Of a DNA stretch of 64,000 bases, positions 1 through 64,000 are shown one piece after another. A model generated the notes under the pieces. The model was not told the DNA's origin and searched no databases. It worked only from the letters and a program-made list of their open reading frames with translations. The position numbers were made by a program, and so were the translations under genes. Origin of the DNA: Hydrogenophaga sp. PAMC20947 (GTDB taxonomy: Bacteria > Pseudomonadota > Gammaproteobacteria > Burkholderiales > Burkholderiaceae_C); assembly GCF_004795855.1 (NCBI RefSeq), contig NZ_CP039252.1:1054001-1118000 (forward strand), read 5' to 3'. Position 1 is the first letter of the stretch; every line of letters begins with the position of its first letter.

Positions 1-72
1 TGGTTCAGCGAAGGGCGCAAGCTGCTTCGACGACTCTGGACCCGGCCTTCGCCCGCTCCGACCGGGCCATGA
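1..72 (+). CDS. possible C-terminal end of a CDS entering from the left edge
   Basis: The first frame is open from the first base and stops with TGA at 70-72. It encodes 23 residues rich in Arg and Pro at the end (WFSEGRKLLRRL, then a Pro-rich tail). This could be the end of a gene that starts outside the window, but the stretch is too short to recognise and may be a chance open frame. Confidence 0.25.
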   Translation, partial: WFSEGRKLLRRLWTRPSPAPTGP

Positions 73-91
73 GCGCACGGAGGTGCTGCGT

Positions 92-325
92 TCAGTGGGC
101 TGGCGCCATCGATTTCGCTCGCTGCCTTGAACTCGGGGTCCAAACCGATACCATCAGCCCGATGATCGCGGCCGGACGCCACGCGCCCAGCTGTATGACC
201 AGCGCATGGAGTGCATTGGGATCCAGGATCGTCGTCAGCGTACCGCTCTCATGGAACACCCAGTACACGCAGGCCAGTAAATCCACCACAAGAGCGCCTG
301 CCAACAGCCTGTTCCCAACCTTCAT
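92..325 (-). pseudogene. N-terminal fragment of a VTT/DedA-like membrane protein
   Basis: The 77-residue frame starts with MKVGNRLLAGALVVDLLACV, a clear first membrane helix. It then has the segment VIQLGAWRPAAIIGLMV, which resembles the start of the VTT (SNARE-associated/TVP38/DedA-like) domain. Complete family members run to about 200 residues or more, whereas here the similarity ends after this segment in a polar tail and a TGA at 92-94. I read it as a truncated remnant, with no function assignable. It lies downstream of copB on the same strand, separated by 161 bases that hold a weak copy of the island palindrome. An intact small membrane protein is the alternative. Confidence 0.4.
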
Positions 326-370
326 GTGGTCTTCTGTAGAGTTGGTCAGAGTGGAGAGGCGGTCTGACCC

Positions 371-386
371 AGTGCGACATCGCTGT
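371..386. promoter_or_regulatory. weak copy of the island palindrome
   Basis: AGTGCG-ACAT-CGCTGT lies 46 bases upstream of the minus-strand fragment at 325. The left half matches TGTGCG at five of six positions and the right half matches CGCACA at three of six. It is listed because of its position. On its own it would not be convincing. Confidence 0.3.
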
Positions 387-486
387 CTTCCTGCTCGACT
401 TCGCCATGGGCGCCCCGCGCAGCCTTGTGTTCTAGCGCTTGAACACGCGCGTCGGGAAGCCGACATGCCCGTGCATCACCGCCCCG

Positions 487-2880
487 TCACTTATTCAATC
501 GCAGCAGCCGTGCGTTGACGGCCACGATCACGGTGCTCGCGGCCATCAGTGCCGCGCCCAGGGCCGGCGACAGCAGCACGCCCCAAGCGTAGAGTGCGCC
601 GGCCGCCAGGGGGATGGCAATCACGTTGTAGCCCGTGGCCCAAAAGAGGTTCTGGATCATCTTGCGGTAGGTAGCGCGGGACAGCTCGACGATGGCCACG
701 ACATCCAGCGGGTTGCTGCGCACCAGAATGATGTCAGCGGTTTCCACCGCCACGTCAGACCCGGCACCGATGGCGATACCGACATCGGCCTGCGCCAGTG
801 CCGGCGCGTCGTTCACGCCGTCGCCGGTCATGGCCACCAACACGCCGCGCGCCTGGACCTCCTTGACCTTGGCGGCCTTGTCCTGGGGCAGCACTTCGGC
901 GAAGAACTCGTCCAGCCCGACCTGGTCTGCAACCCACTTGGCGGTCGCCTGGTTGTCGCCGGTGAGCATCATGCAGCGGATGTCGAGTGCCCTCAGCGCT
1001 TCAATGGCTTTCTTCGCCTCTGGCCGGACGATGTCGGCCAAGGCGATCGCTCCCTTCAACTTCCCGTCGACCAGGATGAACACGACGGTCTTGCCTTGCG
1101 CCTGCAGGGGCTCGATGCGCTCGTCCGCCAGTTCGATGTTCTGTTCGCGTAAATAGCCCGGGCTGACGACCTTGATCTCGCGGCCATCGACCTTGCCCTC
1201 GACGCCTTTGCCAGGGATGCTCTTGAAATCTTTGACGGCCAGCTTCGCGTCCGATGCGTCGGCGATTGCCTTGGCGATGGGGTGTTCGGAATTCGCGTCC
1301 ACCGAGGCCGCGTATTTGCGCAGCGTCTCTTCATCGATGTCCTGGGCCAGCAGCAAGGTATCGGTGACGCCAAAGCGGCCTTCGGTGAGGGTGCCGGTCT
1401 TGTCGAAGATGACGGCCTGCAGCTTGCGCGCGCCTTCGAACGCCCCACGGTTGCGGATCAACAGGCCGTTGCTTGCGGCCAATGCCGTGGAGACGGCCAC
1501 CACCAGCGGCACGGCCAGACCGAGCGCATGCGGACAGGTGATCACCATCACGGTCACGGCGCGCTCTATGGCGAACGCCAGTTCCGTGTCCATGAAAAGC
1601 AACCAGACCAGGAAGGTGCCCGCACCGCTGACCAGCGCAATGAGGGTGAGCCACATCGCTGCGGTGTCGGCGAGGTTCTGCGTTTTCGATTTGCTTTCCT
1701 GGGCTTGCTTGACCAGGTCGATCACCTGCGACAGGAACGAGTCCTTGCCGGTCCCTTTGACCTCGATGGTCAGCGAGCCTTCGCCGTTGATGGCGCCGCC
1801 GATGACCTTGCCGCCGCTTTTCTTGGTGACCGGCGTCGACTCGCCGGTGAGCATCGCCTCGTTGACCGAGCTCTCGCCCTTGACGACGGTGCCGTCGGCC
1901 GGGACTTTTTCGCCCGGCTTGACCAGCACCTTGTCATCGACCGACAACTCGTTCAGCGGCACGTCTTTCACGCTGCCGTCGGGCATCAGTTTGTGCGCGT
2001 CGGAGGGCATGAGCTTGGCCAGTTCCTCGAGCGCCTTGGAGGCTCCCATCACCGACTTCATCTCGATCCAATGCCCCACCAGCATGATGTCGACGAGCGT
2101 GGCCAGTTCCCAGAAGAACACCTTGCCGGCCAAGCCAAACACCACGGCACTGCTGTACAGGTAGGCGGTGCTGATGGCCACGGCCACCAGCGTCATCATC
2201 CCGGGCTTGAGTGCCTTGAGCTCCGTGATCAGGCCCTTGAGGAAAGGCCACCCGCCGTACCAGAAGACCGCCGAGGAAAAACCGAACAGGACGTAAAGAT
2301 CGCCAGGGAAGCGGACAGCTTCACGCAGACCCACCAGCGTTTGCAATAACGGAGACAAGGCGAGGATCGGCAGGGTCAGGACCAGTGAAATCCAGAACCG
2401 CTGGCGAAAGTCCGCCGCCATGTGGCCATGGTGGCTCTGATGGTTTTTGTGCTCCGGCGCAGCCGCCGGAGAGGTCGCAGGCTCTGCAGGCTGACCACTG
2501 GGTGCCGGGTGGCCCTCGTGACCCGCATGGTCTCCGTCTTTGGAAGCATCCGGCGCTGCCTTGGGTGCTTCGGGTGTGGGCGTTGGTGTGGGGGGCGGCG
2601 CGGCTTTTTCGTCTGGCGCCGCCGCGACCTTGCGCGCCGGTTGGTGTTCGCCTTCTATTTCAGGCACTGATTCACCGGCAGGCTCATGGCCGCGCTGATG
2701 CACGATCGCCTTGATGTCCGCGACCTCGAGCCGGGTTTCGTCGTAACGCACCGTGGCGTTGCCCGCGGCGAAGTTCACTGTCGCGCTCTCAACACCGGGC
2801 ACGTCGCAAAGGCGCTTTTCCACTTCGTCGAGGTTCAATACCGCCAACATGGTGTGAACTTCAATGACACTGGTTTTCAT
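487..2880 (-). CDS. copB: CopB-like P1B-3 heavy-metal-transporting ATPase
   Basis: This 797-residue P-type ATPase should export copper or a related cation from the cytoplasm. Residues 1-65 form a degenerate HMA-like domain in which the usual CxxC is replaced by HTML (9-12). A Pro/Ala linker rich in His follows (residues 75-153). The catalytic core has TGES (345-348), the membrane motif CPH (449-451), the phosphorylation loop DKTGTLT (493-499), the HP pair (533-534) and GDGVND (686-691). CPH rather than CPC places it in the P1B-3 (CopB) group, for which Cu(II)/Cu(I)/Ag(I) are the known substrates. The ATG follows GGGAG. It lies 109 bases after the DsbA-like gene, probably in one operon starting near 3954. 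Confidence 0.88.
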   Translation of the reverse strand: MKTSVIEVHTMLAVLNLDEVEKRLCDVPGVESATVNFAAGNATVRYDETRLEVADIKAIVHQRGHEPAGESVPEIEGEHQPARKVAAAPDEKAAPPPTPTPTPEAPKAAPDASKDGDHAGHEGHPAPSGQPAEPATSPAAAPEHKNHQSHHGHMAADFRQRFWISLVLTLPILALSPLLQTLVGLREAVRFPGDLYVLFGFSSAVFWYGGWPFLKGLITELKALKPGMMTLVAVAISTAYLYSSAVVFGLAGKVFFWELATLVDIMLVGHWIEMKSVMGASKALEELAKLMPSDAHKLMPDGSVKDVPLNELSVDDKVLVKPGEKVPADGTVVKGESSVNEAMLTGESTPVTKKSGGKVIGGAINGEGSLTIEVKGTGKDSFLSQVIDLVKQAQESKSKTQNLADTAAMWLTLIALVSGAGTFLVWLLFMDTELAFAIERAVTVMVITCPHALGLAVPLVVAVSTALAASNGLLIRNRGAFEGARKLQAVIFDKTGTLTEGRFGVTDTLLLAQDIDEETLRKYAASVDANSEHPIAKAIADASDAKLAVKDFKSIPGKGVEGKVDGREIKVVSPGYLREQNIELADERIEPLQAQGKTVVFILVDGKLKGAIALADIVRPEAKKAIEALRALDIRCMMLTGDNQATAKWVADQVGLDEFFAEVLPQDKAAKVKEVQARGVLVAMTGDGVNDAPALAQADVGIAIGAGSDVAVETADIILVRSNPLDVVAIVELSRATYRKMIQNLFWATGYNVIAIPLAAGALYAWGVLLSPALGAALMAASTVIVAVNARLLRLNK

Positions 2881-2989
2881 TTCGACTCCCTGGGTTTCGT
2901 TGCCGGCGCAACACCTTCACCTTCTCAACTTTTAAGCAGCCACGCCCCCTTGCGGATGGCCACCGTTCCTGCGGTTCTTTCGCCACCGC

Positions 2990-3691
2990 TCAACACCAGC
3001 TGGCCCGGTCGCCGGGGTCGACCAGCAACTCATGGATGCTGGCCTCGACGATCCGGTAGCCGACATTGCCATAGAGCTTCTGCCGCCCTTCGTTGAGCAC
3101 GAACGTGGGGCTGCCTTCGACCTGCTGGCGGTCCTTGGCATCGAAGTCCGCGCACAGCGCCGCATGGGCAGCGCCACTGTCGATCTGCTGCTGGATGGCG
3201 GCAAGGGGCAATTCCATGTCAGAAGCCATTGCTTCCTGAACCTTCCGATCGGCGATGTCCTGCAGGTCGCGGAAGAAAGCCAGCCGGCAGCGCCACACGG
3301 CCTCTTCGAAGGCGCTCTTGCCGCCGAACCGCTCTTCGGGCGCCGCAGACACTTCACCTTGCTTCTCCAGCAGCTGGATGGCTTTGAGAAACAGGTGGCA
3401 ACTCACCGACGTGGGCGGAACATTCCGGGTCCAGATCTCTGGGTGGATAGCGATGTGATCAAAGCGCACCGCCATCTTTTGCACCTGCCGCGAATAGCCC
3501 GCCGCGCCACCTTTGTCGCCCCAGCCTGTCTCTATGCGGGCCGCGACGTCCCCGAACAGGTGGAGAAAGCGGTACTCGACACGGATCTGGTCACCGAATT
3601 GCCGCTGCAATTCATCGAGCTTGACTTGGGCCGCGTAGGCCCAGACGCAGAGCACATCGGAAAAGTAGGAAACGGTCAAGGTTGGCTGCAT
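2990..3691 (-). CDS. DsbA/FrnE-family thioredoxin-fold protein
   Basis: The 233-residue product has the DSBA/2-hydroxychromene-2-carboxylate isomerase fold. The start MQPTLTVSYFSDVLCVWAYA matches the usual strand followed by a CxxC-like site, and VEGSPTFVLNEG near the C-terminus carries the cis-Pro loop. The redox site is reduced to C-x-x-A (Cys15), so classical disulfide exchange is unlikely. FrnE-type and isomerase-type relatives often lack a Cys. There is no signal peptide, so it is probably cytoplasmic. The start at 3691 is preceded by GGAG; an upstream in-frame extension to 4063 would overlap the neighbouring gene and is rejected. Its place before copB suggests a stress or metal context. 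Confidence 0.75.
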   Translation of the reverse strand: MQPTLTVSYFSDVLCVWAYAAQVKLDELQRQFGDQIRVEYRFLHLFGDVAARIETGWGDKGGAAGYSRQVQKMAVRFDHIAIHPEIWTRNVPPTSVSCHLFLKAIQLLEKQGEVSAAPEERFGGKSAFEEAVWRCRLAFFRDLQDIADRKVQEAMASDMELPLAAIQQQIDSGAAHAALCADFDAKDRQQVEGSPTFVLNEGRQKLYGNVGYRIVEASIHELLVDPGDRASWC

Positions 3692-3746
3692 GGGGGCGCT
3701 CCGGTTTCGTTGAAAGGCATTTCGATAGAGGGTCCAGAGCGCTGGA

Positions 3747-3954
3747 TCATTTGCGCTTTTGCAAGATGGCCCAAACGACGACGCCGACAACGACGGCGAG
3801 GAGGATCGGCCCCCAGTAGCCGCCATACCCACCCATCCAGCCATCCGTTGCCCCACATGCCGCGACCATTCATCCTGTTGCCGCTCTGCGCAGACGACAC
3901 GCCACTGGCGAGGATGGACGACGAGCCAACAGCCATGGCAATCAAGAATTTCAT
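3747..3954 (-). pseudogene. frameshifted small exported Gly-rich single-helix membrane protein
   Basis: The first frame gives a signal-peptide-like start (MKFLIAMAVGSSSILASG) and a Gly/Met-rich segment. The other frame continues with GGYGGYWGPILLAVVVGVVV and WAILQKRK before a TGA at 3747-3749. The second half is nearly identical to the 42-residue peptide at 13732-13860. One extra base near 3841-3845, relative to that copy, breaks the frame. If the shift is real, only a truncated product with an unrelated Arg-rich tail is made. It is the first gene of the copB direction. The function of this short protein type is unknown to me. Confidence 0.6.
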
Positions 3955-4034
3955 GGAACCTCCTGTGTGAAGTAGAACGTCTGAGCAATCGCTCCACGCA
4001 CCTTTGTGCCAGGCAGAAAAAAGGTTCGCTGCAA

Positions 4035-4050
4035 TGTCCGCGCACGGATT
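4035..4050. promoter_or_regulatory. weak copy of the island palindrome
   Basis: TGTCCG-CGCA-CGGATT lies 81 bases upstream of the minus-strand gene starting at 3954. The left half matches at five of six positions and the right half at three of six. It could serve the copB direction, but it is far less certain than the site at 4101. Confidence 0.3.
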
Positions 4051-4100
4051 TGCACACGATCAAGCCTCAAGGAGCAATCTAGGCCACGACGCTGTTGAGG

Positions 4101-4120
4101 TCTGTTCGACAGCGCACAGA
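4101..4120. promoter_or_regulatory. island palindrome (CRP/FNR-geometry operator)
   Basis: TCTGTTCG-ACAG-CGCACAGA is a dyad with seven of eight half-site positions symmetric. It lies between the divergent copB-direction and DUF302-direction genes. The same dyad recurs before most operons of the window. Confidence 0.65.
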
Positions 4121-4304
4121 CTTCGCAGTGGGTACCGGTCAACCTTCACTTCGGGTACCGCGTGAAGCGTGTGCCTCTGGCGCGCAGCTGGTTGGGGCTT
4201 GTACTTTCATGCCCGCAGGGCCACGCACGGCTGATTTCGGAAGATTCGCGGCGCACACCGGGTGGGTTGCTTCTTCTTCTGGTTCCCATATTTCGGAGTA
4301 CTTC

Positions 4305-4736
4305 ATGACCGCTTCCCCTGCCAACCCAGCGACGGCCTCTTACGGATTTAACTGCGAGCTCACCGGCATGGGATTCGACCAAGCCGTCACCCGCGTCACC
4401 GAGGCGCTCAAGGCCGAAGGCTTCGGTGTGCTCACCGAGATCGACGTCAAGGCCACGATGAAGGCCAAGCTTGACCTCGATGTCCGTCCGTATCGGATCC
4501 TTGGCGCGTGCAACCCGCCGCTCGCCCACCGCGCTTTGACCGCCGAGCCCGACATCGGATTGCTGTTGCCCTGCAACGTGGTCGTGCGCGAAGAGACGGA
4601 CGGGCGCCTGGTGGTCGCGTTCATGGATCCGGTGGCCGTGATGCAGATGACCAGCAACGCCGAGGTCGCCGAAGTGGCGCAAGAAGTGCGTGCACGGCTG
4701 CAGCGTGTGAAAGCCGAATTGACGCGTGGTGGATGA
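4305..4736 (+). CDS. DUF302 family protein
   Basis: The 143-residue protein contains a DUF302 domain: [20 protein letters not shown] at the start, then [30 protein letters not shown], and a central [13 protein letters not shown] strand with a conserved Cys. DUF302 proteins are small alpha/beta proteins of unproven function, often found near metal, sulfur or redox genes. The start at 4305 is chosen because CGGAG precedes it at good spacing; a longer frame from 4095 lacks such a signal. It is followed after 74 bases by a cytochrome c, probably in the same transcript. A vestige of the same leader and start codon occurs at 14700-14777. Confidence 0.8.
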
Positions 4737-4810
4737 ATTGAGTGGGCCCAGGCCCGCACCCGCTGCTTGAATCGCACCGAACCCATGTTCGGAAGAACCA
4801 GGAGCCTTGC

Positions 4811-5326
4811 ATGTCGGTTACCCGTATTGCGATCGGCGCACTTTCCGCACTGCTGCTGGTCGTCTCAGCAGCCTGCCAGCCGACCGAACAGCAGAATTCG
4901 ATGCCCGCCTCAGCCAGCGGGCTCGAAGGTCCCGTCGGGAACGGCGCGCGTATCTATTTCACAGGGGCGAGCGAGCGCGGCACCACCGTGACGAACACGG
5001 GATCCGCCAACATGGGCGGCGGGATGATGAGCAGCTTTGGCCAGTTTCTGACTTGCGCGGCATGCCACGGCCCGGAAGGTCGCGGCAGCACGCACCTGAT
5101 GCACATGCGGGTGATGACGGCGCCCGATATCCGCTATGTGGCCTTGAGCACCATGCCGGAAATGAAAGACCGCCAGCGTCCGTACGATCTGGACGACTTC
5201 CGCACCACGGTCGAGCAGGGTCGGCATCCCGACGGCGAAGAGGTCGATGCGGACATGCCGCGCTGGAAGATGAGCGAAGCGGACCTGTCCGACCTGTTTG
5301 CCTTTCTCAAGGCTTTGCCCGAATGA
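4811..5326 (+). CDS. exported monohaem cytochrome c
   Basis: The 171-residue product has an N-terminal export signal (MSVTRIAIGALSALLLVVSA) with a Cys at residue 22, so it may be a lipoprotein, although the lipobox is not ideal. A single haem-binding CAACH lies at residues 82-86 in the context QFLTCAACHGPEGRG. The Met-rich stretches before and after the haem motif (GGGMMSS, HMRVM) and MPRWKM near the end could supply the distal Met ligand. The C-terminal helix SEADLSDLFAFLKALPE is typical of class I cytochromes. It probably acts as a periplasmic electron carrier or as a small subunit of an oxidase or reductase outside the window. GGAG precedes the ATG. Confidence 0.85.
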   Translation: MSVTRIAIGALSALLLVVSAACQPTEQQNSMPASASGLEGPVGNGARIYFTGASERGTTVTNTGSANMGGGMMSSFGQFLTCAACHGPEGRGSTHLMHMRVMTAPDIRYVALSTMPEMKDRQRPYDLDDFRTTVEQGRHPDGEEVDADMPRWKMSEADLSDLFAFLKALPE

Positions 5327-5357
5327 CAGCGCCCACTTGAATCCGCCACCCTGTGAG

Positions 5358-5390
5358 ACTAAAAAAATCCATGATTTGCCATTTTTTAGT
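5358..5390. terminator. bidirectional terminator-like hairpin
   Basis: ACTAAAAAAAT and ATTTTTTAGT form an A/T stem around a 12-base loop between the convergent cytochrome c and phosphatase genes. The T and A runs on both arms fit termination in either direction. Confidence 0.6.
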
Positions 5391-5443
5391 GGTCGATCAA
5401 GTCCGAACTTGAATCCAGCGGCTTCTTCGCGACCCGTGGCAGT

Positions 5444-6049
5444 TCACATCGATTTTGCATCGGGGCTGAGTGGCCGCGTCTGATGTTCATTCCACAACAC
5501 GATGGTGCGCCGGTCCGTATGGTGCGGGTCGATGCCCAGCAGACTCACCGATGCTGTGTGCAATGGGAAGTGCTGGCCTTCGACCAACGCCAGTCCGATC
5601 CAGCGCGCGGCCAGGGCAGCGCCGAATTGCCCGTGCGAAAACAGCGCCACCGTGCCTTGCATGGTGCAAAGGCGTGCGATGAGCCTGTCGGCTCGCGCGC
5701 TCACCGAGGCCGGCGATTCGCCACCGGGGCAGCCGTCGCGCCAGATGTTCCAGCCGGGGCTCTCCCGACGGATGTCCACGGAGCGCCGGCCTTCGTAGCT
5801 GCCATAGTTCCATTCGGACAAATCGGGCTCGATCTTGCTCGCCGCACCAAGGCCACTGTGCTCGCAGGTCTGGCGTGCGCGCAGGCGCGGGCTGACCAGC
5901 ACCTGCGTGATGGCCAAGGTCCGCAAGCGGGGTGCCAGAGCGCGCGATTCATCTTCACCAAAGGCCGTGAGGCCGAGCTCGGTCACGCCGGTGTGCTGGC
6001 CGGTGAGGGTCCAGGCGGTTTCACCGTGGCGGATCAAGCAAAGCTTCAT
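5444..6049 (-). CDS. histidine phosphatase family protein (phosphoglycerate-mutase-like)
   Basis: The 201-residue protein begins MKLCLIRHGETAW, the RHG motif whose His is the phospho-acceptor in this superfamily. It has a conserved ligand region LSEWNYGSYEGR and a second catalytic His in ALFSHGQFG. The substrate cannot be told from sequence; small sugar phosphates are common for this group. The start overlaps the aldolase stop as ATGA, so it is translationally coupled and is the last gene of the phosphoketolase operon. In that place it could dephosphorylate a sugar-phosphate intermediate. Confidence 0.85.
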   Translation of the reverse strand: MKLCLIRHGETAWTLTGQHTGVTELGLTAFGEDESRALAPRLRTLAITQVLVSPRLRARQTCEHSGLGAASKIEPDLSEWNYGSYEGRRSVDIRRESPGWNIWRDGCPGGESPASVSARADRLIARLCTMQGTVALFSHGQFGAALAARWIGLALVEGQHFPLHTASVSLLGIDPHHTDRRTIVLWNEHQTRPLSPDAKSM

Positions 6050-7095
6050 GGCGACAGTCCTTCCGTCTCCATCGCGGCCCGGTATTCGCCTCGCGCCGCT
6101 GCGCCATTGCAGCGGGCGCGGTGCAGCAAGGCGTTCTGGGCGAGAGTGCGGTGGGCATCGTTGCCAGCCCACAGGCGCAAGGCCGGCTGCTGCAGCGCCC
6201 GCCCGAACGAGAAGCTCAGCGGCCAGGGAAAGACAGGCGACGTGGACCCAGACGCATGGTTGCGCCGCTGCATGGCATTCAGCCGCGCGGTGGCCAACAC
6301 GGCCGGCTGGCCACCGGACAGGAAGGCCACACCCGCCACAGCGGCTGGCACGGTGCGCAACAAACAGTTCAGCGTGGCGTCGGCAACGTCGTCCAGCGAC
6401 GCGGCAACGTCGCTGGACAGGCCGGGCAGCACCATGTTCGGTTTCAGGATCATGGCATCCAGCGCAACACCTTGGTTGTGAAGCTGCTTGAAGACCTGGT
6501 GCAACACCTCGCTGGACACGTCGCTGCAGTGCGCCAGTGTGTGCTCGCCCTCCATCAGCACCTCGGGTTCGACGATGGGCACCAGCCCCACTTCCTGACA
6601 CAGCGCGGCGTAGCGCGCCAGGGCGTGCGCGTTGACCAGGATGCAAGCCCGGCTGGGCAAGCCGTCTCCGATGGACAGCACCGCCCGCCATTTGGCAAAG
6701 CGCGCGCCCAGCGAGGCATAGTGGGCGAGGCGTTCGCGCAAGCCGTCCAGGCCTTCGGTCACCTTTTCGCCCGGGTGGCCCGCCAGCGCCTTGGCACCGG
6801 TGTCCACCTTGATGCCGACCACAATGCCAGCCTCGTGCAGGACATCCACAAAGGGCAGGCCATCGAGGGTCGCCTGACCCAGCGTCTCATCGAACAGGAT
6901 TGCGCCGCTGATGGCCTCGGACAAGCCAGGCGCCGTGACGAGCAGCGCCCGATAGCGGCGACGCGCATCTTCGGTCTGCGCGATGCCAAACTCGGCGAGG
7001 CGCCGGTTGCAGGTGCCCACGCTTTCGTCCATCGCGAGCAGCCCCTTGCCCGGGGCCACCAGGGCCTGTGCAATGGTGATCAGGGGACTGATCAT
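6046..7095 (-). CDS. fba: class I fructose-bisphosphate aldolase
   Basis: The 349-residue protein is a class I (Schiff-base, metal-independent) aldolase. GKGLLAMDESVGTCNRRL near the N-terminus, FAKWRAVL, LVPIVEPEVLMEGEH and the active-site lysine in MILKPNMVLPG (about residue 218) are all present. It interconverts fructose 1,6-bisphosphate with dihydroxyacetone phosphate and glyceraldehyde 3-phosphate. Class I enzymes are less usual than class II in bacteria, so this may be a condition-specific second aldolase. It overlaps the 68-aa gene upstream and the phosphatase downstream by ATGA, making one operon with phosphoketolase. Confidence 0.92.
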   Translation of the reverse strand: MISPLITIAQALVAPGKGLLAMDESVGTCNRRLAEFGIAQTEDARRRYRALLVTAPGLSEAISGAILFDETLGQATLDGLPFVDVLHEAGIVVGIKVDTGAKALAGHPGEKVTEGLDGLRERLAHYASLGARFAKWRAVLSIGDGLPSRACILVNAHALARYAALCQEVGLVPIVEPEVLMEGEHTLAHCSDVSSEVLHQVFKQLHNQGVALDAMILKPNMVLPGLSSDVAASLDDVADATLNCLLRTVPAAVAGVAFLSGGQPAVLATARLNAMQRRNHASGSTSPVFPWPLSFSFGRALQQPALRLWAGNDAHRTLAQNALLHRARCNGAAARGEYRAAMETEGLSP

Positions 7096-7298
7096 GCGGG
7101 TGGGGATTGCGGCAAGGCTTGCTCGACGCCGTCAAGCGCCCGTCGGATGGCCGCGACGATGAGCCGGTTCGCGAGTGGCTCATCGATGCCGGGCACGTCC
7201 CACTCGGCAATGGCGAGGTACTTGTCGACCAGGTCAACGACGTCCGCTTCCAGTTGGGCGCGGTGCGCCTCGAGTTCTATCTCTTCAATTTTGGGCAT
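7092..7298 (-). CDS. 68-aa protein of unknown function between xfp and fba
   Basis: The 68-residue product (MPKIEEIELEAHRAQLEADV, then a second helix ANRLIVAAIRRALDGVEQAL) is predicted to be mainly helical and acidic. It has no signal peptide, membrane segment or recognisable motif. It starts 12 bases after the phosphoketolase stop, and its TGA overlaps the aldolase ATG. The tight coupling on both sides argues for a real gene, perhaps a small adaptor or regulator of the two enzymes; that role is inference only. Confidence 0.65.
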   Translation of the reverse strand: MPKIEEIELEAHRAQLEADVVDLVDKYLAIAEWDVPGIDEPLANRLIVAAIRRALDGVEQALPQSPPA

Positions 7299-7310
7299 GG
7301 ATGCTTTCTT

Positions 7311-9689
7311 TCATGGGGTGGCGTTCCAGCGCCAGTTGCGGATCTCGGGCATGTCCTGCCCATTCGCACGGATGTAGCGCGCATGCTCTTCGAGCTTGAG
7401 TTCGAGCTTTTCTTTCAACCTGGCGCCGGCAGCGCCGGTCTTGGGGAGGCGGTCGATGGCGTCCATCACCAGATGGAAGCGGTCCAGGTCGTTCAACACC
7501 GTCATATCAAAGGGCGTGGTGATCGTGCCTTCTTCCTTGTAACCGCGCACATGAAAGTTGCCATGGTTGGTGCGCCGGTAGGTCAGCCGGTGGATCAGCC
7601 AGGGGTAGGCGTGGAACGCGAAGATGACGGGCTTGTCGCGCGTGAACAGCGCATCGAAAGCTGCATCCGAAAGGCCATGGGGATGCTCACTCTGCGGTTG
7701 CAGCTTCATCAGGTCAACGGTATTGACGACCCGCACACGCAGGTCGGGCAGTTCTTCGCGCAGGATTTTCACGGCGGCCAGCGTCTCCAGCGTGGGCACA
7801 TCGCCACAGCAGGCCATCACCACATCGGGATCGTCTTCGGACGCGCTGGCGGCCAACTCGTTGCCGGCCCAGTCCCAGATGCCGATGCCGGCGGCGCAAT
7901 GTGCCTCGGCCGCGTCCATCGACAGCCACTGCGGCGCCGGGTGCTTGCCGGCGACCACCACGTTCACGTAGTGCCGGCTGCGCAGGCAATGGTCCATCAC
8001 CGACAACAGGCAGTTGGCATCGGGCGGCAGGTAGACCCGCACGACTTCGGCCTTCTTGTTGACCACGTGATCAATGAAACCCGGATCCTGGTGGGTGAAG
8101 CCGTTGTGGTCCTGGCGCCAGACATGCGAGGCCAGCAGGTAGTTCAGCGAGGCAATCTTGGGCCGCCATGGCAGCTCGGCGCTGACCTTCAGCCACTTGG
8201 CATGCTGGTTGAACATCGAATCGACGATGTGGATAAAGGCTTCGTAGCAATTGAACAGGCCGTGCCGTCCGGTGAGCAAGTACCCTTCCAGCCAGCCCTC
8301 GCATTGGTGTTCGCTCAGCATCTCCATCACACGGCCCTCAGGCGCCAGCCACTGGTCGCCTGGTGCGGTGGCCGCGTCCCACTGGCGGTTCGTTGCCTCG
8401 AAGACAGCGGCCAGGCCGTTGGAGATGGTCTCGTCCGGGCCAAAGACACGGAAATTGCGCGCGGCGTCGTTCAGGCGCGCCACGTCACGCAGAAAGGGCC
8501 CGAGCACATGGGTATCACCGATGCCCGGAACGCCCGGTGCAGGCACCTGAGCCGCGTACTCGCGGTAATCGGGCAGATGGAGGTTCTTCAGCAGCAAGCC
8601 GCCGTTGGCGTGGGGATTGGCGCCCATGCGCCGGAGCCCGCTCGGCGCCAAAGCGGCCAGCTCAGGCTTCAGTTCCCCCTGTTCATCGAACAGCTCCTCA
8701 GCCCGGTAGCTGCGCAGCCAGTCTTCCAGCAGCTTCAGGTGGCCGGTGTGATCGGCCGGGTGCAGCGGCACCTGGTGTGAGCGGAAGTTGCCCTCCATGG
8801 GCTCGCCATCGACCTGTTTAGGTCCGGTCCAGCCCTTGGGTGAGTTCAGCACGATCATCGGCCAGCGAGGGCGCGCGGAGCGGCCGTGCTCGCGCGCCTG
8901 GCGCTGGACGCGCTGGATCTCCAGCACCGCCTGATCCATGGCTTCGGCCATCAATGCGTGCATGGGTCCGGGCTCATGCCCTTCCACGAAGATGGGCGTC
9001 CAGCCACAGCCGCGCAGGAACTGCTCCAGTTCCTCGTGCGTGATGCGGGCCAACACCGTCGGGTTGGCGATCTTGTAGCCGTTGAGGTGCAGGATCGGCA
9101 GCACAGCACCGTCGGTGGCCGGGTCCAGGAACTTGTTCGAGTGCCAGGCCGTGGCCAGCGGACCGGTCTCGGCCTCTCCATCGCCCACCACACAGGCCAC
9201 GATCAACTCGGGGTTATCGAACACGGCGCCGAACGAATGGCTCAGCGAGTAGCCCAGTTCGCCCCCTTCGTGGATCGAGCCTGGGCATTCGGGCGAGGCG
9301 TGGCTGGGGATGCCGCCCGGAAACGAGAACTGCCTGAACAATTTTTTCAGCCCGGCCTCGTCGCGGCTGATGTCCGGGTAAACCTCGCTGTAAGTGCCCT
9401 CGAGGTAGGTGTTGGCGACCACCGCCGGGCCGCCGTGACCGGGGCCTGACACGTAGATCATGTCAAGGTCATGGGCCTTGATGACACGGTTCAGGTGCGC
9501 GTAGATGAAATTCTGACCCGGGGTCGTGCCCCAGTGCCCGAGCAGCATGGTCTTCACGTCGGCCAAGGTCAGCGGGCGCTTTAACAATGGGTTGTCCCAC
9601 AGGAAGATCTGGCCCACCGACAAGTAATTGGCGGCGCGCCAATAGGCATCCAACTGTTGGAGCGAGGCGTGATCTCTTTTTTCGGTCAT
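7311..9689 (-). CDS. xfp: phosphoketolase
   Basis: The 792-residue thiamine-diphosphate enzyme cleaves xylulose 5-phosphate (and often fructose 6-phosphate) with phosphate to acetyl phosphate plus glyceraldehyde 3-phosphate or erythrose 4-phosphate. Both family signatures are visible: EGGELGY at 142-148, and the [19 protein letters not shown] region ending at about residue 172. The length is normal. The N-terminal start [20 protein letters not shown] is typical. No good ribosome-binding site precedes the ATG, so translation may be leaderless. It heads an operon with the 68-aa gene, fba and a phosphatase. A strong palindrome lies 33 bases upstream at 9722, and a broken duplicate of its N-terminus is at 13328-13614. 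Confidence 0.95.
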
Positions 9690-9721
9690 GGTTCAAGCCT
9701 GCGCGTCGCAGAGTGTCCGCG

Positions 9722-9741
9722 TCTGTTCGCTGCCGCACGTT
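9722..9741. promoter_or_regulatory. island palindrome upstream of xfp
   Basis: TCTGTTCG-CTGC-CGCACGTT has half-sites matching the consensus at five of six core positions each. It lies 33 bases before the phosphoketolase start. The rest of the 276-base gap (9690-9965) holds no convincing gene; a short hairpin GACGCT/AGCGTC at 9931-9950 could end the upstream reductase transcript. Confidence 0.62.
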
Positions 9742-9965
9742 GCGAAGTCCGCCGAATAGGCGCTGGGCGGCAATCCGCTTTTCTGCGTCGTGTCGCTCCT
9801 CGTTCGAAAAGACCTTGACCAGTTCCGGCATCAGAAACGCAAACATACTCACGGCGTGAGAGACCCAGTGCACCTCGGTGACGACCGCGATCCAATCGTT
9901 GCATATCTGTCCACATGCCGGAACAATTCTGACGCTTGAACAACAGCGTCAACACCAGGGCTCGA

Positions 9966-10745
9966 TCAGCGGTAAACGATCCCGCCATCGATGAGGGGAG
10001 CCTGTCCGGTCATGTAGTCTGAATCGGGACCCGCCAGGTAGGAGACGAAACCCGCCACATCGTCCGGTGTTTCTGCCCGACCCAGTGCAATCCCTTCCAC
10101 ATACTTCTTGTAGGTTTCCCCTTTCGGCGCACCGGTCAGTTCCGCAAACCGTTCGTCAATCTCAACCCACATATCCGTTCCCACAATACCCGGGCAGTAG
10201 GCGTTGACCGTGATGCCGTCACTGGCATATTCGAGCGCCGCCGCCTGCGTGAGGCCGCGGATGGCGAACTTGGTGGCGGAGTACACGCCGAGCATGGCAA
10301 ACCCGTTGTGACCGGCAATCGACGATGCGCTGATGATTTTTCCCTTGTGATCGCGCGCCTTGAATTTCTTGGCCGCAGCCTGGATTCCCCAGAGCACGCC
10401 CTCGATGTTCACCTTGAAAATAGCTTCCACCTCCTGTGGCGTGACATCGGCCAACGGCTGGACCTGGGCGATCCCGGCATTGTTGATCATGATGTCGAAG
10501 CCATCCAGTTCCTTTTCAGCATGGTCAACCGCGGCATAGACTTGGTCGCGATCCGTTACATCTGCAACGAAAACCGTGGCCTTGCGGCCCAAGGCTTGCA
10601 CCTCTTTGGCAACGGCCTCCATTTTGTCTTTCTTCAGATCGACAATAGCAATGTTCACACCATCCTTCGCCAGCCTCAAGGCAATGGCCCGCCCGATTCC
10701 CTGACCGGCCCCCGTGATCAACGCAACTTTGGTTTGGGTATTCAT
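9966..10745 (-). CDS. acetoin/diacetyl reductase-like short-chain dehydrogenase
   Basis: The 259-residue classical SDR has the cofactor motif TGAGQGIG (12-19), NNAG, and the catalytic YSATK. Its best likeness is to (S)-acetoin-forming diacetyl reductases (BudC/ButA type): [41 protein letters not shown] and a C-terminal [17 protein letters not shown]. Such enzymes reduce diacetyl or acetoin, or oxidise butanediol, with NAD(H) and serve as electron sinks under oxygen limitation. The exact substrate is not certain. GGAG precedes the ATG. A weak palindrome lies about 70 bases upstream. Confidence 0.82.
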
Positions 10746-10813
10746 TTTTCATTCTCCTTGAATAGGTTTCGGCCAATCAGCCGTTCATTTGAAGCTTTCG
10801 CTCGCTCGCTTGT

Positions 10814-10829
10814 GATGCGGTGCCGTGCT
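10814..10829. promoter_or_regulatory. weak copy of the island palindrome
   Basis: GATGCG-GTGC-CGTGCT lies 69 bases upstream of the acetoin-reductase-like gene. Each half keeps about four of six consensus bases. Position supports it more than sequence does. Confidence 0.3.
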
Positions 10830-10833
10830 CATG

Positions 10834-11808
10834 TCACCGTTTCGTCCGACCCGGTGCCGACGCTCCGGCCCGTTTCAGGTAGCGGTAGTAGTCGCTGTCG
10901 GTTGTGAGGATCACCGTCGAATTTTTGTTCTGCCCCTCTTTGTAGGCCTCCAGGGTTCGCGAGAAGGCGTAGAACTCGGCGTCTGCGCCATAGGCTTCGC
11001 CGTACACGCGTGTGGCCTCGGCATCGGCCTTTCCGCGAACTTCCTGAACCCGCCGATAAGCGGAAGAACGGATCTGGCGCAACTCCTTCTCCATCGTGCC
11101 CAGGATTTCAGCGCTCTGGCCTTCGCCCTCGGACCTGAACCGGGCAGCGATCCGCTTGCGCTCGGAGATCATGCGGGCGTAGACCTTCTCGCGCACGCTC
11201 TCGACATAGTCCAGGCGCTTGATGCGCACATCCACCAGTTCGATCCCGTATTGGGGCACAACCTCGCTGGCCTTGGCCAGGATGGTGCGGGTCAGCTCCT
11301 CGCGTCCGCGCACAACCTCCTTCTTCAGCTCGGCCTGCACTTCGGCGGGCACTTCCTCCAGGAGCTCATCCTTGGGAACTGCCCAGGAGGCGCTGCGCAC
11401 CAGCTCCACCAGTTCACTGCCCGACACCTGATCGCGTACGACGGAGTCGATGATGTCGTTCAGGCGCGATGTGGCGCCGGCCTCGGTCGCCACGCTTTCG
11501 AGGAACTTCTTGGCATCGGCGATGCGCCAGCGGGCCATCGTATCGACCCAGATGAACTCGCGTCCCTTGGTCGGAATCTGGTTGGGGTCGCCGTCCCAGA
11601 CGAGGATGCGCTTCTCGAAACGCAGCACCTCCTGCACGAACGGCAGTTTGACGTGCAGCCCGGCTTCGGTGACCGGCGCGCCCACGGGACGGCCGAACTG
11701 CACGATCACCGCCTGTTCACCTTCTTCCAGCGTGTAAAAGGTGCCGAATACAGCCACCACGAGTGCCAGCCCAGCAAGACCACCGCCGATCTTCAGTGCA
11801 TTCTTCAT
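10834..11808 (-). CDS. hflC: HflC-like band-7/SPFH membrane protein
   Basis: The 324-residue protein has one N-terminal membrane helix (GGLAGLALVVAVFGTFYTL) followed by a band-7 domain starting EEGEQAVIVQFGRPVG, and a long helical region with KRIAARFRSEGEGQSAEIL. It forms a periplasm-facing complex with HflK that surrounds and modulates the FtsH protease in E. coli. It overlaps hflK by ATGA. The housekeeping hflKC pair usually sits next to hflX and hfq, so this copy in a stress island is probably a second, condition-specific set. Confidence 0.88.
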   Translation of the reverse strand: MKNALKIGGGLAGLALVVAVFGTFYTLEEGEQAVIVQFGRPVGAPVTEAGLHVKLPFVQEVLRFEKRILVWDGDPNQIPTKGREFIWVDTMARWRIADAKKFLESVATEAGATSRLNDIIDSVVRDQVSGSELVELVRSASWAVPKDELLEEVPAEVQAELKKEVVRGREELTRTILAKASEVVPQYGIELVDVRIKRLDYVESVREKVYARMISERKRIAARFRSEGEGQSAEILGTMEKELRQIRSSAYRRVQEVRGKADAEATRVYGEAYGADAEFYAFSRTLEAYKEGQNKNSTVILTTDSDYYRYLKRAGASAPGRTKR

Positions 11809-12866
11809 GGTTGTCCCCCTGTTGCATTGGCTACCGCGGCGCCCGCCAGGCCCTGGTCCGCCATCGCAGGCTCCTGCGGCGAGTCAAATCGGAGCAAGGG
11901 CAACAGCGACTTCTGGTCACTGTCGACGATGTACAGCGCCTTGGCCTGGGGCAGGATGTCTGCCATCGACTCCAGATACAGGCGCCGGCGCGTGACTTCC
12001 GGCGCACGCAGGTACTGCGCCAGGATTTCGGTGAAGCGCGTGGCTTCCCCGTTGGCGCGGTTGACCCGCTCGACGGCGTAACCTTCGGCCTCGGTGACCG
12101 TGCGGGTCGCTTCGCCACGCGCCTTGGGGATTTTGCGATTGGCCTGTTCCTGCGCCTGGTTGATCGTGCGCTCGCGATCCTGTCGCGCCTCGTTCACCTC
12201 GTTGAAGGCCGGCTTGACGGTGTCGGGCGGCGTCACGTCCTGCAACTCCACGGTCACCAGCCGAACACCGGTCTCGTAGGCGCTGAGGATCTTTTGCATC
12301 TCCATCTTGACCTCGGCGGAGACGGCCACGCGGCCGACGGTCAGCACGTCACTGCCCAGCCGGTTGCCGACAACCCGTCGCATGACGGCCTCGGAGACGT
12401 CGCGGATGGTCTGCCTCGAATCGCGAACCTGGAACAGGTACAGCACCGGGTCCTCGATGCGGTACTGCACGATCCATTCCACATCGATCACGTTCAGATC
12501 GCCGGTCAGCATCAACGAGACCTCCTTGAAGGCCGTCTTGTTGCCGACGTACTGGGTGCGCTCACCGGCCACGGTGGCAGCCGTGGCGAAACCGAATTCC
12601 TCCTTGAGGACGCGCGCCGTGGGGATTCGCCGGACGCTCTCGATGCCGACCGGCAGTTTGAAATGCAGCCCTGGGCCCACCGTGCGGTCCACCGCGCCGA
12701 AGCGCTGGACGACACCCGTCTCCTCGGGCTGCACCGTGAACCAGGTCGACCACAGAAGCACGAGCAGCAGCAACGCCGCGATGACCGCGCCAATCGGTCG
12801 CTTGCCGAGGGTGGCGGCGCGTTGTCGAAATGCCTCGACGTAGTACTCAGGGTCCTTATCGGGCAT
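11805..12866 (-). CDS. hflK: HflK-like band-7/SPFH membrane protein
   Basis: The 353-residue partner of HflC has an N-terminal membrane helix (PIGAVIAALLLLVLLWSTWF), then TVQPEETGVVQRFGAVDRTV at the start of the SPFH domain. The helical stalk includes ARQDRERTINQAQEQANRKI and the family motif ARGEATRTVTEAEGYAVERV. It lacks the long Gly-rich N-terminal extension of E. coli HflK, which fits a divergent second copy. It overlaps the preceding unknown gene by 11 bases and hflC by four, so the three are one operon. The likely role is control of FtsH or membrane organisation under stress. Confidence 0.87.
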   Translation of the reverse strand: MPDKDPEYYVEAFRQRAATLGKRPIGAVIAALLLLVLLWSTWFTVQPEETGVVQRFGAVDRTVGPGLHFKLPVGIESVRRIPTARVLKEEFGFATAATVAGERTQYVGNKTAFKEVSLMLTGDLNVIDVEWIVQYRIEDPVLYLFQVRDSRQTIRDVSEAVMRRVVGNRLGSDVLTVGRVAVSAEVKMEMQKILSAYETGVRLVTVELQDVTPPDTVKPAFNEVNEARQDRERTINQAQEQANRKIPKARGEATRTVTEAEGYAVERVNRANGEATRFTEILAQYLRAPEVTRRRLYLESMADILPQAKALYIVDSDQKSLLPLLRFDSPQEPAMADQGLAGAAVANATGGQP

Positions 12867-13254
12867 GCTTTGATTCCTTTACATTGAGACCTTCCTTGGT
12901 CCGGGGCTTGGCCACCGACGGCATCTGCACCGTGGCATTCGAGTCGACAACGGCTGCCCCACCATCCTTCTCGACGAAGCCTCTCTGTTCCCACGAGACG
13001 ACCTTGTTGCGCGCCATCAGATTCGCATCAAGCGTGGCGTCCCGTTGGCAGACCGGCGCCAGCGCCTCAACCATCGCAGGCTCGGCTCTCGTCGCCACAG
13101 TCGCTTCTGCCTTGCCGCCGATCACCCAGATATTCCAGCTGAACCCGACGATGGCCAAGACCATCGTGCCGACTTTTCTTCGATCGAAATGTTCATGTAG
13201 CGGCTCTTTCTTGTCGTGATTGATGTGGGCGAGGACTGGGTTTTGCGTGAACAA
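12856..13254 (-). CDS. unknown protein with one N-terminal membrane helix, leads hflKC
   Basis: About 130 residues are encoded. The segment FDRRKVGTMVLAIVGFSWNI is a positively charged flank followed by a membrane helix, and the remainder (ATVATRAEPAMVEALAPVCQ and onward) is soluble, probably periplasmic, with one Cys. The start is uncertain: the farthest start is TTG at 13254, no strong ribosome-binding site is visible, and an internal ATG would remove the basic flank. It overlaps hflK, so it probably belongs to the HflKC complex or pathway. I do not recognise the family. A palindrome with intact half-sites lies 48 bases upstream. Confidence 0.6.
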   Translation of the reverse strand: MFTQNPVLAHINHDKKEPLHEHFDRRKVGTMVLAIVGFSWNIWVIGGKAEATVATRAEPAMVEALAPVCQRDATLDANLMARNKVVSWEQRGFVEKDGGAAVVDSNATVQMPSVAKPRTKEGLNVKESKHAR

Positions 13255-13301
13255 ACCGCTCAGTCTCGGAAGTCATGGTGGACCTTGAATGCCCTGCGTT
13301 C

Positions 13302-13317
13302 CGTGCGCTGTCGCACA
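13302..13317. promoter_or_regulatory. island palindrome upstream of the hflKC operon
   Basis: CGTGCG-CTGT-CGCACA is symmetric over GTGCG/CGCAC and lies 48 bases before the first gene of the operon. Confidence 0.62.
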
Positions 13318-13327
13318 TAGCCGCGTT

Positions 13328-13614
13328 TCAGACCGCCGCCCTGACCACCGCCGGTCCACCGTGCCCGGACCCCGACACGCAGATCATGTCCAGGTCGTGG
13401 GCCTTGATGGCGCGGTTCAGGGGGGCACAAATGGAATCCTGACCCGGGTTTGTTCCCCAGGGGCCGAGCAGCATGGTCTTCACGTTGGCCAAGGTCAGTG
13501 GACGATGAGCAGCGGGTTGTCCCACAGGAAAATCTGGCCGGCCGACAAGTAATTGGCGGCGCGCCAGCAGGCATCCATGTGTTGAAGCGAAGCGGGGGTC
13601 TGTGCATCGGTCAT
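13328..13614 (-). pseudogene. truncated, frameshifted copy of the phosphoketolase N-terminus
   Basis: The frame starting at 13614 reads [20 protein letters not shown], then [12 protein letters not shown], parallel to phosphoketolase residues 1-36. One missing base then moves the match into another frame, which reads [17 protein letters not shown] and [19 protein letters not shown]. The match stops at the equivalent of residue 91 (13343), followed by an unrelated tail and a TGA at 13328. It covers about 11% of the enzyme. It carries its own degraded palindrome upstream, so promoter and gene start were duplicated together. Confidence 0.88.
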
Positions 13615-13659
13615 GGGTTGACGCCAAGTCCTGCGAGGTGCCGTGTCCGTGCCCGTGTC

Positions 13660-13675
13660 CGCGCGCTGCCGCACC
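13660..13675. promoter_or_regulatory. degraded island palindrome before the xfp fragment
   Basis: CGCGCG-CTGC-CGCACC sits 46 bases upstream of the phosphoketolase fragment. The right half is good and the left half keeps four of six bases. The spacer CTGC equals that of the site before the intact xfp. Confidence 0.45.
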
Positions 13676-13731
13676 TTTCGAAAATGGTGCGAGTGACCCC
13701 AAGGCGCAGGCACTGGAGGCCGGTCGTTGGG

Positions 13732-13860
13732 TCACTTTCGCTTGTGCAGAATGGCCCAAATGGCCACGCCAATCACCACCGCCAGCCAGATCGGCCCCCA
13801 GTAACCACCGAAGCCACCCATCCAGCCGCCGCCCCAACCCATCATGTTGCCGTAGGCCAT
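13732..13860 (-). CDS. 42-aa Gly/Trp-rich single-helix membrane peptide
   Basis: The peptide starts MAYGNMMGWGGGWMGGFGGY, followed by the membrane helix WGPIWLAVVIGVAIWAIL and a basic end HKRK. It is the intact paralogue of the frameshifted gene at 3747-3954, but without the signal-peptide-like extension. It starts 18 bases after the stop of the Spy-like gene and is likely cotranscribed with it. Peptides of this pattern occur beside metal-resistance and stress genes; their function is not established. Confidence 0.65.
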   Translation of the reverse strand: MAYGNMMGWGGGWMGGFGGYWGPIWLAVVIGVAIWAILHKRK

Positions 13861-13878
13861 GGTTTGTTGGCCGCGATT

Positions 13879-14367
13879 TCAGCGACTGCCCCAGTGGCGG
13901 CGCAGCTTGTCCCGTTGATCCTGGGTCAACACGGCGTCGATCTGTTTGCGTGCGCCGAGTTGCAACTCGAACATGGCCGTTTGTGCCTCGCTCATCGAAT
14001 TGAACGACTTGCGCGCGGCAGGTTCATCGAGCGGACCCGATCCGAACAGGCCTTGCATGTGGTAGCCCTGACCGTGCACGGTGCCCATGTGTTGCCACAT
14101 CCCCTTGGATGCCTGCTTGTGGATGCTGGCGATGGACTTTTTCTGCTCTGGAGTGAGATCCAGGCCCGAATACGCTTCGTTCGTGTAGCCGAACATCATG
14201 CCGGGACGCATGCCGTATTCCTTGCCGCCCATCATTCCCGACCCCATGCCGTAGCCCCCACCATCGCCGCCCATCATGCCGGGTCCCATGCCGTCGGATT
14301 GCGCCACCGCCACGCCGGTCAGCGCCATGGTGGCCGCAAGGCCTGCGAAAACATGCTTCAGCTTCAT
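13879..14367 (-). CDS. periplasmic Spy/CpxP-like LTxxQ-motif protein
   Basis: The 162-residue product has a signal peptide (MKLKHVFAGLAATMALTGVA, then VAQ). A Gly/Met-rich stretch follows with repeated GMGPGMMGG-like units that could bind Cu(I). The helical domain has two LTxxQ-type motifs, DLTPEQKKSIASIHKQA and VLTQDQRDKL. The CpxP/Spy/CnrX superfamily contains periplasmic chaperones and metal or envelope-stress sensors. The start at 14367 is chosen for its GGAG and signal peptide. It is the first gene of a pair with the 42-aa peptide. A perfect palindrome lies 108 bases upstream. Confidence 0.82.
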   Translation of the reverse strand: MKLKHVFAGLAATMALTGVAVAQSDGMGPGMMGGDGGGYGMGSGMMGGKEYGMRPGMMFGYTNEAYSGLDLTPEQKKSIASIHKQASKGMWQHMGTVHGQGYHMQGLFGSGPLDEPAARKSFNSMSEAQTAMFELQLGARKQIDAVLTQDQRDKLRRHWGSR

Positions 14368-14472
14368 TTCAAACTCCTGGGTTGATTCACGAGACCGGGC
14401 CCATGCCAACACCCCGGGCAAGCCAGCTGGGTGCCTGTCTCAAATGCACCCTATGCCTTCAAACGGTGGCGG

Positions 14473-14492
14473 TCTGTGCGTCAGCGCACACC
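14473..14492. promoter_or_regulatory. island palindrome, perfect core
   Basis: TCTGTGCG-TCAG-CGCACACC has a fully symmetric TGTGCG/CGCACA core. It lies 106-108 bases upstream of the Spy-like gene and about 355 bases upstream of tal. Confidence 0.68.
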
Positions 14493-14699
14493 CGAAGGCA
14501 CGGGGCTGCCGGGCCGTTTGCGCGCGGCTTGCCGCAAGCTTCCCCAACGTTCCCCACCGCACAGACTTCGTGCTGAGAAGCGAGCAGTCTTCCCTCTTGT
14601 GTCGGTTGGCCTCTCGTTCGTCGGCACATGTTTTTGAGCGTCGCACCCTCAGCACAACGCGCCGAGACGCTTGCACCCTTCGCCACGCGGACCGGCAGG

Positions 14700-14777
14700 G
14701 TTGCTTTGTTCACGGGTCCCAGCATTCCGGAGTACTCCATGACCGCTTTCACCCATCCTCCAGCCCCCACCGCCTAG
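14700..14777 (+). pseudogene. vestige of a DUF302 leader and start codon
   Basis: The stretch resembles 4250-4320: GGGTTGCTT, then TCGGAGTACTTCATGACCGC at 4292-4311 against TCCGGAGTACTCCATGACCG here. The ribosome-binding site and the first three codons (MTA) are retained, but the frame then ends after 12 codons with TAG at 14775-14777. It is probably the remains of a second DUF302 gene in front of tal. Alternatively it was co-opted as a short leader peptide. Confidence 0.5.
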
Positions 14778-14845
14778 GGGCAACAGGCGACCAAATCACG
14801 GCGGCTGACGCCACTCCGAACCTTCATGAACCGAAGCGCTATCAC

Positions 14846-15934
14846 ATGAACCACCCCACACACGCCTTGCACCAACTCGGTCAGAGCCTCTGGCTCGACA
14901 ACATCACGCGCGGGCTGCTGCAAAGCGGCACCCTGGCCCACTACATCAGCGAACTGTCGGTCACCGGTCTGACCTCGAACCCTACGATCTTCCAGCACGC
15001 CATCGGAAGCGGCGACGCGTACGACGATCGCATCCACGAACTCGCCGATGCCGGCCTTTCAAACGAAGACTTGTTCTTCGAACTCGCCATTGAAGACCTG
15101 GCTGAGGCCGCCGACTTGTTTCGGCCGGTGTTCAAAGCAAGCGGCGGCGTTGACGGGTGGGTCTCGCTTGAAGTTTCGCCCCTGTTGGCCGACCACGCGG
15201 CCAACACCATCCAGGCCGCGAACCGCCTGCATGTGAAGGCCGGCAAGGCGAATCTTTTCATCAAGATCCCCGGCACCCCACAGGGCATCGAGGCCATCGA
15301 ACAGGTGATCTTTGATGGCGTGCCGGTCAATGTCACCTTGCTGTTCTCGCGCGAACACATGCTGAACGCGGCCGAGGCCTACATGCGTGGCCTGGAGCGC
15401 CGGTTGGCGGCCGGCCGTGATCTCAACGTGGCCTCGGTGTTGTCGCTTTTCGTCAGTCGCTGGGATGTGGGGGTAAAGCAGGAAGTGGCGCCGCCCCTGC
15501 ACAACCGGCTGGGCATCGCCATCGCGATGCGCACCTACAAAGCCCATGGTGAGTTGCTGTTGTCTGAGCGTTGGCAGCGTCTTGCCAAAGCCGGCGCGCG
15601 GCCGCAGCGCCTGCTCTGGGCCAGCACCGGCACCAAAGACCCTGCGGCACCTGACACGCTGTACGTGCAGGCTTTGGCGGCACCCGACACGATCAATACC
15701 TTGCCCGAGAAGACGCTGCTGGCCTTCGCCGATCACGGCCTGGTCAACGGGGTGTTGCCGCTGGACGGCGGCTACGCCGAGGTGCTGATTGACGAATTCA
15801 CGCGCGAAGGCGTGAGCGTGAACGCTTTGGCCGTGCGGTTGCAGCGCGAGGGTGTTGAAGCCTTCGCCAGGTCCTGGAGCGCGCTGTTGACAGGCATCCG
15901 CGAGAAGTGTGCGGCACCGGCACAGCGCTCATGA
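14846..15934 (+). CDS. tal: transaldolase
   Basis: The 362-residue protein transfers a dihydroxyacetone unit between sugar phosphates in the pentose-phosphate pathway. It shows LSVTGLTSNPTIFQHAI near the N-terminus, SLEVSPLLADHA, the Schiff-base lysine context LFIKIPGTPQGIEAI, PVNVTLLFS, SVLSLFVSRWD and LLWASTGTKDP, which fit the longer Tal subfamily of about 360 residues. The start at 14846 fits the family; an upstream ATG at 14825 is in another frame and stops at once. It overlaps transketolase by ATGA and leads a four-gene coupled operon. Confidence 0.93.
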   Translation: MNHPTHALHQLGQSLWLDNITRGLLQSGTLAHYISELSVTGLTSNPTIFQHAIGSGDAYDDRIHELADAGLSNEDLFFELAIEDLAEAADLFRPVFKASGGVDGWVSLEVSPLLADHAANTIQAANRLHVKAGKANLFIKIPGTPQGIEAIEQVIFDGVPVNVTLLFSREHMLNAAEAYMRGLERRLAAGRDLNVASVLSLFVSRWDVGVKQEVAPPLHNRLGIAIAMRTYKAHGELLLSERWQRLAKAGARPQRLLWASTGTKDPAAPDTLYVQALAAPDTINTLPEKTLLAFADHGLVNGVLPLDGGYAEVLIDEFTREGVSVNALAVRLQREGVEAFARSWSALLTGIREKCAAPAQRS

Positions 15935-18015
15935 CCGCCAACGAACTGCAAGAACTCGACCAGCGCTGCACCAACACGCTGCGCACCCTGGCCATCGACC
16001 AGGTGCAGAAGGCCAACGCCGGTCACCCGGGAACACCCATGGGCGCGGCGCCCACGGCCTACTGCCTGTGGCAGCGCTTCATGCGTTTCGACCCAGAAGA
16101 CGCGGCCTGGCCCGACCGCGACCGCTTTGTGCTGTCCGTCGGTCATGCCTCGGCCTTGTTGTACGGGCTGTTGCACCTGTGCGGCGTGAAGGCCGCGACC
16201 AGCCTGGAACCCGCGCGCAAAGGCCTTGCTGTGGAAATGGCCGACCTGCAAAGCTTTCGCCAGGCCGGCAGCCGCTGCACAGGCCACCCGGAACACGGCT
16301 GGACCACCGGCGTCGAGACCACCACTGGCCCACTCGGCCAGGGTGTCGCCACCAGCGTGGGCATGGCCATCGCGCAAGCCTGGCTGGGCGCCACCTACAA
16401 CCGGCCAGGCTTTGCGCTGTTCGAGCACCGCGTCTTCGCGTTGGCCGGCGATGGCGACATGATGGAAGGCCTGAGCGCCGAGGCCGCCTCGCTCGCCGGG
16501 CACCTGAAGCTCAACCGGCTGTGCTGGATCTACGACAGCAACCACATCAGCATCGAAGGGCCGACAGCGATCACCTTGACCGAAAACGTCAGCGCGCGCT
16601 TCATTGCCTGCGGCTGGCAGGTGCTGCAAGTGGCCGACGCCAATGACATCGAAGCCACAGCGCTCGCGTTGCGCACCTTTGAACACACGCTCGACCGCCC
16701 GACCCTGATCGTCGTGCAAAGCCACATCGGCTACGGCGCGCCGCACAAGCAGGATAGCGCTGCGGCCCACGGCGAACCGCTGGGTGTCGAGGAATCCCGC
16801 GGGGCCAAGGCGTTCTATGGCTTTGATCCCGACGCAAGTTTCGCGGTGCCCGATGGGGTTCGCGAACACTTGCACGCCAACTTTGCTCAACGCGGCACCA
16901 GGGCTCACAAGCTGTGGTGCGCCCGTTTTGCCGCCTACCGAGCGCAATACCCCGACCTGGCCGAGCAGATCGACCAGATGCAGCAACGCGAGCTGCCCGA
17001 AGGGTGGGATGCCGCGCTGCCTGTCTTTGAACCCGACGCCAAAGGCCTGGCTACGCGAGACGCCTCGGGCCAGGTGCTCAACGCCGTCGCAGCGCACGTG
17101 CCCTGGTTGCTGGGCGGCGCAGCGGATCTGGCGCCATCGACCAAGACCACGCTGATCTTCGATTTCGCCGGCGCGTTCGAGCCCGCATCGCATGCCGGCC
17201 GCAATTTCCACTTCGGCATCCGCGAGCACGCCATGTGCGCGGCCGTGAATGGCATGGCGCTCTCCGGCTTGCGCCCGTTTGCGGCCAGTTTCTTCGTCTT
17301 CAGCGATTACGCCCGGGGTGCTATCCGCTTGGCCGCGATGATGGGCTTGCCGGTGGTCTGCGTCTGGACGCACGATTCAATCGCCATGGGCGAAGACGGC
17401 CCCACGCACCAACCGATTGAGCAGCTGGCATCGTTCCGGGCGATGCCAGGCATGGTGACGCTGCGCCCCGCCGACGCCAACGAAGTGGTCGAGGCATGGC
17501 GCGTGGTCATGCGCCTGCGTGACCGGCCCGCGAGCCTCGTGCTGTCGCGGCAGGCGCTGCCCACGCTGGACCGCACCCGCTATGCGAGCGCCGCCGGCGT
17601 GGCGCGCGGCGCCTACGTGCTGGCCGACGCCCCTGACGGCCGCCCTGATGTGTTGCTGCTGGCCAGCGGCAGCGAAGTGGCCCTGTGCATTGCCGCCTAC
17701 GAGCAACTGACGAAGGAGGGCGTGAAAGCCCGCGTGGTCAGCATGCCTTCCTGGGATCTGTTCGAGCGCCAGGACCCTGTCTACCGGGAGCAGGTGCTGC
17801 CCGAATCGGTGACGGCCCGCGTCTCGGTCGAGGCGGCCTCGCCGTTGGGCTGGGACCGGTACGTGGGCCGCCACGGCACGGTCATCGCCATGCACGGTTA
17901 TGGGCTGTCCGCACCCGGCCCCGTGGTGCAGGCGCACTTCGGCTTTGACGTGGCCCATGTGCTCGATGCGGTCCGCGATCAACTCGCCTGGCATGGCCGG
18001 CGGCCTATCCAATGA
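15931..18015 (+). CDS. tkt: transketolase
   Basis: The 694-residue thiamine-diphosphate enzyme moves two-carbon units between ketoses and aldoses. Motifs in order are ANAGHPGTPMGAAP, GHASALLYGLLHLCG, TGPLGQGVATSVGMAIA, the cofactor motif GDGDMMEGLSAEAASLAGHL, YDSNHISIEG, HIGYGAPHKQDS, GIREHAMCAAVNGMAL and MGEDGPTHQPIEQLASFRA. The length is normal. The translational start at 15931 overlaps the tal stop. With tal and phosphoketolase it allows non-oxidative rearrangement of sugar phosphates towards acetyl phosphate. Confidence 0.95.
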   Translation: MTANELQELDQRCTNTLRTLAIDQVQKANAGHPGTPMGAAPTAYCLWQRFMRFDPEDAAWPDRDRFVLSVGHASALLYGLLHLCGVKAATSLEPARKGLAVEMADLQSFRQAGSRCTGHPEHGWTTGVETTTGPLGQGVATSVGMAIAQAWLGATYNRPGFALFEHRVFALAGDGDMMEGLSAEAASLAGHLKLNRLCWIYDSNHISIEGPTAITLTENVSARFIACGWQVLQVADANDIEATALALRTFEHTLDRPTLIVVQSHIGYGAPHKQDSAAAHGEPLGVEESRGAKAFYGFDPDASFAVPDGVREHLHANFAQRGTRAHKLWCARFAAYRAQYPDLAEQIDQMQQRELPEGWDAALPVFEPDAKGLATRDASGQVLNAVAAHVPWLLGGAADLAPSTKTTLIFDFAGAFEPASHAGRNFHFGIREHAMCAAVNGMALSGLRPFAASFFVFSDYARGAIRLAAMMGLPVVCVWTHDSIAMGEDGPTHQPIEQLASFRAMPGMVTLRPADANEVVEAWRVVMRLRDRPASLVLSRQALPTLDRTRYASAAGVARGAYVLADAPDGRPDVLLLASGSEVALCIAAYEQLTKEGVKARVVSMPSWDLFERQDPVYREQVLPESVTARVSVEAASPLGWDRYVGRHGTVIAMHGYGLSAPGPVVQAHFGFDVAHVLDAVRDQLAWHGRRPIQ

Positions 18016-19679
18016 GCACCCATACCAGCCCGCTGGCCGGCCAGTTGGCGCCGAAGTCCGTGCTCATTGATGTTGACAAGCTCGTGGCCGCGTACTTTTC
18101 GGAACAGCCCGACCCGACCGTGGCTGCGCAACGCGTGGCTTTCGGCACCTCGGGCCACCGAGGCTCGGCGTTCGATGTCTCGTTCAACGAGTGGCACGTG
18201 CTCGCCATCACCCAGGCCATCTGCAATCACCGCAAGGGCCAAGGCATCACCGGGCCGTTGTTCATGGGAATCGATACCCATGCGCTGTCGGTGCCCGCCT
18301 GCGTCAGCGCGCTGGAGGTGTTGGCCGCCAACGGGGTGGACGTGGTGCTGGCCGCGGGCAACGCATTCACGCCCACTCCGGCCATCTCGCACGCCATCGT
18401 GAAGCACAACCGCAGCGGCGAAGGCACATGGGCAGATGGCATCGTGGTCACCCCGTCGCACAACCCTCCGCAGGACGGTGGTTTCAAATACAACCCGCCG
18501 CACGGTGGGCCCGCAGGCCAGGAAGTGACCGAGGCCATCCAGGCGGCCGCGAACGGTTTTCTCGACAACGCCATGAAGGGCGTGAGGCGCGTGCCCCATG
18601 CCCAAGCCCTGAAGGCCGCCACCACGCACCAGCACGATTTCCTCGGCAACTATGTCGAGGATCTTGACCATGTGATCGACATGGCCGCCATCCGCGATGC
18701 CAAGGTGCGCATCGGCGTCGACCCGCTGGGCGGCGCTGGCGTGCACTACTGGGCCGCCATCGCCGAGCGCTGGAAGATCGATCTGACCGTGGTCAGAGAA
18801 ACCGTCGACCCGCGCTTCGCCTTCATGACGCTGGACTGGGACGGCCAGATCCGCATGGACCCATCCTCGATCTATCCGATGCAACCGCTGATCGCGATCA
18901 AAGATCGATTCGACATCGCCGTCGCCTGCGACACCGACCACGATCGCCACGGCATCGTCACGCCCGCCGCCGGGTTGCTGCCGCCGAACCACTTTCTCGC
19001 GGTGGCGATTGACTACTTGTTTAATCATCGCCCCTTGTGGGGCGCGGACGCAGCCGTGGGCAAGACCGTGGTCAGCACGCAGCTGATCGACCGGGTTGTT
19101 GCGCGCCTGAAGCACCAACTCTATGAAGTGCCGGTCGGTTTCAAGTGGTTTTCGCAAGGGCTGCTGGACGGCAGCCTGGGTTTCGCCGGGGAGGAAAGCG
19201 CCGGCGCCGCCTTCCTGCGCCGCGACGGTACGGCCTGGACCACCGACAAAGACGGCCTCATCGCTGGACTGCTTGCGGCCGAAATCACCGCACGCTGCGG
19301 GCGCGATCCGGGAACGCTGTACCTTGAGCTCGCCAGTGACTTCGGCAGCCCGGTCGCCGAGCGCATCGATGCGCCGGCGACGCCACAACAGAAGCAACAT
19401 CTGGCCGCGCTGTCGCCGCAAGCCATGGTCTCAACCGAACTGGCCGGCGAGCCTGTCATCAGCGTGTTGAGTCATGCGCCTGGCAACGGTGCACCGATTG
19501 GCGGCATCAAGGTCATGTCTAAAAGTGGCTGGTATGCGGCGCGTCCGTCGGGCACCGAAGACATCGTCAAGATCTACGCCGAGAGCTTCCAGGGCCCCGC
19601 CCATTTGCAGCGCCTGCTGGTGGCGGCACAGGCCACCGTGGATGCGGCACTCACTTTTTCTGACAAGGCAACCCCATGA
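18012..19679 (+). CDS. pgm: phosphoglucomutase, alpha-D-glucose-specific type
   Basis: The 555-residue enzyme interconverts glucose 1-phosphate and glucose 6-phosphate. It has [12 protein letters not shown] near the N-terminus, the phosphoserine loop [18 protein letters not shown], the Mg loop [11 protein letters not shown], the sugar-binding [16 protein letters not shown], and the phosphate-binding [14 protein letters not shown] near the end. It matches the bacterial Pgm type of about 545-555 residues. It overlaps both neighbours by ATGA. In this operon it would link glycogen or glucose 1-phosphate pools to the pentose-phosphate enzymes. Confidence 0.94.
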
Positions 19680-20542
19680 ACATCGACACCCAGACTTTCC
19701 AGGTTGGCGAAGGCGACGAAGTCGACCTTGGCCTTTGGACCACCAACATCAAACCCATCTGCAAGTCGAAAAAGGCTTATCACAAGCTGCTGAAAGACCA
19801 CGTCGATGCGTTGAGCGACCAGCAGCGCCTGCTCTACGCGTCGAACAGCCACGCCTTGCTGGTGGTTTTCCAGGCCATGGACACCGCAGGCAAGGACGGC
19901 GCGATCCGCCACGTGATGTCGGGTATCAACCCGCAAGGCTGCCAGGTGTTCAGCTTCCAGCATCCGAGCGCCAACGAACTTCAACACGATTTCTTGTGGC
20001 GCACCACGCGCGACCTGCCGGAGCGTGGGCGCATCGGCATCTTCAACCGCTCGTATTACGAAGAGGTGCTGATCGTGCGGGTGCACAGCGAGCTGCTGCA
20101 AAGCGAGCGCCTCCCCGATCCTGCGGCCAATGAAACGGTGTGGCACGGTCGTTTTCGCTCCATCGTTGACATGGAAAGGCACCTTCGTGCCAACGGCACA
20201 CGCATCGTCAAGGTCTTTCTGCATGTTTCCAAGGAGGAGCAGCGCCAGCGCCTGCTGGCCCGCATCGACAAGCCCGACAAGAACTGGAAGTTCAGCAAGG
20301 CCGACATCACCGAGCGAGGATACTGGGACGCCTACATGCAAGCTTATGGCCACGCCTTGAGCGCCACCAGCACGGAAGACGCACCTTGGTTCATCGTGCC
20401 GGCCGACGACAAACACAACGCACGCCTGATTGTTTCCCAAATCGTGCTCGAGGCACTGGAGGGCATGGAGATGAGCTACCCGGTGGTCAGCGCGGCGCGC
20501 ACGCGCGAGTTGAAGGCGATTCGAAAGCAACTCGCGAAGTGA
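19676..20542 (+). CDS. ppk2: polyphosphate kinase 2 family protein (polyphosphate:nucleotide phosphotransferase)
   Basis: The 288-residue PPK2 protein uses polyphosphate as phosphoryl donor for nucleotides. It has the Walker-A-like [20 protein letters not shown], the lid region [34 protein letters not shown] and a C-terminal [20 protein letters not shown]. Whether AMP or ADP is the acceptor cannot be decided here, although the single short domain fits the class I/III type. It is the last gene of the tal-tkt-pgm operon, overlapping pgm by ATGA. ATP regeneration from polyphosphate fits an energy-starvation role. Confidence 0.9.
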
Positions 20543-20617
20543 GTGAGTGAGTGAGCGGGCGGGCCGGGGCTGAGGGTTCCACGGTTCGTGCATCAACCCT
20601 CTGCGTGGCTACCGCCG

Positions 20618-21166
20618 TCAGACTTTGTCCGTGGGCATGCCTTCCAGCAGGTCGGCCAGCTCGTCCGCATGTTCCTCTTCCACCGCCAGGATCTGTTTGA
20701 GCAGGTCGCTGGTGGTCGGGTCCTGATCGCCGAGGTAGCGGATCATGTCGCGGTAGCTGTCGATGGCAATGCGTTCGGCCACGAGGTTCTCGCGAATCAT
20801 GTCGGACAGCGTCTTGCCAGGCAGGTATTCGGCGTGGCTGCGCTCGCTCAGGCTGTCAGGCGAAAAATCGGGCTCGCCGCCAAGCTGCACAATGCGCGCG
20901 GCCAGCAGGTCGGCGTGGCCCTGTTCTTCGTTGGAGTGCACCAGGAACTCGGCGCCCACGCTCTGGCCGTGGATGCCACGCGCCATGAAATGGTGGCGGC
21001 GGTAGCGCAGCACGCAGACGATTTCGGTGGCCAGCGCTTCGTTGAGCATCTTCAAGACCTTGGGGCGGTCAGCGCTGTAGCCGGCGGTGACGGCACCTTG
21101 TTCGATGTGTTTGCGCGCCTGGCTGCGCAGCGTTTTGACAGGGGTGAGTTTGTGTGAGGAGGCCAT
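20618..21166 (-). CDS. ferritin-like diiron protein (bacterioferritin/Dps-like)
   Basis: The 182-residue four-helix protein has the carboxylate/His iron-ligand pattern of ferritins: LATEIVCVLRYRRHHFMARG, HSNEEQGHADLLAARI, VAERIAIDSYRDMI and AVEEEHADELADLL. Two E-x-x-H-type pairs (EEQGH, EEEH) support a ferroxidase-like centre. It is annotated in relatives as a bacterioferritin or Dps-like protein and would store iron or protect DNA from peroxide. AAGGAC precedes the ATG. It ends the SDR-BON-ferritin operon, 44 bases after the BON gene. Confidence 0.85.
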   Translation of the reverse strand: MASSHKLTPVKTLRSQARKHIEQGAVTAGYSADRPKVLKMLNEALATEIVCVLRYRRHHFMARGIHGQSVGAEFLVHSNEEQGHADLLAARIVQLGGEPDFSPDSLSERSHAEYLPGKTLSDMIRENLVAERIAIDSYRDMIRYLGDQDPTTSDLLKQILAVEEEHADELADLLEGMPTDKV

Positions 21167-21210
21167 GGGAAAGTCCTTAAAATTGAAATGTGGTGTATTG
21201 GCTTATGGGC

Positions 21211-21795
21211 TTACTGCTTGATCATCAGATCGTTCTTCACGCTGCTGGCGCCCTCGGCGGCGCTGGCCAACTGGCCGGCCAGGTCGATCTGGCTCTGGTT
21301 GTTGACGAAGCCTGTGAGCTGCACTTCGCCCTTGAATGTGAGCACGCTGATATCAAAGCTCTTGATCGCTGCATCGGCCAACAAGGCGGTCTTGACGCGG
21401 GTTGTCACGGCCGCATCGTCGATCTTGGTGCCCACGGTGCTCGAACTTCCTTTGAGGGTGACGTCGTTCTCGACGTTCACGACGCCTTGCACAGCGCTGG
21501 TCAGCGCCATGGCCTGGTCAATCTGGGCCTGGTTGTCGACAAAGCCGCTGAGTTGCACGACGCCTTTGCGGGTTTCGACCTGCAATTCAAAGCTTTTCAC
21601 GAGGTCGTCGGCGAGCAGCGCCGATTTGACGGATGAGGTGACCACGGCGTCGTCCACCTGGGTGCCGAGCGTCATGGGCGGCGCTGGGGTGGTCTCGGCC
21701 TGGGGTTCGGGGGTTTTGCTGCAGGCGCCGACGGCGGCCAGGGCGGCGAAACTGGTGGCAAGGAAGGCAATGCGGATGGGGTGGCGAGATGTCAT
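21211..21795 (-). CDS. BON-domain lipoprotein (OsmY-like)
   Basis: The 194-residue product starts MTSRHPIRIAFLATSFAALA, followed by a lipobox VGAC, so it is probably lipid-anchored. Two BON domains follow: DDAVVTSSVKSALLADDLVK with GVVQLSGFVDNQAQIDQA, and DDAAVTTRVKTALLADAAIK with GEVQLTGFVNNQSQIDLA. BON domains bind membranes or ligands, and OsmY-type proteins respond to envelope and osmotic stress. The start at 21795 is chosen for GGAG at good spacing over an ATG four codons upstream. It is the middle gene of the SDR-BON-ferritin operon. Confidence 0.88.
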   Translation of the reverse strand: MTSRHPIRIAFLATSFAALAAVGACSKTPEPQAETTPAPPMTLGTQVDDAVVTSSVKSALLADDLVKSFELQVETRKGVVQLSGFVDNQAQIDQAMALTSAVQGVVNVENDVTLKGSSSTVGTKIDDAAVTTRVKTALLADAAIKSFDISVLTFKGEVQLTGFVNNQSQIDLAGQLASAAEGASSVKNDLMIKQ

Positions 21796-21824
21796 GAAAG
21801 GCTCCAAAGAAAAAGAAAAGGGGG

Positions 21825-22574
21825 TCAGCGGGCGAGGTAGCCGCCATCAACCGGGTAGTAACCGCCGGTGACGAAGGAGGCCCGGGAAGAGGCGAGCCAG
21901 ACCACCAGCTCGGCCACTTCTTCTGGCAGGCCAAGGCGGCCGATGGGGTGGGCCGCGATCAACGCAGCCTTCAGGTTCGGGTCTTCTTCCAGCGCGCTGA
22001 CCATGGGCGTGTGAATGAAGCCGGGGCCGATTGCGTTGATGCGCAGGCCTTGGCCGCTGTAGGCGATGGCTGCAGACTGTGTGAGGCCGATCACGCCGTG
22101 TTTGGCCGCGCTGTAGGCTGGCCCGGTTGCCATGCCCACCATGCCCAGAATGGAAGACGTGTTGACGATGGCGCCCCCGCCACCCTTCAACATCGCGGGG
22201 ATCTGCGCCTTCATGCCGAAGAACACTCCCGAGAGGTTGATGTTGATCACCTGTGCCCAGGCGTCCAGCGGGTAGTCGGCCAGCAACGCCATGGCACCAC
22301 CGATGCCAGCGTTGTTGCAGGCAACGTCGAGTTGACCGTAGTGCGCCATGGCCTGATCCACCAGCGCCTGGGCGTCTTCGGCCTTGCCCACGTCCGACGC
22401 CGCAAACAGGGCTTCCGCACCGAGGGCACGCACCTGCTTGACCGTTTCCTGGCCCGCATGGGCGTCGATGTCGGACAAGATGAGCCGAGCCCCTTCACGC
22501 GCCGCGACGAGGGCGATGGCCCGCCCGATACCGGAGGCGGCACCGGTGACGAGCACGACTTTGTTGTTCAGCAT
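21825..22574 (-). CDS. short-chain dehydrogenase/reductase
   Basis: The 249-residue classical SDR has the cofactor motif TGAASGIG, NNAG (CNNAGIGGAMALL), the Ser of NTSSILG and the catalytic YSAAK. It ends with SFVTGGYYPVDGGYLAR, the usual SDR C-terminus. Relatives act on sugars, acyl groups or alcohols, and the substrate cannot be named. It is the first gene of the operon with the BON lipoprotein and the ferritin-like protein, with a half-conserved palindrome 116 bases upstream. It is only distantly similar to the acetoin-reductase-like SDR at 9966. Confidence 0.85.
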   Translation of the reverse strand: MLNNKVVLVTGAASGIGRAIALVAAREGARLILSDIDAHAGQETVKQVRALGAEALFAASDVGKAEDAQALVDQAMAHYGQLDVACNNAGIGGAMALLADYPLDAWAQVININLSGVFFGMKAQIPAMLKGGGGAIVNTSSILGMVGMATGPAYSAAKHGVIGLTQSAAIAYSGQGLRINAIGPGFIHTPMVSALEEDPNLKAALIAAHPIGRLGLPEEVAELVVWLASSRASFVTGGYYPVDGGYLAR

Positions 22575-22689
22575 GAGGTTTCATCCAGCGAAAGGCAACC
22601 ACGGCTGGCTGGTTGCGTTGACAGGCCTTGCGCGCTCAGGGGTCAGCGGCAAAGAGATGGCTGAACTGTAGAGACCTGCCCGGCGGGCG

Positions 22690-22709
22690 TCTGTGCGCTG
22701 CCAGACAAA
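22690..22709. promoter_or_regulatory. island palindrome, one half degraded
   Basis: TCTGTGCG-CTGC-CAGACAAA has a perfect left half and a right half with four of six core bases. It lies 116 bases upstream of the SDR-BON-ferritin operon, at the edge of the copA remnant. Confidence 0.48.
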
Positions 22710-22754
22710 GGAGCACCTTCACACGGAGCCGTTGCTATCGTTTCAATGGTTGTT

Positions 22755-23217
22755 TCAGCGGCCACGAAGCCTCAGCGCGTTGCCGATCATCGAGACCGAA
22801 CTCAGGCTCATCGCCAGTGCCGCGCGTGAATGGGTACAGCACGCCCGCTGCCAAGGGAATACCGAGCGCGTTGTAAACAGAGGCGAAAGTGAGGTTCTGT
22901 TTCATGTTCGCCACCGCGTCGTTGGAGAGGGTGAGCGCCTGGGCGATGCCGCGCAAGTCGGCCTTGAACAGCGTGACCTGCCCGCTGTTCATGGCCACGG
23001 TGCGGCCTTCGGCTTGGAGCTGGCTCACCAGCGCCAGCTTGTTGGTGGGATTGACGCCGCGAAGCACCCCGTCAATGTGCAACTGCGAGGCGATGGTCTG
23101 CGCGGTGGTCAGGCCAGCGCCGGTGGCCATGATGACACGCCGAGGCCCGAAGCTTTCAGTGCCGCCAGCGCTTCAGCGGTGCTGGCTTTGACCGGGTCGG
23201 GTACGGCGGTGGTTGGC
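22755..23217 (-). pseudogene. decayed C-terminal remnant of a CopA-type copper ATPase
   Basis: Fragments in different frames match the end of a Cu(I) P-type ATPase: DPVKASTAEALAALKASGL (from 23217), MATGAGLTTAQTIASQLHID, KLALVSQLQAEGRTVAMNSG, NMKQNLTFASVYNALGIPLA and, in another frame, LAMSLSSVSMIGNALRLRGR before TGA at 22755. The GDGxND hinge segment is deleted between TVAM and NSGQVTL, and at least two frameshifts are present. No N-terminal half exists. It is a clear non-functional relic of a second copper pump. Confidence 0.85.
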
Positions 23218-23410
23218 GGAAGGGTCCCGTAAAAGCGCCGCTGGAAGTCCCCTGTTCCTTGTTCTCGTCCTCGCCCACGGCGGGCATCGCCAGTTCCTGG
23301 GTCGTGCCGCACTTGGAGCCATCGCCGGGCTGTTAGGGGGTGTTTGCGCCCACTGTGCAGTTGGGTCTGCGCCACATCTGTCTGGTAGCGAAAACGGTTT
23401 CTTTTTGCCC

Positions 23411-23430
23411 TTCGTGCGCCAGCGAACAGA
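23411..23430. promoter_or_regulatory. island palindrome upstream of the N-ATPase operon
   Basis: TTCGTGCG-CCAG-CGAACAGA has five of six core bases in each half. It ends 53 bases before atpD. The 253-base gap 23231-23483 otherwise shows no gene. Confidence 0.62.
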
Positions 23431-23471
23431 CTGCCTGCCCGCAACAGCATCCAATGCGGGGATTCAGGTAA

Positions 23472-25390
<1,919 letters not shown>

Positions 25391-25398
<8 letters not shown>

Positions 25399-25801
25399 AA
25401 AAACACCCAAATCCCCGCAAAGGGCGGAGGACATCGAATTGACCGAAAAGGTGGCCAGCAAGGCCGCGCGCAAGATCAAGGCGCGTCTGGATGGTGCGCC
25501 CGGCGTGTGGTTTGGCCTGGGCATGATGGGGTTGGTGGGCTGGTCGGTGGCTGTGCCCACATTGCTCGGTGCGGCCCTTGGCCTGTGGCTGGACAGCCGT
25601 CCCACCGGCACCCATTCCTGGACGCTGGCCTTGCTGATGGCCGGGCTCACGCTCGGTTGCCTGAACGCCTGGCATTGGGTGTCCAAGGAGGACCGCAACA
25701 TGCACGAAGACAACGCTGACGTCAACGCCAAGGCGACGGACAAAGGCCACATAAGTCGCAGCAACCATGATGGTGGAGACCCGGGAGATGACCATGCTTG
25801 A
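25391..25801 (+). CDS. atpQ: N-ATPase accessory membrane protein AtpQ
   Basis: The 136-residue AtpZ/AtpI-like protein has a basic N-terminus (KVASKAARKIKARL) and two membrane helices (GLGMMGLVGWSVAVPTLLGA and WTLALLMAGLTLGCLNAW). A polar His/Asp-rich tail follows. AtpQ is one of the two extra genes typical of N-ATPase operons and may help c-ring assembly or ion transport; the role is not proven. It overlaps atpC and atpR. Confidence 0.82.
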
Positions 25802-26102
25802 TGTGTTGTGGCCTCTCATGGCCGGTTTCGTTTTCGGCGGGGTATTCTTCGGCGGGTTGTGGTGGACGGTGCGCCATGCGGCCGATTTCCGCTGGCCAGG
25901 GCCTTCGATGCTGGCCAGTGTGCTGTTGCGCATGGCCACCGTGCTGGGCGGTTTGTATCTTGTGGGCAATGGCGAGTGGACACGCATGTTGCTGTATTTG
26001 CTGGGCTTGCTGATGGCGCGCCTGGCCGTCACCTGGGCCACGCGCTTGCCGCCGCCGGTTTCGCCATCGAACGCATCAGGGGAGGCCCGTCATGCGCCTT
26101 AG
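25794..26102 (+). CDS. atpR: N-ATPase accessory membrane protein AtpR
   Basis: The 102-residue protein has three membrane helices and the motif FGGVFFGGLWWTVRHA that marks AtpR. AtpR is specific to N-ATPase operons and is thought to stabilise the c subunit or the membrane part. The start MLDVLWPLMAGF at 25794 is chosen for the GGGAG before it; ATGs at 25767 and 25788 are possible. It overlaps atpQ by 8 bases and atpB by 11. Confidence 0.85.
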   Translation: MLDVLWPLMAGFVFGGVFFGGLWWTVRHAADFRWPGPSMLASVLLRMATVLGGLYLVGNGEWTRMLLYLLGLLMARLAVTWATRLPPPVSPSNASGEARHAP

Positions 26103-26778
26103 CCCCGACGAGTGGATCTTCTGGCAGAGCGGCTTCGTGAAGCTCAACGCCACCATCGTCTTCACCTGGGTCTTGATAGTGGGCATGGTGCTCGGATCTG
26201 CCTTGATCACGCGCAAGCTGTCGCACGGAGCCACCATCTCGCGCTGGCAAAGTCTGCTGGAGATCGTGACCACCGCGATCCAGACACAGATTCAGGAGGT
26301 GGGTCTGGAGAAGCCGCGCAAGTACCTGCCGTTTCTGGGCACGCTGTTCCTTTTTGTGGCCATGTCCAGCCTGTGCACCGTGATCCCGGGCTTCGAGCCA
26401 CCCACGGGGTCGCTTTCTACCACCGTGGCACTGGCCGCTTGTGTGTTCGTGGCCGTGCCGGCCTTCGGCATCGCCGAACAGGGCGTGGGCCGTTACCTCA
26501 AAACCTACATCGAGCCCACCGTTGTGATGCTGCCGTTCAACCTCATCAGCGAGCTTTCGCGCACGCTGGCCCTGGCCGTGCGCCTGTTCGGCAACATGAT
26601 GAGCGGAGCCATGATCGTGGGCATCTTGCTGACCATCACGCCGTTTGTTTTCCCCATCGTGATGACGCTGCTCGGTCTGCTGACCGGCATGGTGCAGGCC
26701 TACATTTTCAGCATCCTCGCGGCGGTTTACATCGCCGCGGCCACCCGTGTGCGACCCGCTGCGGCCAAGCCCGCCTGA
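26092..26778 (+). CDS. atpB: N-type ATPase subunit a
   Basis: The 228-residue integral membrane subunit forms the ion half-channels. The essential Arg lies in the penultimate helices (LALAVRLFGNMMSGAMIVGI), preceded by LPFNLISELSRT. Further helices include IVFTWVLIVGMVLGSALITR and LLGLLTGMVQAYIFSILAAV. It is shorter than typical AtpB (about 270-290 residues), as usual for N-type enzymes. It overlaps atpR by 11 bases, and atpE follows after 50 bases. Confidence 0.93.
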   Translation: MRLSPDEWIFWQSGFVKLNATIVFTWVLIVGMVLGSALITRKLSHGATISRWQSLLEIVTTAIQTQIQEVGLEKPRKYLPFLGTLFLFVAMSSLCTVIPGFEPPTGSLSTTVALAACVFVAVPAFGIAEQGVGRYLKTYIEPTVVMLPFNLISELSRTLALAVRLFGNMMSGAMIVGILLTITPFVFPIVMTLLGLLTGMVQAYIFSILAAVYIAAATRVRPAAAKPA

Positions 26779-26828
26779 GCGGAGCTTTTCTCAACGGCTC
26801 CAACCCCACAACCAACCCGAGAATCCCC

Positions 26829-27119
26829 ATGGACAGTCTGACCCTCATCGCCGTTGCCTCCATCGTCATCGCCGGCATCACCACCGGCTTTGGCACCATG
26901 GGCCCGGCCCTGGCCGAGGGTCGCGCTGTGGCCCAGGCGCTCACCTCGTTGGCGCAGCAGCCCGACGCGTCGGCCACCATCACGCGCACGCTGTTCGTCG
27001 GCCTGGCGATGATCGAGTCCACCGCGATCTACTGTTTCGTGGTGTCGATGATCCTGATCTTCGCCAATCCGTTCTGGAACGCGGCGCTCGAGCAGGCCGC
27101 CAAGCTGGCGGGCAACTGA
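26829..27119 (+). CDS. atpE: N-type ATPase subunit c
   Basis: The 96-residue hairpin of two membrane helices forms the rotor ring. Helix 1 has TMGPALAEGRAVAQAL with a carboxylate at Glu30, where the Na+-binding Ilyobacter ring has Gln. Helix 2 has MIESTAIYCF with Glu63-Ser64-Thr65 and Tyr68, the same ligand set as Na+-binding c subunits. N-ATPases were predicted to be Na+ pumps on this basis, but a second carboxylate may alter specificity, so the coupling ion is left open. It is followed after two bases by atpF. Confidence 0.93.
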   Translation: MDSLTLIAVASIVIAGITTGFGTMGPALAEGRAVAQALTSLAQQPDASATITRTLFVGLAMIESTAIYCFVVSMILIFANPFWNAALEQAAKLAGN

Positions 27120-27121
27120 GC

Positions 27122-27892
27122 ATGTTGATCGACTGGTTCACCGTGGGGGCGCAGGCGCTGAACTTCATCATCCTGGCCTGGTTGATGAAGCGCTTTCTGT
27201 ACAAGCCCATCCTCAACGCCATCGACGCACGCGAAGAGCGCATCGCCACCGAGCTCGCTTCGGCGGCACGCAAAGAAACCGAGGCCCAGCAACAGCGCGA
27301 CGAGTTTCAGAAGAAGAACGATGACCTTCACCAGCAGCGTGCGGCGCTGCTGAAGCAGGCCCGCGCCGACGCAGCCGAAGAACGCCAGAAGCTGATGGGC
27401 GCTGCGCGCGAGGCCGCCGATGCGCTCGCAGCCCAGCGCCAGGCGTCGCTGGTTGGCGAAGCAAAGAAGCTGGGCCAGGCTTTGCGTCAGCGCACCCAGA
27501 CCGAGGTGTTTGCCATCGCGCGCCGAGCGCTCACCGACTTGGCTGGCGCCAGTCTGGAAGCCAGCGCCTGCGCCGTCTTCATCACCCGCCTGCATGACCT
27601 CGAAGGCGAGCCCAAGGCCGCGCTCGCGGCGGCTATGGGGGATTCCGAAAGCGGGGTTGTCGTGCGCAGTGCCTTCGAGTTGCCCAGTGATCAGCGCCTC
27701 GCCATTCAAAACGCCATCGCCGACAGCTTGGGCGTCAAGCCCGAGTTGCGCTTTGAAGTTGAGACCGCCCTCGTGGGCGGCATCGAGCTGGTGGCCCAGG
27801 GCCAGAAGTTGGCGTGGACCATCAGCGACTACCTCACCTCGCTGGAGCGCGGGGTGAGGGAGTTGCTGCAGGCACCCGCGGTGGCACCATGA
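27122..27892 (+). CDS. atpF: N-type ATPase subunit b with delta-like C-terminus
   Basis: The 256-residue protein has an N-terminal membrane helix ([20 protein letters not shown]) and a long charged helix (residues 40-150). The C-terminal region contains [20 protein letters not shown] and [17 protein letters not shown]. That end resembles the C-terminal domain of subunit delta (OSCP), and no separate atpH gene exists in the operon. So this subunit appears to combine the peripheral stalk and the delta link, as in other N-ATPases. Its stop overlaps atpA (ATGA). Confidence 0.9.
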
Positions 27893-29517
27893 TGGCCGCC
27901 ACGGTCGACAACTTGCAGGCCGGGCTGGACGGCGCCTTCGCGGCGTTGGCCGCTGGCCGCGAGGCCTGGGCGCCCCAACTGGTGGCCCGCGAAGTGGGCA
28001 CGGTGCTGTCTGTGGCCACCGGCGTGGCCTATGTCGGTGGGCTGCCGGGCGTGGCCTACGCGGAAATGGTCCGCTTTCCCGGCGGTTTGCTGGGCCTGGC
28101 TTTCGATGTGGACGAAACGCAGGTTGGCGTGGTGCTGCTGGGAGACCATGCGCGCTTGCAGGCGGGTGCCGAGGTGGTGCGCGAAGGCCGTGTGATGGAT
28201 GTGGCCGTGGGCGATGGACTGCTGGGGCGCGTGATCGACCCCTTGGGCAGACCACTCGACGGGCAGGCCACGGTGGCCAGCGAAGAACGGTTGCCCATCG
28301 AACGGCCAGCACCGGCCATCATGGACCGCGCGCCGGTCACGGTGCCGCTGCAAACGGGGTTGAAGGTGATTGATGCGCTCATCCCGATCGGTCGCGGTCA
28401 GCGCGAACTCATCCTGGGCGACCGGCAGACCGGCAAGACGTCCATTGCCATCGATGCGATCGTCAACCAGCGCGGCCGCGACGTGGTGTGCGTGTACTGC
28501 GCCATCGGCCAGCGCGCCTCCGCCGTGGCCAAGGTGGTGGCGCGCCTGCGGGAGCAGGGTGCACTCGGCTACACGGTGGTGGTCGTGGCCGACGGCAACG
28601 ACGCACCTGGTCTGTCCTACATCGCGCCCTACGCGGCCACGAGCATCGCCGAAAGCTTCATGGCAGAGGGGCGCGACGTGCTGATCGTTTACGACGACCT
28701 TACCCAACACGCCCGCTCGTACCGGGAGATCTCGCTGTTGCTGGGTCGTCCGCCGGGGCGCGAAGCATTCCCGGGTGACATCTTCTACATCCACTCGCGC
28801 CTGCTGGAGCGTGCCACCCATTTGAGCGAGCAGCTCGGCGGCGGCTCGCTGACCGCTTTGCCTATCATCGAAACCGAGGCCGAAGACATCTCGGCCTACA
28901 TCCCCACCAACCTGATCTCCATCACCGACGGGCAGATTTACCTTTCGCCCACGCTGTTCCAACTGGGCGTGCTGCCGGCGGTGGACGTGGGCCGATCGGT
29001 TTCCAGGGTGGGCGGCAAAGCCCAGCTGCCGGCCTTTCGGGCTGTGGCTGGCGACCTCAAGCTGGCCTACGCGCAGTTCGAGGAGCTCGAAACCTTCGCC
29101 CGCTTTGGTGCCCACATGGATGACGACACCCAGGCGTCGATCACCCACGGACAACGCATCCGCGCCTGCCTGAAGCAGCCGGAGCTGTCCCCCTTGTCGG
29201 TGCCGGCGCAGTTGGCCACTGTGCTGGCGCTGACCGACGGTCTGTTTGATGCGGTTCCGATGGACCGCATGGTTGAGGCCGAGCAGGCCGTGGTTGACGC
29301 CGCAGGGCGCGACATGCCTGAAGCGCTCGAGCAGCGTTTGCTGGCTTCCGACAAGCTGACCGACGAAGACCGCGCGGCCATGGTGAGCCTGGCGCGTACC
29401 GCCATAGCGGCGTTTCTGCCGGAACCGAAAGAAGGCGAAGAGGGCGAAAAGGGCGAAGAGGGCGAAAAGGGGCCCGCTGGGCCTGCGACAAAAGCGCCGC
29501 CGCCTGAGCGCGGCTGA
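27889..29517 (+). CDS. atpA: N-type ATPase subunit alpha
   Basis: The 542-residue nucleotide-binding subunit has [15 protein letters not shown], the P-loop GDRQTGKT (177-184), [17 protein letters not shown] and [22 protein letters not shown]. The start at 27889 is set by the ATGA overlap with atpF; a second ATG follows directly. The C-terminus ends in a low-complexity acidic/Lys/Gly tail ([13 protein letters not shown], then Pro/Ala) absent from housekeeping AtpA. Internal repeats in that tail may vary between strains. Confidence 0.94.
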
Positions 29518-29534
29518 GCGCAACGCCCACCGCC

Positions 29535-30434
29535 ATGGCAGACAGCACAGCCCACCTTCGTCGAAAGATCGGCAGCGCATCCGACTTGCACGCGGTCGTG
29601 CGCGCCATGAAGGCCCAGGCGGCGGCCAGCGTGGGGCAGTACGCGCAATCGGTGGCCGCGTTGGGCGACTACGCGCGCACCGTCGAACTCGGCCTGGGCG
29701 CCTGCTTTCGACAAGAGCCGCTGATGCCACGGCCACACGCCGCCGCGCCTGCCGAGCGGCGCATCCGCGCCGTGGTTTTTGGCTCTGACCAAGGCCTGGT
29801 CGGCCGGTTCAACGACACGCTCGTCGAACACGCGCTGCCCACCCTGTCGGCCCAAGCTGCGACGCCCGCAATCACCCAGGTCTGGGCGGTGGGCTCCCGC
29901 ATGCAGTCCAGCCTGGCCGACGCAGACATCCCCATGCAGGGCAGTTTTACCGTGCCCGCCACCGTCAAGGGCATCACCCGCCTGGTGACCGACATCCTGG
30001 TCGCTGTGATCGACACGGCCCCGGCCTCGCAGGAGCCTGAAAACCCGCCTGAGCTGCACCTGTTTTACAACCGGCCCACAGGCGGCGCGGGCTATTCGCC
30101 GGTGAGCCAGCGGCTGCTGCCGCTGGACGATGCATGGCGCCTTGAACTGGCCCAGCGCCCCTGGCCAACCGCCATGCTTCCCGAGCGTCTGGGCAGCGCT
30201 GCCGAGACGCTGCGTGCGCTGATCAACGAGTTTGTCTTCGTGTCGATTTACCGGGCCAGCGCCGAGTCGCTGGCCAGCGAGAACGCGAGCCGCCTGGCAG
30301 CCATGGACCGGGCCGACCGAAACATCGACAAGATGCTGCTGGAGCTGCAAGAGCGCTTCCACCGCTTGCGGCAAAGCAAGATCGATGAGGAGCTCTCCGA
30401 TGTGATCGCCGGATTCAAGGCCTTGAGCGAGTAG
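29535..30434 (+). CDS. atpG: N-type ATPase subunit gamma
   Basis: The 299-residue central-stalk subunit begins with LRRKIGSASDLHAVVRAMKA, the usual N-terminal helix, has the Rossmann-like core (VVFGSDQGLVGRFNDTLVEH), and ends with the paired helix containing NIDKMLLELQERFHRLRQSK and IDEELSDVIAGFKAL. It is divergent from housekeeping gamma, as expected for the N-type. It closes the atpDCQRBEFAG operon. A fumarase pseudogene follows after 58 bases on the same strand. Confidence 0.9.
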   Translation: MADSTAHLRRKIGSASDLHAVVRAMKAQAAASVGQYAQSVAALGDYARTVELGLGACFRQEPLMPRPHAAAPAERRIRAVVFGSDQGLVGRFNDTLVEHALPTLSAQAATPAITQVWAVGSRMQSSLADADIPMQGSFTVPATVKGITRLVTDILVAVIDTAPASQEPENPPELHLFYNRPTGGAGYSPVSQRLLPLDDAWRLELAQRPWPTAMLPERLGSAAETLRALINEFVFVSIYRASAESLASENASRLAAMDRADRNIDKMLLELQERFHRLRQSKIDEELSDVIAGFKALSE

Positions 30435-30492
30435 CCCGGTGCCCGATACGATGGTTTTTCCCGATAGAACCGACCAGGCGTAAGCCTGCGCC

Positions 30493-31880
30493 ATGAGCAA
30501 GATCCGCAGCGAAAGCGACAGCTTTGGTTCTATTGACCTGCCGGCGAAAGCCCTGTGGGGCGCGCAGACCGCGCGCAGCCAGCACTTTTTTGCCATCGGT
30601 GCCCAGCCATGCCGCTGGACGTGATCCACAAGCTGGCCTGGGTCAAGTGGGCGGCCACGCGGGTCAACGCCGATCTGCAACTGCTGGACACCACCAAGGC
30701 GCTGGCCATCGCGGAGTCGGCCCAGCGCGCCAAAACCGGCGAATTTGATGTTGAATTTCCACTGAGCGGGTGGCAAACGGGCCCGGGTACCCAAAGCAAC
30801 ATGGGTGTGAATGAAGGGGAGGCGAGCCTGGCATCCCTGTCCTTGGGCGGAGGGCGGGGCTCCGAACTCAGTGTGCACCCCATCGACGACGTGAACCTGG
30901 GTCAGCCTTCCAACGATGTGTTTCCCACCGCCAAGCACATGGCCGCAGCGTTGCACTCCCAGCAATCATTGCTGCCGGCCTTGCGAGGCTTGCAAGATGT
31001 GCTGTCGGCAACGGCCACCCAATTCAGCGGTGTGGTCAAGTTCGGGAGAACCCACTGGCAAGATGCAACGCCCGTCACGCGCGGCCAGGGGTTTGGTGGG
31101 AATGCCGCGCTGTGCACACAGCATCCAGCAAGCCCTGGAAGCGGTGCATGCCTTGGCGATAGGCGGCACCGCCGTGGGTACGGGGCTCAAAACCCACCCT
31201 GAATTTGGACCCCGCGTGGTCAGTCAACTGGCTGAAAAACCCGGTTTTTCCTGGGTGCAGGCCAACAATCTGTTTGCTGCCATGGCCGGCCATGAAGCGC
31301 TGGAGGCCTTGCACGGCAGCATCAAGATGCTGGCCATTGCGCTGACCAAGATAGCCAACGACATTCGCTCGATGGGCCGTAGCCCTCGCGCCGCACTGGG
31401 CGAGCTGTGGTGTTGCCCCAAAACGAACCGGGCAGCTCCATCGTGCCTGGCAAAGTCAACCCGACCCAGGTGGAGGCGCTCACCATGGTGTGTGCACAGG
31501 TATGGGCCACGATGCGGCGATCGTCTTTGCCACCAGCCAGGGCCAGCTTGAGCCGAACGTGTGCAAGCCCTTGATCGCGCCGAACGTACAGGACAGCACC
31601 CACCTGCTGGCCGACGCGATGCGCAGTTTCACCGCACACTGTGTGTCGAACATCGGCATCAACGCCGAAAGCATGGAAGCCTATGTGCAGAGCGCCCTGA
31701 TGCTGGTCACGGCGCTGTCACCCCACATCGGCTGCGACCGGGCCGCCCGCATTGCCAAACATGCCCATGCCGAAGGCAGCACGCTGCGCGAAGCGGCGCT
31801 GGATCCGGGTTGGGTCAGTGCAGAGCAGTTCGATGGCTGGGTGTACCCGCGGTATATGCTGGGCAACGGAGCGTCCATTT
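30493..31880 (+). pseudogene. fumC: class II fumarate hydratase, multiply frameshifted
   Basis: The match starts in one frame (MSKIRSESDSFGSIDLPAKA, LWGAQTARSQHF, stop at 30624). It moves to a second frame at about 30609 (MPLDVIHKLAWVKWAATRVN, HPIDDVNLGQPSNDVFPTAK, FGRTHWQDATPVTRGQGFGG), to a third near 31110 ([39 protein letters not shown]), and again near 31400 ([20 protein letters not shown]). The last frame ends with [20 protein letters not shown] and SAEQFDGWVYPRYMLG. At least four shifts are needed. The signature SSIMPGKVNP reads [10 protein letters not shown]. It is non-functional unless the shifts are sequencing errors; some residues are also eroded, which favours real decay. It was probably an accessory, oxygen-stable fumarase. 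Confidence 0.88.
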
Positions 31881-32139
31881 CGCCGCCTATGGCCAGGCAG
31901 ATCAAGGGTTTCAACCTGATTTGTAGTCACATCGGCACAAAGGCTTGGTTGTGGGCATGCGTCGGGGGCATTTGCCACCAGAACCCGCCCAAACCAGGGT
32001 GCAGTTGCCTACAATGAGAGACACGCTACCTAGCTGCTGCGCACTGGGATTTTTATGTTGACCAGAAACCCCATCGCCATCAAGCCCGGCAAGTCCGAGG
32101 CGACGAACCACCGGCAGAACCTCCTCCAGGGGGGCCGTT

Positions 32140-35100
32140 TTGTTTGACGCGCAGGAGCCTCACGGTGCCTCGGCTGCGGCATTTCCCATCGTTGGCATGG
32201 GGGCTTCAGCGGGTGGTCTGGAGGCTTTCGAGCAGTTTTTCCAGGCCTGCCCGGCGAACACAGGCATGGCCTTCGTGCTGGTCTCGCATCTGGACCCGTC
32301 GCACGAAAGCCTGTTGGCGGAAATTTTGCAGCGCTTGACCACCATGCCAGTGATGCAGGTGATAGACCAGACCCGGGTGGCGCCGGACTGTGTCTACGTG
32401 ATTCCCCCCAACCGCGAGATGGACATCCTCAATGGGGTGTTGCAGCTGTCCATGCCGAATCCGGTGCGCGGCCAGCGTTTGCCCATTGATGCCTTTTTTC
32501 GTTCGCTCGCCGAAGACCAGGCCGAGCGGGCCATGGGCATCGTGCTCTCAGGCACCGCCAGCGACGGCACGCTGGGGCTGCGCGCCATCCTTGCAGTGGG
32601 CGGCATCAGCCTGGTGCAGGCGCCTTTGAGCGCCAAATACGACGCCATGCCGCGAAGCGCCATCGCCGCCGGCTGCGCCAGCCATGTGTTGCCGGTGGAG
32701 GAGATGCCGGCCTTGCTCCAAAAGCTGACCAGCCCATCGGTGTCGAGGCCCAAAGTGATGGCCGCCGAGACCGAGGGTGGCGCGCTGGGTGTGAGCGGCG
32801 TGAACCAGATTTTGCTGCAATTGCGCAAGCGCACCGGTCATGATTTTTCGCTGTACAAAAAGAGCACCATCGGCCGCCGGATCGAGCGGCGCATGGCGAA
32901 ACACAGCATCGACAGCGCCGAGGTCTATGCCCGCTACCTGAAGGAAAATCCCGCCGAAGCGAAGGCCTTGTTTCGCGAACTGCTGATCAACGTCACCCGT
33001 TTTTTTCGCGACCCGGACGCTTTTGTGGCGCTGAAAACCACGGTGCTTCCCCCGCTGCTGGAGGGCCGGGCCGAAGGCGACGTGTTTCGGGTCTGGGTGG
33101 CCGGGTGCGCCAGCGGTGAAGAGGCCTATTCGATTGCCATCGTGCTGCGGGAGTTGACGGACGAGATCAAGGCCCGACAAGGGCATGAGATCGCGATCCA
33201 GATATACGCCACCGACCTCGACGACGAGGCCATCGCCTTGGCGCGGGCAGGGCGTTATCCCCTGACGATCAGCGAGGACATCAGCCCTGAGCGCCTGCGC
33301 CGATTTTTCACCCAGGACGATACGGGCTACAAGGTCACGCCCAACCTGCGCGACATGCTGGTGTTTGCAGTGCAAAACGTGGTCAAGGACCCAGCCTTCA
33401 CGAAACTCGATTTTCTCAGTTGCCGCAACCTGATGATTTATCTGGAGCGGGAACTGCAAAGTCGGTTGGTTCTCAATTTTCACTATGCGCTCAAGCCTGA
33501 CGGAGTCTTGTTTCTCTCCGCTTCGGAGAGCATCACCAGCCATCCGGATCTGTTTTTGGCGCTCGATCGCAAATGGAAGTTTTACCAGGCGAAACACAGG
33601 GGAGCGTCCACCTATGTCGGCGTGGTCAAAGAATGGCACCAAGCCGTCGACGCGTCCGACAGAAGCACTGGGGTGGTGGCCATGGCCCAACTGAAAACTC
33701 AAGGTGCTCGCAGCGTGGGCGATCTGAGCCACCGTGCGCTGCTGAAGCTCTATGCGCCGGCATCGGTCACCACCGATGTCAAAGGCAACATCCTTTTCGT
33801 GTTTGGCGACACCGGCAGATACCTTCGCCCGGCCCCAGGCCCCGTCAGCAACAATGTGATCGAGATGGCGCGGGAGGGGTTGCAGCTTGAGTTGCGCAGG
33901 GCCATCCTGGAGGCCACCACCGGGGCCGAGCCCACGATCGACCGGGCTGTCCAGGTGAAAACCAACGGCCATTTTTCCCGTGTCGGCTTCAGCGTGCACC
34001 GGCTGGCGGGCCATGCAGGCGGGGCTGAGCCCAAGGGCACAGCGCCACTGCTGCTGGTGAGCTTTCGAGAGCTCGCCGAAGCCGGCAAGCTCCACCGGCG
34101 CACCGCGAACAAACGTCAGGTCGTACAACTGCCCGATGAGCGTTCTCCTTCCAACCAAGAGGAGCACATCGACTTGCTTGAGCGCGAACTCGCGTTTGCC
34201 AAAGAAAACCTGCAAGCCACCATCGAAGAACACCAGGTGACCAACGTGGAACTCAAGTCCACCAACGAAGAATTGCAATCGGCCAATGAAGAGCTTCAAT
34301 CGTCCAACGAGGAGCTTGAAACCTCCCGGGAAGAACTGCAGTCGCTGAACGAAGAAACCCACACGGTCAATGGCGAACTGAACGCCAAGGTTGAGCAATT
34401 GAGCGGCATTCAAAACGACATGAAGAACCTGCTCGACAGCGTCAACACCGGCACGCTGTTCCTGGACAATCAGCTCAGCATCCGGCGCTATACGCCCGAG
34501 GCGGTGCGGGTCTACCGCCTCATTCCCACCGATGTGGGCCGCCCACTGGGCGACATCAGGTCCAACATCCAGGGCGAAGATTTGCTGGTCGAGTTGCAAT
34601 CGGTGCTGGATACATTGATCCCGCACAAGCGCGAATTGCGCACGCTGGACGGCTCATGGTATCTGGCAAGCATGAAGCCCTACCGCACGCTGGACAACGT
34701 CATCGCCGGTGCGGTGCTGACCTTCACCAATGTGACCGAGTTCAAGCTTGCCAGCATCCAGTTGGCGGAGGCGGAAGGCGCGCGCGCCCGCCTGGCCGAG
34801 GGCATCATCAACACCGTGGCCAAGCCCTTGATCGTGCTCGATGGGGCCTTGCAGGTGGTATCGGCCAGCCGCTCCTTTTATGAGCACTTCCAAGTCAAGG
34901 CCGAGGAGACGGTGGGGCGAAAAATTTACGCGCTGGGCAACGGCCAGTGGGACATTCCCGCCTTGCGCGATCTGCTCGAAGACATTTTGCCGCGCGAACA
35001 GGTGATGGAAGGTTACGTGGTCACCCATTCATTTCCGGTGTTGGGCTCGCGCCGCATGGTGCTCAACGCCCGCCGCATTGTGACCGCGACCGGCAACACC

Positions 35101-35151
35101 GACCTGATCTTGCTGGCGATGGTGGAGATTGAACAGCTGGAGCCCGCATGA
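32140..35151 (+). CDS. CheB-CheR-coiled-coil-PAS signalling protein
   Basis: The 1,003-residue protein joins a CheB methylesterase domain (14-195; catalytic Ser23 in GASAGG, His50 and Asp142 in TASDGTLG), a CheR methyltransferase domain (about 220-485; SAM motif VWVAGCASGEEAYS, then FLSCRNLMIYL), and a long coiled coil (about 670-765) with repeated NEELQS heptads. Two PAS-like domains follow. Such fusions methylate and demethylate receptors or signal through PAS without flagellar genes nearby. The start is TTG at 32140 after a G-rich Shine-Dalgarno; an ATG at 32056 opens a 30-codon overlapping frame instead. It overlaps the kinase gene by ATGA. The 260 bases before it show no other gene. Confidence 0.88.
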   Translation: MFDAQEPHGASAAAFPIVGMGASAGGLEAFEQFFQACPANTGMAFVLVSHLDPSHESLLAEILQRLTTMPVMQVIDQTRVAPDCVYVIPPNREMDILNGVLQLSMPNPVRGQRLPIDAFFRSLAEDQAERAMGIVLSGTASDGTLGLRAILAVGGISLVQAPLSAKYDAMPRSAIAAGCASHVLPVEEMPALLQKLTSPSVSRPKVMAAETEGGALGVSGVNQILLQLRKRTGHDFSLYKKSTIGRRIERRMAKHSIDSAEVYARYLKENPAEAKALFRELLINVTRFFRDPDAFVALKTTVLPPLLEGRAEGDVFRVWVAGCASGEEAYSIAIVLRELTDEIKARQGHEIAIQIYATDLDDEAIALARAGRYPLTISEDISPERLRRFFTQDDTGYKVTPNLRDMLVFAVQNVVKDPAFTKLDFLSCRNLMIYLERELQSRLVLNFHYALKPDGVLFLSASESITSHPDLFLALDRKWKFYQAKHRGASTYVGVVKEWHQAVDASDRSTGVVAMAQLKTQGARSVGDLSHRALLKLYAPASVTTDVKGNILFVFGDTGRYLRPAPGPVSNNVIEMAREGLQLELRRAILEATTGAEPTIDRAVQVKTNGHFSRVGFSVHRLAGHAGGAEPKGTAPLLLVSFRELAEAGKLHRRTANKRQVVQLPDERSPSNQEEHIDLLERELAFAKENLQATIEEHQVTNVELKSTNEELQSANEELQSSNEELETSREELQSLNEETHTVNGELNAKVEQLSGIQNDMKNLLDSVNTGTLFLDNQLSIRRYTPEAVRVYRLIPTDVGRPLGDIRSNIQGEDLLVELQSVLDTLIPHKRELRTLDGSWYLASMKPYRTLDNVIAGAVLTFTNVTEFKLASIQLAEAEGARARLAEGIINTVAKPLIVLDGALQVVSASRSFYEHFQVKAEETVGRKIYALGNGQWDIPALRDLLEDILPREQVMEGYVVTHSFPVLGSRRMVLNARRIVTATGNTDLILLAMVEIEQLEPA

Positions 35152-37295
35152 AGTCCCACGATGACGAGAAGCAGAAGGACGCGCTGTTGCGCGCAGAAGC
35201 CGAAGACCGCCTGGCGGGCGCATCGAAGGCCGAGAGGGCTGCACGCCCGGCCGAGGACCTGTTGCATGAACTGCAAGTGCACCAGATCGAACTGGAAATG
35301 CAAAACGAGGCCTTGCGGCAGTCGCAGGTGGCGCTGGCCGAATCCCGGGACCGTTATGTCGATTTGTACGAGTTCGCTCCCGTGGGTTACCTCTCCCTTG
35401 GCGCTGAGGGGCTGATCGAAGAGATCAACCTCACCGGCGCCCTGCAGCTCGGGCGGGAACGCAAAAAGCTGCTGCAAACCCGCTTTGCTGCGCTGGTTGT
35501 GCCTGAAGATCAGGGGCGCTGGGTTCAGCACGTGGTGGGCGTGAAGCAAGGCGACTTGCAGGGCGGGCTGAGCCTGGGTTTGCGGCGCGGTGATGGCTCG
35601 GTGTTTCAGGCCCAGCTGCAATGTGTGCTTGCCAAAGGCCCATTCGATGAGCAAGCCGAAGGCCTTCCTGTGGTGCGCATCGCCGTGAGCGACATCACCG
35701 CGCGTTTGCAAGTGGAGCGGGCCGTGCGCAATGAACGCAAACGCATGCGAACCATTCTTGATGTGGCCGGTGACCCGATCTTCGTCAAAGACAACGAGCA
35801 CCGCATCGTCTTGGCCAATCGGGCTTTCTATGATTTGTTTGAGCTGGATGAAAGCGCCGTGATTGGCCAAGTTCTGGCGGAGAACCGTCCATCAGATGAA
35901 GCCCGGCATTTTCTCGATGTCGACCGCCGGGTGCTCGACACAGGCATACCCTATGTGTGCGAAGAATCGCTCACGGTCAACCATTTCTTGCGCACCATCG
36001 TGACCAGCAAAACGCGCTTTGTGGAAGATTCCGGGGAAAAATTCCTGGTGGGCACGATCTTCGACATCACCGAGAGCAAGCTGGCCGCCATCAAGCATGC
36101 TTCGCTCGAAGCCCAGCTGCGCGAATCGCAGAAAATGGAGGCCATCGGAACGCTGGCGGGTGGCATTGCACACGATTTCAACAACATCATTGCTGCCATT
36201 CTGGGCAATGCGGAACTTGCACGGCAAGACGCATCTTCCAATGTGCTCGTGCTGGAGAGCGTGGAGCAGATCCGCAAGGCGGCCTCCCGTGCCCGAGACC
36301 TGGTGCAGCAAATTCTGTCCTTCAGTCGTCGCCAGCCCACCGAGCTCAAAGTGATCGCGCTGTCCCCTGTCGTTGAGGAAACTGCGCGCTTGTTGCGCGC
36401 CACCCTGCCGGCGCGCACCGTGCTGGAAACCCGTTGCCAGGAGGGCGTTCCGCTGGTGTTGGGCGACGCCACCCAGTTGGAGCAGGTGCTGATCAACCTG
36501 GTCACCAATGCCGCGCAGGCCATGGGTGGGCAAGCCGGTCACATCGATATTCACCTCGACACCATCACCGCCCAAGCCATGTTGGATCAAAAGCGAACGG
36601 CATTGGTGAAGATGCATGCCAGGCGGCCGGGGAGCGCGGTCCGCCTCACTGTGAAAGACGATGGCCCGGGCATGGATGGCGAAACGCTGGCCCGGGTCTT
36701 CGAGCCGTTTTTCACCACCAAACCGGTGGGCAGTGGCACCGGGCTGGGTCTGTCAGTGGTACACGGGATCGTGCGCAACCACGAGGGCGTGATCCAGGTG
36801 CACAGCGAACTTGGACATGGCACGACCTTCACGGTGATTCTGCCGCCTGCCGATGTAAAAACCGGTGCACGCACGCCGGAGACCAGCCAGAAGACGTCTG
36901 CATCGGTGGCACCGGTGAATAGCGGCCAACACATTCTCTACATCGACGACGATGGGGCGCTGGTCTCGCTGATCACCCGGTTGTTCAAAAGGCGCGGTTT
37001 TCGGGTGAGCGGACACACCGATCAGGATGCGGCGCTGCAGGCGCTGCGCGCCGATCCGGGGGCTTTTGATCTGGTGCTGACAGACTACAACATGCCGGGC
37101 CTGTCGGGCCTGGACGTGGCGCGCGAAGTGAAGGCGATCAGGCGCGATCTGCCGGTCGCGGTCACCTCTGGTTTCCTCGACGAGGAACTGCTGGCACAGG
37201 CCGAAGAAGCCGGTGTTCAGCATCTGATCTTCAAAGCCGATGACGTGGAGGTGTTCTGTGAATCGGTGCTGAAGGTGTGGCAAAAAGCGACCTGA
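35148..37295 (+). CDS. hybrid PAS-PAS histidine kinase with C-terminal receiver
   Basis: The 715-residue protein starts with a helical segment (LLHELQVHQIELEMQNEALR) and has two PAS domains (about 60-195 and 195-325). The HisKA box GGIAHDFNNIIAAILGN has the phospho-His near 342. The ATPase domain has NLVTNAAQAM, DDGPGMDGETLARVFEPFFT and GTGLGLSVVHGIV. The receiver (about 600-715) has phospho-Asp in LVLTDYNMPGLSG. The N-terminal segment and HDFNN box resemble kinases that follow CheB/CheR fusions. No membrane helix is seen, so it is a cytoplasmic sensor, perhaps of redox or a ligand. It is coupled to the upstream CheB-CheR gene; no output regulator is adjacent. Confidence 0.9.
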   Translation: MKSHDDEKQKDALLRAEAEDRLAGASKAERAARPAEDLLHELQVHQIELEMQNEALRQSQVALAESRDRYVDLYEFAPVGYLSLGAEGLIEEINLTGALQLGRERKKLLQTRFAALVVPEDQGRWVQHVVGVKQGDLQGGLSLGLRRGDGSVFQAQLQCVLAKGPFDEQAEGLPVVRIAVSDITARLQVERAVRNERKRMRTILDVAGDPIFVKDNEHRIVLANRAFYDLFELDESAVIGQVLAENRPSDEARHFLDVDRRVLDTGIPYVCEESLTVNHFLRTIVTSKTRFVEDSGEKFLVGTIFDITESKLAAIKHASLEAQLRESQKMEAIGTLAGGIAHDFNNIIAAILGNAELARQDASSNVLVLESVEQIRKAASRARDLVQQILSFSRRQPTELKVIALSPVVEETARLLRATLPARTVLETRCQEGVPLVLGDATQLEQVLINLVTNAAQAMGGQAGHIDIHLDTITAQAMLDQKRTALVKMHARRPGSAVRLTVKDDGPGMDGETLARVFEPFFTTKPVGSGTGLGLSVVHGIVRNHEGVIQVHSELGHGTTFTVILPPADVKTGARTPETSQKTSASVAPVNSGQHILYIDDDGALVSLITRLFKRRGFRVSGHTDQDAALQALRADPGAFDLVLTDYNMPGLSGLDVAREVKAIRRDLPVAVTSGFLDEELLAQAEEAGVQHLIFKADDVEVFCESVLKVWQKAT

Positions 37296-37391
37296 AAGGC
37301 CTGGCACTGGCTCGCCTGCTGGAGGGGGCGCGGACACGTTGCGCGGACGAAACGCCCGTCCAGCACCGATCTCGCCCTCCGGGCGCTGAGA

Positions 37392-38746
37392 TCAGACCTC
37401 GGCTGCCGCCTTGCCTGCGGCCAGCAGCACCGGGTCCCAGACCGGCGAAAACGGCGGTGCGTAGGACAGGTCCATACCGCCCATTTCTTGCACCGTCATG
37501 CCGTTCCACAGCGCCGTGGCCAGCACATCGATGCGCTTGCCCGCGTCTTCACCGCCAACGATCTGCGCGCCGAGCAAGCGACCCGTCTGGCGTTCGGCCA
37601 CGATCTTGATGCGCATCGATTGGGCGCCCGGGTAATAGCCTGCCCGGTTCGATGCTTCGGTGGTTACCGCGAAGGCGTCGAGGCCGGAGGCGGCGGCCTC
37701 GTGCTCGGTCAGCCCGGTGCGAGCGATCTCCAATTGCTGGAACTTGGTGATCGCCGTGCCCAGCACGCCATCAAAGCGTGCTTCGCCGCCAGCGATGTTG
37801 GTTCCAGCTGCACGGCCTTGTTTGTTGGCATGCGTGCCCAGGGCCATCACGACACCGCGCCCGGTGACCCGGTGGCGCGATTCCACGCAGTCGCCAGCGG
37901 CCCACACATGTGGCGTGCCAGTGCGCAATTGCTCGTCGACGATGATGCCGCCGCTCTCTCCCACGGCGATGCCTGCGGCGCGGGCCAGTTCCGTGTTGGC
38001 GCGCACGCCCAGACCGATGACCACCAGGTCGGCTTCGACTGGCCCTGCCTCGGTTTCGACGGCGGTCACCCGACCGTCGCTCACCGTGAAGCCGGTGACG
38101 GAGGTGCCCAGTCGCAGATCGACGCCCGCGTTGCGCATTGCGTCGACCACAGCCGAGGCCATGTCCGAATCCAGCACCGCGCCCATGGGCGCGTCGAGCT
38201 TTTCAATCACCGTGACCGTCAGACCGCGCGCCAGCAGGTTCTCTGCCACTTCCAGCCCGATGTAACCAGCGCCCACCACCACGGCGCGCCGTGCCCCCGC
38301 ATCGAGTGCCCGCTCTAGGTGGTCGGCGTCGGTGAGCGTGCGCAGTTGGAGAACACCTTTGGCATCGATTCCTGGCCATGGCGGGTGATGCCCGAAGCGC
38401 CAGTAGCGACGAGCAATTCGTCGTAATGGGTGACCGAGTCTTGACCCGAATCGAGATCGCGCACCGTCACCGTGGCCGCCAGGGTGTCGATGGCGGTAAC
38501 CTCGTGCCGAATCCGCACGTCGATGCCTTTGGCCCGGTGCTCCTCCGGGGTTCGGGCCACCAGCTCGGCCGGGGCCTCGACCAGACCGCCCAGCAGGTAG
38601 GGAAGACCACAGGCCGCGTAAGAGGTGTGAACCCCGCGTTCGAATGCCACGATTTCGAGCGCCTCGGCTGACGCCATCCGACGTGCCTGCGCGGCCGCTG
38701 ACATGCCTGCGGCGTCGCCGCCAATGATCACCAGTGTTCGTGTCAT
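37392..38746 (-). pseudogene. FAD-dependent pyridine-nucleotide-disulfide oxidoreductase (NADH oxidase/CoA-disulfide reductase type), one frameshift
   Basis: The first frame from 38746 reads MTRTLVIIGGDAAGMSAAAQ, with the redox Cys in HTSYAACGLPYLLGG. It runs out at a TAG after VTHYDELLVATGASGITRHG. The other frame supplies the middle and end: GVLQLRTLTDADHLERALDA, VVVGAGYIGLEVAENLLARG, HVWAAGDCVESRHRVTG and a C-terminal dimer domain. One missing base around 38375-38382 explains the break. The gene is otherwise complete (about 450 residues), so a sequencing error or a very recent mutation is possible. If intact it would use NAD(P)H to reduce oxygen, CoA disulfide or a related electron acceptor. 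Confidence 0.82.
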
Positions 38747-38880
38747 GCCCGTTCCTTCATTGTTGTCGAGTGGCTGCTGCGCGGCCAGGGTTTCATGCCA
38801 GGGCGCGTGATGCGACCTGTCCGATGCGGTCAAGCCTGATTTTCTCAACAGCAAGGCCAGTCTAAAGGGCATTGTCCCTT

Positions 38881-38920
38881 GCCGACCTGCCGACCTGCCG
38901 ACCTGCCGACCTGCCGACCT
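38881..38920. repeat. five tandem copies of an 8-bp unit
   Basis: GCCGACCT is repeated five times without change and followed by a partial copy. It lies in the 247-base gap (38747-38993) upstream of the oxidoreductase pseudogene. The copy number is likely to vary by slippage. No gene is seen in the gap. Confidence 0.85.
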
Positions 38921-38993
38921 GCCGTCGAGCTCGACGACCAGAACAGGCCGACTGCGCCCGCTTTGGCCCGTGGGATGTCCATCCACCGGCGCT

Positions 38994-39290
38994 TCAGCGG
39001 GCGATCAGCCTGCTGCGGTCGTCAGACAGCACGATCTCCACGCGGCGGATCAGCTGGCGACCCGTGGCGTTGTCGTTGCTGGCCACGGGAGAAGTCTCGC
39101 CGTAGCCGCGCGCTGAAACCCGCTCCATGGCGATGCCCTGGCGGATCAGCGCCGAGCGTACCGAATCGGCGCGCTCGCCAGACAGCGCCAGGTTGTGCCC
39201 AGCGCTTCCGGTGCTGTCGGTGAAGCCTTCGACCAGGGCGTAGCGCTGTGGAAACTCGTTCAGCACGGCAGCGAGTTGGTCTACCCGATG
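38994..39290 (-). pseudogene. C-terminal fragment of an OmpA-family protein
   Basis: The frame carries only the peptidoglycan-binding OmpA domain: RVDQLAAVLNEFPQRYALVE, GFTDSTGSAGHNLALSGERA, SARGYGETSPVASNDNATGR and RRVEIVLSDD. Everything upstream (signal peptide, anchor) is missing; the match stops at about 39290, where another ompA fragment starts on the opposite strand. It is therefore a 5'-truncated gene without a start signal. Confidence 0.8.
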
Positions 39291-40102
39291 CAAGCCTGGT
39301 GCAAGGCGTGAACCTCGATCTGGTCGGCACATTGCCCCTCACCGAATGGTTTTCCTTGCTCGCCCGGGTGGGTGCGCAACACGCCTGGTCCAAAGACCGC
39401 TTCAGCAGCGCCGGCGCGGGTGGCGGCATTTCGTCTAGCGGCAAATACAACGACACCGACGTCAAAATGGGTCTCGGCGCGCCAATCGAAATCACACCCT
39501 CCGTTTGGATCCGTGGCGATTGGGCGCGTTACCGCATCGAGAACGCCACCGGCCGCCGCGCGAATGCCGGTCTTGCCACGGCCAGTCTGGTGTTTCCATT
39601 TGGTCGCGCACCGGCGCCCCGCGTCGCGGCCGCGCCAGCCTATATGGCCCCAGCACCGATGCCAGCGCCCGTCGTTGTGGCGGCACCGATGCCCGCTCCA
39701 GTGGCGGTGGACCCAGCGCCCCAGCGCGTGAGCTTCTCGGCCGACACGCTGTTTGGCATTGACAAAGCCAAAGTTCACCCTGAGGGCCTGGCCGAACTGG
39801 ACAAGTTCAGCCAGCAACTGGGTGGCACCACCTACGATTCGATCAGCGTCGAGGGCCACACCGACCGCAAGGGCTCGGACAACGACCACCAGGCGTTGTC
39901 CAGCGATCGCGCCAAAACTGTCAAGGACTTCCTGGTGTCCAATGGAAAAATCGATCCAGCCAAGATCGGTGCGGTGGGCATAGGGGAATCTTCTCCCGTG
40001 ACCCAGCTTGATGACTGATCGGACAAGCTGCCCCGTGCGCAGTTGATCGCCTGTTTGCCGCTGGATCGCCGGGTGGAAGTAGAAGTCACGGGTACCCGCT
40101 GA
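39290..40102 (+). pseudogene. 5'-truncated OmpA family porin with an in-frame stop
   Basis: The frame starts inside a beta-barrel (ASLVQGVNLDLVGTLPLTEW, ending TASLVFPFG). It has a Pro/Ala-rich hinge with repeated APMPAP units, then an OmpA domain (VSFSADTLFGIDKAKVHPEG, SVEGHTDRKGSDNDHQALSS). After GIGESSPVTQLDD an in-frame TGA lies at 40016-40018, yet the frame continues as RAQLIACLPLDRRVEVEVTG and stops at 40102, the true family C-terminus. The barrel's N-terminal half and signal peptide are lost at the junction with the minus-strand fragment. Two independent lesions make it a pseudogene. Confidence 0.83.
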
Positions 40103-40149
40103 ACCGAGGTTCCATCCTGTGGCTCTTTGGTGCCGCAGGACCCGGAGCG

Positions 40150-40183
40150 GCCCGCTGTCCACGATGGCAGCGGGCCTTTTTTT
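40150..40183 (+). terminator. rho-independent terminator after ompA
   Basis: GCCCGCTG and CAGCGGGC form a strong stem around a 10-base loop, followed by a run of seven T. It sits 48 bases after the ompA end on the plus strand. Confidence 0.8.
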
Positions 40184-40221
40184 GGCCCGCTGCAGGCTTG
40201 CGCCGAGGTCAGGCGACAGGT

Positions 40222-40953
40222 CGGTGGCCAGCCCGCCAGTGCGGCGCCGAATGGGGGCAAGCCCACGCGAGTCAGGTCCTGCTGCGTTTGCGCTCGGCGA
40301 CGTTGGGCCATTTGCTTGCCCAACTCGGTGGTGTCCAGCCCGGCCGTGCGCCTCTCCACAAACAGCACGCTTTGTGCAAGTGCCATGCCCGGCAGCACGC
40401 ATCGCCGATGTTGGCCTCGGCGTCGTCCTAGCCGGGGTCATCAGGCTCCATTTCGTGCAGCCGGGCGATCAGACCGCGCAGCCAGGCGTGCACGCTCAGG
40501 GTGCTCTGCGCGAGCCCCGAGTCACCCAGCAATTGGCGCAACGTGGGGTAGAAGATTTCTTGCGCGATCAGTGTGCAAAGGCTCAGGGCGTCGCACAGTT
40601 GCTACACGATGGCGGCCTTGGCTTCAGGGCCCCCTGTGCCACCTTTGCCCCCTGTGCCACCTTGGCGCATGCGGTTGTGGTCGCAGCGAAGCTGATCCAG
40701 CGCGTTGCAGGCCCGCAGTTGGGGATTGGGGCGCATCGGCAGGCCGGCGCCTTGTTCAGGCTTTGCCCGCACCTTGCTCACCCTGCGGGGTGACGGGCAG
40801 GTGCAGGGTAGGGCGGGCGGTTGATGCCGTGGACGCGTCGGGCTTCGGGTCGGGCATCTGCCCCTCCAGCGGAGCACCTTCGTTGGTGATAGCGGGCTCC
40901 TGCTGCTCAAGGGGCTTTGGCGCAGGAGTGGCTCGGTTGGCGACTGTGATCAT
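40222..40953 (-). pseudogene. hemerythrin HHE-domain protein, decayed
   Basis: The first frame (from 40953, MITVANRATPAPKPLEQQEP) gives a Pro-rich lead of 65 residues. The HHE domain then continues in other frames: LRACNALDQLRCDHNRMRQ, QLCDALSLCTLIAQEIFYPT, LIARLHEMEPDDPG and VLFVERRTAGLDTTELGKQM. Two TAG stops interrupt it, one where relatives have Tyr or another residue, plus at least two frameshifts. Several iron-ligand His positions are changed (CTLIAQE for the usual HTxxEE). It is a clear pseudogene of an oxygen- or iron-binding protein, yet a nearly perfect palindrome remains 75 bases upstream. Confidence 0.78.
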
Positions 40954-41027
40954 GTCTGGGTCCTGGTTCGGGGTCTCGCGGCATGCGTGACCCCATGAGG
41001 GTTTTTAGCTGTGCACACCGGGTGAAG

Positions 41028-41047
41028 TCTGTGCGGCAGCGCACGTT
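41028..41047. promoter_or_regulatory. island palindrome upstream of the hemerythrin pseudogene
   Basis: TCTGTGCG-GCAG-CGCACGTT has a perfect left half and five of six core bases on the right. It lies 75 bases before the former hemerythrin start. The remaining 41048-41212 shows no gene. Confidence 0.63.
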
Positions 41048-41212
41048 TCAGAGGGCCAAAGCCGATTGGAAGCAATTCACCTGCGACCCTCCCCGGTCGG
41101 CGTGGCCACCACGCGTCTGCCAACCAGCGTTGGTTGCGGGTATGTGACATGGGGCCGCTATGGCCCACTCCCTATCGAGGCAGGTCCATGCGCAGGGTTG
41201 CACAGAGGGCGC

Positions 41213-41932
41213 CTAAGCAGCCAGTTTGTCGGGCAGCAATCGGTCGTATTCGGTCTTCACCACGGCGTAACATTCGCAAACTCGTTTCTCCAGTGCGGGA
41301 CGGTCGACCACGGTGATGTGGCCTCGCGTGTATTTGATGAGCCCGAGTTTTTGCAGCTTGAGCGCCGCTTCGGTCACGCCTTCGCGGCGCACGCCCAGCA
41401 TGTTGGCGATCAGTTCCTGCGTCATCACAAGTTCGTTGCTGCTCAGGCGGTCCAGGCTCAGCAGCAGCCAGCGGCACAGCTGCTGGTCGAGCGAATGGTG
41501 GCGGTTGCACACGGCGGTCTGGGCCATCTGGGTGATGAGCGCCTGGGTGTAGCGCAGCAACAGGTGCAGCACCGGCCCGGAGCGGCTGAATTCTTCCTTG
41601 ATGTCGGCCGCGCGCAGGCGGTAGCCCTTGCCCGCGCTTTGCACCACCGCACGGCTCGGCGTGGTTTCGCCGCCCATGAAGAGCGCAATGCCCACCAGGC
41701 CTTCGTTGCCCACGACCGCAATCTCGGCCGATGCGCCGTCTTCCATCACATACAACAGCGAAATGATGGCGTTGATGGGGAAGTACACATGGGTCATCTT
41801 GCCGCCCGATTCGTACAGCACCTGGCCCAGCGGCAGATCCACCGCCTCCATCAATGGCCCAATGCGCAGCCACGCGGGCGCGGGCATCGCGGCCAGCAAT
41901 TGGTTGACCGATTGGTCGTGTGTGGTTCCCAT
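41213..41932 (-). CDS. Crp/Fnr family transcriptional regulator
   Basis: The 239-residue protein has an N-terminal cyclic-nucleotide-binding-like beta barrel (LPLGQVLYESGGKMTHVYFP, NEGLVGIALFMGG), a long dimer helix, and a winged HTH (LVMTQELIANMLGVRREGVT, then EAALKLQKLGLI). No FNR-type N-terminal Cys cluster is present, so it is unlikely to hold an oxygen-sensing Fe-S centre. Its ligand is unknown. The recognition helix reads RREGVTE; the Arg-Glu pair that contacts TGTG in CRP is kept, while CRP's flanking Ser and distal Arg are replaced by Arg and Glu. The start at 41932 is preferred to an in-frame extension to 42031 that would run through the palindrome. It probably controls the island. 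Confidence 0.88.
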   Translation of the reverse strand: MGTTHDQSVNQLLAAMPAPAWLRIGPLMEAVDLPLGQVLYESGGKMTHVYFPINAIISLLYVMEDGASAEIAVVGNEGLVGIALFMGGETTPSRAVVQSAGKGYRLRAADIKEEFSRSGPVLHLLLRYTQALITQMAQTAVCNRHHSLDQQLCRWLLLSLDRLSSNELVMTQELIANMLGVRREGVTEAALKLQKLGLIKYTRGHITVVDRPALEKRVCECYAVVKTEYDRLLPDKLAA

Positions 41933-42014
41933 GTGGGCCCTCGCGTTGCGGCGTTGTCGCCCTGTGGAACAAATGTGTGACTTATTTTGACTATCGTAAG
42001 ACCAATTTGCTCCA

Positions 42015-42034
42015 TCTGTGCGGAAACGCACATG
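42015..42034. promoter_or_regulatory. island palindrome upstream of the Crp/Fnr gene, perfect core
   Basis: TCTGTGCG-GAAA-CGCACATG lies 83 bases before the regulator's start and is symmetric over TGTGCG/CGCACA. It suggests autoregulation. Confidence 0.66.
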
Positions 42035-42060
42035 CGGCCCGCCGATTGACCCGCTGCTGT

Positions 42061-42080
42061 TTTGTACGGCACTGCACAGA
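42061..42080. promoter_or_regulatory. island palindrome upstream of the hydroxylase gene
   Basis: TTTGTACG-GCAC-TGCACAGA keeps five of six core bases per half and lies 68 bases before the plus-strand hydroxylase start. It is the second dyad of this divergent region. Confidence 0.52.
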
Positions 42081-42147
42081 CGCGCGGTCGCTGAACCGCC
42101 AAGATGTCACTTTGGTCCCGCTTTTGGGGCCTTCCCAAGGACCTTGC

Positions 42148-42738
42148 ATGGCATTGTTTTCCATCGAACACAGCACCCTTGCTTACCGCGCCGACTTCGT
42201 TTTCTACGGCGCCGCCGTGCTTGGGCTGGCTGCCTGGTTGGCCCTGCGCGGACCGACGGGCATGGCCGCAGAGCTTGCTGCGCTGGTCGGCCTGGGTTTT
42301 TTGGCCTGGAGCCCGATCGAATACGCTTTGCACCGCTTTGTGTTGCACGGCCTGCCGCCCTTCAAAGGCTGGCACCTCGAGCACCACCAGCGCCCGACCG
42401 CGCTGATTTGTGCACCCACGCTGCTCAGCGCCACTTTGATCGGCCTTGTGGTGTGGCTGCCGGCGCTGTGTTTGCTGGGCGAATGGCGCGGCTACGCGCT
42501 CACGCTGGGCGTGTTGATCGGCTACCTGGGTTATGCCATGGTCCACCACGCCTTGCACCACACGAACCTGAAGATTGGGTGGGTGCAGCGCCGCAAGCAC
42601 TGGCACGCCAAACACCACCACTTGTTGCAACCTTGTTGTTTTGGGGTGACCAGCGGTTTTTGGGACCATGTGTTGCGCACAGCCGGGCCCAAGGACCACG
42701 CCCGTGTGCACATTCCGGTGGTTCGCCGCCAGGGCTGA
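42148..42738 (+). CDS. fatty acid hydroxylase/sterol desaturase family membrane protein
   Basis: The 196-residue protein has several membrane helices and the His clusters that bind the diiron centre in this superfamily: EYALHRFVLHG, WHLEHHQRP, VHHALHHTN and HWHAKHHHLLQP. The length is typical of the small bacterial group. Members hydroxylate or desaturate lipids using oxygen; the substrate here is unknown. Its place opposite the Crp/Fnr gene and beside the glucan synthase suggests envelope remodelling. It converges with the glucan synthase, leaving a 19-base gap. Confidence 0.87.
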   Translation: MALFSIEHSTLAYRADFVFYGAAVLGLAAWLALRGPTGMAAELAALVGLGFLAWSPIEYALHRFVLHGLPPFKGWHLEHHQRPTALICAPTLLSATLIGLVVWLPALCLLGEWRGYALTLGVLIGYLGYAMVHHALHHTNLKIGWVQRRKHWHAKHHHLLQPCCFGVTSGFWDHVLRTAGPKDHARVHIPVVRRQG

Positions 42739-42757
42739 GGGCTGAGAAAAACAGCCA

Positions 42758-45700
42758 TCAGGCCTCGGTGGGCAATGGAATGACGAAGCGGCTGTGCTGC
42801 GGCAAAGATTTCCAGCGCAAGTGCTCGCCGACATTCAACAACGATGCATTGGGCCCAGCGCCCGTGTCCAGCGCCTCTTCCGGGGTGGCCCGCACCAGCA
42901 CGAAATGCATGGAACTGCCACCGCGCACGAGTGTGATTTCGGCGCGCGGCCAATGTGCGGGCAAACAGGGCGTGAACCACAGTTCATCGGCCTGCTGGTG
43001 CAGGCCCAGGATGGATTCCAGCGCGGCGCGGTGCAGCCAGGCCGCCGAGCCTGTGTACCAGCTCCAGCCACCGCGCCCGGCGTAGGGTGGCGCGCTGTAC
43101 ACATCGGCCGCCATCGCATAGGGCTCCACGCCGTAGGCCGCGCCCCACTGTGGGTGCACCGCCCGATGCGCGGGGCTCAGGTAGGTGAAGTAGCGGTAGG
43201 GCGTGTTGCGGGCAAAGGTATTGCCAGGTTCACGCAGCGCCAGGGTTGCCGCCGCCATCAGTGCCCAGACACCGGCGTGCGCGTATTGCCCGCCGTTTTC
43301 GCGCACGCCGGGCGGATAAGCCTGGATGTAGCCTGCGCTGGGCTCCGCGTTTTCCAGCGGCGGCGTCAGCAGCCGAATCAGTCCGTGATCCACGTCAACC
43401 AGCTGCGCCTCCACAGCGTCCATCGCCTGGCGCTGGCGCTCGGGCGAAGTCTGGTCCGACAACACGCTCCAGGCCTGTGCAATGAGGTCGATGCGTGCCT
43501 CTGGCTGGCTGGCCGAGCCCAGCGGGCTGCCATCGTCAAAGAAGGCCCGTTTGAACCAGGCACCGTCCCAAGCCTCGGTGCCCAGCGCCTCGAGCCAGCC
43601 GGCGAGCGCTGCTTCCCATCGGCGGGCCCGATCCCGCTCGCCGCGCGCTCGCGCCAGGGGCAGCCAGTCGTTGACGATGCTGCACAGGAACCAGGCCAGC
43701 CAGACCGATTCACCCCGGCCTTCGCTGCCGACGCGGTTCATGCCGTCGTTCCAGTCACCGGCACCCATCAGCGGCAAACCGTGGGCACCCACCGGCAGGC
43801 TGCGGTCAATGGCGCGCGCGCCGTGTTCGTACACGCTGGCCTGCAGCGCGCTGATGGCGGGCGTGTCGTAGCGGTCTTCGGCGCCTTCGGGCACCGGCGG
43901 GCCCTCGAGGAAGCTCACAGGCTCGTCCAGCAGGGCGGTGTCGCCGGTGGCCTGCAGGTAGTGCGTGGTGGCGTAGGGCAGCCACAGCAGATCGTCTGAA
44001 AAATGGGTGCGCACGCCCGCACCGCCGGGTTCGTGCCACCAGTGCTGCACATCCCCTTCTTCAAACTGGCGCGAAGCGCACAGCACGATCTGGGTGCGCA
44101 GGATGGCGGGCTGGGCCCAGACCAGCGCCATCGCGTCCTGAAGCTGGTCGCGGTAGCCCGTGGCCCCGCCCGCTTGGTAGAACCCAGCCTTGGCCCACAG
44201 ACGCGAAGACACGGTCTGGTACAGCAGCCAGCGGTTGACCATGGTGTCAAACAACGGGTCGGGAGTCTTCACCTGGGAGGCGCCTAGCAAAGTGTCCCAG
44301 CGCGCCTGGGTGGCGCGTTCGCGTTCAGCGGCGTGGGTCAGGCGGGCTTGGCGCATGAGTTCTCGCGCTGTCTCAGGGTCGCTGGCGTAGCCGAGCAGAA
44401 ACACCTGTTCGAGGCTGGCGCCCGCGCGCAAGGTGAGCGGGCGCGAGAGCGCGGCGCAGGGGTCCAGTCCGTAGCCACTGCGCTGCCCCAATCGCTGCGG
44501 CAGCGCGAGCTGGCCCCGGGCGTCAAAAAACGCGCTGCGATCGCAGGTCCAGTCCATGCCATCGGGGTCGCCGACAGCGTCCTGCGCCTCGCAGAAAAAG
44601 GCGGTTCCGCCGCCAAAGCCCGCAGCCGCTTCGGTCTGGGTGCACAGCAAGCCAAGCAGCCCCGTGCCTGGCAGGCTGACGAAATACGGTTTGCTCATCA
44701 AGGTGGCGCGGTCGCGGCGTTTCTCACCCATCATCCATTCGACCAGCCCGACGATGCGCAGGTGGGCCTTTCCCGGGCCATGGTTCGTCAGCTGGATGCG
44801 CACCTGCTTGACGGCGCTTTCCGCATCGACGCACCAGCTGACCGTCACGGCGAGTGGCCCGCGGCGGTGGCTGATGGTGGTGAGGCCCTGGGTGTGCACC
44901 ACCTGGTAGCTCGTGGCCTCGGCGCCCCAGGCCGAAGGCGCCATGCTCCAGACCTCGCGGGTGCGGCGGTCCTGTAGCAAGAACCATTCACAGGGCGGGT
45001 CTGCCACGGCGTCGTTGGCCCAGGCGGTGAGCTGGTTCAGGCGGCTGTTGAGCGCCCAGGTGTTGCCGGCGCCGCTCTCGGACACGATGGTGCCGAAGTC
45101 GGGGTTGGCCAGCACGTTGGTCCAGGGTCGCTCCGGGGCCTGGCCGTCACCCACCTCAAAGGCGAAATCGCTGCGCTTGCCAGTGAATGCCCCCAGCGAG
45201 GGCGTGGGCGAGGTCTCGCTCACATGCAGCGGTACCGGGTCGGCCACTGCGGCCAAACCCGTCCACAGGCGCGGTACCGGGGGTTCCTGGCGGTCGCACC
45301 AGGCGCGCACATGGTGGAGCAGGGCTTGGCCGTCGGCCTGCAGTTGCACGCGCGCCAGGCTCTGCAGCGTGGTGATCTGCTCGGGCGAAAGATCGTCGGC
45401 GCGCAACAGGTGCAAGCCTGTGACGGCTGGCCCGGAGCGGGCTTGCTGGTCGGCGGTGTGTTGTTCGTGCAGCAGGGTCAGCTCGCTCTGCAGCGGCATG
45501 TGATACGAATGCACTTCGCGGCTGAGCACCACCAGATCGCAGGCCACACCGGCGCGCGACCATTCGCGCAGCAGCAGCGACAGCACGCGCAGCAGACCCA
45601 GCCCTTGCGGCGCACCGCCGTGGACCAGCAGCACCGGCCGGTCACCCGAGATGCCCAGCGGCCACAGCGTGCGCCGGTCGCTGCGTGGCGGCGCGGCGTT

Positions 45701-48700
45701 GACCGCTTCCGGTCGCGCCGCGTTCGCCTGGGGCAGGGTCAGCACCAGCGCGGTGGTGAGGGCGTGCAGCGCGGGCAGGTAGTCGGTGCGCGGGCGCTGC
45801 GGCAAAGTGGGGATGCCCGCCAGTGTGGCCGACATCACCGACGAGCGCTCCACGTAGCTGGGCAGGTTGTACTTGTCGATCACCGCCAGCAAGGTGACGT
45901 CGTCGTCGCTGGCGGCAGTGGCGAAGGTGACGGTGGCCTGCGCGCCCGGCGCGATCCGCAGGCGCACGCCGAGCACGGCCACCGGGTCCAGACCGGTGTC
46001 GAGCACGCAGGGCGCTTGCGGTACCGGGTCCAACTGCGCCAGCGGCTGGCCTGGCGTGTGCAGCCGGCCCAGCCATTTCGCGCGGTCGGTCTGGCAGCGC
46101 AGCCCCAACACTTCGCCTTCGACGCTGGCCACAAAATGCGCCGCCTGCAGCGCGCTCTCGGTTTGCAGGCGGGGCGTGCGCACGCAACGCAGCGCCTGCT
46201 GCTCGGGCAGCCAGTCGGTTTTCACAAACAAATTGGAAAACGCGGGGTGGGCTTCGTCGGCGGCGGGGCTGGCCAAGGTCAGGTCCAGCGCCGAGATCAG
46301 CTCCAGTTCGATCGGCTCGCTGCTGCGGTTGACGAGAAGTACCTTGCGCAGCTCGATGTCATCTTCCGGGCTGACCCAAACCGTGGTCATCACGCGCAGC
46401 TCAGGCCAGTTGGCCTCGAAACACACGCGGTCGGTGTGGAAGTGGCATTGGTAGCGGGCGTCGGGATCGGGTGCCGGATGGCGCGTGACCGACACCGGTG
46501 CACCGTTGCCGCCGAGGCGCAGGTAGACAAAAGCACCGCTGGCATCGCGCAGCGCGTCGTCGCGCCAGCGGGTGATGCCGGTCTGGTCCCAGCGGCTCCA
46601 GCCTGCACCATTGGAGCGCAGCGTGACGCTGTAGCGCCCGTTGGACAGCAAGTGGGTGGGCTCCAGCGCCTGGGCGCCCGGCGCGAGTGTGCGGAAGTGG
46701 TCGGGGGTTCGCCGTGGCAGGGTCTGCAATGGCCCGGGCATCGTGGCTTGCAACGTCGGCAGCTCCCGCGGCGCGCGCTCGTGCAGCAGCGAACACACCG
46801 CTTCGATGCGCGGGTGCGCCATGCCCCAGCGCTGGGCCACACCTGCAAACAACACATTGGTCAGCGCCACGATGCTCATGCCCTGGTGGTGCGCCATGAA
46901 GGTGTTGACTGGGGTGAAAGGCTCGCCATGGGACTGGCGAGACTGCGTGAAGTCCAGCGCCTCGATGAAGCCGTAACGCCCACGCGCGTTCAGCGCACTC
47001 AAGGCGCGCAGGTTGTCGCAGGCCAGGGCTGTGTCTACCTGGGTGGCAAGCGCGGTGGCGTAGGGTGCGATCACCCGCTCGGCCTCCGGCGTGCGTCGCA
47101 GGGCCAGCCGTGGCACGCCCTGCGGCGCGTACTGGTAGGCCAGCGTGTGGTCTTGGCCGGCGTAGGCGCACTCCGAAATGCCCCATGGCATGGCGGTGCC
47201 ACGCACGAAGGCGATCTGCTCCTGCAGCGCCGATTGGCCAGCCTCGGTCAGGGCGCTGTCGCGCGGCTGCGCGACCACCAGGGTGGGCATCAGGTACTCG
47301 AACATGGACCCCGACCACGAGCGCAAAACCGCGCTGCGCCCGCGGGCGAAAAACGGTCGGCCGAGCGCCGCCCAGTGGCGCACCGGTACGTCGCCCTTGG
47401 CGATGGCGAGCAGGCTGGTGGTGCGCGATTCAGAGGCCAGCAGGTCGTAGAAGCTGGTGTCGAGCTGCTGCTCTTCGAGCCGGTAGCCGATGTGCAGCAG
47501 GTGGCGCTTGGGGTGGTAGAGGAATTGGAAGTCCGCGTCCCAGGCCAAGTTCTCCATTTGGACGGCCAACTCATTGAGGCGCCGGGTGGCGCGCTCGCAG
47601 CTGCCCGCACCGCGCACTGCAGCGTCCTGGCCCGCCGAGAGAAGCGTGGCCAGGTGGTCCGCCAGCAGCCAGCGCAGTTCGTCCTTGGGTGTGGTGGGGT
47701 GGTTGACGATGGCCGGGTTGCGCGCATGTTGCAGGCCCTCCAGCTCGGCCTGTGCTTGCAGCAGCAAAGCGTGGAAGGCGGCGCAGGCGGCGGCCTCGCA
47801 CGGTTCGGGTGGCACGGCTTCGAGCATGCGCCCGATGGCGGTCTGGTGCAGCGGCTGGTGCAGAGCGGACTGCAGCAGCGGCAGGTGGGGCTGCAGGCGC
47901 TGGCGCGAACGGCCAATGGCGCGCAGGCTCGCGGCCGCTTCGTGTGGATCGTGCGCCAGTTCGCGGCAGGCCTGGGCCACCGTGAGCAGGTGCGCACTGA
48001 GGTTGCCGCTGTCCACGGTGGACACATAGCGCGGCAGCAGCGCCTGCAAGGTTTCGGTGTCGTACCAGTTCAGGAAATGGCCGCGGTGGCGCTCCATTTG
48101 TTGCAAAGTGGCGACGGTGGCTTCCAGACGTGCGAGCAGATCCTGTGTGCCGATCCAGCCGAACTGGCGCGCGCAGGCGGTGCTCAGAAGATAGAGCCCG
48201 ATGTTGGTGGGAGAGGTGCGGTGCGCCACCATCTCGTAAGGTGCGATCTGCAGGTTGTCGGGTGGCAGGTGGTGGTTTTGCTCGTTCACGCAGCGCTCGA
48301 AGAGGCGCCAGGTGTCGCGCGCCACGCCGTCGAGCAGCTCGCGGTCGGCGGGTCGCAGCGCCGGACGGCGGCTGGGCCAGGGCGTGTTGGTCACCCACAC
48401 CAGCAGCGGCGCGAGCGCCCACATCACGAGCACCGAGAGCGCCAGCGCACTCGGCGCGGGGATGAACAGCCACAGGCCGCCCAGCCACAACAGCGCGGCG
48501 ATCGGCTCGGTGCGGTGGCGGCGCTGGGTGGCGAGCAGGCCGGTGGCCAGGCCCGCCTGGGCAGCTTCGGCGGTGGTCCATTCGAGCAGGTGCAGCCGGC
48601 TCACCGCGAGCCGGTGCAGTGTGCGCAGCATGGCGTCGAGCGACATCAGGGCTTGCTGCTGCAGCAGCGCGAGGTTCCAGAGTCCGCCGCCGATGGCGCG

Positions 48701-51349
48701 AACCAGATCCGGTGACGCGGCCGCAGAGAAGCGCGCGCCCAGCAGGGCCCAGTGGCGCGGCACCCAGCCCGCCAGCGCGCCCATGAGTGGGCCGGCGCTG
48801 TAGGCGGCCAGCGTGAGCGCCAGCGCCAGGGGCAACGGCAGGCCGATGCCAAGCATGGCCAGGCCGATGAGCAGCAGCGAGGCGGGGGCCACCAGCGAGC
48901 GGCGCAGGTTGTCGAGCAGCTTCCAGCGGTTGATCGCACCCAGCGGCCAGTGCCGGTGGCGCAGCAGGAAAGGCAGCAGCTGCCAGTCGCCGCGGACCCA
49001 GCGGTGCAGGCGCGATGCGGCGGCGTCGGCGTGGGCAGGGTCCGGTTCGATCAGGGTCACGTCGGTCACCACGGCGCAGCGCACCAGGGCGCCTTCGAGC
49101 AGATCGTGGCTGAGCACCTGGTCGGTCGGCAAGCGCTGGCCGAGCACAGCGTGCAAGGTGGCCACGTGCAGCAGGCCCTTGCCGGTGAAGCTGCCTTCAC
49201 CGAACAGGTCCTGGTACACATCGGAGCTCATGGCGCTGTAGGGGTCGATGCCGCGCTGGCCGTCAAACAGCCACTGCCAGATGGTGCGCACGCCCTCGCC
49301 GGCGAGCGGTGGAACGACGCGCGGTTGCAAGATGCCATAGCCCTGCAGCACCCGCTGCCCGGTGTCGTCGAGGCGGGGTTGGTTGTGCGGGTGTTCGGCC
49401 ACACCGACCAGCGTTCGCAGGCGGCCTGGTGGCAGCAGCGTGTCGCTGTCGAGCGTGAAGATGTAGCGCGTGTGCGGCGCCATGCGCGAGAGTTCGCCGA
49501 GGTCGAAAAATGGGCCGGTCGTGCCGGTGGCGAGTGCCGCGACCAGTTGCTCCAGCTTGCCGCGCTTGCGCTCCCAGCCGAGCCAGCGCCGCTGTGTGGC
49601 GCTGGGCGCGCGGGCGCGGTGCAGCAGCAAGAAGCGCGGGGGCTGGCCCGGGGCTTCGGGGTAGCGGTCATTGAGCGCGGCCAGCGCTTGCTGCGCGTGG
49701 GACAGCAGGGCCTCGTCTTCGGGCATGTGTTCGGTATCGGCGTCGGACCAGTCGCTCAGCAAGGCGAACTGGGCGTTGGCTTCGGTGTTGGCCAGGTGGT
49801 GCAGGTGCAGGCGGTGCACCACTTGCGTGATCGATTCGCGGTGGCTCAGCATCGCTGGCACCACCACCATCACGCGGGCGGCGGGGGGGATACCGTCGGC
49901 CAGCAGCAGTCGCGGCAGGTGTGAGGGCTTGACCGATTCGCAGATCAGCCGGTTGACCAGGGCCACCACCGCTTCGGATGCGGGCGCCAGCATCAGCAGG
50001 CCCGCCAGCACCGTGCCCAGTTGCGCGGGCCAGCCGGCGGCCAACCAGCCCGGTCGGTGCAGCAGCCAGGCCACCAGCAGCAGCGAGCCCAGCAACATGA
50101 GGCTCAGGTAGGCGAACGTGCGTGAGATTCCCGGCGCCGCACGCCACAGGCCGGCCGTGCGGTGGTGCTTCAGGCCCAGCGCCTGTTCCAGCGTCAGGCG
50201 CCCCTCGCCCTGCAGCCAGTGCGAGGCCAGCGCGGTGGGACCGGTTTGCTCGCCCATCAAGGGCAGCAACTTCTTCGCCACTGCGGCCTCACCCAGGCCG
50301 CTTTGAACGCTCAGTCGTTCGATACCGTGCAGCGTGGTGTCGCGGGTGGCGTCGTCTTCGGCCTCAAACACCGCCGAACCGAGCATCACGCGGATGACCC
50401 GGCTGGTGCGCGCCACGGTGTCGGCCCAGTCCGAGGCGCCAATCAGGCGCAGCGCGGTCACCGCGTTGCCCACGCTCAGGTGGTCGGCGGCCTGGGTCGC
50501 GTGTTGCTGGGTCTGCAGGGCGGCCAGATCGGGCACCTCTTGCTGCAGCCAGGTTCGCACCTGGACCAGCGCCGGGCCATCGGCCTCCTGCGTATGGCCC
50601 ACCAGGCTTTGGGCCAGGTGCGACACAAACACCTCGCCCACGCCACGCCGGTCCATCATCCCGCGCATGTCCGTCACGGCGTCCAGGGAGAGCGTATCGA
50701 TGTGGCTGGCGCACAGGCTGGCCAGTTCGCGCGCGGCCTTGTGGCTGGCGATGCGGTCGGCCAGGCGGCGCAGGTTTTCCACCAGCACCACGCGCAAGGT
50801 GGTGGGCAGCGCCCAGAGCTCGCCCTGGCTGAGTTCTCGCGCATCCTGATAGGCATTGAGAAAATGAATCAGCAGGGTTTCGTCGAAGGCGCTGTCGGTG
50901 TGGGCCACAAAGGCCCAGGCCACGCCGTAGATGCGCGGCAGGCCAATCAGCGGCGCGTCCTGTAGCACAGGCAGCGAACGGTAGTAGCGCGACGGAAGCC
51001 CTTCGCGGATTTCGCTCAGTTGGGCTTCGATCAGGTGGAAGTTGTCAAGCAGCCATTCGGCCGCGGGGCTGATGTCGTGCCCGTCGTGCGCTTCCAGCGC
51101 GATGTACTGGTAGGCCGCGCGAAGGGTGCGCACATTGTTTTGCAGGCGCGGGTAAAACGTGGCCTGACCCATGCGGGCGGGGCCCGCCCGGTGCGATGCA
51201 CCCAGACTGCGTCCATGCTGCTCGAAACGCGCCAGCCCGAACAGCTCAGAGCGGATCGGCTCCAGCGCCGCGCCGCGCGTGGCGTCCAGCATGCGTTCAA
51301 GCCGCTTCGGGACCCAGGACCATTGCGCCAGCCAGCGGGCATCCACCAT
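42758..51349 (-). CDS. ndvB: cyclic beta-1,2-glucan synthase (NdvB-like)
   Basis: The 2,863-residue giant has the NdvB layout: an N-terminal cytoplasmic/helical part, membrane segments (for example LMLLGSLLLVAWLLHRPGWL), and a GT84-type glycosyltransferase with YIFTLDSDTLLPPGRLRTLV and LLEGALVRCAVVTDVTLIEP. A second membrane block follows (LLIGLAMLGIGLPLPLALAL). The C-terminal half has carbohydrate-binding and GH94-type glucan phosphorylase-like domains (WNDGMNRVGSEGRGES, GQYAHAGVWALMAAATLALR, WYTGSAAWLHRAALESILGL). It makes periplasmic cyclic glucans used in osmotic adaptation and host interaction. No frameshift is seen along 8.6 kb. A small membrane protein gene lies 3 bases upstream. Confidence 0.92.
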   Translation of the reverse strand: MVDARWLAQWSWVPKRLERMLDATRGAALEPIRSELFGLARFEQHGRSLGASHRAGPARMGQATFYPRLQNNVRTLRAAYQYIALEAHDGHDISPAAEWLLDNFHLIEAQLSEIREGLPSRYYRSLPVLQDAPLIGLPRIYGVAWAFVAHTDSAFDETLLIHFLNAYQDARELSQGELWALPTTLRVVLVENLRRLADRIASHKAARELASLCASHIDTLSLDAVTDMRGMMDRRGVGEVFVSHLAQSLVGHTQEADGPALVQVRTWLQQEVPDLAALQTQQHATQAADHLSVGNAVTALRLIGASDWADTVARTSRVIRVMLGSAVFEAEDDATRDTTLHGIERLSVQSGLGEAAVAKKLLPLMGEQTGPTALASHWLQGEGRLTLEQALGLKHHRTAGLWRAAPGISRTFAYLSLMLLGSLLLVAWLLHRPGWLAAGWPAQLGTVLAGLLMLAPASEAVVALVNRLICESVKPSHLPRLLLADGIPPAARVMVVVPAMLSHRESITQVVHRLHLHHLANTEANAQFALLSDWSDADTEHMPEDEALLSHAQQALAALNDRYPEAPGQPPRFLLLHRARAPSATQRRWLGWERKRGKLEQLVAALATGTTGPFFDLGELSRMAPHTRYIFTLDSDTLLPPGRLRTLVGVAEHPHNQPRLDDTGQRVLQGYGILQPRVVPPLAGEGVRTIWQWLFDGQRGIDPYSAMSSDVYQDLFGEGSFTGKGLLHVATLHAVLGQRLPTDQVLSHDLLEGALVRCAVVTDVTLIEPDPAHADAAASRLHRWVRGDWQLLPFLLRHRHWPLGAINRWKLLDNLRRSLVAPASLLLIGLAMLGIGLPLPLALALTLAAYSAGPLMGALAGWVPRHWALLGARFSAAASPDLVRAIGGGLWNLALLQQQALMSLDAMLRTLHRLAVSRLHLLEWTTAEAAQAGLATGLLATQRRHRTEPIAALLWLGGLWLFIPAPSALALSVLVMWALAPLLVWVTNTPWPSRRPALRPADRELLDGVARDTWRLFERCVNEQNHHLPPDNLQIAPYEMVAHRTSPTNIGLYLLSTACARQFGWIGTQDLLARLEATVATLQQMERHRGHFLNWYDTETLQALLPRYVSTVDSGNLSAHLLTVAQACRELAHDPHEAAASLRAIGRSRQRLQPHLPLLQSALHQPLHQTAIGRMLEAVPPEPCEAAACAAFHALLLQAQAELEGLQHARNPAIVNHPTTPKDELRWLLADHLATLLSAGQDAAVRGAGSCERATRRLNELAVQMENLAWDADFQFLYHPKRHLLHIGYRLEEQQLDTSFYDLLASESRTTSLLAIAKGDVPVRHWAALGRPFFARGRSAVLRSWSGSMFEYLMPTLVVAQPRDSALTEAGQSALQEQIAFVRGTAMPWGISECAYAGQDHTLAYQYAPQGVPRLALRRTPEAERVIAPYATALATQVDTALACDNLRALSALNARGRYGFIEALDFTQSRQSHGEPFTPVNTFMAHHQGMSIVALTNVLFAGVAQRWGMAHPRIEAVCSLLHERAPRELPTLQATMPGPLQTLPRRTPDHFRTLAPGAQALEPTHLLSNGRYSVTLRSNGAGWSRWDQTGITRWRDDALRDASGAFVYLRLGGNGAPVSVTRHPAPDPDARYQCHFHTDRVCFEANWPELRVMTTVWVSPEDDIELRKVLLVNRSSEPIELELISALDLTLASPAADEAHPAFSNLFVKTDWLPEQQALRCVRTPRLQTESALQAAHFVASVEGEVLGLRCQTDRAKWLGRLHTPGQPLAQLDPVPQAPCVLDTGLDPVAVLGVRLRIAPGAQATVTFATAASDDDVTLLAVIDKYNLPSYVERSSVMSATLAGIPTLPQRPRTDYLPALHALTTALVLTLPQANAARPEAVNAAPPRSDRRTLWPLGISGDRPVLLVHGGAPQGLGLLRVLSLLLREWSRAGVACDLVVLSREVHSYHMPLQSELTLLHEQHTADQQARSGPAVTGLHLLRADDLSPEQITTLQSLARVQLQADGQALLHHVRAWCDRQEPPVPRLWTGLAAVADPVPLHVSETSPTPSLGAFTGKRSDFAFEVGDGQAPERPWTNVLANPDFGTIVSESGAGNTWALNSRLNQLTAWANDAVADPPCEWFLLQDRRTREVWSMAPSAWGAEATSYQVVHTQGLTTISHRRGPLAVTVSWCVDAESAVKQVRIQLTNHGPGKAHLRIVGLVEWMMGEKRRDRATLMSKPYFVSLPGTGLLGLLCTQTEAAAGFGGGTAFFCEAQDAVGDPDGMDWTCDRSAFFDARGQLALPQRLGQRSGYGLDPCAALSRPLTLRAGASLEQVFLLGYASDPETARELMRQARLTHAAERERATQARWDTLLGASQVKTPDPLFDTMVNRWLLYQTVSSRLWAKAGFYQAGGATGYRDQLQDAMALVWAQPAILRTQIVLCASRQFEEGDVQHWWHEPGGAGVRTHFSDDLLWLPYATTHYLQATGDTALLDEPVSFLEGPPVPEGAEDRYDTPAISALQASVYEHGARAIDRSLPVGAHGLPLMGAGDWNDGMNRVGSEGRGESVWLAWFLCSIVNDWLPLARARGERDRARRWEAALAGWLEALGTEAWDGAWFKRAFFDDGSPLGSASQPEARIDLIAQAWSVLSDQTSPERQRQAMDAVEAQLVDVDHGLIRLLTPPLENAEPSAGYIQAYPPGVRENGGQYAHAGVWALMAAATLALREPGNTFARNTPYRYFTYLSPAHRAVHPQWGAAYGVEPYAMAADVYSAPPYAGRGGWSWYTGSAAWLHRAALESILGLHQQADELWFTPCLPAHWPRAEITLVRGGSSMHFVLVRATPEEALDTGAGPNASLLNVGEHLRWKSLPQHSRFVIPLPTEA

Positions 51350-51352
51350 GCT

Positions 51353-51604
51353 TTACAGCAACAGCATTGAGCCACCGACCAGCAGCAAGATCACCAGCAC
51401 CGAAGTGACCACCCGCCCGGCCACCATGTCGTGCAGATCGTCGGCGCCGGTCTGCAGAGTCTGCAGCGGGCCGCGCAGCGCACCACACTGGCTAAGGTGA
51501 TCGCCCAGCGCCGAGCGCTCCAGAGGAGAGATTTCCGCCGTGTGGCCGAAGGAAGAGGTGTCCCAACTTGGCGTGTGGGAAGAAATTTTGGACATGGGCG
51601 GCAT
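51353..51604 (-). CDS. 83-aa membrane-anchored protein upstream of ndvB
   Basis: The product has a soluble N-terminus (MPPMSKISSHTPSWDTSSFG), an amphipathic middle and a C-terminal membrane helix (VVTSVLVILLLVGGSMLLL). Its stop lies 3 bases before the ndvB start, so the two are almost certainly cotranscribed. The tail-anchored layout suggests a small partner of the glucan synthase; I do not recognise the family. An alternative start is the ATG at the fourth codon. A palindrome (51673) lies 69 bases upstream. Confidence 0.65.
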   Translation of the reverse strand: MPPMSKISSHTPSWDTSSFGHTAEISPLERSALGDHLSQCGALRGPLQTLQTGADDLHDMVAGRVVTSVLVILLLVGGSMLLL

Positions 51605-51672
51605 CGTCTTTCTGGGCAGTTGGAAGGGGAGCGCTATGGCGTTGCCTTGTTTGTAGTGCCACAGGTGCTGTG

Positions 51673-51692
51673 TGTCTGTGCGGTGACGAACA
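51673..51692. promoter_or_regulatory. island palindrome for the ndvB direction
   Basis: TCTGTGCG-GTGA-CGAACACT has a perfect left half and five of six core bases on the right. It is 69 bases upstream of the small gene that leads ndvB. Confidence 0.58.
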
Positions 51693-51722
51693 CTGGGGTG
51701 CGGGTTGGGGGAACTGGAATGG

Positions 51723-51742
51723 GGTGTGCGTCAGCGCACAGA
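51723..51742. promoter_or_regulatory. island palindrome for the glycine-zipper gene, perfect core
   Basis: GGTGTGCG-TCAG-CGCACAGA is symmetric over TGTGCG-N4-CGCACA and lies 53 bases before the start at 51795. Confidence 0.66.
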
Positions 51743-51794
51743 CCACGCGCCGCGTGCGGCCTACTGTCAGGTTTTTTCCTACCAAGGAGTCACC

Positions 51795-52424
51795 ATGCCC
51801 CATCAGACTTCCCGCCTTCTTTGGCGCTCGCCCACCACCTGGCTGGCTGTTGCGGCTTTGTCCACCCTGGCTGGTTGCGCCGCGCCGCATCCGGTGTATT
51901 CCCAGCCCGTAGCGCAAGCACAGCCACCCGTGATGGTCGCTTCGGGTCCGAATGGCCGAGGCGACCGTCCTTCGCGCGACTACCGCCGCCGCCACAACGA
52001 GGCGCTGTACCAGGCGGATGTCTTGTCGGTGCGCGCTGTTATGGGGCAGACCGAGCAGCGCTGCTGGATCGAGCGCGAAGCGGTGGCGCCACAGCGTTCC
52101 GATGCCAACGTGCCTGGCGCCCTCATCGGTGGCGTCATCGGTGGCATCCTGGGCCACCAGGTGGGAGGCGGTACTGGCCGCGATCTGGCCACGGTGGGCG
52201 GCGCAGTGGCCGGTGCGGTGATCGGATCCAACGTAGGCCGCGATCGCTACGGTAACCCGGTGGCCACGCAGGATGTGCGGCGCTGCACCAATGAGCCGGT
52301 GAGCAGCGAACCCGCCTATTGGGATGTGACCTACCAGTTCCGTGGCGTGACGCACCGCGCGCAAATGACGTCGCCACCCGGTCGCAGCATCATCGTGAAC
52401 GCAGACGGCGATCCGCGGGAATAA
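51795..52424 (+). CDS. glycine-zipper 2TM-domain lipoprotein
   Basis: The 209-residue product has a lipoprotein signal (WLAVAALSTLAGC, lipobox LAGC). The glycine-zipper region follows (GALIGGVIGGILGHQVGGGT, then TVGGAVAGAVIGSNVG), as in the SlyB/Rick-17kDa group of outer-membrane lipoproteins. The C-terminus (AYWDVTYQFRGVTHRAQMTS) fits the same family, often annotated as an unknown or beta-barrel-assembly-enhancing protein. AAGGAG precedes the ATG. It is divergent from ndvB and may have an envelope-stress role. Confidence 0.87.
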   Translation: MPHQTSRLLWRSPTTWLAVAALSTLAGCAAPHPVYSQPVAQAQPPVMVASGPNGRGDRPSRDYRRRHNEALYQADVLSVRAVMGQTEQRCWIEREAVAPQRSDANVPGALIGGVIGGILGHQVGGGTGRDLATVGGAVAGAVIGSNVGRDRYGNPVATQDVRRCTNEPVSSEPAYWDVTYQFRGVTHRAQMTSPPGRSIIVNADGDPRE

Positions 52425-52509
52425 AGGGGCGCCCCAGGGGGCGATGCGTGTGGCCCGGCGGAGCCGGTCCCACCGCATCCTGGGGTTGAGGCCCGGGCAC
52501 AAGAACCTG

Positions 52510-52625
52510 AGCGTTCTTCTGGCGCGATTGCACAGGAATCACACTTTCGCGCCACAAAAAGAAAAGCCTGCTACCGATTAAGTAGCAGGCTTTTCAGTTG
52601 CCTTGCGGCTTGTAGTGGCTCCCCG
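52510..52625. repeat. left 116-bp direct repeat (att site) of the integrative element
   Basis: The sequence repeats at 59333-59448 with four mismatches, all in the first part; the last 70 bases are identical. It contains an inverted repeat GGCGCG/CGCGCC, a copy of the tRNA-Asn terminator hairpin (52562-52594), and the last 10 bases of the tRNA-Asn gene (TGGCTCCCCG on the plus strand). Confidence 0.93.
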
Positions 52626-52850
52626 GGAAGGCCTATCCTGAGAACTGGGAACTGAGTATCGTATTCGATCAAGACCGTTGAGGCAATATGCAATATCTCA
52701 TGCACCCAAGGTACTTCGGTCTGCGATTGATCCCAAGGGCTGTTCGAGCACTTTATTCAAGCGAAGAACCACCTGACCTACATCCTTGGTGCGAACGATG
52801 TACAAGAAACATCGACTCTTTGGGATAGTCCAATTCTGGCAGGCATGCTG
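52626..52850. other. left end of the element with a possible coding remnant
   Basis: No complete gene is seen. One plus-strand frame is open from 52731 to a TAG at 52902 and reads like protein (LFEHFIQAKNHLTYILGAND), but it has no start and overlaps the end of the next gene. It may be the tail of a gene destroyed on integration or deletion. Confidence 0.4.
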
Positions 52851-53861
52851 TCACCAGAACAAGTTTTTGCTGTACAAAATGTTCGCCAAAACACTTGTGA
52901 CTAGTGAGCTCACCCATACCACTGCATATCGAGTAATTCCCCAGCGAGGTTCATTTTTAACCTTTTCATATCTCTCCCGGTCATGTTCGGTGAAAACGAT
53001 ATGGCCTCTTCGGATGAAAAAAACTGCTCCTTGTACGTATGTTTTTATCATCATGACAGTTATGCCCAATAGTGCAAGCGCAGGCACCGATTTGACAAAA
53101 AAGATGCTAGTGTCTTTTATGCTTTTTAGTTCGGCGGTGGTTGCGATTACTTTATCTATCCCAAATCCGGTCCAGATTGCTATGGAACAAAAGAAAACTA
53201 TGTATGAAAAATATAGAACTAAATTGTCTGCGTTTCGATTGAAGAATTTTTCGAAAGCAGTGGGCGAATTTAGGACTGTGGATGCGTGATTCTTAAGTAG
53301 CCCGGCTATGTCGGTGGCCCAAGTTCGCTCAGTGTGTACTATCCTAAAGTCAAAATATGGGCCTCGAAAGAAGAACTTTCGAGGAAGTTCAGAAAACCCG
53401 CCCATGGATGCAAAGGTAACTTCAATCTCCTGTTTTTCAGGTGCATCATGACCGCGAAATTTTATTAAATACGTTGCAGAAATTTTCACCGCTGTGGGAT
53501 GACACTGTGTCGTCGGATGAAAGCTCTCAAAATCGTTTAGATTATTGTGAACTACTGATTGTCCATCGTCATAGTAGACAGTTATTCCAAAGTAAATTAG
53601 AGATGCATCATTTTGCTTTGCCATTCGCTGCACGAGCAAATGGTAAACGTTCGTTATCGCGCTTGGTCCAATCTTAAATCCGCCTGCAACCTCTCCCCGG
53701 AGTTCTTGTGGTTTCCCAAGTAGCCCTCCAACAAATTTTTCGAAGTCCTTTATTTCACATGGAAGCATCACGTAGTACGGGCCTTCTCCTTGTGTCCTAT
53801 TTAACTCAGTGTCTCCGTTCGAAGAGGTGATTCTTGGTAGATGTTGTTCGCTGTCTTTCAC
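52851..53861 (-). CDS. unknown membrane protein, element cargo
   Basis: The 336-residue product has a soluble N-terminal part of about 200 residues with no motif I recognise (GPYYVMLPCEIKDFEKFVGG, SLIYFGITVYYDDGQSVVHN). Three C-terminal membrane helices follow (about 214-235, 257-283, 308-331), with a charged loop before the last. The start is GTG after an excellent GGAGAAATC site. The gene is far richer in A/T than its surroundings, a sign of foreign origin. It stands alone at the end of the element opposite the integrase, the usual place for cargo such as defence or toxin genes; that role is only a suggestion. Confidence 0.75.
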   Translation of the reverse strand: MKDSEQHLPRITSSNGDTELNRTQGEGPYYVMLPCEIKDFEKFVGGLLGKPQELRGEVAGGFKIGPSAITNVYHLLVQRMAKQNDASLIYFGITVYYDDGQSVVHNNLNDFESFHPTTQCHPTAVKISATYLIKFRGHDAPEKQEIEVTFASMGGFSELPRKFFFRGPYFDFRIVHTERTWATDIAGLLKNHASTVLNSPTAFEKFFNRNADNLVLYFSYIVFFCSIAIWTGFGIDKVIATTAELKSIKDTSIFFVKSVPALALLGITVMMIKTYVQGAVFFIRRGHIVFTEHDRERYEKVKNEPRWGITRYAVVWVSSLVTSVLANILYSKNLFW

Positions 53862-53875
53862 GATTTCTCCGGAGA

Positions 53876-54007
53876 CCCCGTTCGAGTAACACGGGGGGTT
53901 GTAAATACGAAGAGCAAAGTATAGGACTTTTTGTTACATGTATCCATCCTCAAAGAGAGGGAGAGGGAGCGTCGCGGAGCGTGAGCCCGCGCGCTGCCTC
54001 TCCCTCT
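53876..54007. repeat. two hairpins in the 214-base gap before the replication genes
   Basis: A short hairpin CCCCG/CGGGG lies at 53876-53896. A longer structure has 11-base perfect arms at 53956-53966 (AGAGGGAGAGG) and 53997-54007, with a G/C-rich loop that can fold again, followed by TTT. The second may be a terminator. Both could instead belong to a replication origin, as they sit just before a replication-initiation gene. Confidence 0.5.
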
Positions 54008-54075
54008 TTTGTTAGAAAAGTTGTTGACTGTCTATGAAATGTCAAATAACATTCGTAAAACTTTGGAGATCAAGC

Positions 54076-54462
54076 ATGAAAGCGAAAGATTTGGCATCTG
54101 TCTGGGGCTCACCAGACAACAGTAGGCTCACCGCGAAGCAGTCTTCCTTCCGCCTGCCTGTGCACGTGGCTGCAAAGTTGGCTGCACTCGCAGAGATGTA
54201 TCCGCAGAAGACAAAGACGCAAATGGTGGCTGATTTGCTTTCTGCTGCACTGACAGATTTGGAATCTGGACTCCCAGCTTTTCCCGGTGAGATCTTTCCT
54301 GAGACGGAAGACGGCGAACAGTTGTACGAGGCTGCTGGCCCTGCACAGCTCTTTCGAACACTCACAAACAAGTTCTATGCTGAGCTGGAGATGGAGCTGG
54401 GCAACGAAACTCCTGAACCTTTCTACAAAGGATCGTTGTTGGTCACGAGGGACGGGAAATGA
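54076..54462 (+). CDS. ribbon-helix-helix-like DNA-binding protein
   Basis: The 128-residue protein has SSFRLPVHVAAKLAALAEMY followed by KTKTQMVADLLSAALTDLE, which looks like a ribbon-helix-helix (CopG/Arc type) fold. The C-terminal part is acidic and unlike known families. The start at 54076 is chosen for the GGAGATC before it. It overlaps the replication-initiation gene by ATGA and probably regulates or assists it. Confidence 0.65.
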   Translation: MKAKDLASVWGSPDNSRLTAKQSSFRLPVHVAAKLAALAEMYPQKTKTQMVADLLSAALTDLESGLPAFPGEIFPETEDGEQLYEAAGPAQLFRTLTNKFYAELEMELGNETPEPFYKGSLLVTRDGK

Positions 54463-54972
54463 AACTCCTTGCCTCTGGCCTCGACACGGTCGAGTGCGCC
54501 TACTACCTGCGCTGTGGCGAGATCAGCAACCTCGACTTCAACGTATTGAGGGCGCAGCGGGAGGCCATGCGCCAGTCCAAAAGACCTGAGGCGGGCGTTG
54601 TGGAACTTGGCGGCATGGAGTTCATGCTGTCACTCAACGGCACCAAGTCTGGTTATCCGTTTCTTATCTCTAACCCGGACTGCACCATCCAGTTTGGGGA
54701 GTTCAACGACCCAAGCTTCTTCGTCAAGTACAGCAGCTTTGCCTTGTGGAACAAGGGCGCCAGCTATTTGCATGAGCGCTTCCTGAACTGGGCTGGCTCG
54801 CTGGGTTTCATTGCAGTACGAGCAGAAGGGCTGTCTCGGGTCGATTTCGCCTTTGACTTCCACCTGGACGAGATCGACTTTGACGAGGACAGCTTTGTCA
54901 CCTCTGCCGACAAGGACAGCCAACACCGCAAACACGGCAGCGTGCAAACCTTCACCTTTGGCCGAGGCGATT
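54459..54972 (+). pseudogene. replication-initiation protein, truncated by an IS
   Basis: The 5' part encodes a protein with GMEFMLSLNGTKSGYPFLIS, YSSFALWNKGASYLHERFLN, RAEGLSRVDFAFDFHLDEID and SVQTFTFGRGD. This resembles the N-terminal half of RstA/RepA-like replication initiation factors (rolling-circle type). The frame runs into the insertion sequence at 54972 and ends at 55031 with 19 unrelated residues. The catalytic C-terminal half is not on the other side of the IS, so it is deleted, not just interrupted. Confidence 0.72.
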
Positions 54973-55002
54973 GGGCTTCCCCCAGTTTCCCGGACGGTTT
55001 GC

Positions 55003-55866
55003 TTAGCCCATTAAGCCTTGCTCAAAGTTGACTGGGCTGAGGAAGTCTAGCTTTGAGTGTTTACGCACCGGGTTGTAGAAGCGCTCGATGTAGTCGAACA
55101 CGTCGGACCTGGCTTCTTCCCTTGTCCGGTAGACCTTGCGGCTGAGCCGTTCGGTCTTCATCGACGAGAAGAAGCTCTCCATCGCAGCGTTGTCCCAGCA
55201 TTCACCTCGACGACTCATGCTGCAGGTGATGCCTTGTGCCTTGAGCAACCGCTGGAAGTCGTCGCTGGTGTACTGGCTGCCCTGGTCCGAGTGATGCATC
55301 AGCGAGCTGGGTTTGCCGCGCCGCCAAAGGGCCATCAACAAAGCGTCGCTCACCATCTTGGCCTGCATGGTGTCGCTCATCGACCACCCCACGATGCGGC
55401 GTGAGTACAGGTCCATCACCGCTGCCGCATACAGCCAGCCCTCAGCCGTCCAGATGTAGGTGAAGTCAGCCACCCACTTTTGGTTCGGACCACTGGCCTC
55501 GAAGTCGCGCTGCAGATGGTTGGGCGCGATATGGTTCTCAAGCCTGCTGCCCGTATCACCAGGTAGCCTGCGTCGCTTGTGGCGGGCTTGCAGCTTGGCC
55601 AGGTGCATCAGCCGGATGACCCGATTCATCCCACAGGTCTCCCCCAGCGCTCGAAGGTCGTGCCAGACGCGTGGACTGCCGTAGGTTCGGTCGCTGAGTT
55701 CGAAGCTCTCTCGGATGAGGCGGGTGAGCCTGGCGTCGTCTTGGCTGCGCTGGCTCGGCGCTCTGTCCATCCATTCGTAGAAGCCGCTGTGGGAGACCGC
55801 CAGAACCCGACACATGGTGCGGGTGGGCCAGACACTACGATGCCGCGCGATGAAGCCGTACTTCAC
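55003..55866 (-). CDS. IS3-family transposase OrfB (DDE)
   Basis: The 287-residue rve-domain transposase has the DDE triad in WVADFTYIW, HHSDQGSQYTS and WDNAAMESFF, and the N-terminal HTH_21 region (SGFYEWMDRAPSQRSQDDAR). The C-terminus FYNPVRKHSKLDFLSPVNFE is typical. It is expressed mainly as an OrfAB fusion by -1 frameshifting on the A7 run in the 3' part of orfA; its own GTG start overlaps the orfA stop. It looks intact, so the IS is probably still able to move. Confidence 0.94.
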   Translation of the reverse strand: MKYGFIARHRSVWPTRTMCRVLAVSHSGFYEWMDRAPSQRSQDDARLTRLIRESFELSDRTYGSPRVWHDLRALGETCGMNRVIRLMHLAKLQARHKRRRLPGDTGSRLENHIAPNHLQRDFEASGPNQKWVADFTYIWTAEGWLYAAAVMDLYSRRIVGWSMSDTMQAKMVSDALLMALWRRGKPSSLMHHSDQGSQYTSDDFQRLLKAQGITCSMSRRGECWDNAAMESFFSSMKTERLSRKVYRTREEARSDVFDYIERFYNPVRKHSKLDFLSPVNFEQGLMG

Positions 55867-56159
55867 TGCGGGTCCTTTGCAAAGTAGCCGAGCGCTTTTT
55901 TTAGGATGTCGCGCTCCGTGGTCACGCGGCGTAGTTCGCGTTGCAGCCGCTCCACCTCAGTGGCGGCCTCACTGCGAAGCGGCCGGTTCGGCCTAAGGTC
56001 CAACACTCCGCCACGTTCCTGGGTGACCCACCGCCTGAGCACGCTGGTCTGGATACCCAAGTCCCGCGCAATGTTCGTGACCGTGGCTCCTGGCTGCTTG
56101 CACAGCTTCACTGCCTCACGTTTGAACTCGTCCGTGAAGCTCCTTCGGGTTCTTGTCAT
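55863..56159 (-). CDS. IS3-family OrfA (HTH protein)
   Basis: The 98-residue protein has the HTH_Tnp_1 pattern SFTDEFKREAVKLCKQPGAT, then RDLGIQTSVLRRWV, and a leucine-zipper tail VERLQRELRRVTTERDILKK. It binds the terminal repeats and supplies the N-terminal part of the OrfAB transposase. The A7 run lies in its 3' part. It starts 35 bases inside the right inverted repeat. Confidence 0.92.
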   Translation of the reverse strand: MTRTRRSFTDEFKREAVKLCKQPGATVTNIARDLGIQTSVLRRWVTQERGGVLDLRPNRPLRSEAATEVERLQRELRRVTTERDILKKALGYFAKDPQ

Positions 56160-56217
56160 ACCTATCTCCTGAACACATCATGTCATTGGATGTGTCCGGG
56201 AAACTGGGGGAAGCCCA

Positions 56218-56329
56218 TTGGTGCTTCCGTGGAGCCTGATACTTCGGCTGCGGCGTCAATCGCGGAATCAATGCATGCCCTCACAGCATCCGGTCCCTCA
56301 TGCCAATGGAGGTCGTTGAAGTCGGTCAT
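56218..56329 (-). pseudogene. 5' stub of a gene cut off by the IS
   Basis: From ATG at 56329 the frame reads MTDFNDLHWHEGPDAVRACI, then DSAIDAAAEVSGSTEAP, and runs into the IS at 56217. It starts 5 bases after the primase stop, the usual place for a helicase/AAA-ATPase gene in such elements. Only about 37 codons remain, and no rest of it exists beyond the IS. Confidence 0.55.
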
Positions 56330-56334
56330 GTTGT

Positions 56335-57156
56335 TCACGCTGCGGTTGTCTTGAACACAGGTTTAGCCAGAGTGGCACCTGTTGCCTGCATGGCGGACTT
56401 GGCTTTGGTCAGGCCTGGGTTTCCGGGCGTGTGGCTGTCATCGTCGGCTGCGATGACGATTTTCAGTTCCGGGTACTTGCTGCGCAAAGCAAGAGCGACG
56501 GCTTCAAGGTTGGCGGCGTTGAATGCAACGGCGACCGCGTGGCCTGTGCATTCGTGAATGCTTGCGCCGGTGGCGAAGCCCTCGCACACGATCAATGCTC
56601 CCTTGGGTTTTCCGATGCCGAAGAAGCATCCTTTGACCTTGCCACCAGACGCAAACATCTTGGTGCCGTCCGGGGCAATGGTCTGCAGGCTGTGCACCGT
56701 ACCAGCGGTGTCACGCAAAGGGATCAGAAGTTTGGCTCCTTCGATCTTTGTACCGTGGGGCAGGATGCCCTTGCGGGCGAGGTATTCATGCTGCGAACAT
56801 GGCATGGCTGCGGTCCAGCGTTTGAATGCATCGGCAGCGGCCAATTGCTGGCGACGTGCCAGTTCTTCTTCGCGCTGGCCTTGCATGGCTTTGACGCGGT
56901 TACGGTGCGCAAGGCGTTCCACTTCGTTCATGGCGTGGGTCGTTTTTTTACACCAGTTTTGGGAAAACCCTTGGCGCCAGTCACCAAATGCACCAGCAGC
57001 GTTACCGTCTGTGTGCAGCATGTACCAGCCGCTTTGATGCCTCGTTTTGTCGGTGGTGCTGAAACGGTGGATGAGGCCGTCGCAGATGACTTCAGTCGGT
57101 GGCGTCAGCCCTGCGTCCGCAATGGCCAGCTTGAATTGGTCTGTCAGGTCGTTCAT
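56335..57156 (-). CDS. TOPRIM-domain primase
   Basis: The 273-residue protein has an N-terminal part with FSTTDKTRHQSGWYMLHTDG and GAFGDWRQGFSQNW, like the zinc-free primase lead of P4/phage-type proteins. A TOPRIM domain follows, with GALIVCEGFATGASIHECTG (catalytic Glu) and LKIVIAADDDSH (DxD), and ends VKPVF-like. It would prime DNA replication of the excised element, with the helicase now lost downstream. It starts 31 bases after the HTH gene and belongs to the same operon. Confidence 0.85.
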   Translation of the reverse strand: MNDLTDQFKLAIADAGLTPPTEVICDGLIHRFSTTDKTRHQSGWYMLHTDGNAAGAFGDWRQGFSQNWCKKTTHAMNEVERLAHRNRVKAMQGQREEELARRQQLAAADAFKRWTAAMPCSQHEYLARKGILPHGTKIEGAKLLIPLRDTAGTVHSLQTIAPDGTKMFASGGKVKGCFFGIGKPKGALIVCEGFATGASIHECTGHAVAVAFNAANLEAVALALRSKYPELKIVIAADDDSHTPGNPGLTKAKSAMQATGATLAKPVFKTTAA

Positions 57157-57187
57157 GGTGCGCGGCCTCTTACTTCTCCGAGTGGGT

Positions 57188-57433
57188 TTAGGAGGCAGCG
57201 TGCTTGGCTTGGGTGGTGCTCGTCATTCGGCCATTGGCGTTCATCCAGGCGTCAACATCGGATCGAAAGTAGAAGATGCGGCCGCGTTTGATGAACTTTG
57301 GACCTTTGCCGTTGCAGCGAAACATCGCCAAGGTCTTGTCGGAAAGACCGGTGTACTTCGCTGTGTTGCAAGTGTCCATGCGTCCGTCGGGGTAAGTGAC
57401 GACTTCGATAACCTTGATCTCCGTGGGGGTCAT
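57188..57433 (-). CDS. excisionase/AlpA-like HTH protein
   Basis: The 81-residue protein has an HTH of the MerR/excisionase type: NTAKYTGLSDKTLAMFRCNG, then GPKFIKRGRIFYFRSDVDAW. This is the pattern of AlpA/Xis-like helix-turn-helix_17 proteins, which bind element ends or the integrase promoter. It leads the minus-strand primase operon. The 125-base gap to the divergent 57559 gene holds an inverted repeat (57481-57507) that could be its operator. Confidence 0.8.
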   Translation of the reverse strand: MTPTEIKVIEVVTYPDGRMDTCNTAKYTGLSDKTLAMFRCNGKGPKFIKRGRIFYFRSDVDAWMNANGRMTSTTQAKHAAS

Positions 57434-57480
57434 GTAGATTCCAATGTGTGTTCTAAGATGGCACGATAGTAATCAAGCAC

Positions 57481-57507
57481 CACATAGATTGTCAAAGAAG
57501 CTATGTG
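57481..57507. repeat. inverted repeat, possible operator
   Basis: CACATAG (57481-57487) and CTATGTG (57501-57507) form a 7-base dyad with a 13-base spacer between the divergent excisionase-like and integrase-direction genes. A third related half, GCAC, lies next to it. Confidence 0.5.
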
Positions 57508-57558
57508 CTGATAGACTTTGTCAGAAGGTAGCAGAACTTTTGGACGAAAGGACATCAC

Positions 57559-58128
57559 ATGGCGACAGAAAAATTGGATGGCAAACGGAAGGCAGGCGGA
57601 GGCAAGCTCGCTCGATCTGAGACGGTCACGGTGCGCCTTGACCCGAAGCTGCGATACCTAGCCGAGCTCGCCGCGCTCAAGCAGCGGCGAACGGTCTCAA
57701 GCTTTATTGAATGGGCGATTGAAGACAGCCTAGCTCGCGTACAGCTTCAGGACGGAGGCTATGGCAACGATCCAGGCACTTCGGTGGCCGATGTTGCGTC
57801 GAAGCTTTGGGATGTTGACGATGCTGACCGGTTCGCCAAACTCGCTTTGAACTACCCTGATTTGCTCACCCACGAGGAGCAAAAACGTTGGAAATTAATC
57901 CGTGAGAACGGCCTTCTATGGCGAGGCAACTACGCCAGGAATGGTGGTAGCTGGACATGGAATGTCGCCGAAGAAGGCTTGCGATTTGACCTACTCCGTG
58001 AGCATTGGGACGTGTTTTGCGCTGTAGCGCGGGGCGACGCATTGCGGGAAAGCTTGCCAAAATGGGTAGACACAAAGGCAGCGCCAAAGAGTGGATTTGA
58101 AGACATGGACGACGACATTCCGTTCTAG
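57559..58128 (+). CDS. unknown protein with N-terminal ribbon-helix-helix region
   Basis: The 189-residue product starts with a basic segment, then ETVTVRLDPKLRYLAELAAL and QRRTVSSFIEWAIEDSLARV, a plausible ribbon-helix-helix DNA-binding domain. The rest (DVASKLWDVDDADRFAKLAL, KRWKLIRENGLLWRGNYARN) is a soluble domain I do not recognise. It precedes the integrase by 14 bases and is likely cotranscribed, so it may regulate integration or excision. GAAAGGAC precedes the ATG. Confidence 0.72.
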   Translation: MATEKLDGKRKAGGGKLARSETVTVRLDPKLRYLAELAALKQRRTVSSFIEWAIEDSLARVQLQDGGYGNDPGTSVADVASKLWDVDDADRFAKLALNYPDLLTHEEQKRWKLIRENGLLWRGNYARNGGSWTWNVAEEGLRFDLLREHWDVFCAVARGDALRESLPKWVDTKAAPKSGFEDMDDDIPF

Positions 58129-58142
58129 TGCAAGGAGTCATC

Positions 58143-59333
58143 ATGTCCAAAACCTTCATCAAACTCACCCGCCCAGCTATGCGCAAGCATGCTGCGGGTA
58201 CCAAGCTCAACGAGCACGGCATTTCCTTTGAGCGACATAGCAATGGGGATGGTGTGTTCAGCGTTAACGTCATGGTTGATGGCCAACGCATCCACCGGGT
58301 CATCGGGCGCGAATCGGACGGAACCACGCGCACGCAGGCCGAGGAATTTATCGACAAGGCGCGCCAAGATGCGAAGGCCGGTCGCCTCAGCCTGCCCAAA
58401 GGCCGCAAGTTGGCTTTGACTTTCATCGATGCTGCTGCTCAATACCTGTCCAAGCTGGCTCTGGAGGATGGAAAAGACCTGCCTATGAAGGGCTACCGCC
58501 TGAACATGCACCTGGCGCCTTTTTTTGGCGCCACCCAACTTGCAAAGATCACCACTTTCGATGTGGAGCGGTACAAGAAGAAACGCGCTGGCGACTTGGT
58601 GGTGCGAACGAACGGACCGGGTGGGAAGCCGACGGTAGGAGGTGAAACCAAGCCTGCCACGATCAACCGTGAACTGGCCGCGTTGTCGCATCTCTTCAGC
58701 AAGGCGGTGGAATGGGGTTGGCTAGATCACAGGCCGGCCACCATTAAGCGCCTGAAAGAGCATTCTGGACGCATCACATACTTGACGGTAGAACAAATCG
58801 AGCGCCTGCTGAAAACTGCGGAGGGCGATCAGAACCGCCAAATCCACCCCTTCATCAGGATTGGGTTGGACACATCGATGCGGAAGTCCGAGATTTTGAA
58901 CATCCGACGAGAGCACATCAACCTTGAGCAACTCGTGATCTACATCCCAAGAGCCAAGGCAGGGCCGCGTGAGCAGCCCATGACGGCGGGTCTTGGTGAA
59001 TATCTCGCGACCTATGTCGGGTCTTTGCGACCCGGAGAGCAATGGTTGTTTCCGTCACCCGCCGCCAAAGAGGGAAGAACGGTGAATTTGGACAAGCCGT
59101 TTCGCCGTTGCGTTATGGCTGCGGGGCTTGATGTCAAACAGGTGGTGCGCCATACGCTGCGCCACACAGCGATCACGCATTTGGTTCAGGCGGGCGTTGA
59201 TCTGCCGACCGTGAAGCGGATTAGTGGGCACAAGAATCTGAGCATGGTTGAGCGTTACAGCCACCAGAACGGCTCACATATCCAATCGGCAATGGACAAG
59301 CTGGCGGATCGGTACAAGGCGAAATCGGCCTAA
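58143..59333 (+). CDS. tyrosine recombinase (integrase)
   Basis: The 396-residue integrase has an SAM-like core-binding domain (about 100-200; LTFIDAAAQYLSKLALEDGK, TINRELAALSHLFSKAVEWG) and the catalytic domain with Arg in DTSMRKSEIL, HTLRHTAIT (H-x-x-R), GHKNLSMVERYSH (His and the nucleophilic Tyr). The start at 58143 is chosen because AAGGAG precedes it; GTG at 58128 is an alternative. The TAA touches the right att repeat, as is common for tRNA-targeting integrases. It is predicted to insert the element at the 3' end of tRNA-Asn. Confidence 0.95.
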   Translation: MSKTFIKLTRPAMRKHAAGTKLNEHGISFERHSNGDGVFSVNVMVDGQRIHRVIGRESDGTTRTQAEEFIDKARQDAKAGRLSLPKGRKLALTFIDAAAQYLSKLALEDGKDLPMKGYRLNMHLAPFFGATQLAKITTFDVERYKKKRAGDLVVRTNGPGGKPTVGGETKPATINRELAALSHLFSKAVEWGWLDHRPATIKRLKEHSGRITYLTVEQIERLLKTAEGDQNRQIHPFIRIGLDTSMRKSEILNIRREHINLEQLVIYIPRAKAGPREQPMTAGLGEYLATYVGSLRPGEQWLFPSPAAKEGRTVNLDKPFRRCVMAAGLDVKQVVRHTLRHTAITHLVQAGVDLPTVKRISGHKNLSMVERYSHQNGSHIQSAMDKLADRYKAKSA

Positions 59334-59448
59334 GCGTTCTTCTGGCGCGGTTACACAGGAATTACACTTTCGCGCCACAATAAGAAAAGCCTGCTACCGA
59401 TTAAGTAGCAGGCTTTTCAGTTGCCTTGCGGCTTGTAGTGGCTCCCCG
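59333..59448. repeat. right 116-bp direct repeat (att site)
   Basis: This copy matches 52510-52625. It starts at the last base of the integrase stop codon and ends 10 bases inside the tRNA-Asn gene, so the intact tRNA lies on this side. The inverted repeat GGCGCG/CGCGCC within its first 50 bases may be a recombinase-binding site. Confidence 0.93.
59385..59417 (-). terminator. terminator of tRNA-Asn
   Basis: AAAAGCCTGCTAC and GTAGCAGGCTTTT form a 13-base perfect stem around a 7-base loop, with A/T ends, 22 bases after the tRNA 3' end. The same hairpin is present in the left repeat (52562-52594). Confidence 0.88.
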
Positions 59449-59514
59449 ACCTGGACTCGAACCAGGGACCTGCGGATTAACAGTCCGTCGCTCTACCAAC
59501 TGAGCTATCAGGGA
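59439..59514 (-). tRNA. tRNA-Asn(GTT)
   Basis: The 76-base gene reads TCCCTGATAGCTCAGTTGGT at its 5' end, has the anticodon loop CTGTTAA with anticodon GTT, a T arm with GGTTCGAGTCC, and an encoded CCA. The acceptor arms TCCCTGA and TCGGGGA pair with one G-T, and the discriminator base is G. It is the target of the integrative element, whose repeat restores its 3' end. Confidence 0.96.
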
Positions 59515-59524
59515 ACAGCCTCGA

Positions 59525-59552
59525 ATTATAGCGACATTTTCGCCATTTCCAA
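59525..59552 (-). promoter_or_regulatory. promoter of tRNA-Asn
   Basis: On the minus strand TTGGAA (59547-59552) and a perfect TATAAT (59525-59530) are spaced by 16 bases. The -10 box lies 11 bases before the tRNA 5' end. Confidence 0.75.
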
Positions 59553-59616
59553 AAACCGACTCAAAAAAACCCAATCATTTTGCGAGCGGCTTGGTTTGAG
59601 TGGCCATGGATCTCGC

Positions 59617-60717
59617 TCAGTCGAATACAGGTGACTCCACGCCCAACACTTTGTGCAGTTTGGGGCTGGTGGTCGTGTACTGGAGAAACACCTTCTTCTC
59701 GGGGAAGATGATGGGCATAGCGCCAAATGCGGCCAGTGCACATTCATGGAAGCCAGACAGGATCAACTTCTTCTTGCCTGGGTAGGTGTTGATGTCGCCT
59801 ACGGCGAAGATGCCGGGGATATTGGTGGAGAACTTTTCGGTGTCGACGACCAGTTGCTTGCGCTCGATCGCCAGGCTCCATTCAGCAATGGGGCCAAGCT
59901 TGGGCGAGAGGCCGAAGAAGACCAGCAAGGCGTCCATGGGCACCACACGGGTCACGCCGTCGGCACCGGTCACCTTGGCTCCCACGAGTTTGCCGTCGCG
60001 TTCGTCGAGGCCAGTGATCTGGCCCACGACGAACTGCATTTCGTAGGCGTCGCAAAGCTCTTTCATCTTGGCAACGCTGGCGGGGGCGGCTTTGAAGCCG
60101 TCGCGGCGGTGGATCAGGATGACGCTTTCGGCTTTGTTGGGGCCTTCTGCGGCAAAGTTGAGTGCCCAGTCAAGCGCGGAGTCACCACCGCCCACGATCA
60201 CCAGATTCTTGCCGGCGAAATCGGCCGGGTTCTTCACCCGGTAAAAGAGTTGCGATCCGTCGTATTTTCCCAGGCCTTCGACCTTCAGCGTGCGGGGCTG
60301 GAATGCGCCCACACCGGCGGCGATGAAGATGGTTTTGGTGAGGAACTGCGTGCCCTTGGAGGTCTGCACGAAGAAACGACCATCGTCCTGTTTCTGAACC
60401 GTGGTGACTTCCTGACCCAAATGGAAGGTCGCGCCGAAAGGCTCGATCTGCTTGAGCAATGCATCGGTGAGCTCCTGGCCGGTGCACACGGGGATGGCAG
60501 GGATGTCGTAGATCGGCTTGTCGGGATACAGCTCAACGGGCTGGCCGCCTGGGTAGGCGAGCGAGTCGATCACGTGGGCCTTGATTTCCAGCAGGCCGAG
60601 CTCAAACACCTGGAACAGGCCCACGGGGCCGGCGCCAACGATGACGGCATCGGTTTCGATCGGGCCGTCGTGTGCAGCAGCGGTGTTCATCACTTCTTGG
60701 TTCAGTTTCGGTTCCAT
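59617..60717 (-). CDS. ferredoxin--NADP+ reductase, thioredoxin-reductase-like type
   Basis: The 366-residue flavoprotein has an FAD motif [40 protein letters not shown], an NAD(P) motif [20 protein letters not shown], and [20 protein letters not shown]. It lacks the CxxC of thioredoxin reductase, which fits the YumC/ferredoxin-NADP reductase group. It transfers electrons between NADPH and ferredoxin. It starts 6 bases after the fdxA stop, so fdxA and this gene are one operon. The 102 bases between its end and tRNA-Asn hold only the tRNA promoter. Confidence 0.88.
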
Positions 60718-60723
60718 GTTTCT

Positions 60724-61053
60724 TTATCGCAGCATTTCGGGCAGCTTGCCCGTTTTGTCTTTCCAGTCTTCCGCGTCGGACAGCGGCTCTTTGCGTTTGG
60801 TGATGCTCTTCCAGCCAGGCTGGCGCGCCAGCTCTTCGTTGAGGGCGGTCATGTGGAGCTGATCTTTCGGCAAATCTTCTTCCGCGTAGATCGCGCTCAC
60901 CGGGCATTCCGGGATGCACACCGCACAGTCGATGCACTCGTCGGGATCGATGGTGAGGAAGTTAGGGCCTTCGCGGAAACAGTCCACGGGGCAGACATCA
61001 ACGCAATCGGTGTATTTGCAACGGATGCAGGATTCGGTGACGACGTGGGTCAT
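60724..61053 (-). CDS. fdxA: 7Fe (3Fe-4S/4Fe-4S) ferredoxin
   Basis: The 109-residue protein has [20 protein letters not shown] and [20 protein letters not shown], the FdxA pattern of one [3Fe-4S] and one [4Fe-4S] cluster, and a C-terminal extension with [20 protein letters not shown]. It carries electrons in the cytoplasm, here probably with the reductase encoded next. The length is normal. It looks like a core gene, with codon use like the cys genes beside it. Confidence 0.95.
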
Positions 61054-61130
61054 GGTGATGGTGTGGGCAAATCGATGAAACCTCTGATTTTAGGGTTTTC
61101 GAGAGGGTAATGGCATCTGGCGCCTTTGGC

Positions 61131-61154
61131 CTTGACTTAAGTTAAAGGTCAAAG
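61131..61154. promoter_or_regulatory. imperfect dyad upstream of fdxA
   Basis: TTGAC and GTCAA half-sites surround a TTAA-rich centre, 80-100 bases upstream of the fdxA start. On the minus strand it begins TTGACC, like a -35 box overlapped by a MerR-type dyad. No -10 box is obvious, so this is tentative. Confidence 0.25.
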
Positions 61155-61172
61155 CGCCTGTTTGAAGCAAAT

Positions 61173-62477
61173 TCAGTTGACCAACAGCGCCCCCGACGTC
61201 TTGTGGCTGGCCGTGTCTACGAGCACCATTGCCCCCAATGCCCGCGATTCGGCGAAGGGGCGGGTTGCCAGTGGCTCTTGCAGAGCCAGCTCGATATGAC
61301 CAATGGCATTGGCTTCTAGCTGGTTGGCCGATTCCTCGGCCAACGTGTGGATATCGAGGCGGTGAACGATGCGCTGCACCTTGGCCTTGACCCAGCGGTG
61401 GCCGTGCAGTGCCCAGTACACGCGTCCCGCGATCAGTGGCTCGTCGTCCAGCCATGCGACGGTGGCGCTGAGGGATGAGGTGGCTGTCAGGGTGTCGTTT
61501 TCGTCATCAGCGGCCAGCAGCCAGTCGCCGCGAGAGACATCCAATTCGCGGTCGAGCACGATGCCTGCGCTGTGGCCTGCGGCAACCGGCTTGGGGTTGC
61601 GTGCGTGGTCCAGCACCTGGGCCACTTTGGCAGTCAGTCCGCTGGGCATGACTTTCACTGCCTGACCAACGGTAGCTTCGCCGGTGGCCACACGGCCCCA
61701 GAACACCCGTCGGCCCTGGCTGGTGTCTGAAGATGATGAAAACTTCTCCACCCACTGGACCGGAAATGACACGGGCAGGCTCACGTCTGCCGGTGTCACT
61801 GGCAGGTGCTCCAGGATGTCGAGCAGGGTGGGGCCGCTGTAACCGCACCAATGGGCGTCAACGGCGGCGTCGACCACATTCCAGCCTTTGAGTGCCGACA
61901 CGGGCACGGTGGCGGTCACGGTCAGCCCTGCGGTTGCGGCAAATTCTGTGAGCGCGTTGCGAATGTGGGTAAATGCCTGCGTCGGGTCTTCGACCGCATC
62001 GAGCTTGTTCACAGCAAACACGATGGACGGCACGCGCAAGAGTTTGAGCAGCAGGCTGTGGCGCCGCGTCTGGGCCAGCAATTTGAGCGCGGCATTGCGC
62101 CAGTCGAGTTTGGTGGCGTCAACCAGCACCACGGCCGCGTCGGCGCTGGAGGCTGCTGTGACCATGTTGCGCGTGTACTGCTCATGACCGGGTGCGTCAC
62201 CAATGATGAACTTGCGCGTCTCGGTGTTGAAGTAGCGGTAGGCCACGTCGATGGTGATGCCCTGCTCACGCTCGGCCGACAAGCCATCGGTCAGCAGCGC
62301 CAGATCGGTTTCACCCTGGCGCTGCACGCCGGCCAGGTGGTCTTGCAACACGGCCTTGCTGTCGACCAGCAAGCGGCCAATCAAGGTGCTCTTGCCGTCA
62401 TCGACCGATCCACAGGTGATGAATTTCAGGGCGGGGCGGGTATCGGCGCCAACGGCGGGGGAAACAACTGTGTTCAT
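61173..62477 (-). CDS. cysN: sulfate adenylyltransferase subunit 1 (GTPase)
   Basis: The 434-residue GTPase subunit has a P-loop FITCGSVDDGKSTLIGRLLV, switch region GITIDVAYRYFNT, DAPGHEQYTRNMV and NKLD. Beta-barrel domains with RVATGEATVGQAVKVMPSGL follow. With CysD it activates sulfate with ATP to adenosine 5'-phosphosulfate. It lacks the C-terminal CysC kinase fusion seen in some relatives, which fits direct APS reduction by the CysH here. It follows cysD after 43 bases. Confidence 0.94.
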   Translation of the reverse strand: MNTVVSPAVGADTRPALKFITCGSVDDGKSTLIGRLLVDSKAVLQDHLAGVQRQGETDLALLTDGLSAEREQGITIDVAYRYFNTETRKFIIGDAPGHEQYTRNMVTAASSADAAVVLVDATKLDWRNAALKLLAQTRRHSLLLKLLRVPSIVFAVNKLDAVEDPTQAFTHIRNALTEFAATAGLTVTATVPVSALKGWNVVDAAVDAHWCGYSGPTLLDILEHLPVTPADVSLPVSFPVQWVEKFSSSSDTSQGRRVFWGRVATGEATVGQAVKVMPSGLTAKVAQVLDHARNPKPVAAGHSAGIVLDRELDVSRGDWLLAADDENDTLTATSSLSATVAWLDDEPLIAGRVYWALHGHRWVKAKVQRIVHRLDIHTLAEESANQLEANAIGHIELALQEPLATRPFAESRALGAMVLVDTASHKTSGALLVN

Positions 62478-62520
62478 GAAAATTGTCCGAGTGAAATGTC
62501 TAAACCTGGGGCGCCGGGGG

Positions 62521-63462
62521 TTAAAAGTAACCGTCTTTCTTGCGCTTCTCCATCGAGGCGTCAGACGTCTTGTCGTCCATGCGGGTGGAGCCGCGTTCGC
62601 TGACCTCGGCCGTCAAGGTTTCCAGCACGATCTGCTCTGGCGTGGCTGCTGTGCTTTCTACCGGGCAGGTGCAGGTGATGTCACCCAGGGTGCGGAAACG
62701 CACATCACGGGTTTGAACCGTTTCCCCGTCTTTCGCCGGGGTGAGTTCGGTCACGGGCACGAGCAGGCCGCGGCGGTCGATCACATCTCGTTTGTGCGAG
62801 TAGTACAGCGAAGGCAAGGCAATCTGCTCGCGTTCGATGTATTGCCAGACATCGAGCTCGGTCCAGTTGCTGATGGGGAACACCCGGAAGTGTTCACCGG
62901 GGGCCAGGCGCGTGTTGAACAGGGTCCACAGCTCTGGGCGTTGGGCCTTGGGTTGCCATTGTCCGAAGCTGTCGCGATGGGAAAAAATGCGCTCTTTGGC
63001 TCTGGCCTTTTCTTCGTCGCGGCGCGCGCCACCGATCAAAGCGTCGAAGCGGAATTCTTCAATGGCTTCGAGCAGCGTGACCGACTGGTGCACGTTGCGG
63101 CTTTCTTCTGGGTGCGACAGGCGCACGGTGCCGCGCTTCATGGAGTCTTCGACGTTGCGCACAATCAGCTCGGCTTGCAGCTCGCCGGCACGCAAATCGC
63201 GGAAGGCGGTCACTTCAGGGAAGTTGTGCCCGGTGTCGATCATCAACAGCGGATACGGGATACGGCCGACGCCAAAAGCTTTTTCGGCGCAGCGAAGCAT
63301 CACCAGCGAGTCTTTGCCGCCCGAGAACAGCAGTGCAGGGCGCTCGAACGCGGCGGCCACTTCGCGCAAGATGAAGATGGTTTCTTCTTCCAGGGCGTCG
63401 AGGTGGGCATTGCTGAGGTGGTGGGCTGTTTCCAGCACGGCGTTGTCGATGCGGGCGTTCAT
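62521..63462 (-). CDS. cysD: sulfate adenylyltransferase subunit 2
   Basis: The 313-residue catalytic subunit has the PP-loop RPALLFSGGKDSLVMLRCAE, PYPLLMIDTGHNFPEVTAFR, DALIGGARRDEEKARAKERI and FPISNWTELDVWQYI. The length is normal. It starts with ATGA overlap to cysH and is followed by cysN, giving the minus-strand order cysH-cysD-cysN. Confidence 0.95.
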   Translation of the reverse strand: MNARIDNAVLETAHHLSNAHLDALEEETIFILREVAAAFERPALLFSGGKDSLVMLRCAEKAFGVGRIPYPLLMIDTGHNFPEVTAFRDLRAGELQAELIVRNVEDSMKRGTVRLSHPEESRNVHQSVTLLEAIEEFRFDALIGGARRDEEKARAKERIFSHRDSFGQWQPKAQRPELWTLFNTRLAPGEHFRVFPISNWTELDVWQYIEREQIALPSLYYSHKRDVIDRRGLLVPVTELTPAKDGETVQTRDVRFRTLGDITCTCPVESTAATPEQIVLETLTAEVSERGSTRMDDKTSDASMEKRKKDGYF

Positions 63463-64000
63463 GTGGGGGCCTTTTCAAATGGCGGCAGTTGGGAAGACGC
63501 GGACTGCGTATGCAGGCCACACTCTTTCGCGGATTCGTTCTCCCACCACCACCGGCCGGCGCGAAAATCTTCGCCCACGGAGATGGCCCGGGTGCAGGGT
63601 GCGCAGCCGATGCTCGGGAAGAACTGGTCGTGCAGCGCGTTGTATTCGAGCCCATGCAAGGCAACGAAGTGCCAGACGTCGCCCCAGGTCCATTCGACCA
63701 GCGGGCTGATCTTGATGCGTTCGGCCTCTTGCACGATGTCGGCCACTTCGGCCCGGGCATTGGATTGCTCGCGGCGCAGGCCGGTGATCCAGCCGTCTTT
63801 GCCAGCGAGCGCTCGAGACAGGGGCTCCATTTTGCGAATGTCGCAGCAACCCTTGCGCAACTCGATGCTCTCGAACATGGCTTCTTCGCCGTGGCTGCGC
63901 AAAAACCGGATGACCGATTCGTTTTGCGGCCTGAAGATCTCCACACTGCGTGCATAGCGGCGCTCGATCTTGGGAATCATGGCCAGGGTTTCAGCGTGCA
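63459..64000 (-). CDS. cysH: phosphoadenylyl/adenylyl-sulfate reductase, 5' end outside the window
   Basis: About 180 residues are visible. Upstream of the first internal Met the frame continues to the window edge (HAETLAMIPKIERRY), so the start is beyond 64000. Motifs include the Cys pair in RKGCCDIRKMEPLSRAL and the later CAPC in PSIGCAPCTRAISVGEDFRA, the four Cys of a [4Fe-4S] cluster typical of APS reductases, and WITGLRREQSNARA. It ends with ECGLHTQ. It reduces APS to sulfite in assimilation and overlaps cysD by ATGA. Confidence 0.93.
   Translation of the reverse strand, partial: HAETLAMIPKIERRYARSVEIFRPQNESVIRFLRSHGEEAMFESIELRKGCCDIRKMEPLSRALAGKDGWITGLRREQSNARAEVADIVQEAERIKISPLVEWTWGDVWHFVALHGLEYNALHDQFFPSIGCAPCTRAISVGEDFRAGRWWWENESAKECGLHTQSASSQLPPFEKAPT

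Follow-up and report, generated by a model that had tools for sequence, protein, structure and literature searches.

The palindromes that recur between operons in a region of the Hydrogenophaga sp. PAMC20947 genome are very probably operators of the Crp/Fnr subfamily of P0001, a regulator encoded among them. The clustering of the sites, their presence upstream of the subfamily's own genes, their predicted centre at -41.5 and the covariation of one operator base with one residue of the recognition helix together point to an autoregulated regulon of a Crp/Fnr-type class II activator, with a distinct operator and a code at base 4 of the half-site. In the mechanism that we propose, a dimer of the P0001 type would bind TCTGTKCG-N4-CGMACAGA centred at -41.5, over the would-be -35 box, and would activate transcription from a -10 box (YANNNT) lying 29 bp past the site centre, as in class II activation. 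The subfamily regulator would also control its own gene, and the regulon would comprise stress, envelope and energy genes that form two clusters near the four crp paralogues.

All conclusions are drawn from sequence alone, and it is on this basis that we infer stress as the trigger as well as binding, activation and autoregulation in the cell. No description of the operator or of the subfamily was found in the literature searched. The proposal gives a widespread, little-studied Crp/Fnr subfamily an operator, a promoter geometry and targets, and it predicts the joint switching of stress, envelope and energy genes (phosphoketolase, N-ATPase, ferritin) here and in relatives.

Sequences and searches

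The window is the whole stretch of 64,000 nucleotides that was analysed, positions 1,054,001-1,118,000 of the single-contig, 4.85-Mb genome (G000). Genes were called with a simple codon model built for the analysis, and the intergenic or coding status of a site depends on those calls. Relatives of P0001 (E <= 1e-20) were present in 103 of the 250 genomes of the family sample. A separate set comprised 80 named loci encoding relatives of P0001, 75 of which have enough upstream DNA. Related sequences are not independent, so that counts across genomes are inflated.

A 24-bp matrix was built from 43 distinct sites upstream of orthologues, none of them from G000. Because these training sites were chosen with the pattern of the initial annotation, the matrix owes nothing to the place or the genome but does depend on the pattern. 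A site is called strong when it scores 16 bits or more under this matrix. In G000, the matrix was run over 800 kb of the 4.85 Mb, with a 400-kb control made up of 2.0-2.2 and 3.4-3.6 Mb, and the pattern TGTKCG-N4-CGMACA was searched in the whole genome. Loose matching was dropped: with three mismatches allowed, the window gave 52 matches, fewer than the 75.4 found in shuffles, so only strict matches are meaningful.

Palindromes and genes in the window

The predicted operators and their main genes are listed below by position, with the strand in brackets where one is assigned; +29 is counted in bp from the site centre.

4103-4118, operator TGTTCGACAGCGCACA; 27.1 bits, YANNNT at +29 in both directions
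7311-9689 (-), phosphoketolase; Pfam XFP_N, XFP and XFP_C
9724-9739, operator of the phosphoketolase operon; 19.7 bits, no YANNNT at +29
13302-13317, operator; 22.1 bits, -10 CACCAT at +29
14475-14490, operator of the Spy-like (LTXXQ) gene at 13879-14367 (-); 21.6 bits, -10 TAGGGT at +29 towards that gene
20618-22574 (-), ferritin-like, BON and SDR operon
22692-22707, hybrid operator TGTGCG-N4-CAGACA of the SDR-BON-ferritin operon, which runs from 22574 to 20618; 17.6 bits, -10 TACAGT at +29
23413-23428, operator of the alternate F1F0 (N-)ATPase operon; 22.1 bits, centre to start 64 bp
23484-30434 (+), operon of 9 called genes for the alternate F1F0 (N-)ATPase; its alpha and beta subunits were identified through HMM matches (TIGR03305, TIGR03324)
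41030-41045, operator of the broken hemerythrin-like gene; 17.4 bits, no YANNNT at +29
41213-41932 (-), P0001, Crp/Fnr-family regulator of 239 aa; recognition helix RREGVTE; candidate island activator, probably autoregulated
42017-42032, operator of the crp gene (P0001); 20.2 bits, centre to start codon 92 bp, no YANNNT at +29
42063-42078, operator of the fatty-acid-hydroxylase gene; 19.7 bits, -10 CAAGAT at +29
42148-42738 (+), fatty acid hydroxylase family membrane protein
51677-51692, operator; 21.7 bits, hexamer TACAAA at +29, an incomplete YANNNT
51725-51740, operator of the glycine-zipper protein gene; 21.1 bits, -10 TACTGT at +29
51933-52424 (+), glycine-zipper (Rick_17kDa_Anti) protein

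All 11 good palindromes of the initial annotation were recovered within 0-4 bases of where it had placed them, and with scores of 17.4-27.1 bits they are exactly the sites of the window that reach 16 bits. The four weaker forms that it had added did not survive scoring (371, -10.6; 4035, -7.7; 10814, -7.9; 13660, 7.2 bits).

Several sites stand between more than one candidate target. Site 4103 lies 195 bp from DUF302/cytochrome c genes and 419 bp from a DsbA-like gene on its other side, and a transaldolase-transketolase-PGM-PPK2 operon begins 364 bp from site 14475. The phosphoketolase operon has four genes (9689 down to 5444). Site 13302 is followed, from 13164 down to 9966, by genes for a small protein, two Band 7 (HflKC-like) proteins and an SDR, and on the minus strand after site 51677 a small gene (51353-51595) is followed by one encoding 2863 aa (42758-51349). 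Hemerythrin had been named among the targets; the hemerythrin-like gene after site 41030 (about 40950 down to 40350) appears split across frames, and its family name is a reading of the pieces rather than an HMM match.

A site lies within 450 bp upstream of 14 of the 20 called transcription units that start at 2.9-52.5 kb, a count that credits a site between divergent units to both and that includes some gene fragments and small calls of doubtful status. The first impression of a palindrome before nearly every operon applies to these 14 units; the six others all start between 30.6 and 39.3 kb.

Distribution of the sites across the genome

The intergenic placement claimed at the outset was confirmed beyond the window. 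Between 1.0 and 1.4 Mb, where 84% of bases were called coding, the matrix found 31 strong sites, 30 of them intergenic, and the sole "coding" one (1,294,695) falls in a called gene of 68 aa that is itself doubtful. Similarly, the 400 kb surrounding the window held 33 sites with one mismatch or none, 27 of which were intergenic by our gene calls, as were 210 sites (vs 13 coding) in the 80 related loci, where 79.5% is coding.

The strong sites fall into two clusters, 19 at 1.04-1.18 Mb and 12 at 1.268-1.298 Mb, with none in the remaining 230 kb of 1.0-1.4 Mb. The 400-kb control held a single strong site (2,002,403; 16.5 bits), which has no -10 at +29. The whole-genome pattern search agreed: TGTKCG-N4-CGMACA occurs without mismatch 14 times in 4.85 Mb, vs once for the reversed pattern, and all but one of the 14 fall between 1.048 and 1.292 Mb. 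The fourteenth (537,279; 17.5 bits) is enclosed by an open frame of 748 aa and lacks a -10 at +29. The exact form TGTGCG-N4-CGCACA is found six times in the genome, three times in the window and three times at 1,270,871-1,290,702. Clustering was also seen in G070, where all 12 strong sites of the 80-180 kb read lie at 122-160 kb (one G070 site had been in the training set of the matrix), and was weaker in G174, where the 160 kb surrounding two crp genes held six sites and a 140-kb control none.

From the sequence, then, the predicted regulon extends beyond the window to two gene clusters around four paralogous crp genes. The original idea of a single regulon across the island, with an operator code of its own, is supported here by sites that lie between genes, form clusters and are seldom met outside them; the single island has to give way to two clusters and four paralogues reaching past the window.

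Promoter geometry

Sites in the 80 loci and in G000 were oriented towards the gene that they precede. In 40 of the 122 uniquely oriented site-gene pairs, TANNNT stood at a distance of 29 bp from the centre of the site; the next-highest position held 4, the mean per position was 0.95, and 500 shuffles peaked at 7. YANNNT was found at +29 in 15 of the 24 G000 sites and in 96 of 184 in other genomes, and was lacking in both tested directions in 9 of 24 and 88 of 184, respectively. Within the window it is present at six of the 11 sites and absent before the phosphoketolase, N-ATPase (where the hexamer is TCCAAT), broken hemerythrin-like and crp genes, with a near match at 51677. In the two spacers that hold two sites each, 42063 faces the hydroxylase gene and 51725 the glycine-zipper gene, both with their -10 at +29, and their partners 42017 and 51677 face the opposite way, where the +29 hexamers, GATAGT and TACAAA, come close to YANNNT.

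Class II activators, CRP and FNR among them, bind at -41.5. If the hexamer is placed at -12 to -7, the 29-bp spacing puts the centre of the site at this very position. The -10 peak is thus that of operators centred at -41.5, with the reservations that about half of the sites have no such -10 and that the 5' ends are predicted from sequence.

Sites upstream of the regulator genes

A site with at most one mismatch was found within 400 bp upstream of the crp gene itself in 44 of 75 orthologues, with 0 of 75 for the reversed control. All 44 belong to the 64 orthologues that carry Glu at the third contact position of the recognition helix, and none to the 11 with Ser or Pro there (p 1.7e-5). Twenty of the 64 Glu types have no close upstream site. 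Operon membership was considered as the cause of this absence and rejected, as only one of the 20 lies within 60 bp of the preceding gene.

Genomes with the protein contain on average 3.80 sites and those without it 2.06 (reversed control, 1.23 vs 0.97). Three genomes (G127, G088 and G231) have no P0001 match at E 1e-20 and yet hold 10, 8 and 8 pattern matches. Since TGTTCG-N4-CGAACA can arise in the absence of the protein as well, the site count tells the two groups of genomes apart incompletely. As a separate observation, the crp gene follows a REC gene by about 105 bp in two loci without an upstream site (L063 and L073).

Covariation of the recognition helix and the operator

The Glu of the recognition helix is replaced by Ser or Pro in 11 of the 80 loci, all from Paraburkholderia, Cupriavidus or Trinickia. 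Plain site loss in these loci was at first considered, and was overturned when a matrix neutral at base 4 uncovered an altered site. With this matrix the Ser/Pro loci gave 31 intergenic sites and one coding site, with base 4 read as A 40, C 21, G 1 and T 0 times, and the Glu loci gave 252 intergenic and 19 coding sites, with G 293, T 119, A 51 and C 41. Counted over distinct 24-mers, the ratio of G/T to A/C at base 4 of the half-site is 409:91 for Glu and 1:57 for Ser/Pro (Fisher p 5e-36, kinship ignored). The shift accompanies Ser and Pro alike. The promoter spacing is kept in the Ser/Pro loci, where YANNNT is at +29 in 16 of the 31 sites, and the altered site is found upstream of the regulator's own gene in 0 of 9 Ser types and 2 of 4 Pro types.

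We take the Glu in R-R-E-G-V-T-E to stand in the place of E181 of E. coli CRP, which contacts an amino group on the opposite-strand base. By analogy we infer that G or T at base 4, paired with C or A, would present amino groups to the Glu; A or C, paired with T or G, would present carbonyls. The recognition-helix Glu would then read base 4 as G/T, and Ser or Pro as A/C. A one-residue change in the switch goes with a one-letter change in the DNA address, and residue and base changing together amount to a natural experiment in protein-DNA recognition that fits the CRP E181 contact.

The regulator subfamily and its paralogues

P0001 combines the N-terminal cNMP-binding-like domain, here a weak cNMP-binding match, with the Crp-type HTH that together mark the Crp/Fnr superfamily and fold. 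Its closest named relatives are Hydrogenophaga records, and proteins of the subfamily have no NCBIfam match at 1e-5. G000 encodes four members (E <= 0.01), all inside the two site clusters; the three paralogues of P0001 (92%, 57% and a 41% copy of the V type, with Val for Glu) are all in the second cluster.

It is possible, if rather unlikely, that the sites are subfamily operators used mainly by one of these other paralogues (57%, 92% or V-type 41%), with P0001 itself being a target. Besides the presence of three of the four genes in the second cluster, this would fit the V types, which have upstream sites of their own that are often asymmetric (TGTGCG-N4-CAGACA), and the tandem arrangement of E- and V-type genes in 31 of 79 loci. 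V types without the Glu keep sites bearing TGTGCG, and cross-regulation therefore blurs which protein binds which site. On the other side, it is Glu-type orthologues that carry the upstream sites (44 of 64), a change from Glu to Ser or Pro is accompanied by the base change, and the recognition helix of the 92% copy is the same as that of P0001, so that both should bind.

The hybrid form, a TGTCTG half beside a perfect half, was counted at 16 intergenic and two coding positions; two such sites are in G000, one of them site 22692, and no symmetric TGTCTG operator was found in this count. Heterodimers as the source of the asymmetric operators are one guess.

In the second cluster, a single run after one site consists of a PAS hybrid kinase, a REC protein and the 57% Crp, and another kinase-REC pair adjoins the 92% copy. 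Cys142 and His146 are found in 143 of 143 subfamily members, and Cys219 and Cys221, a C-terminal Cys-x-Cys, in 140 of 143 each; their conservation suggests a candidate sensing site. A more far-reaching picture, which we offer tentatively and would not expect to hold as a whole, joins a base-reading code of the subfamily's own with E/V heterodimers on asymmetric operators and possible redox or metal sensing (Cys142-His146, Cys-x-Cys), fed by the PAS hybrid kinases and REC proteins beside some copies.

Returning to the reading of the palindromes as operators of the P0001 subfamily, it is far less probable that they are ordinary CRP or FNR sites altered by GC drift in a GC-rich genome. The spacing is that of the CRP consensus, TGTGA-N6-TCACA (PMC5449483), and the class II position is shared as well. 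The inner C and G, however, persist in Glu loci at 387 (84%) and 421 (92%) of 460 intergenic half-sites even when the matrix ignores bases 5 and 6. The FNR consensus is TTGAT-N4-ATCAA, and neither this nor the CRP-type palindrome was found, with up to one mismatch, in any of the 75 orthologue upstream regions. The sites are also confined to the two clusters in which the four subfamily genes lie, and base 4 tracks a residue of that subfamily. That the palindromes are not operators at all, and are terminator stems, repeat elements or chance products of GC-rich spacers, is hardly credible. They do consist of short inverted repeats, rich in GC and placed between genes, but they have a -10 fixed at +29, stand upstream of orthologues and, where paired in a spacer, face outward, each with an exact or near -10 at +29, and 200 column-permuted matrices gave at most three intergenic matches at 14 bits vs 32 with the real matrix.

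Conservation of the targets

The operator of the regulator genes is thus shared with orthologous promoters (44 of 75), as the subfamily reading would have it; the same expectation largely failed for phosphoketolase. Relatives of this enzyme are present in 18 of the 250 genomes, G000 included, and only three of the 18 have a strong site within 1.5 kb upstream: G000, G109, whose orthologue has the operator at the same place as site 9724, and G070, where it is about 900 bp upstream. For G205 the comparison covered a C-terminal piece of the gene. Near other crp genes, a site accompanies the hydroxylase in 4 of 5 loci, the ferritin-like gene in 3 of 3 and the glycine-zipper gene in 2 of 2, and the results are mixed for BON (6 of 16), OmpA-like (5 of 10), transglutaminase (4 of 10) and CsbD (2 of 8) genes. 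These counts favour conservation of the hydroxylase, ferritin-like and glycine-zipper genes as predicted targets, and by the same comparison the putative target list shifts between lineages.

Comparison with known systems

Two papers on the lxa locus of Burkholderia cenocepacia describe a 50-gene cluster that is co-induced at low oxygen and includes a BON-domain protein (PMC6127331, PMC3759415). The Crp-family regulator discussed there, BCAM0049, resembles Anr/FixK and by its number falls outside the locus, which spans BCAM0275-0323 (PMC6127331, PMC3759415). A BON-domain protein and a Crp-family regulator under discussion are what lxa has in common with the G000 island. Six universal stress proteins are listed in lxa, vs none among the 60 G000 proteins scanned with Pfam, which are a subset of the two clusters.

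P0001 differs from FNR, ANR and FixK in that its first Cys is Cys142; with no Cys before this residue, it has no N-terminal [4Fe-4S] cluster of the FNR type. The only PDB sequence match at E <= 0.001 is a Crp/Fnr protein of Eubacterium rectale, 3dv8 (2.6e-7, in the HTH), in which H-R-E-V-I-T-R aligns with R-R-E-G-V-T-E of P0001. The R-E pair is common to both, and in this alignment the third contact position is Glu in P0001 and Arg in 3dv8.

E. coli CRP likewise has R-E at the first two contact positions and Arg as the third contact residue. P0001 shares with it the R-E pair, the 16-bp spacing of the palindrome and the predicted centre at -41.5. It differs in the Glu at the third contact and in an operator that reads TGTKCG instead of TGTGA, with G or T at base 4.

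Apparently broken genes and other features of the window

Several genes of the window appear broken or partial, the phosphoketolase and hemerythrin names resting on our reading of the sequence and the ATPase on NCBIfam:

13328-13713 (-), truncated N-terminal fragment in two frames, resembling a second phosphoketolase
22735-23130 (-), C-terminal fragment of a copper-type P-type ATPase
30609-32017 (+), class II fumarase, called as two pieces
37392-38746 (-), Pyr_redox gene, called as two pieces
40350-40950 (-), putative hemerythrin-like gene downstream of predicted operator 41030, split across several frames

The two-piece calls of the fumarase and the Pyr_redox gene reflect either decay or assembly error. 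A CheB-CheR-PAS fusion and, after it, a PAS hybrid histidine kinase are encoded at 32266-37295 (+), in the part of the island that carries no sites. The 2863-aa protein encoded at 42758-51349 (-), named a glucan synthase in the initial annotation, gave no NCBIfam match at 1e-5. The sole tRNA gene found within the window is a tRNA-Asn (59439-59514, -).

Asymmetric operators and kinase-REC pairs

The asymmetric predicted operator TGTGCG-N4-CAGACA occurs at window position 22692, at 1270614 of the Hydrogenophaga sp. PAMC20947 genome, and at loci of other genomes encoding relatives of the Crp/Fnr protein (L049, L061, L074, L075, L077, L078, L083, L084, L094, L096, L097, L114 and L117). Several stand upstream of the Val-type paralogue, in which Val replaces the recognition-helix Glu.

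Two pairs of a PAS hybrid kinase and a REC protein are encoded in the PAMC20947 genome, at 1273922-1278347 (+) and 1292101-1294634 (-), both adjoining subfamily Crp genes. L050, L063, L073 and L092 likewise carry a relative of the second kinase together with one of the REC protein.
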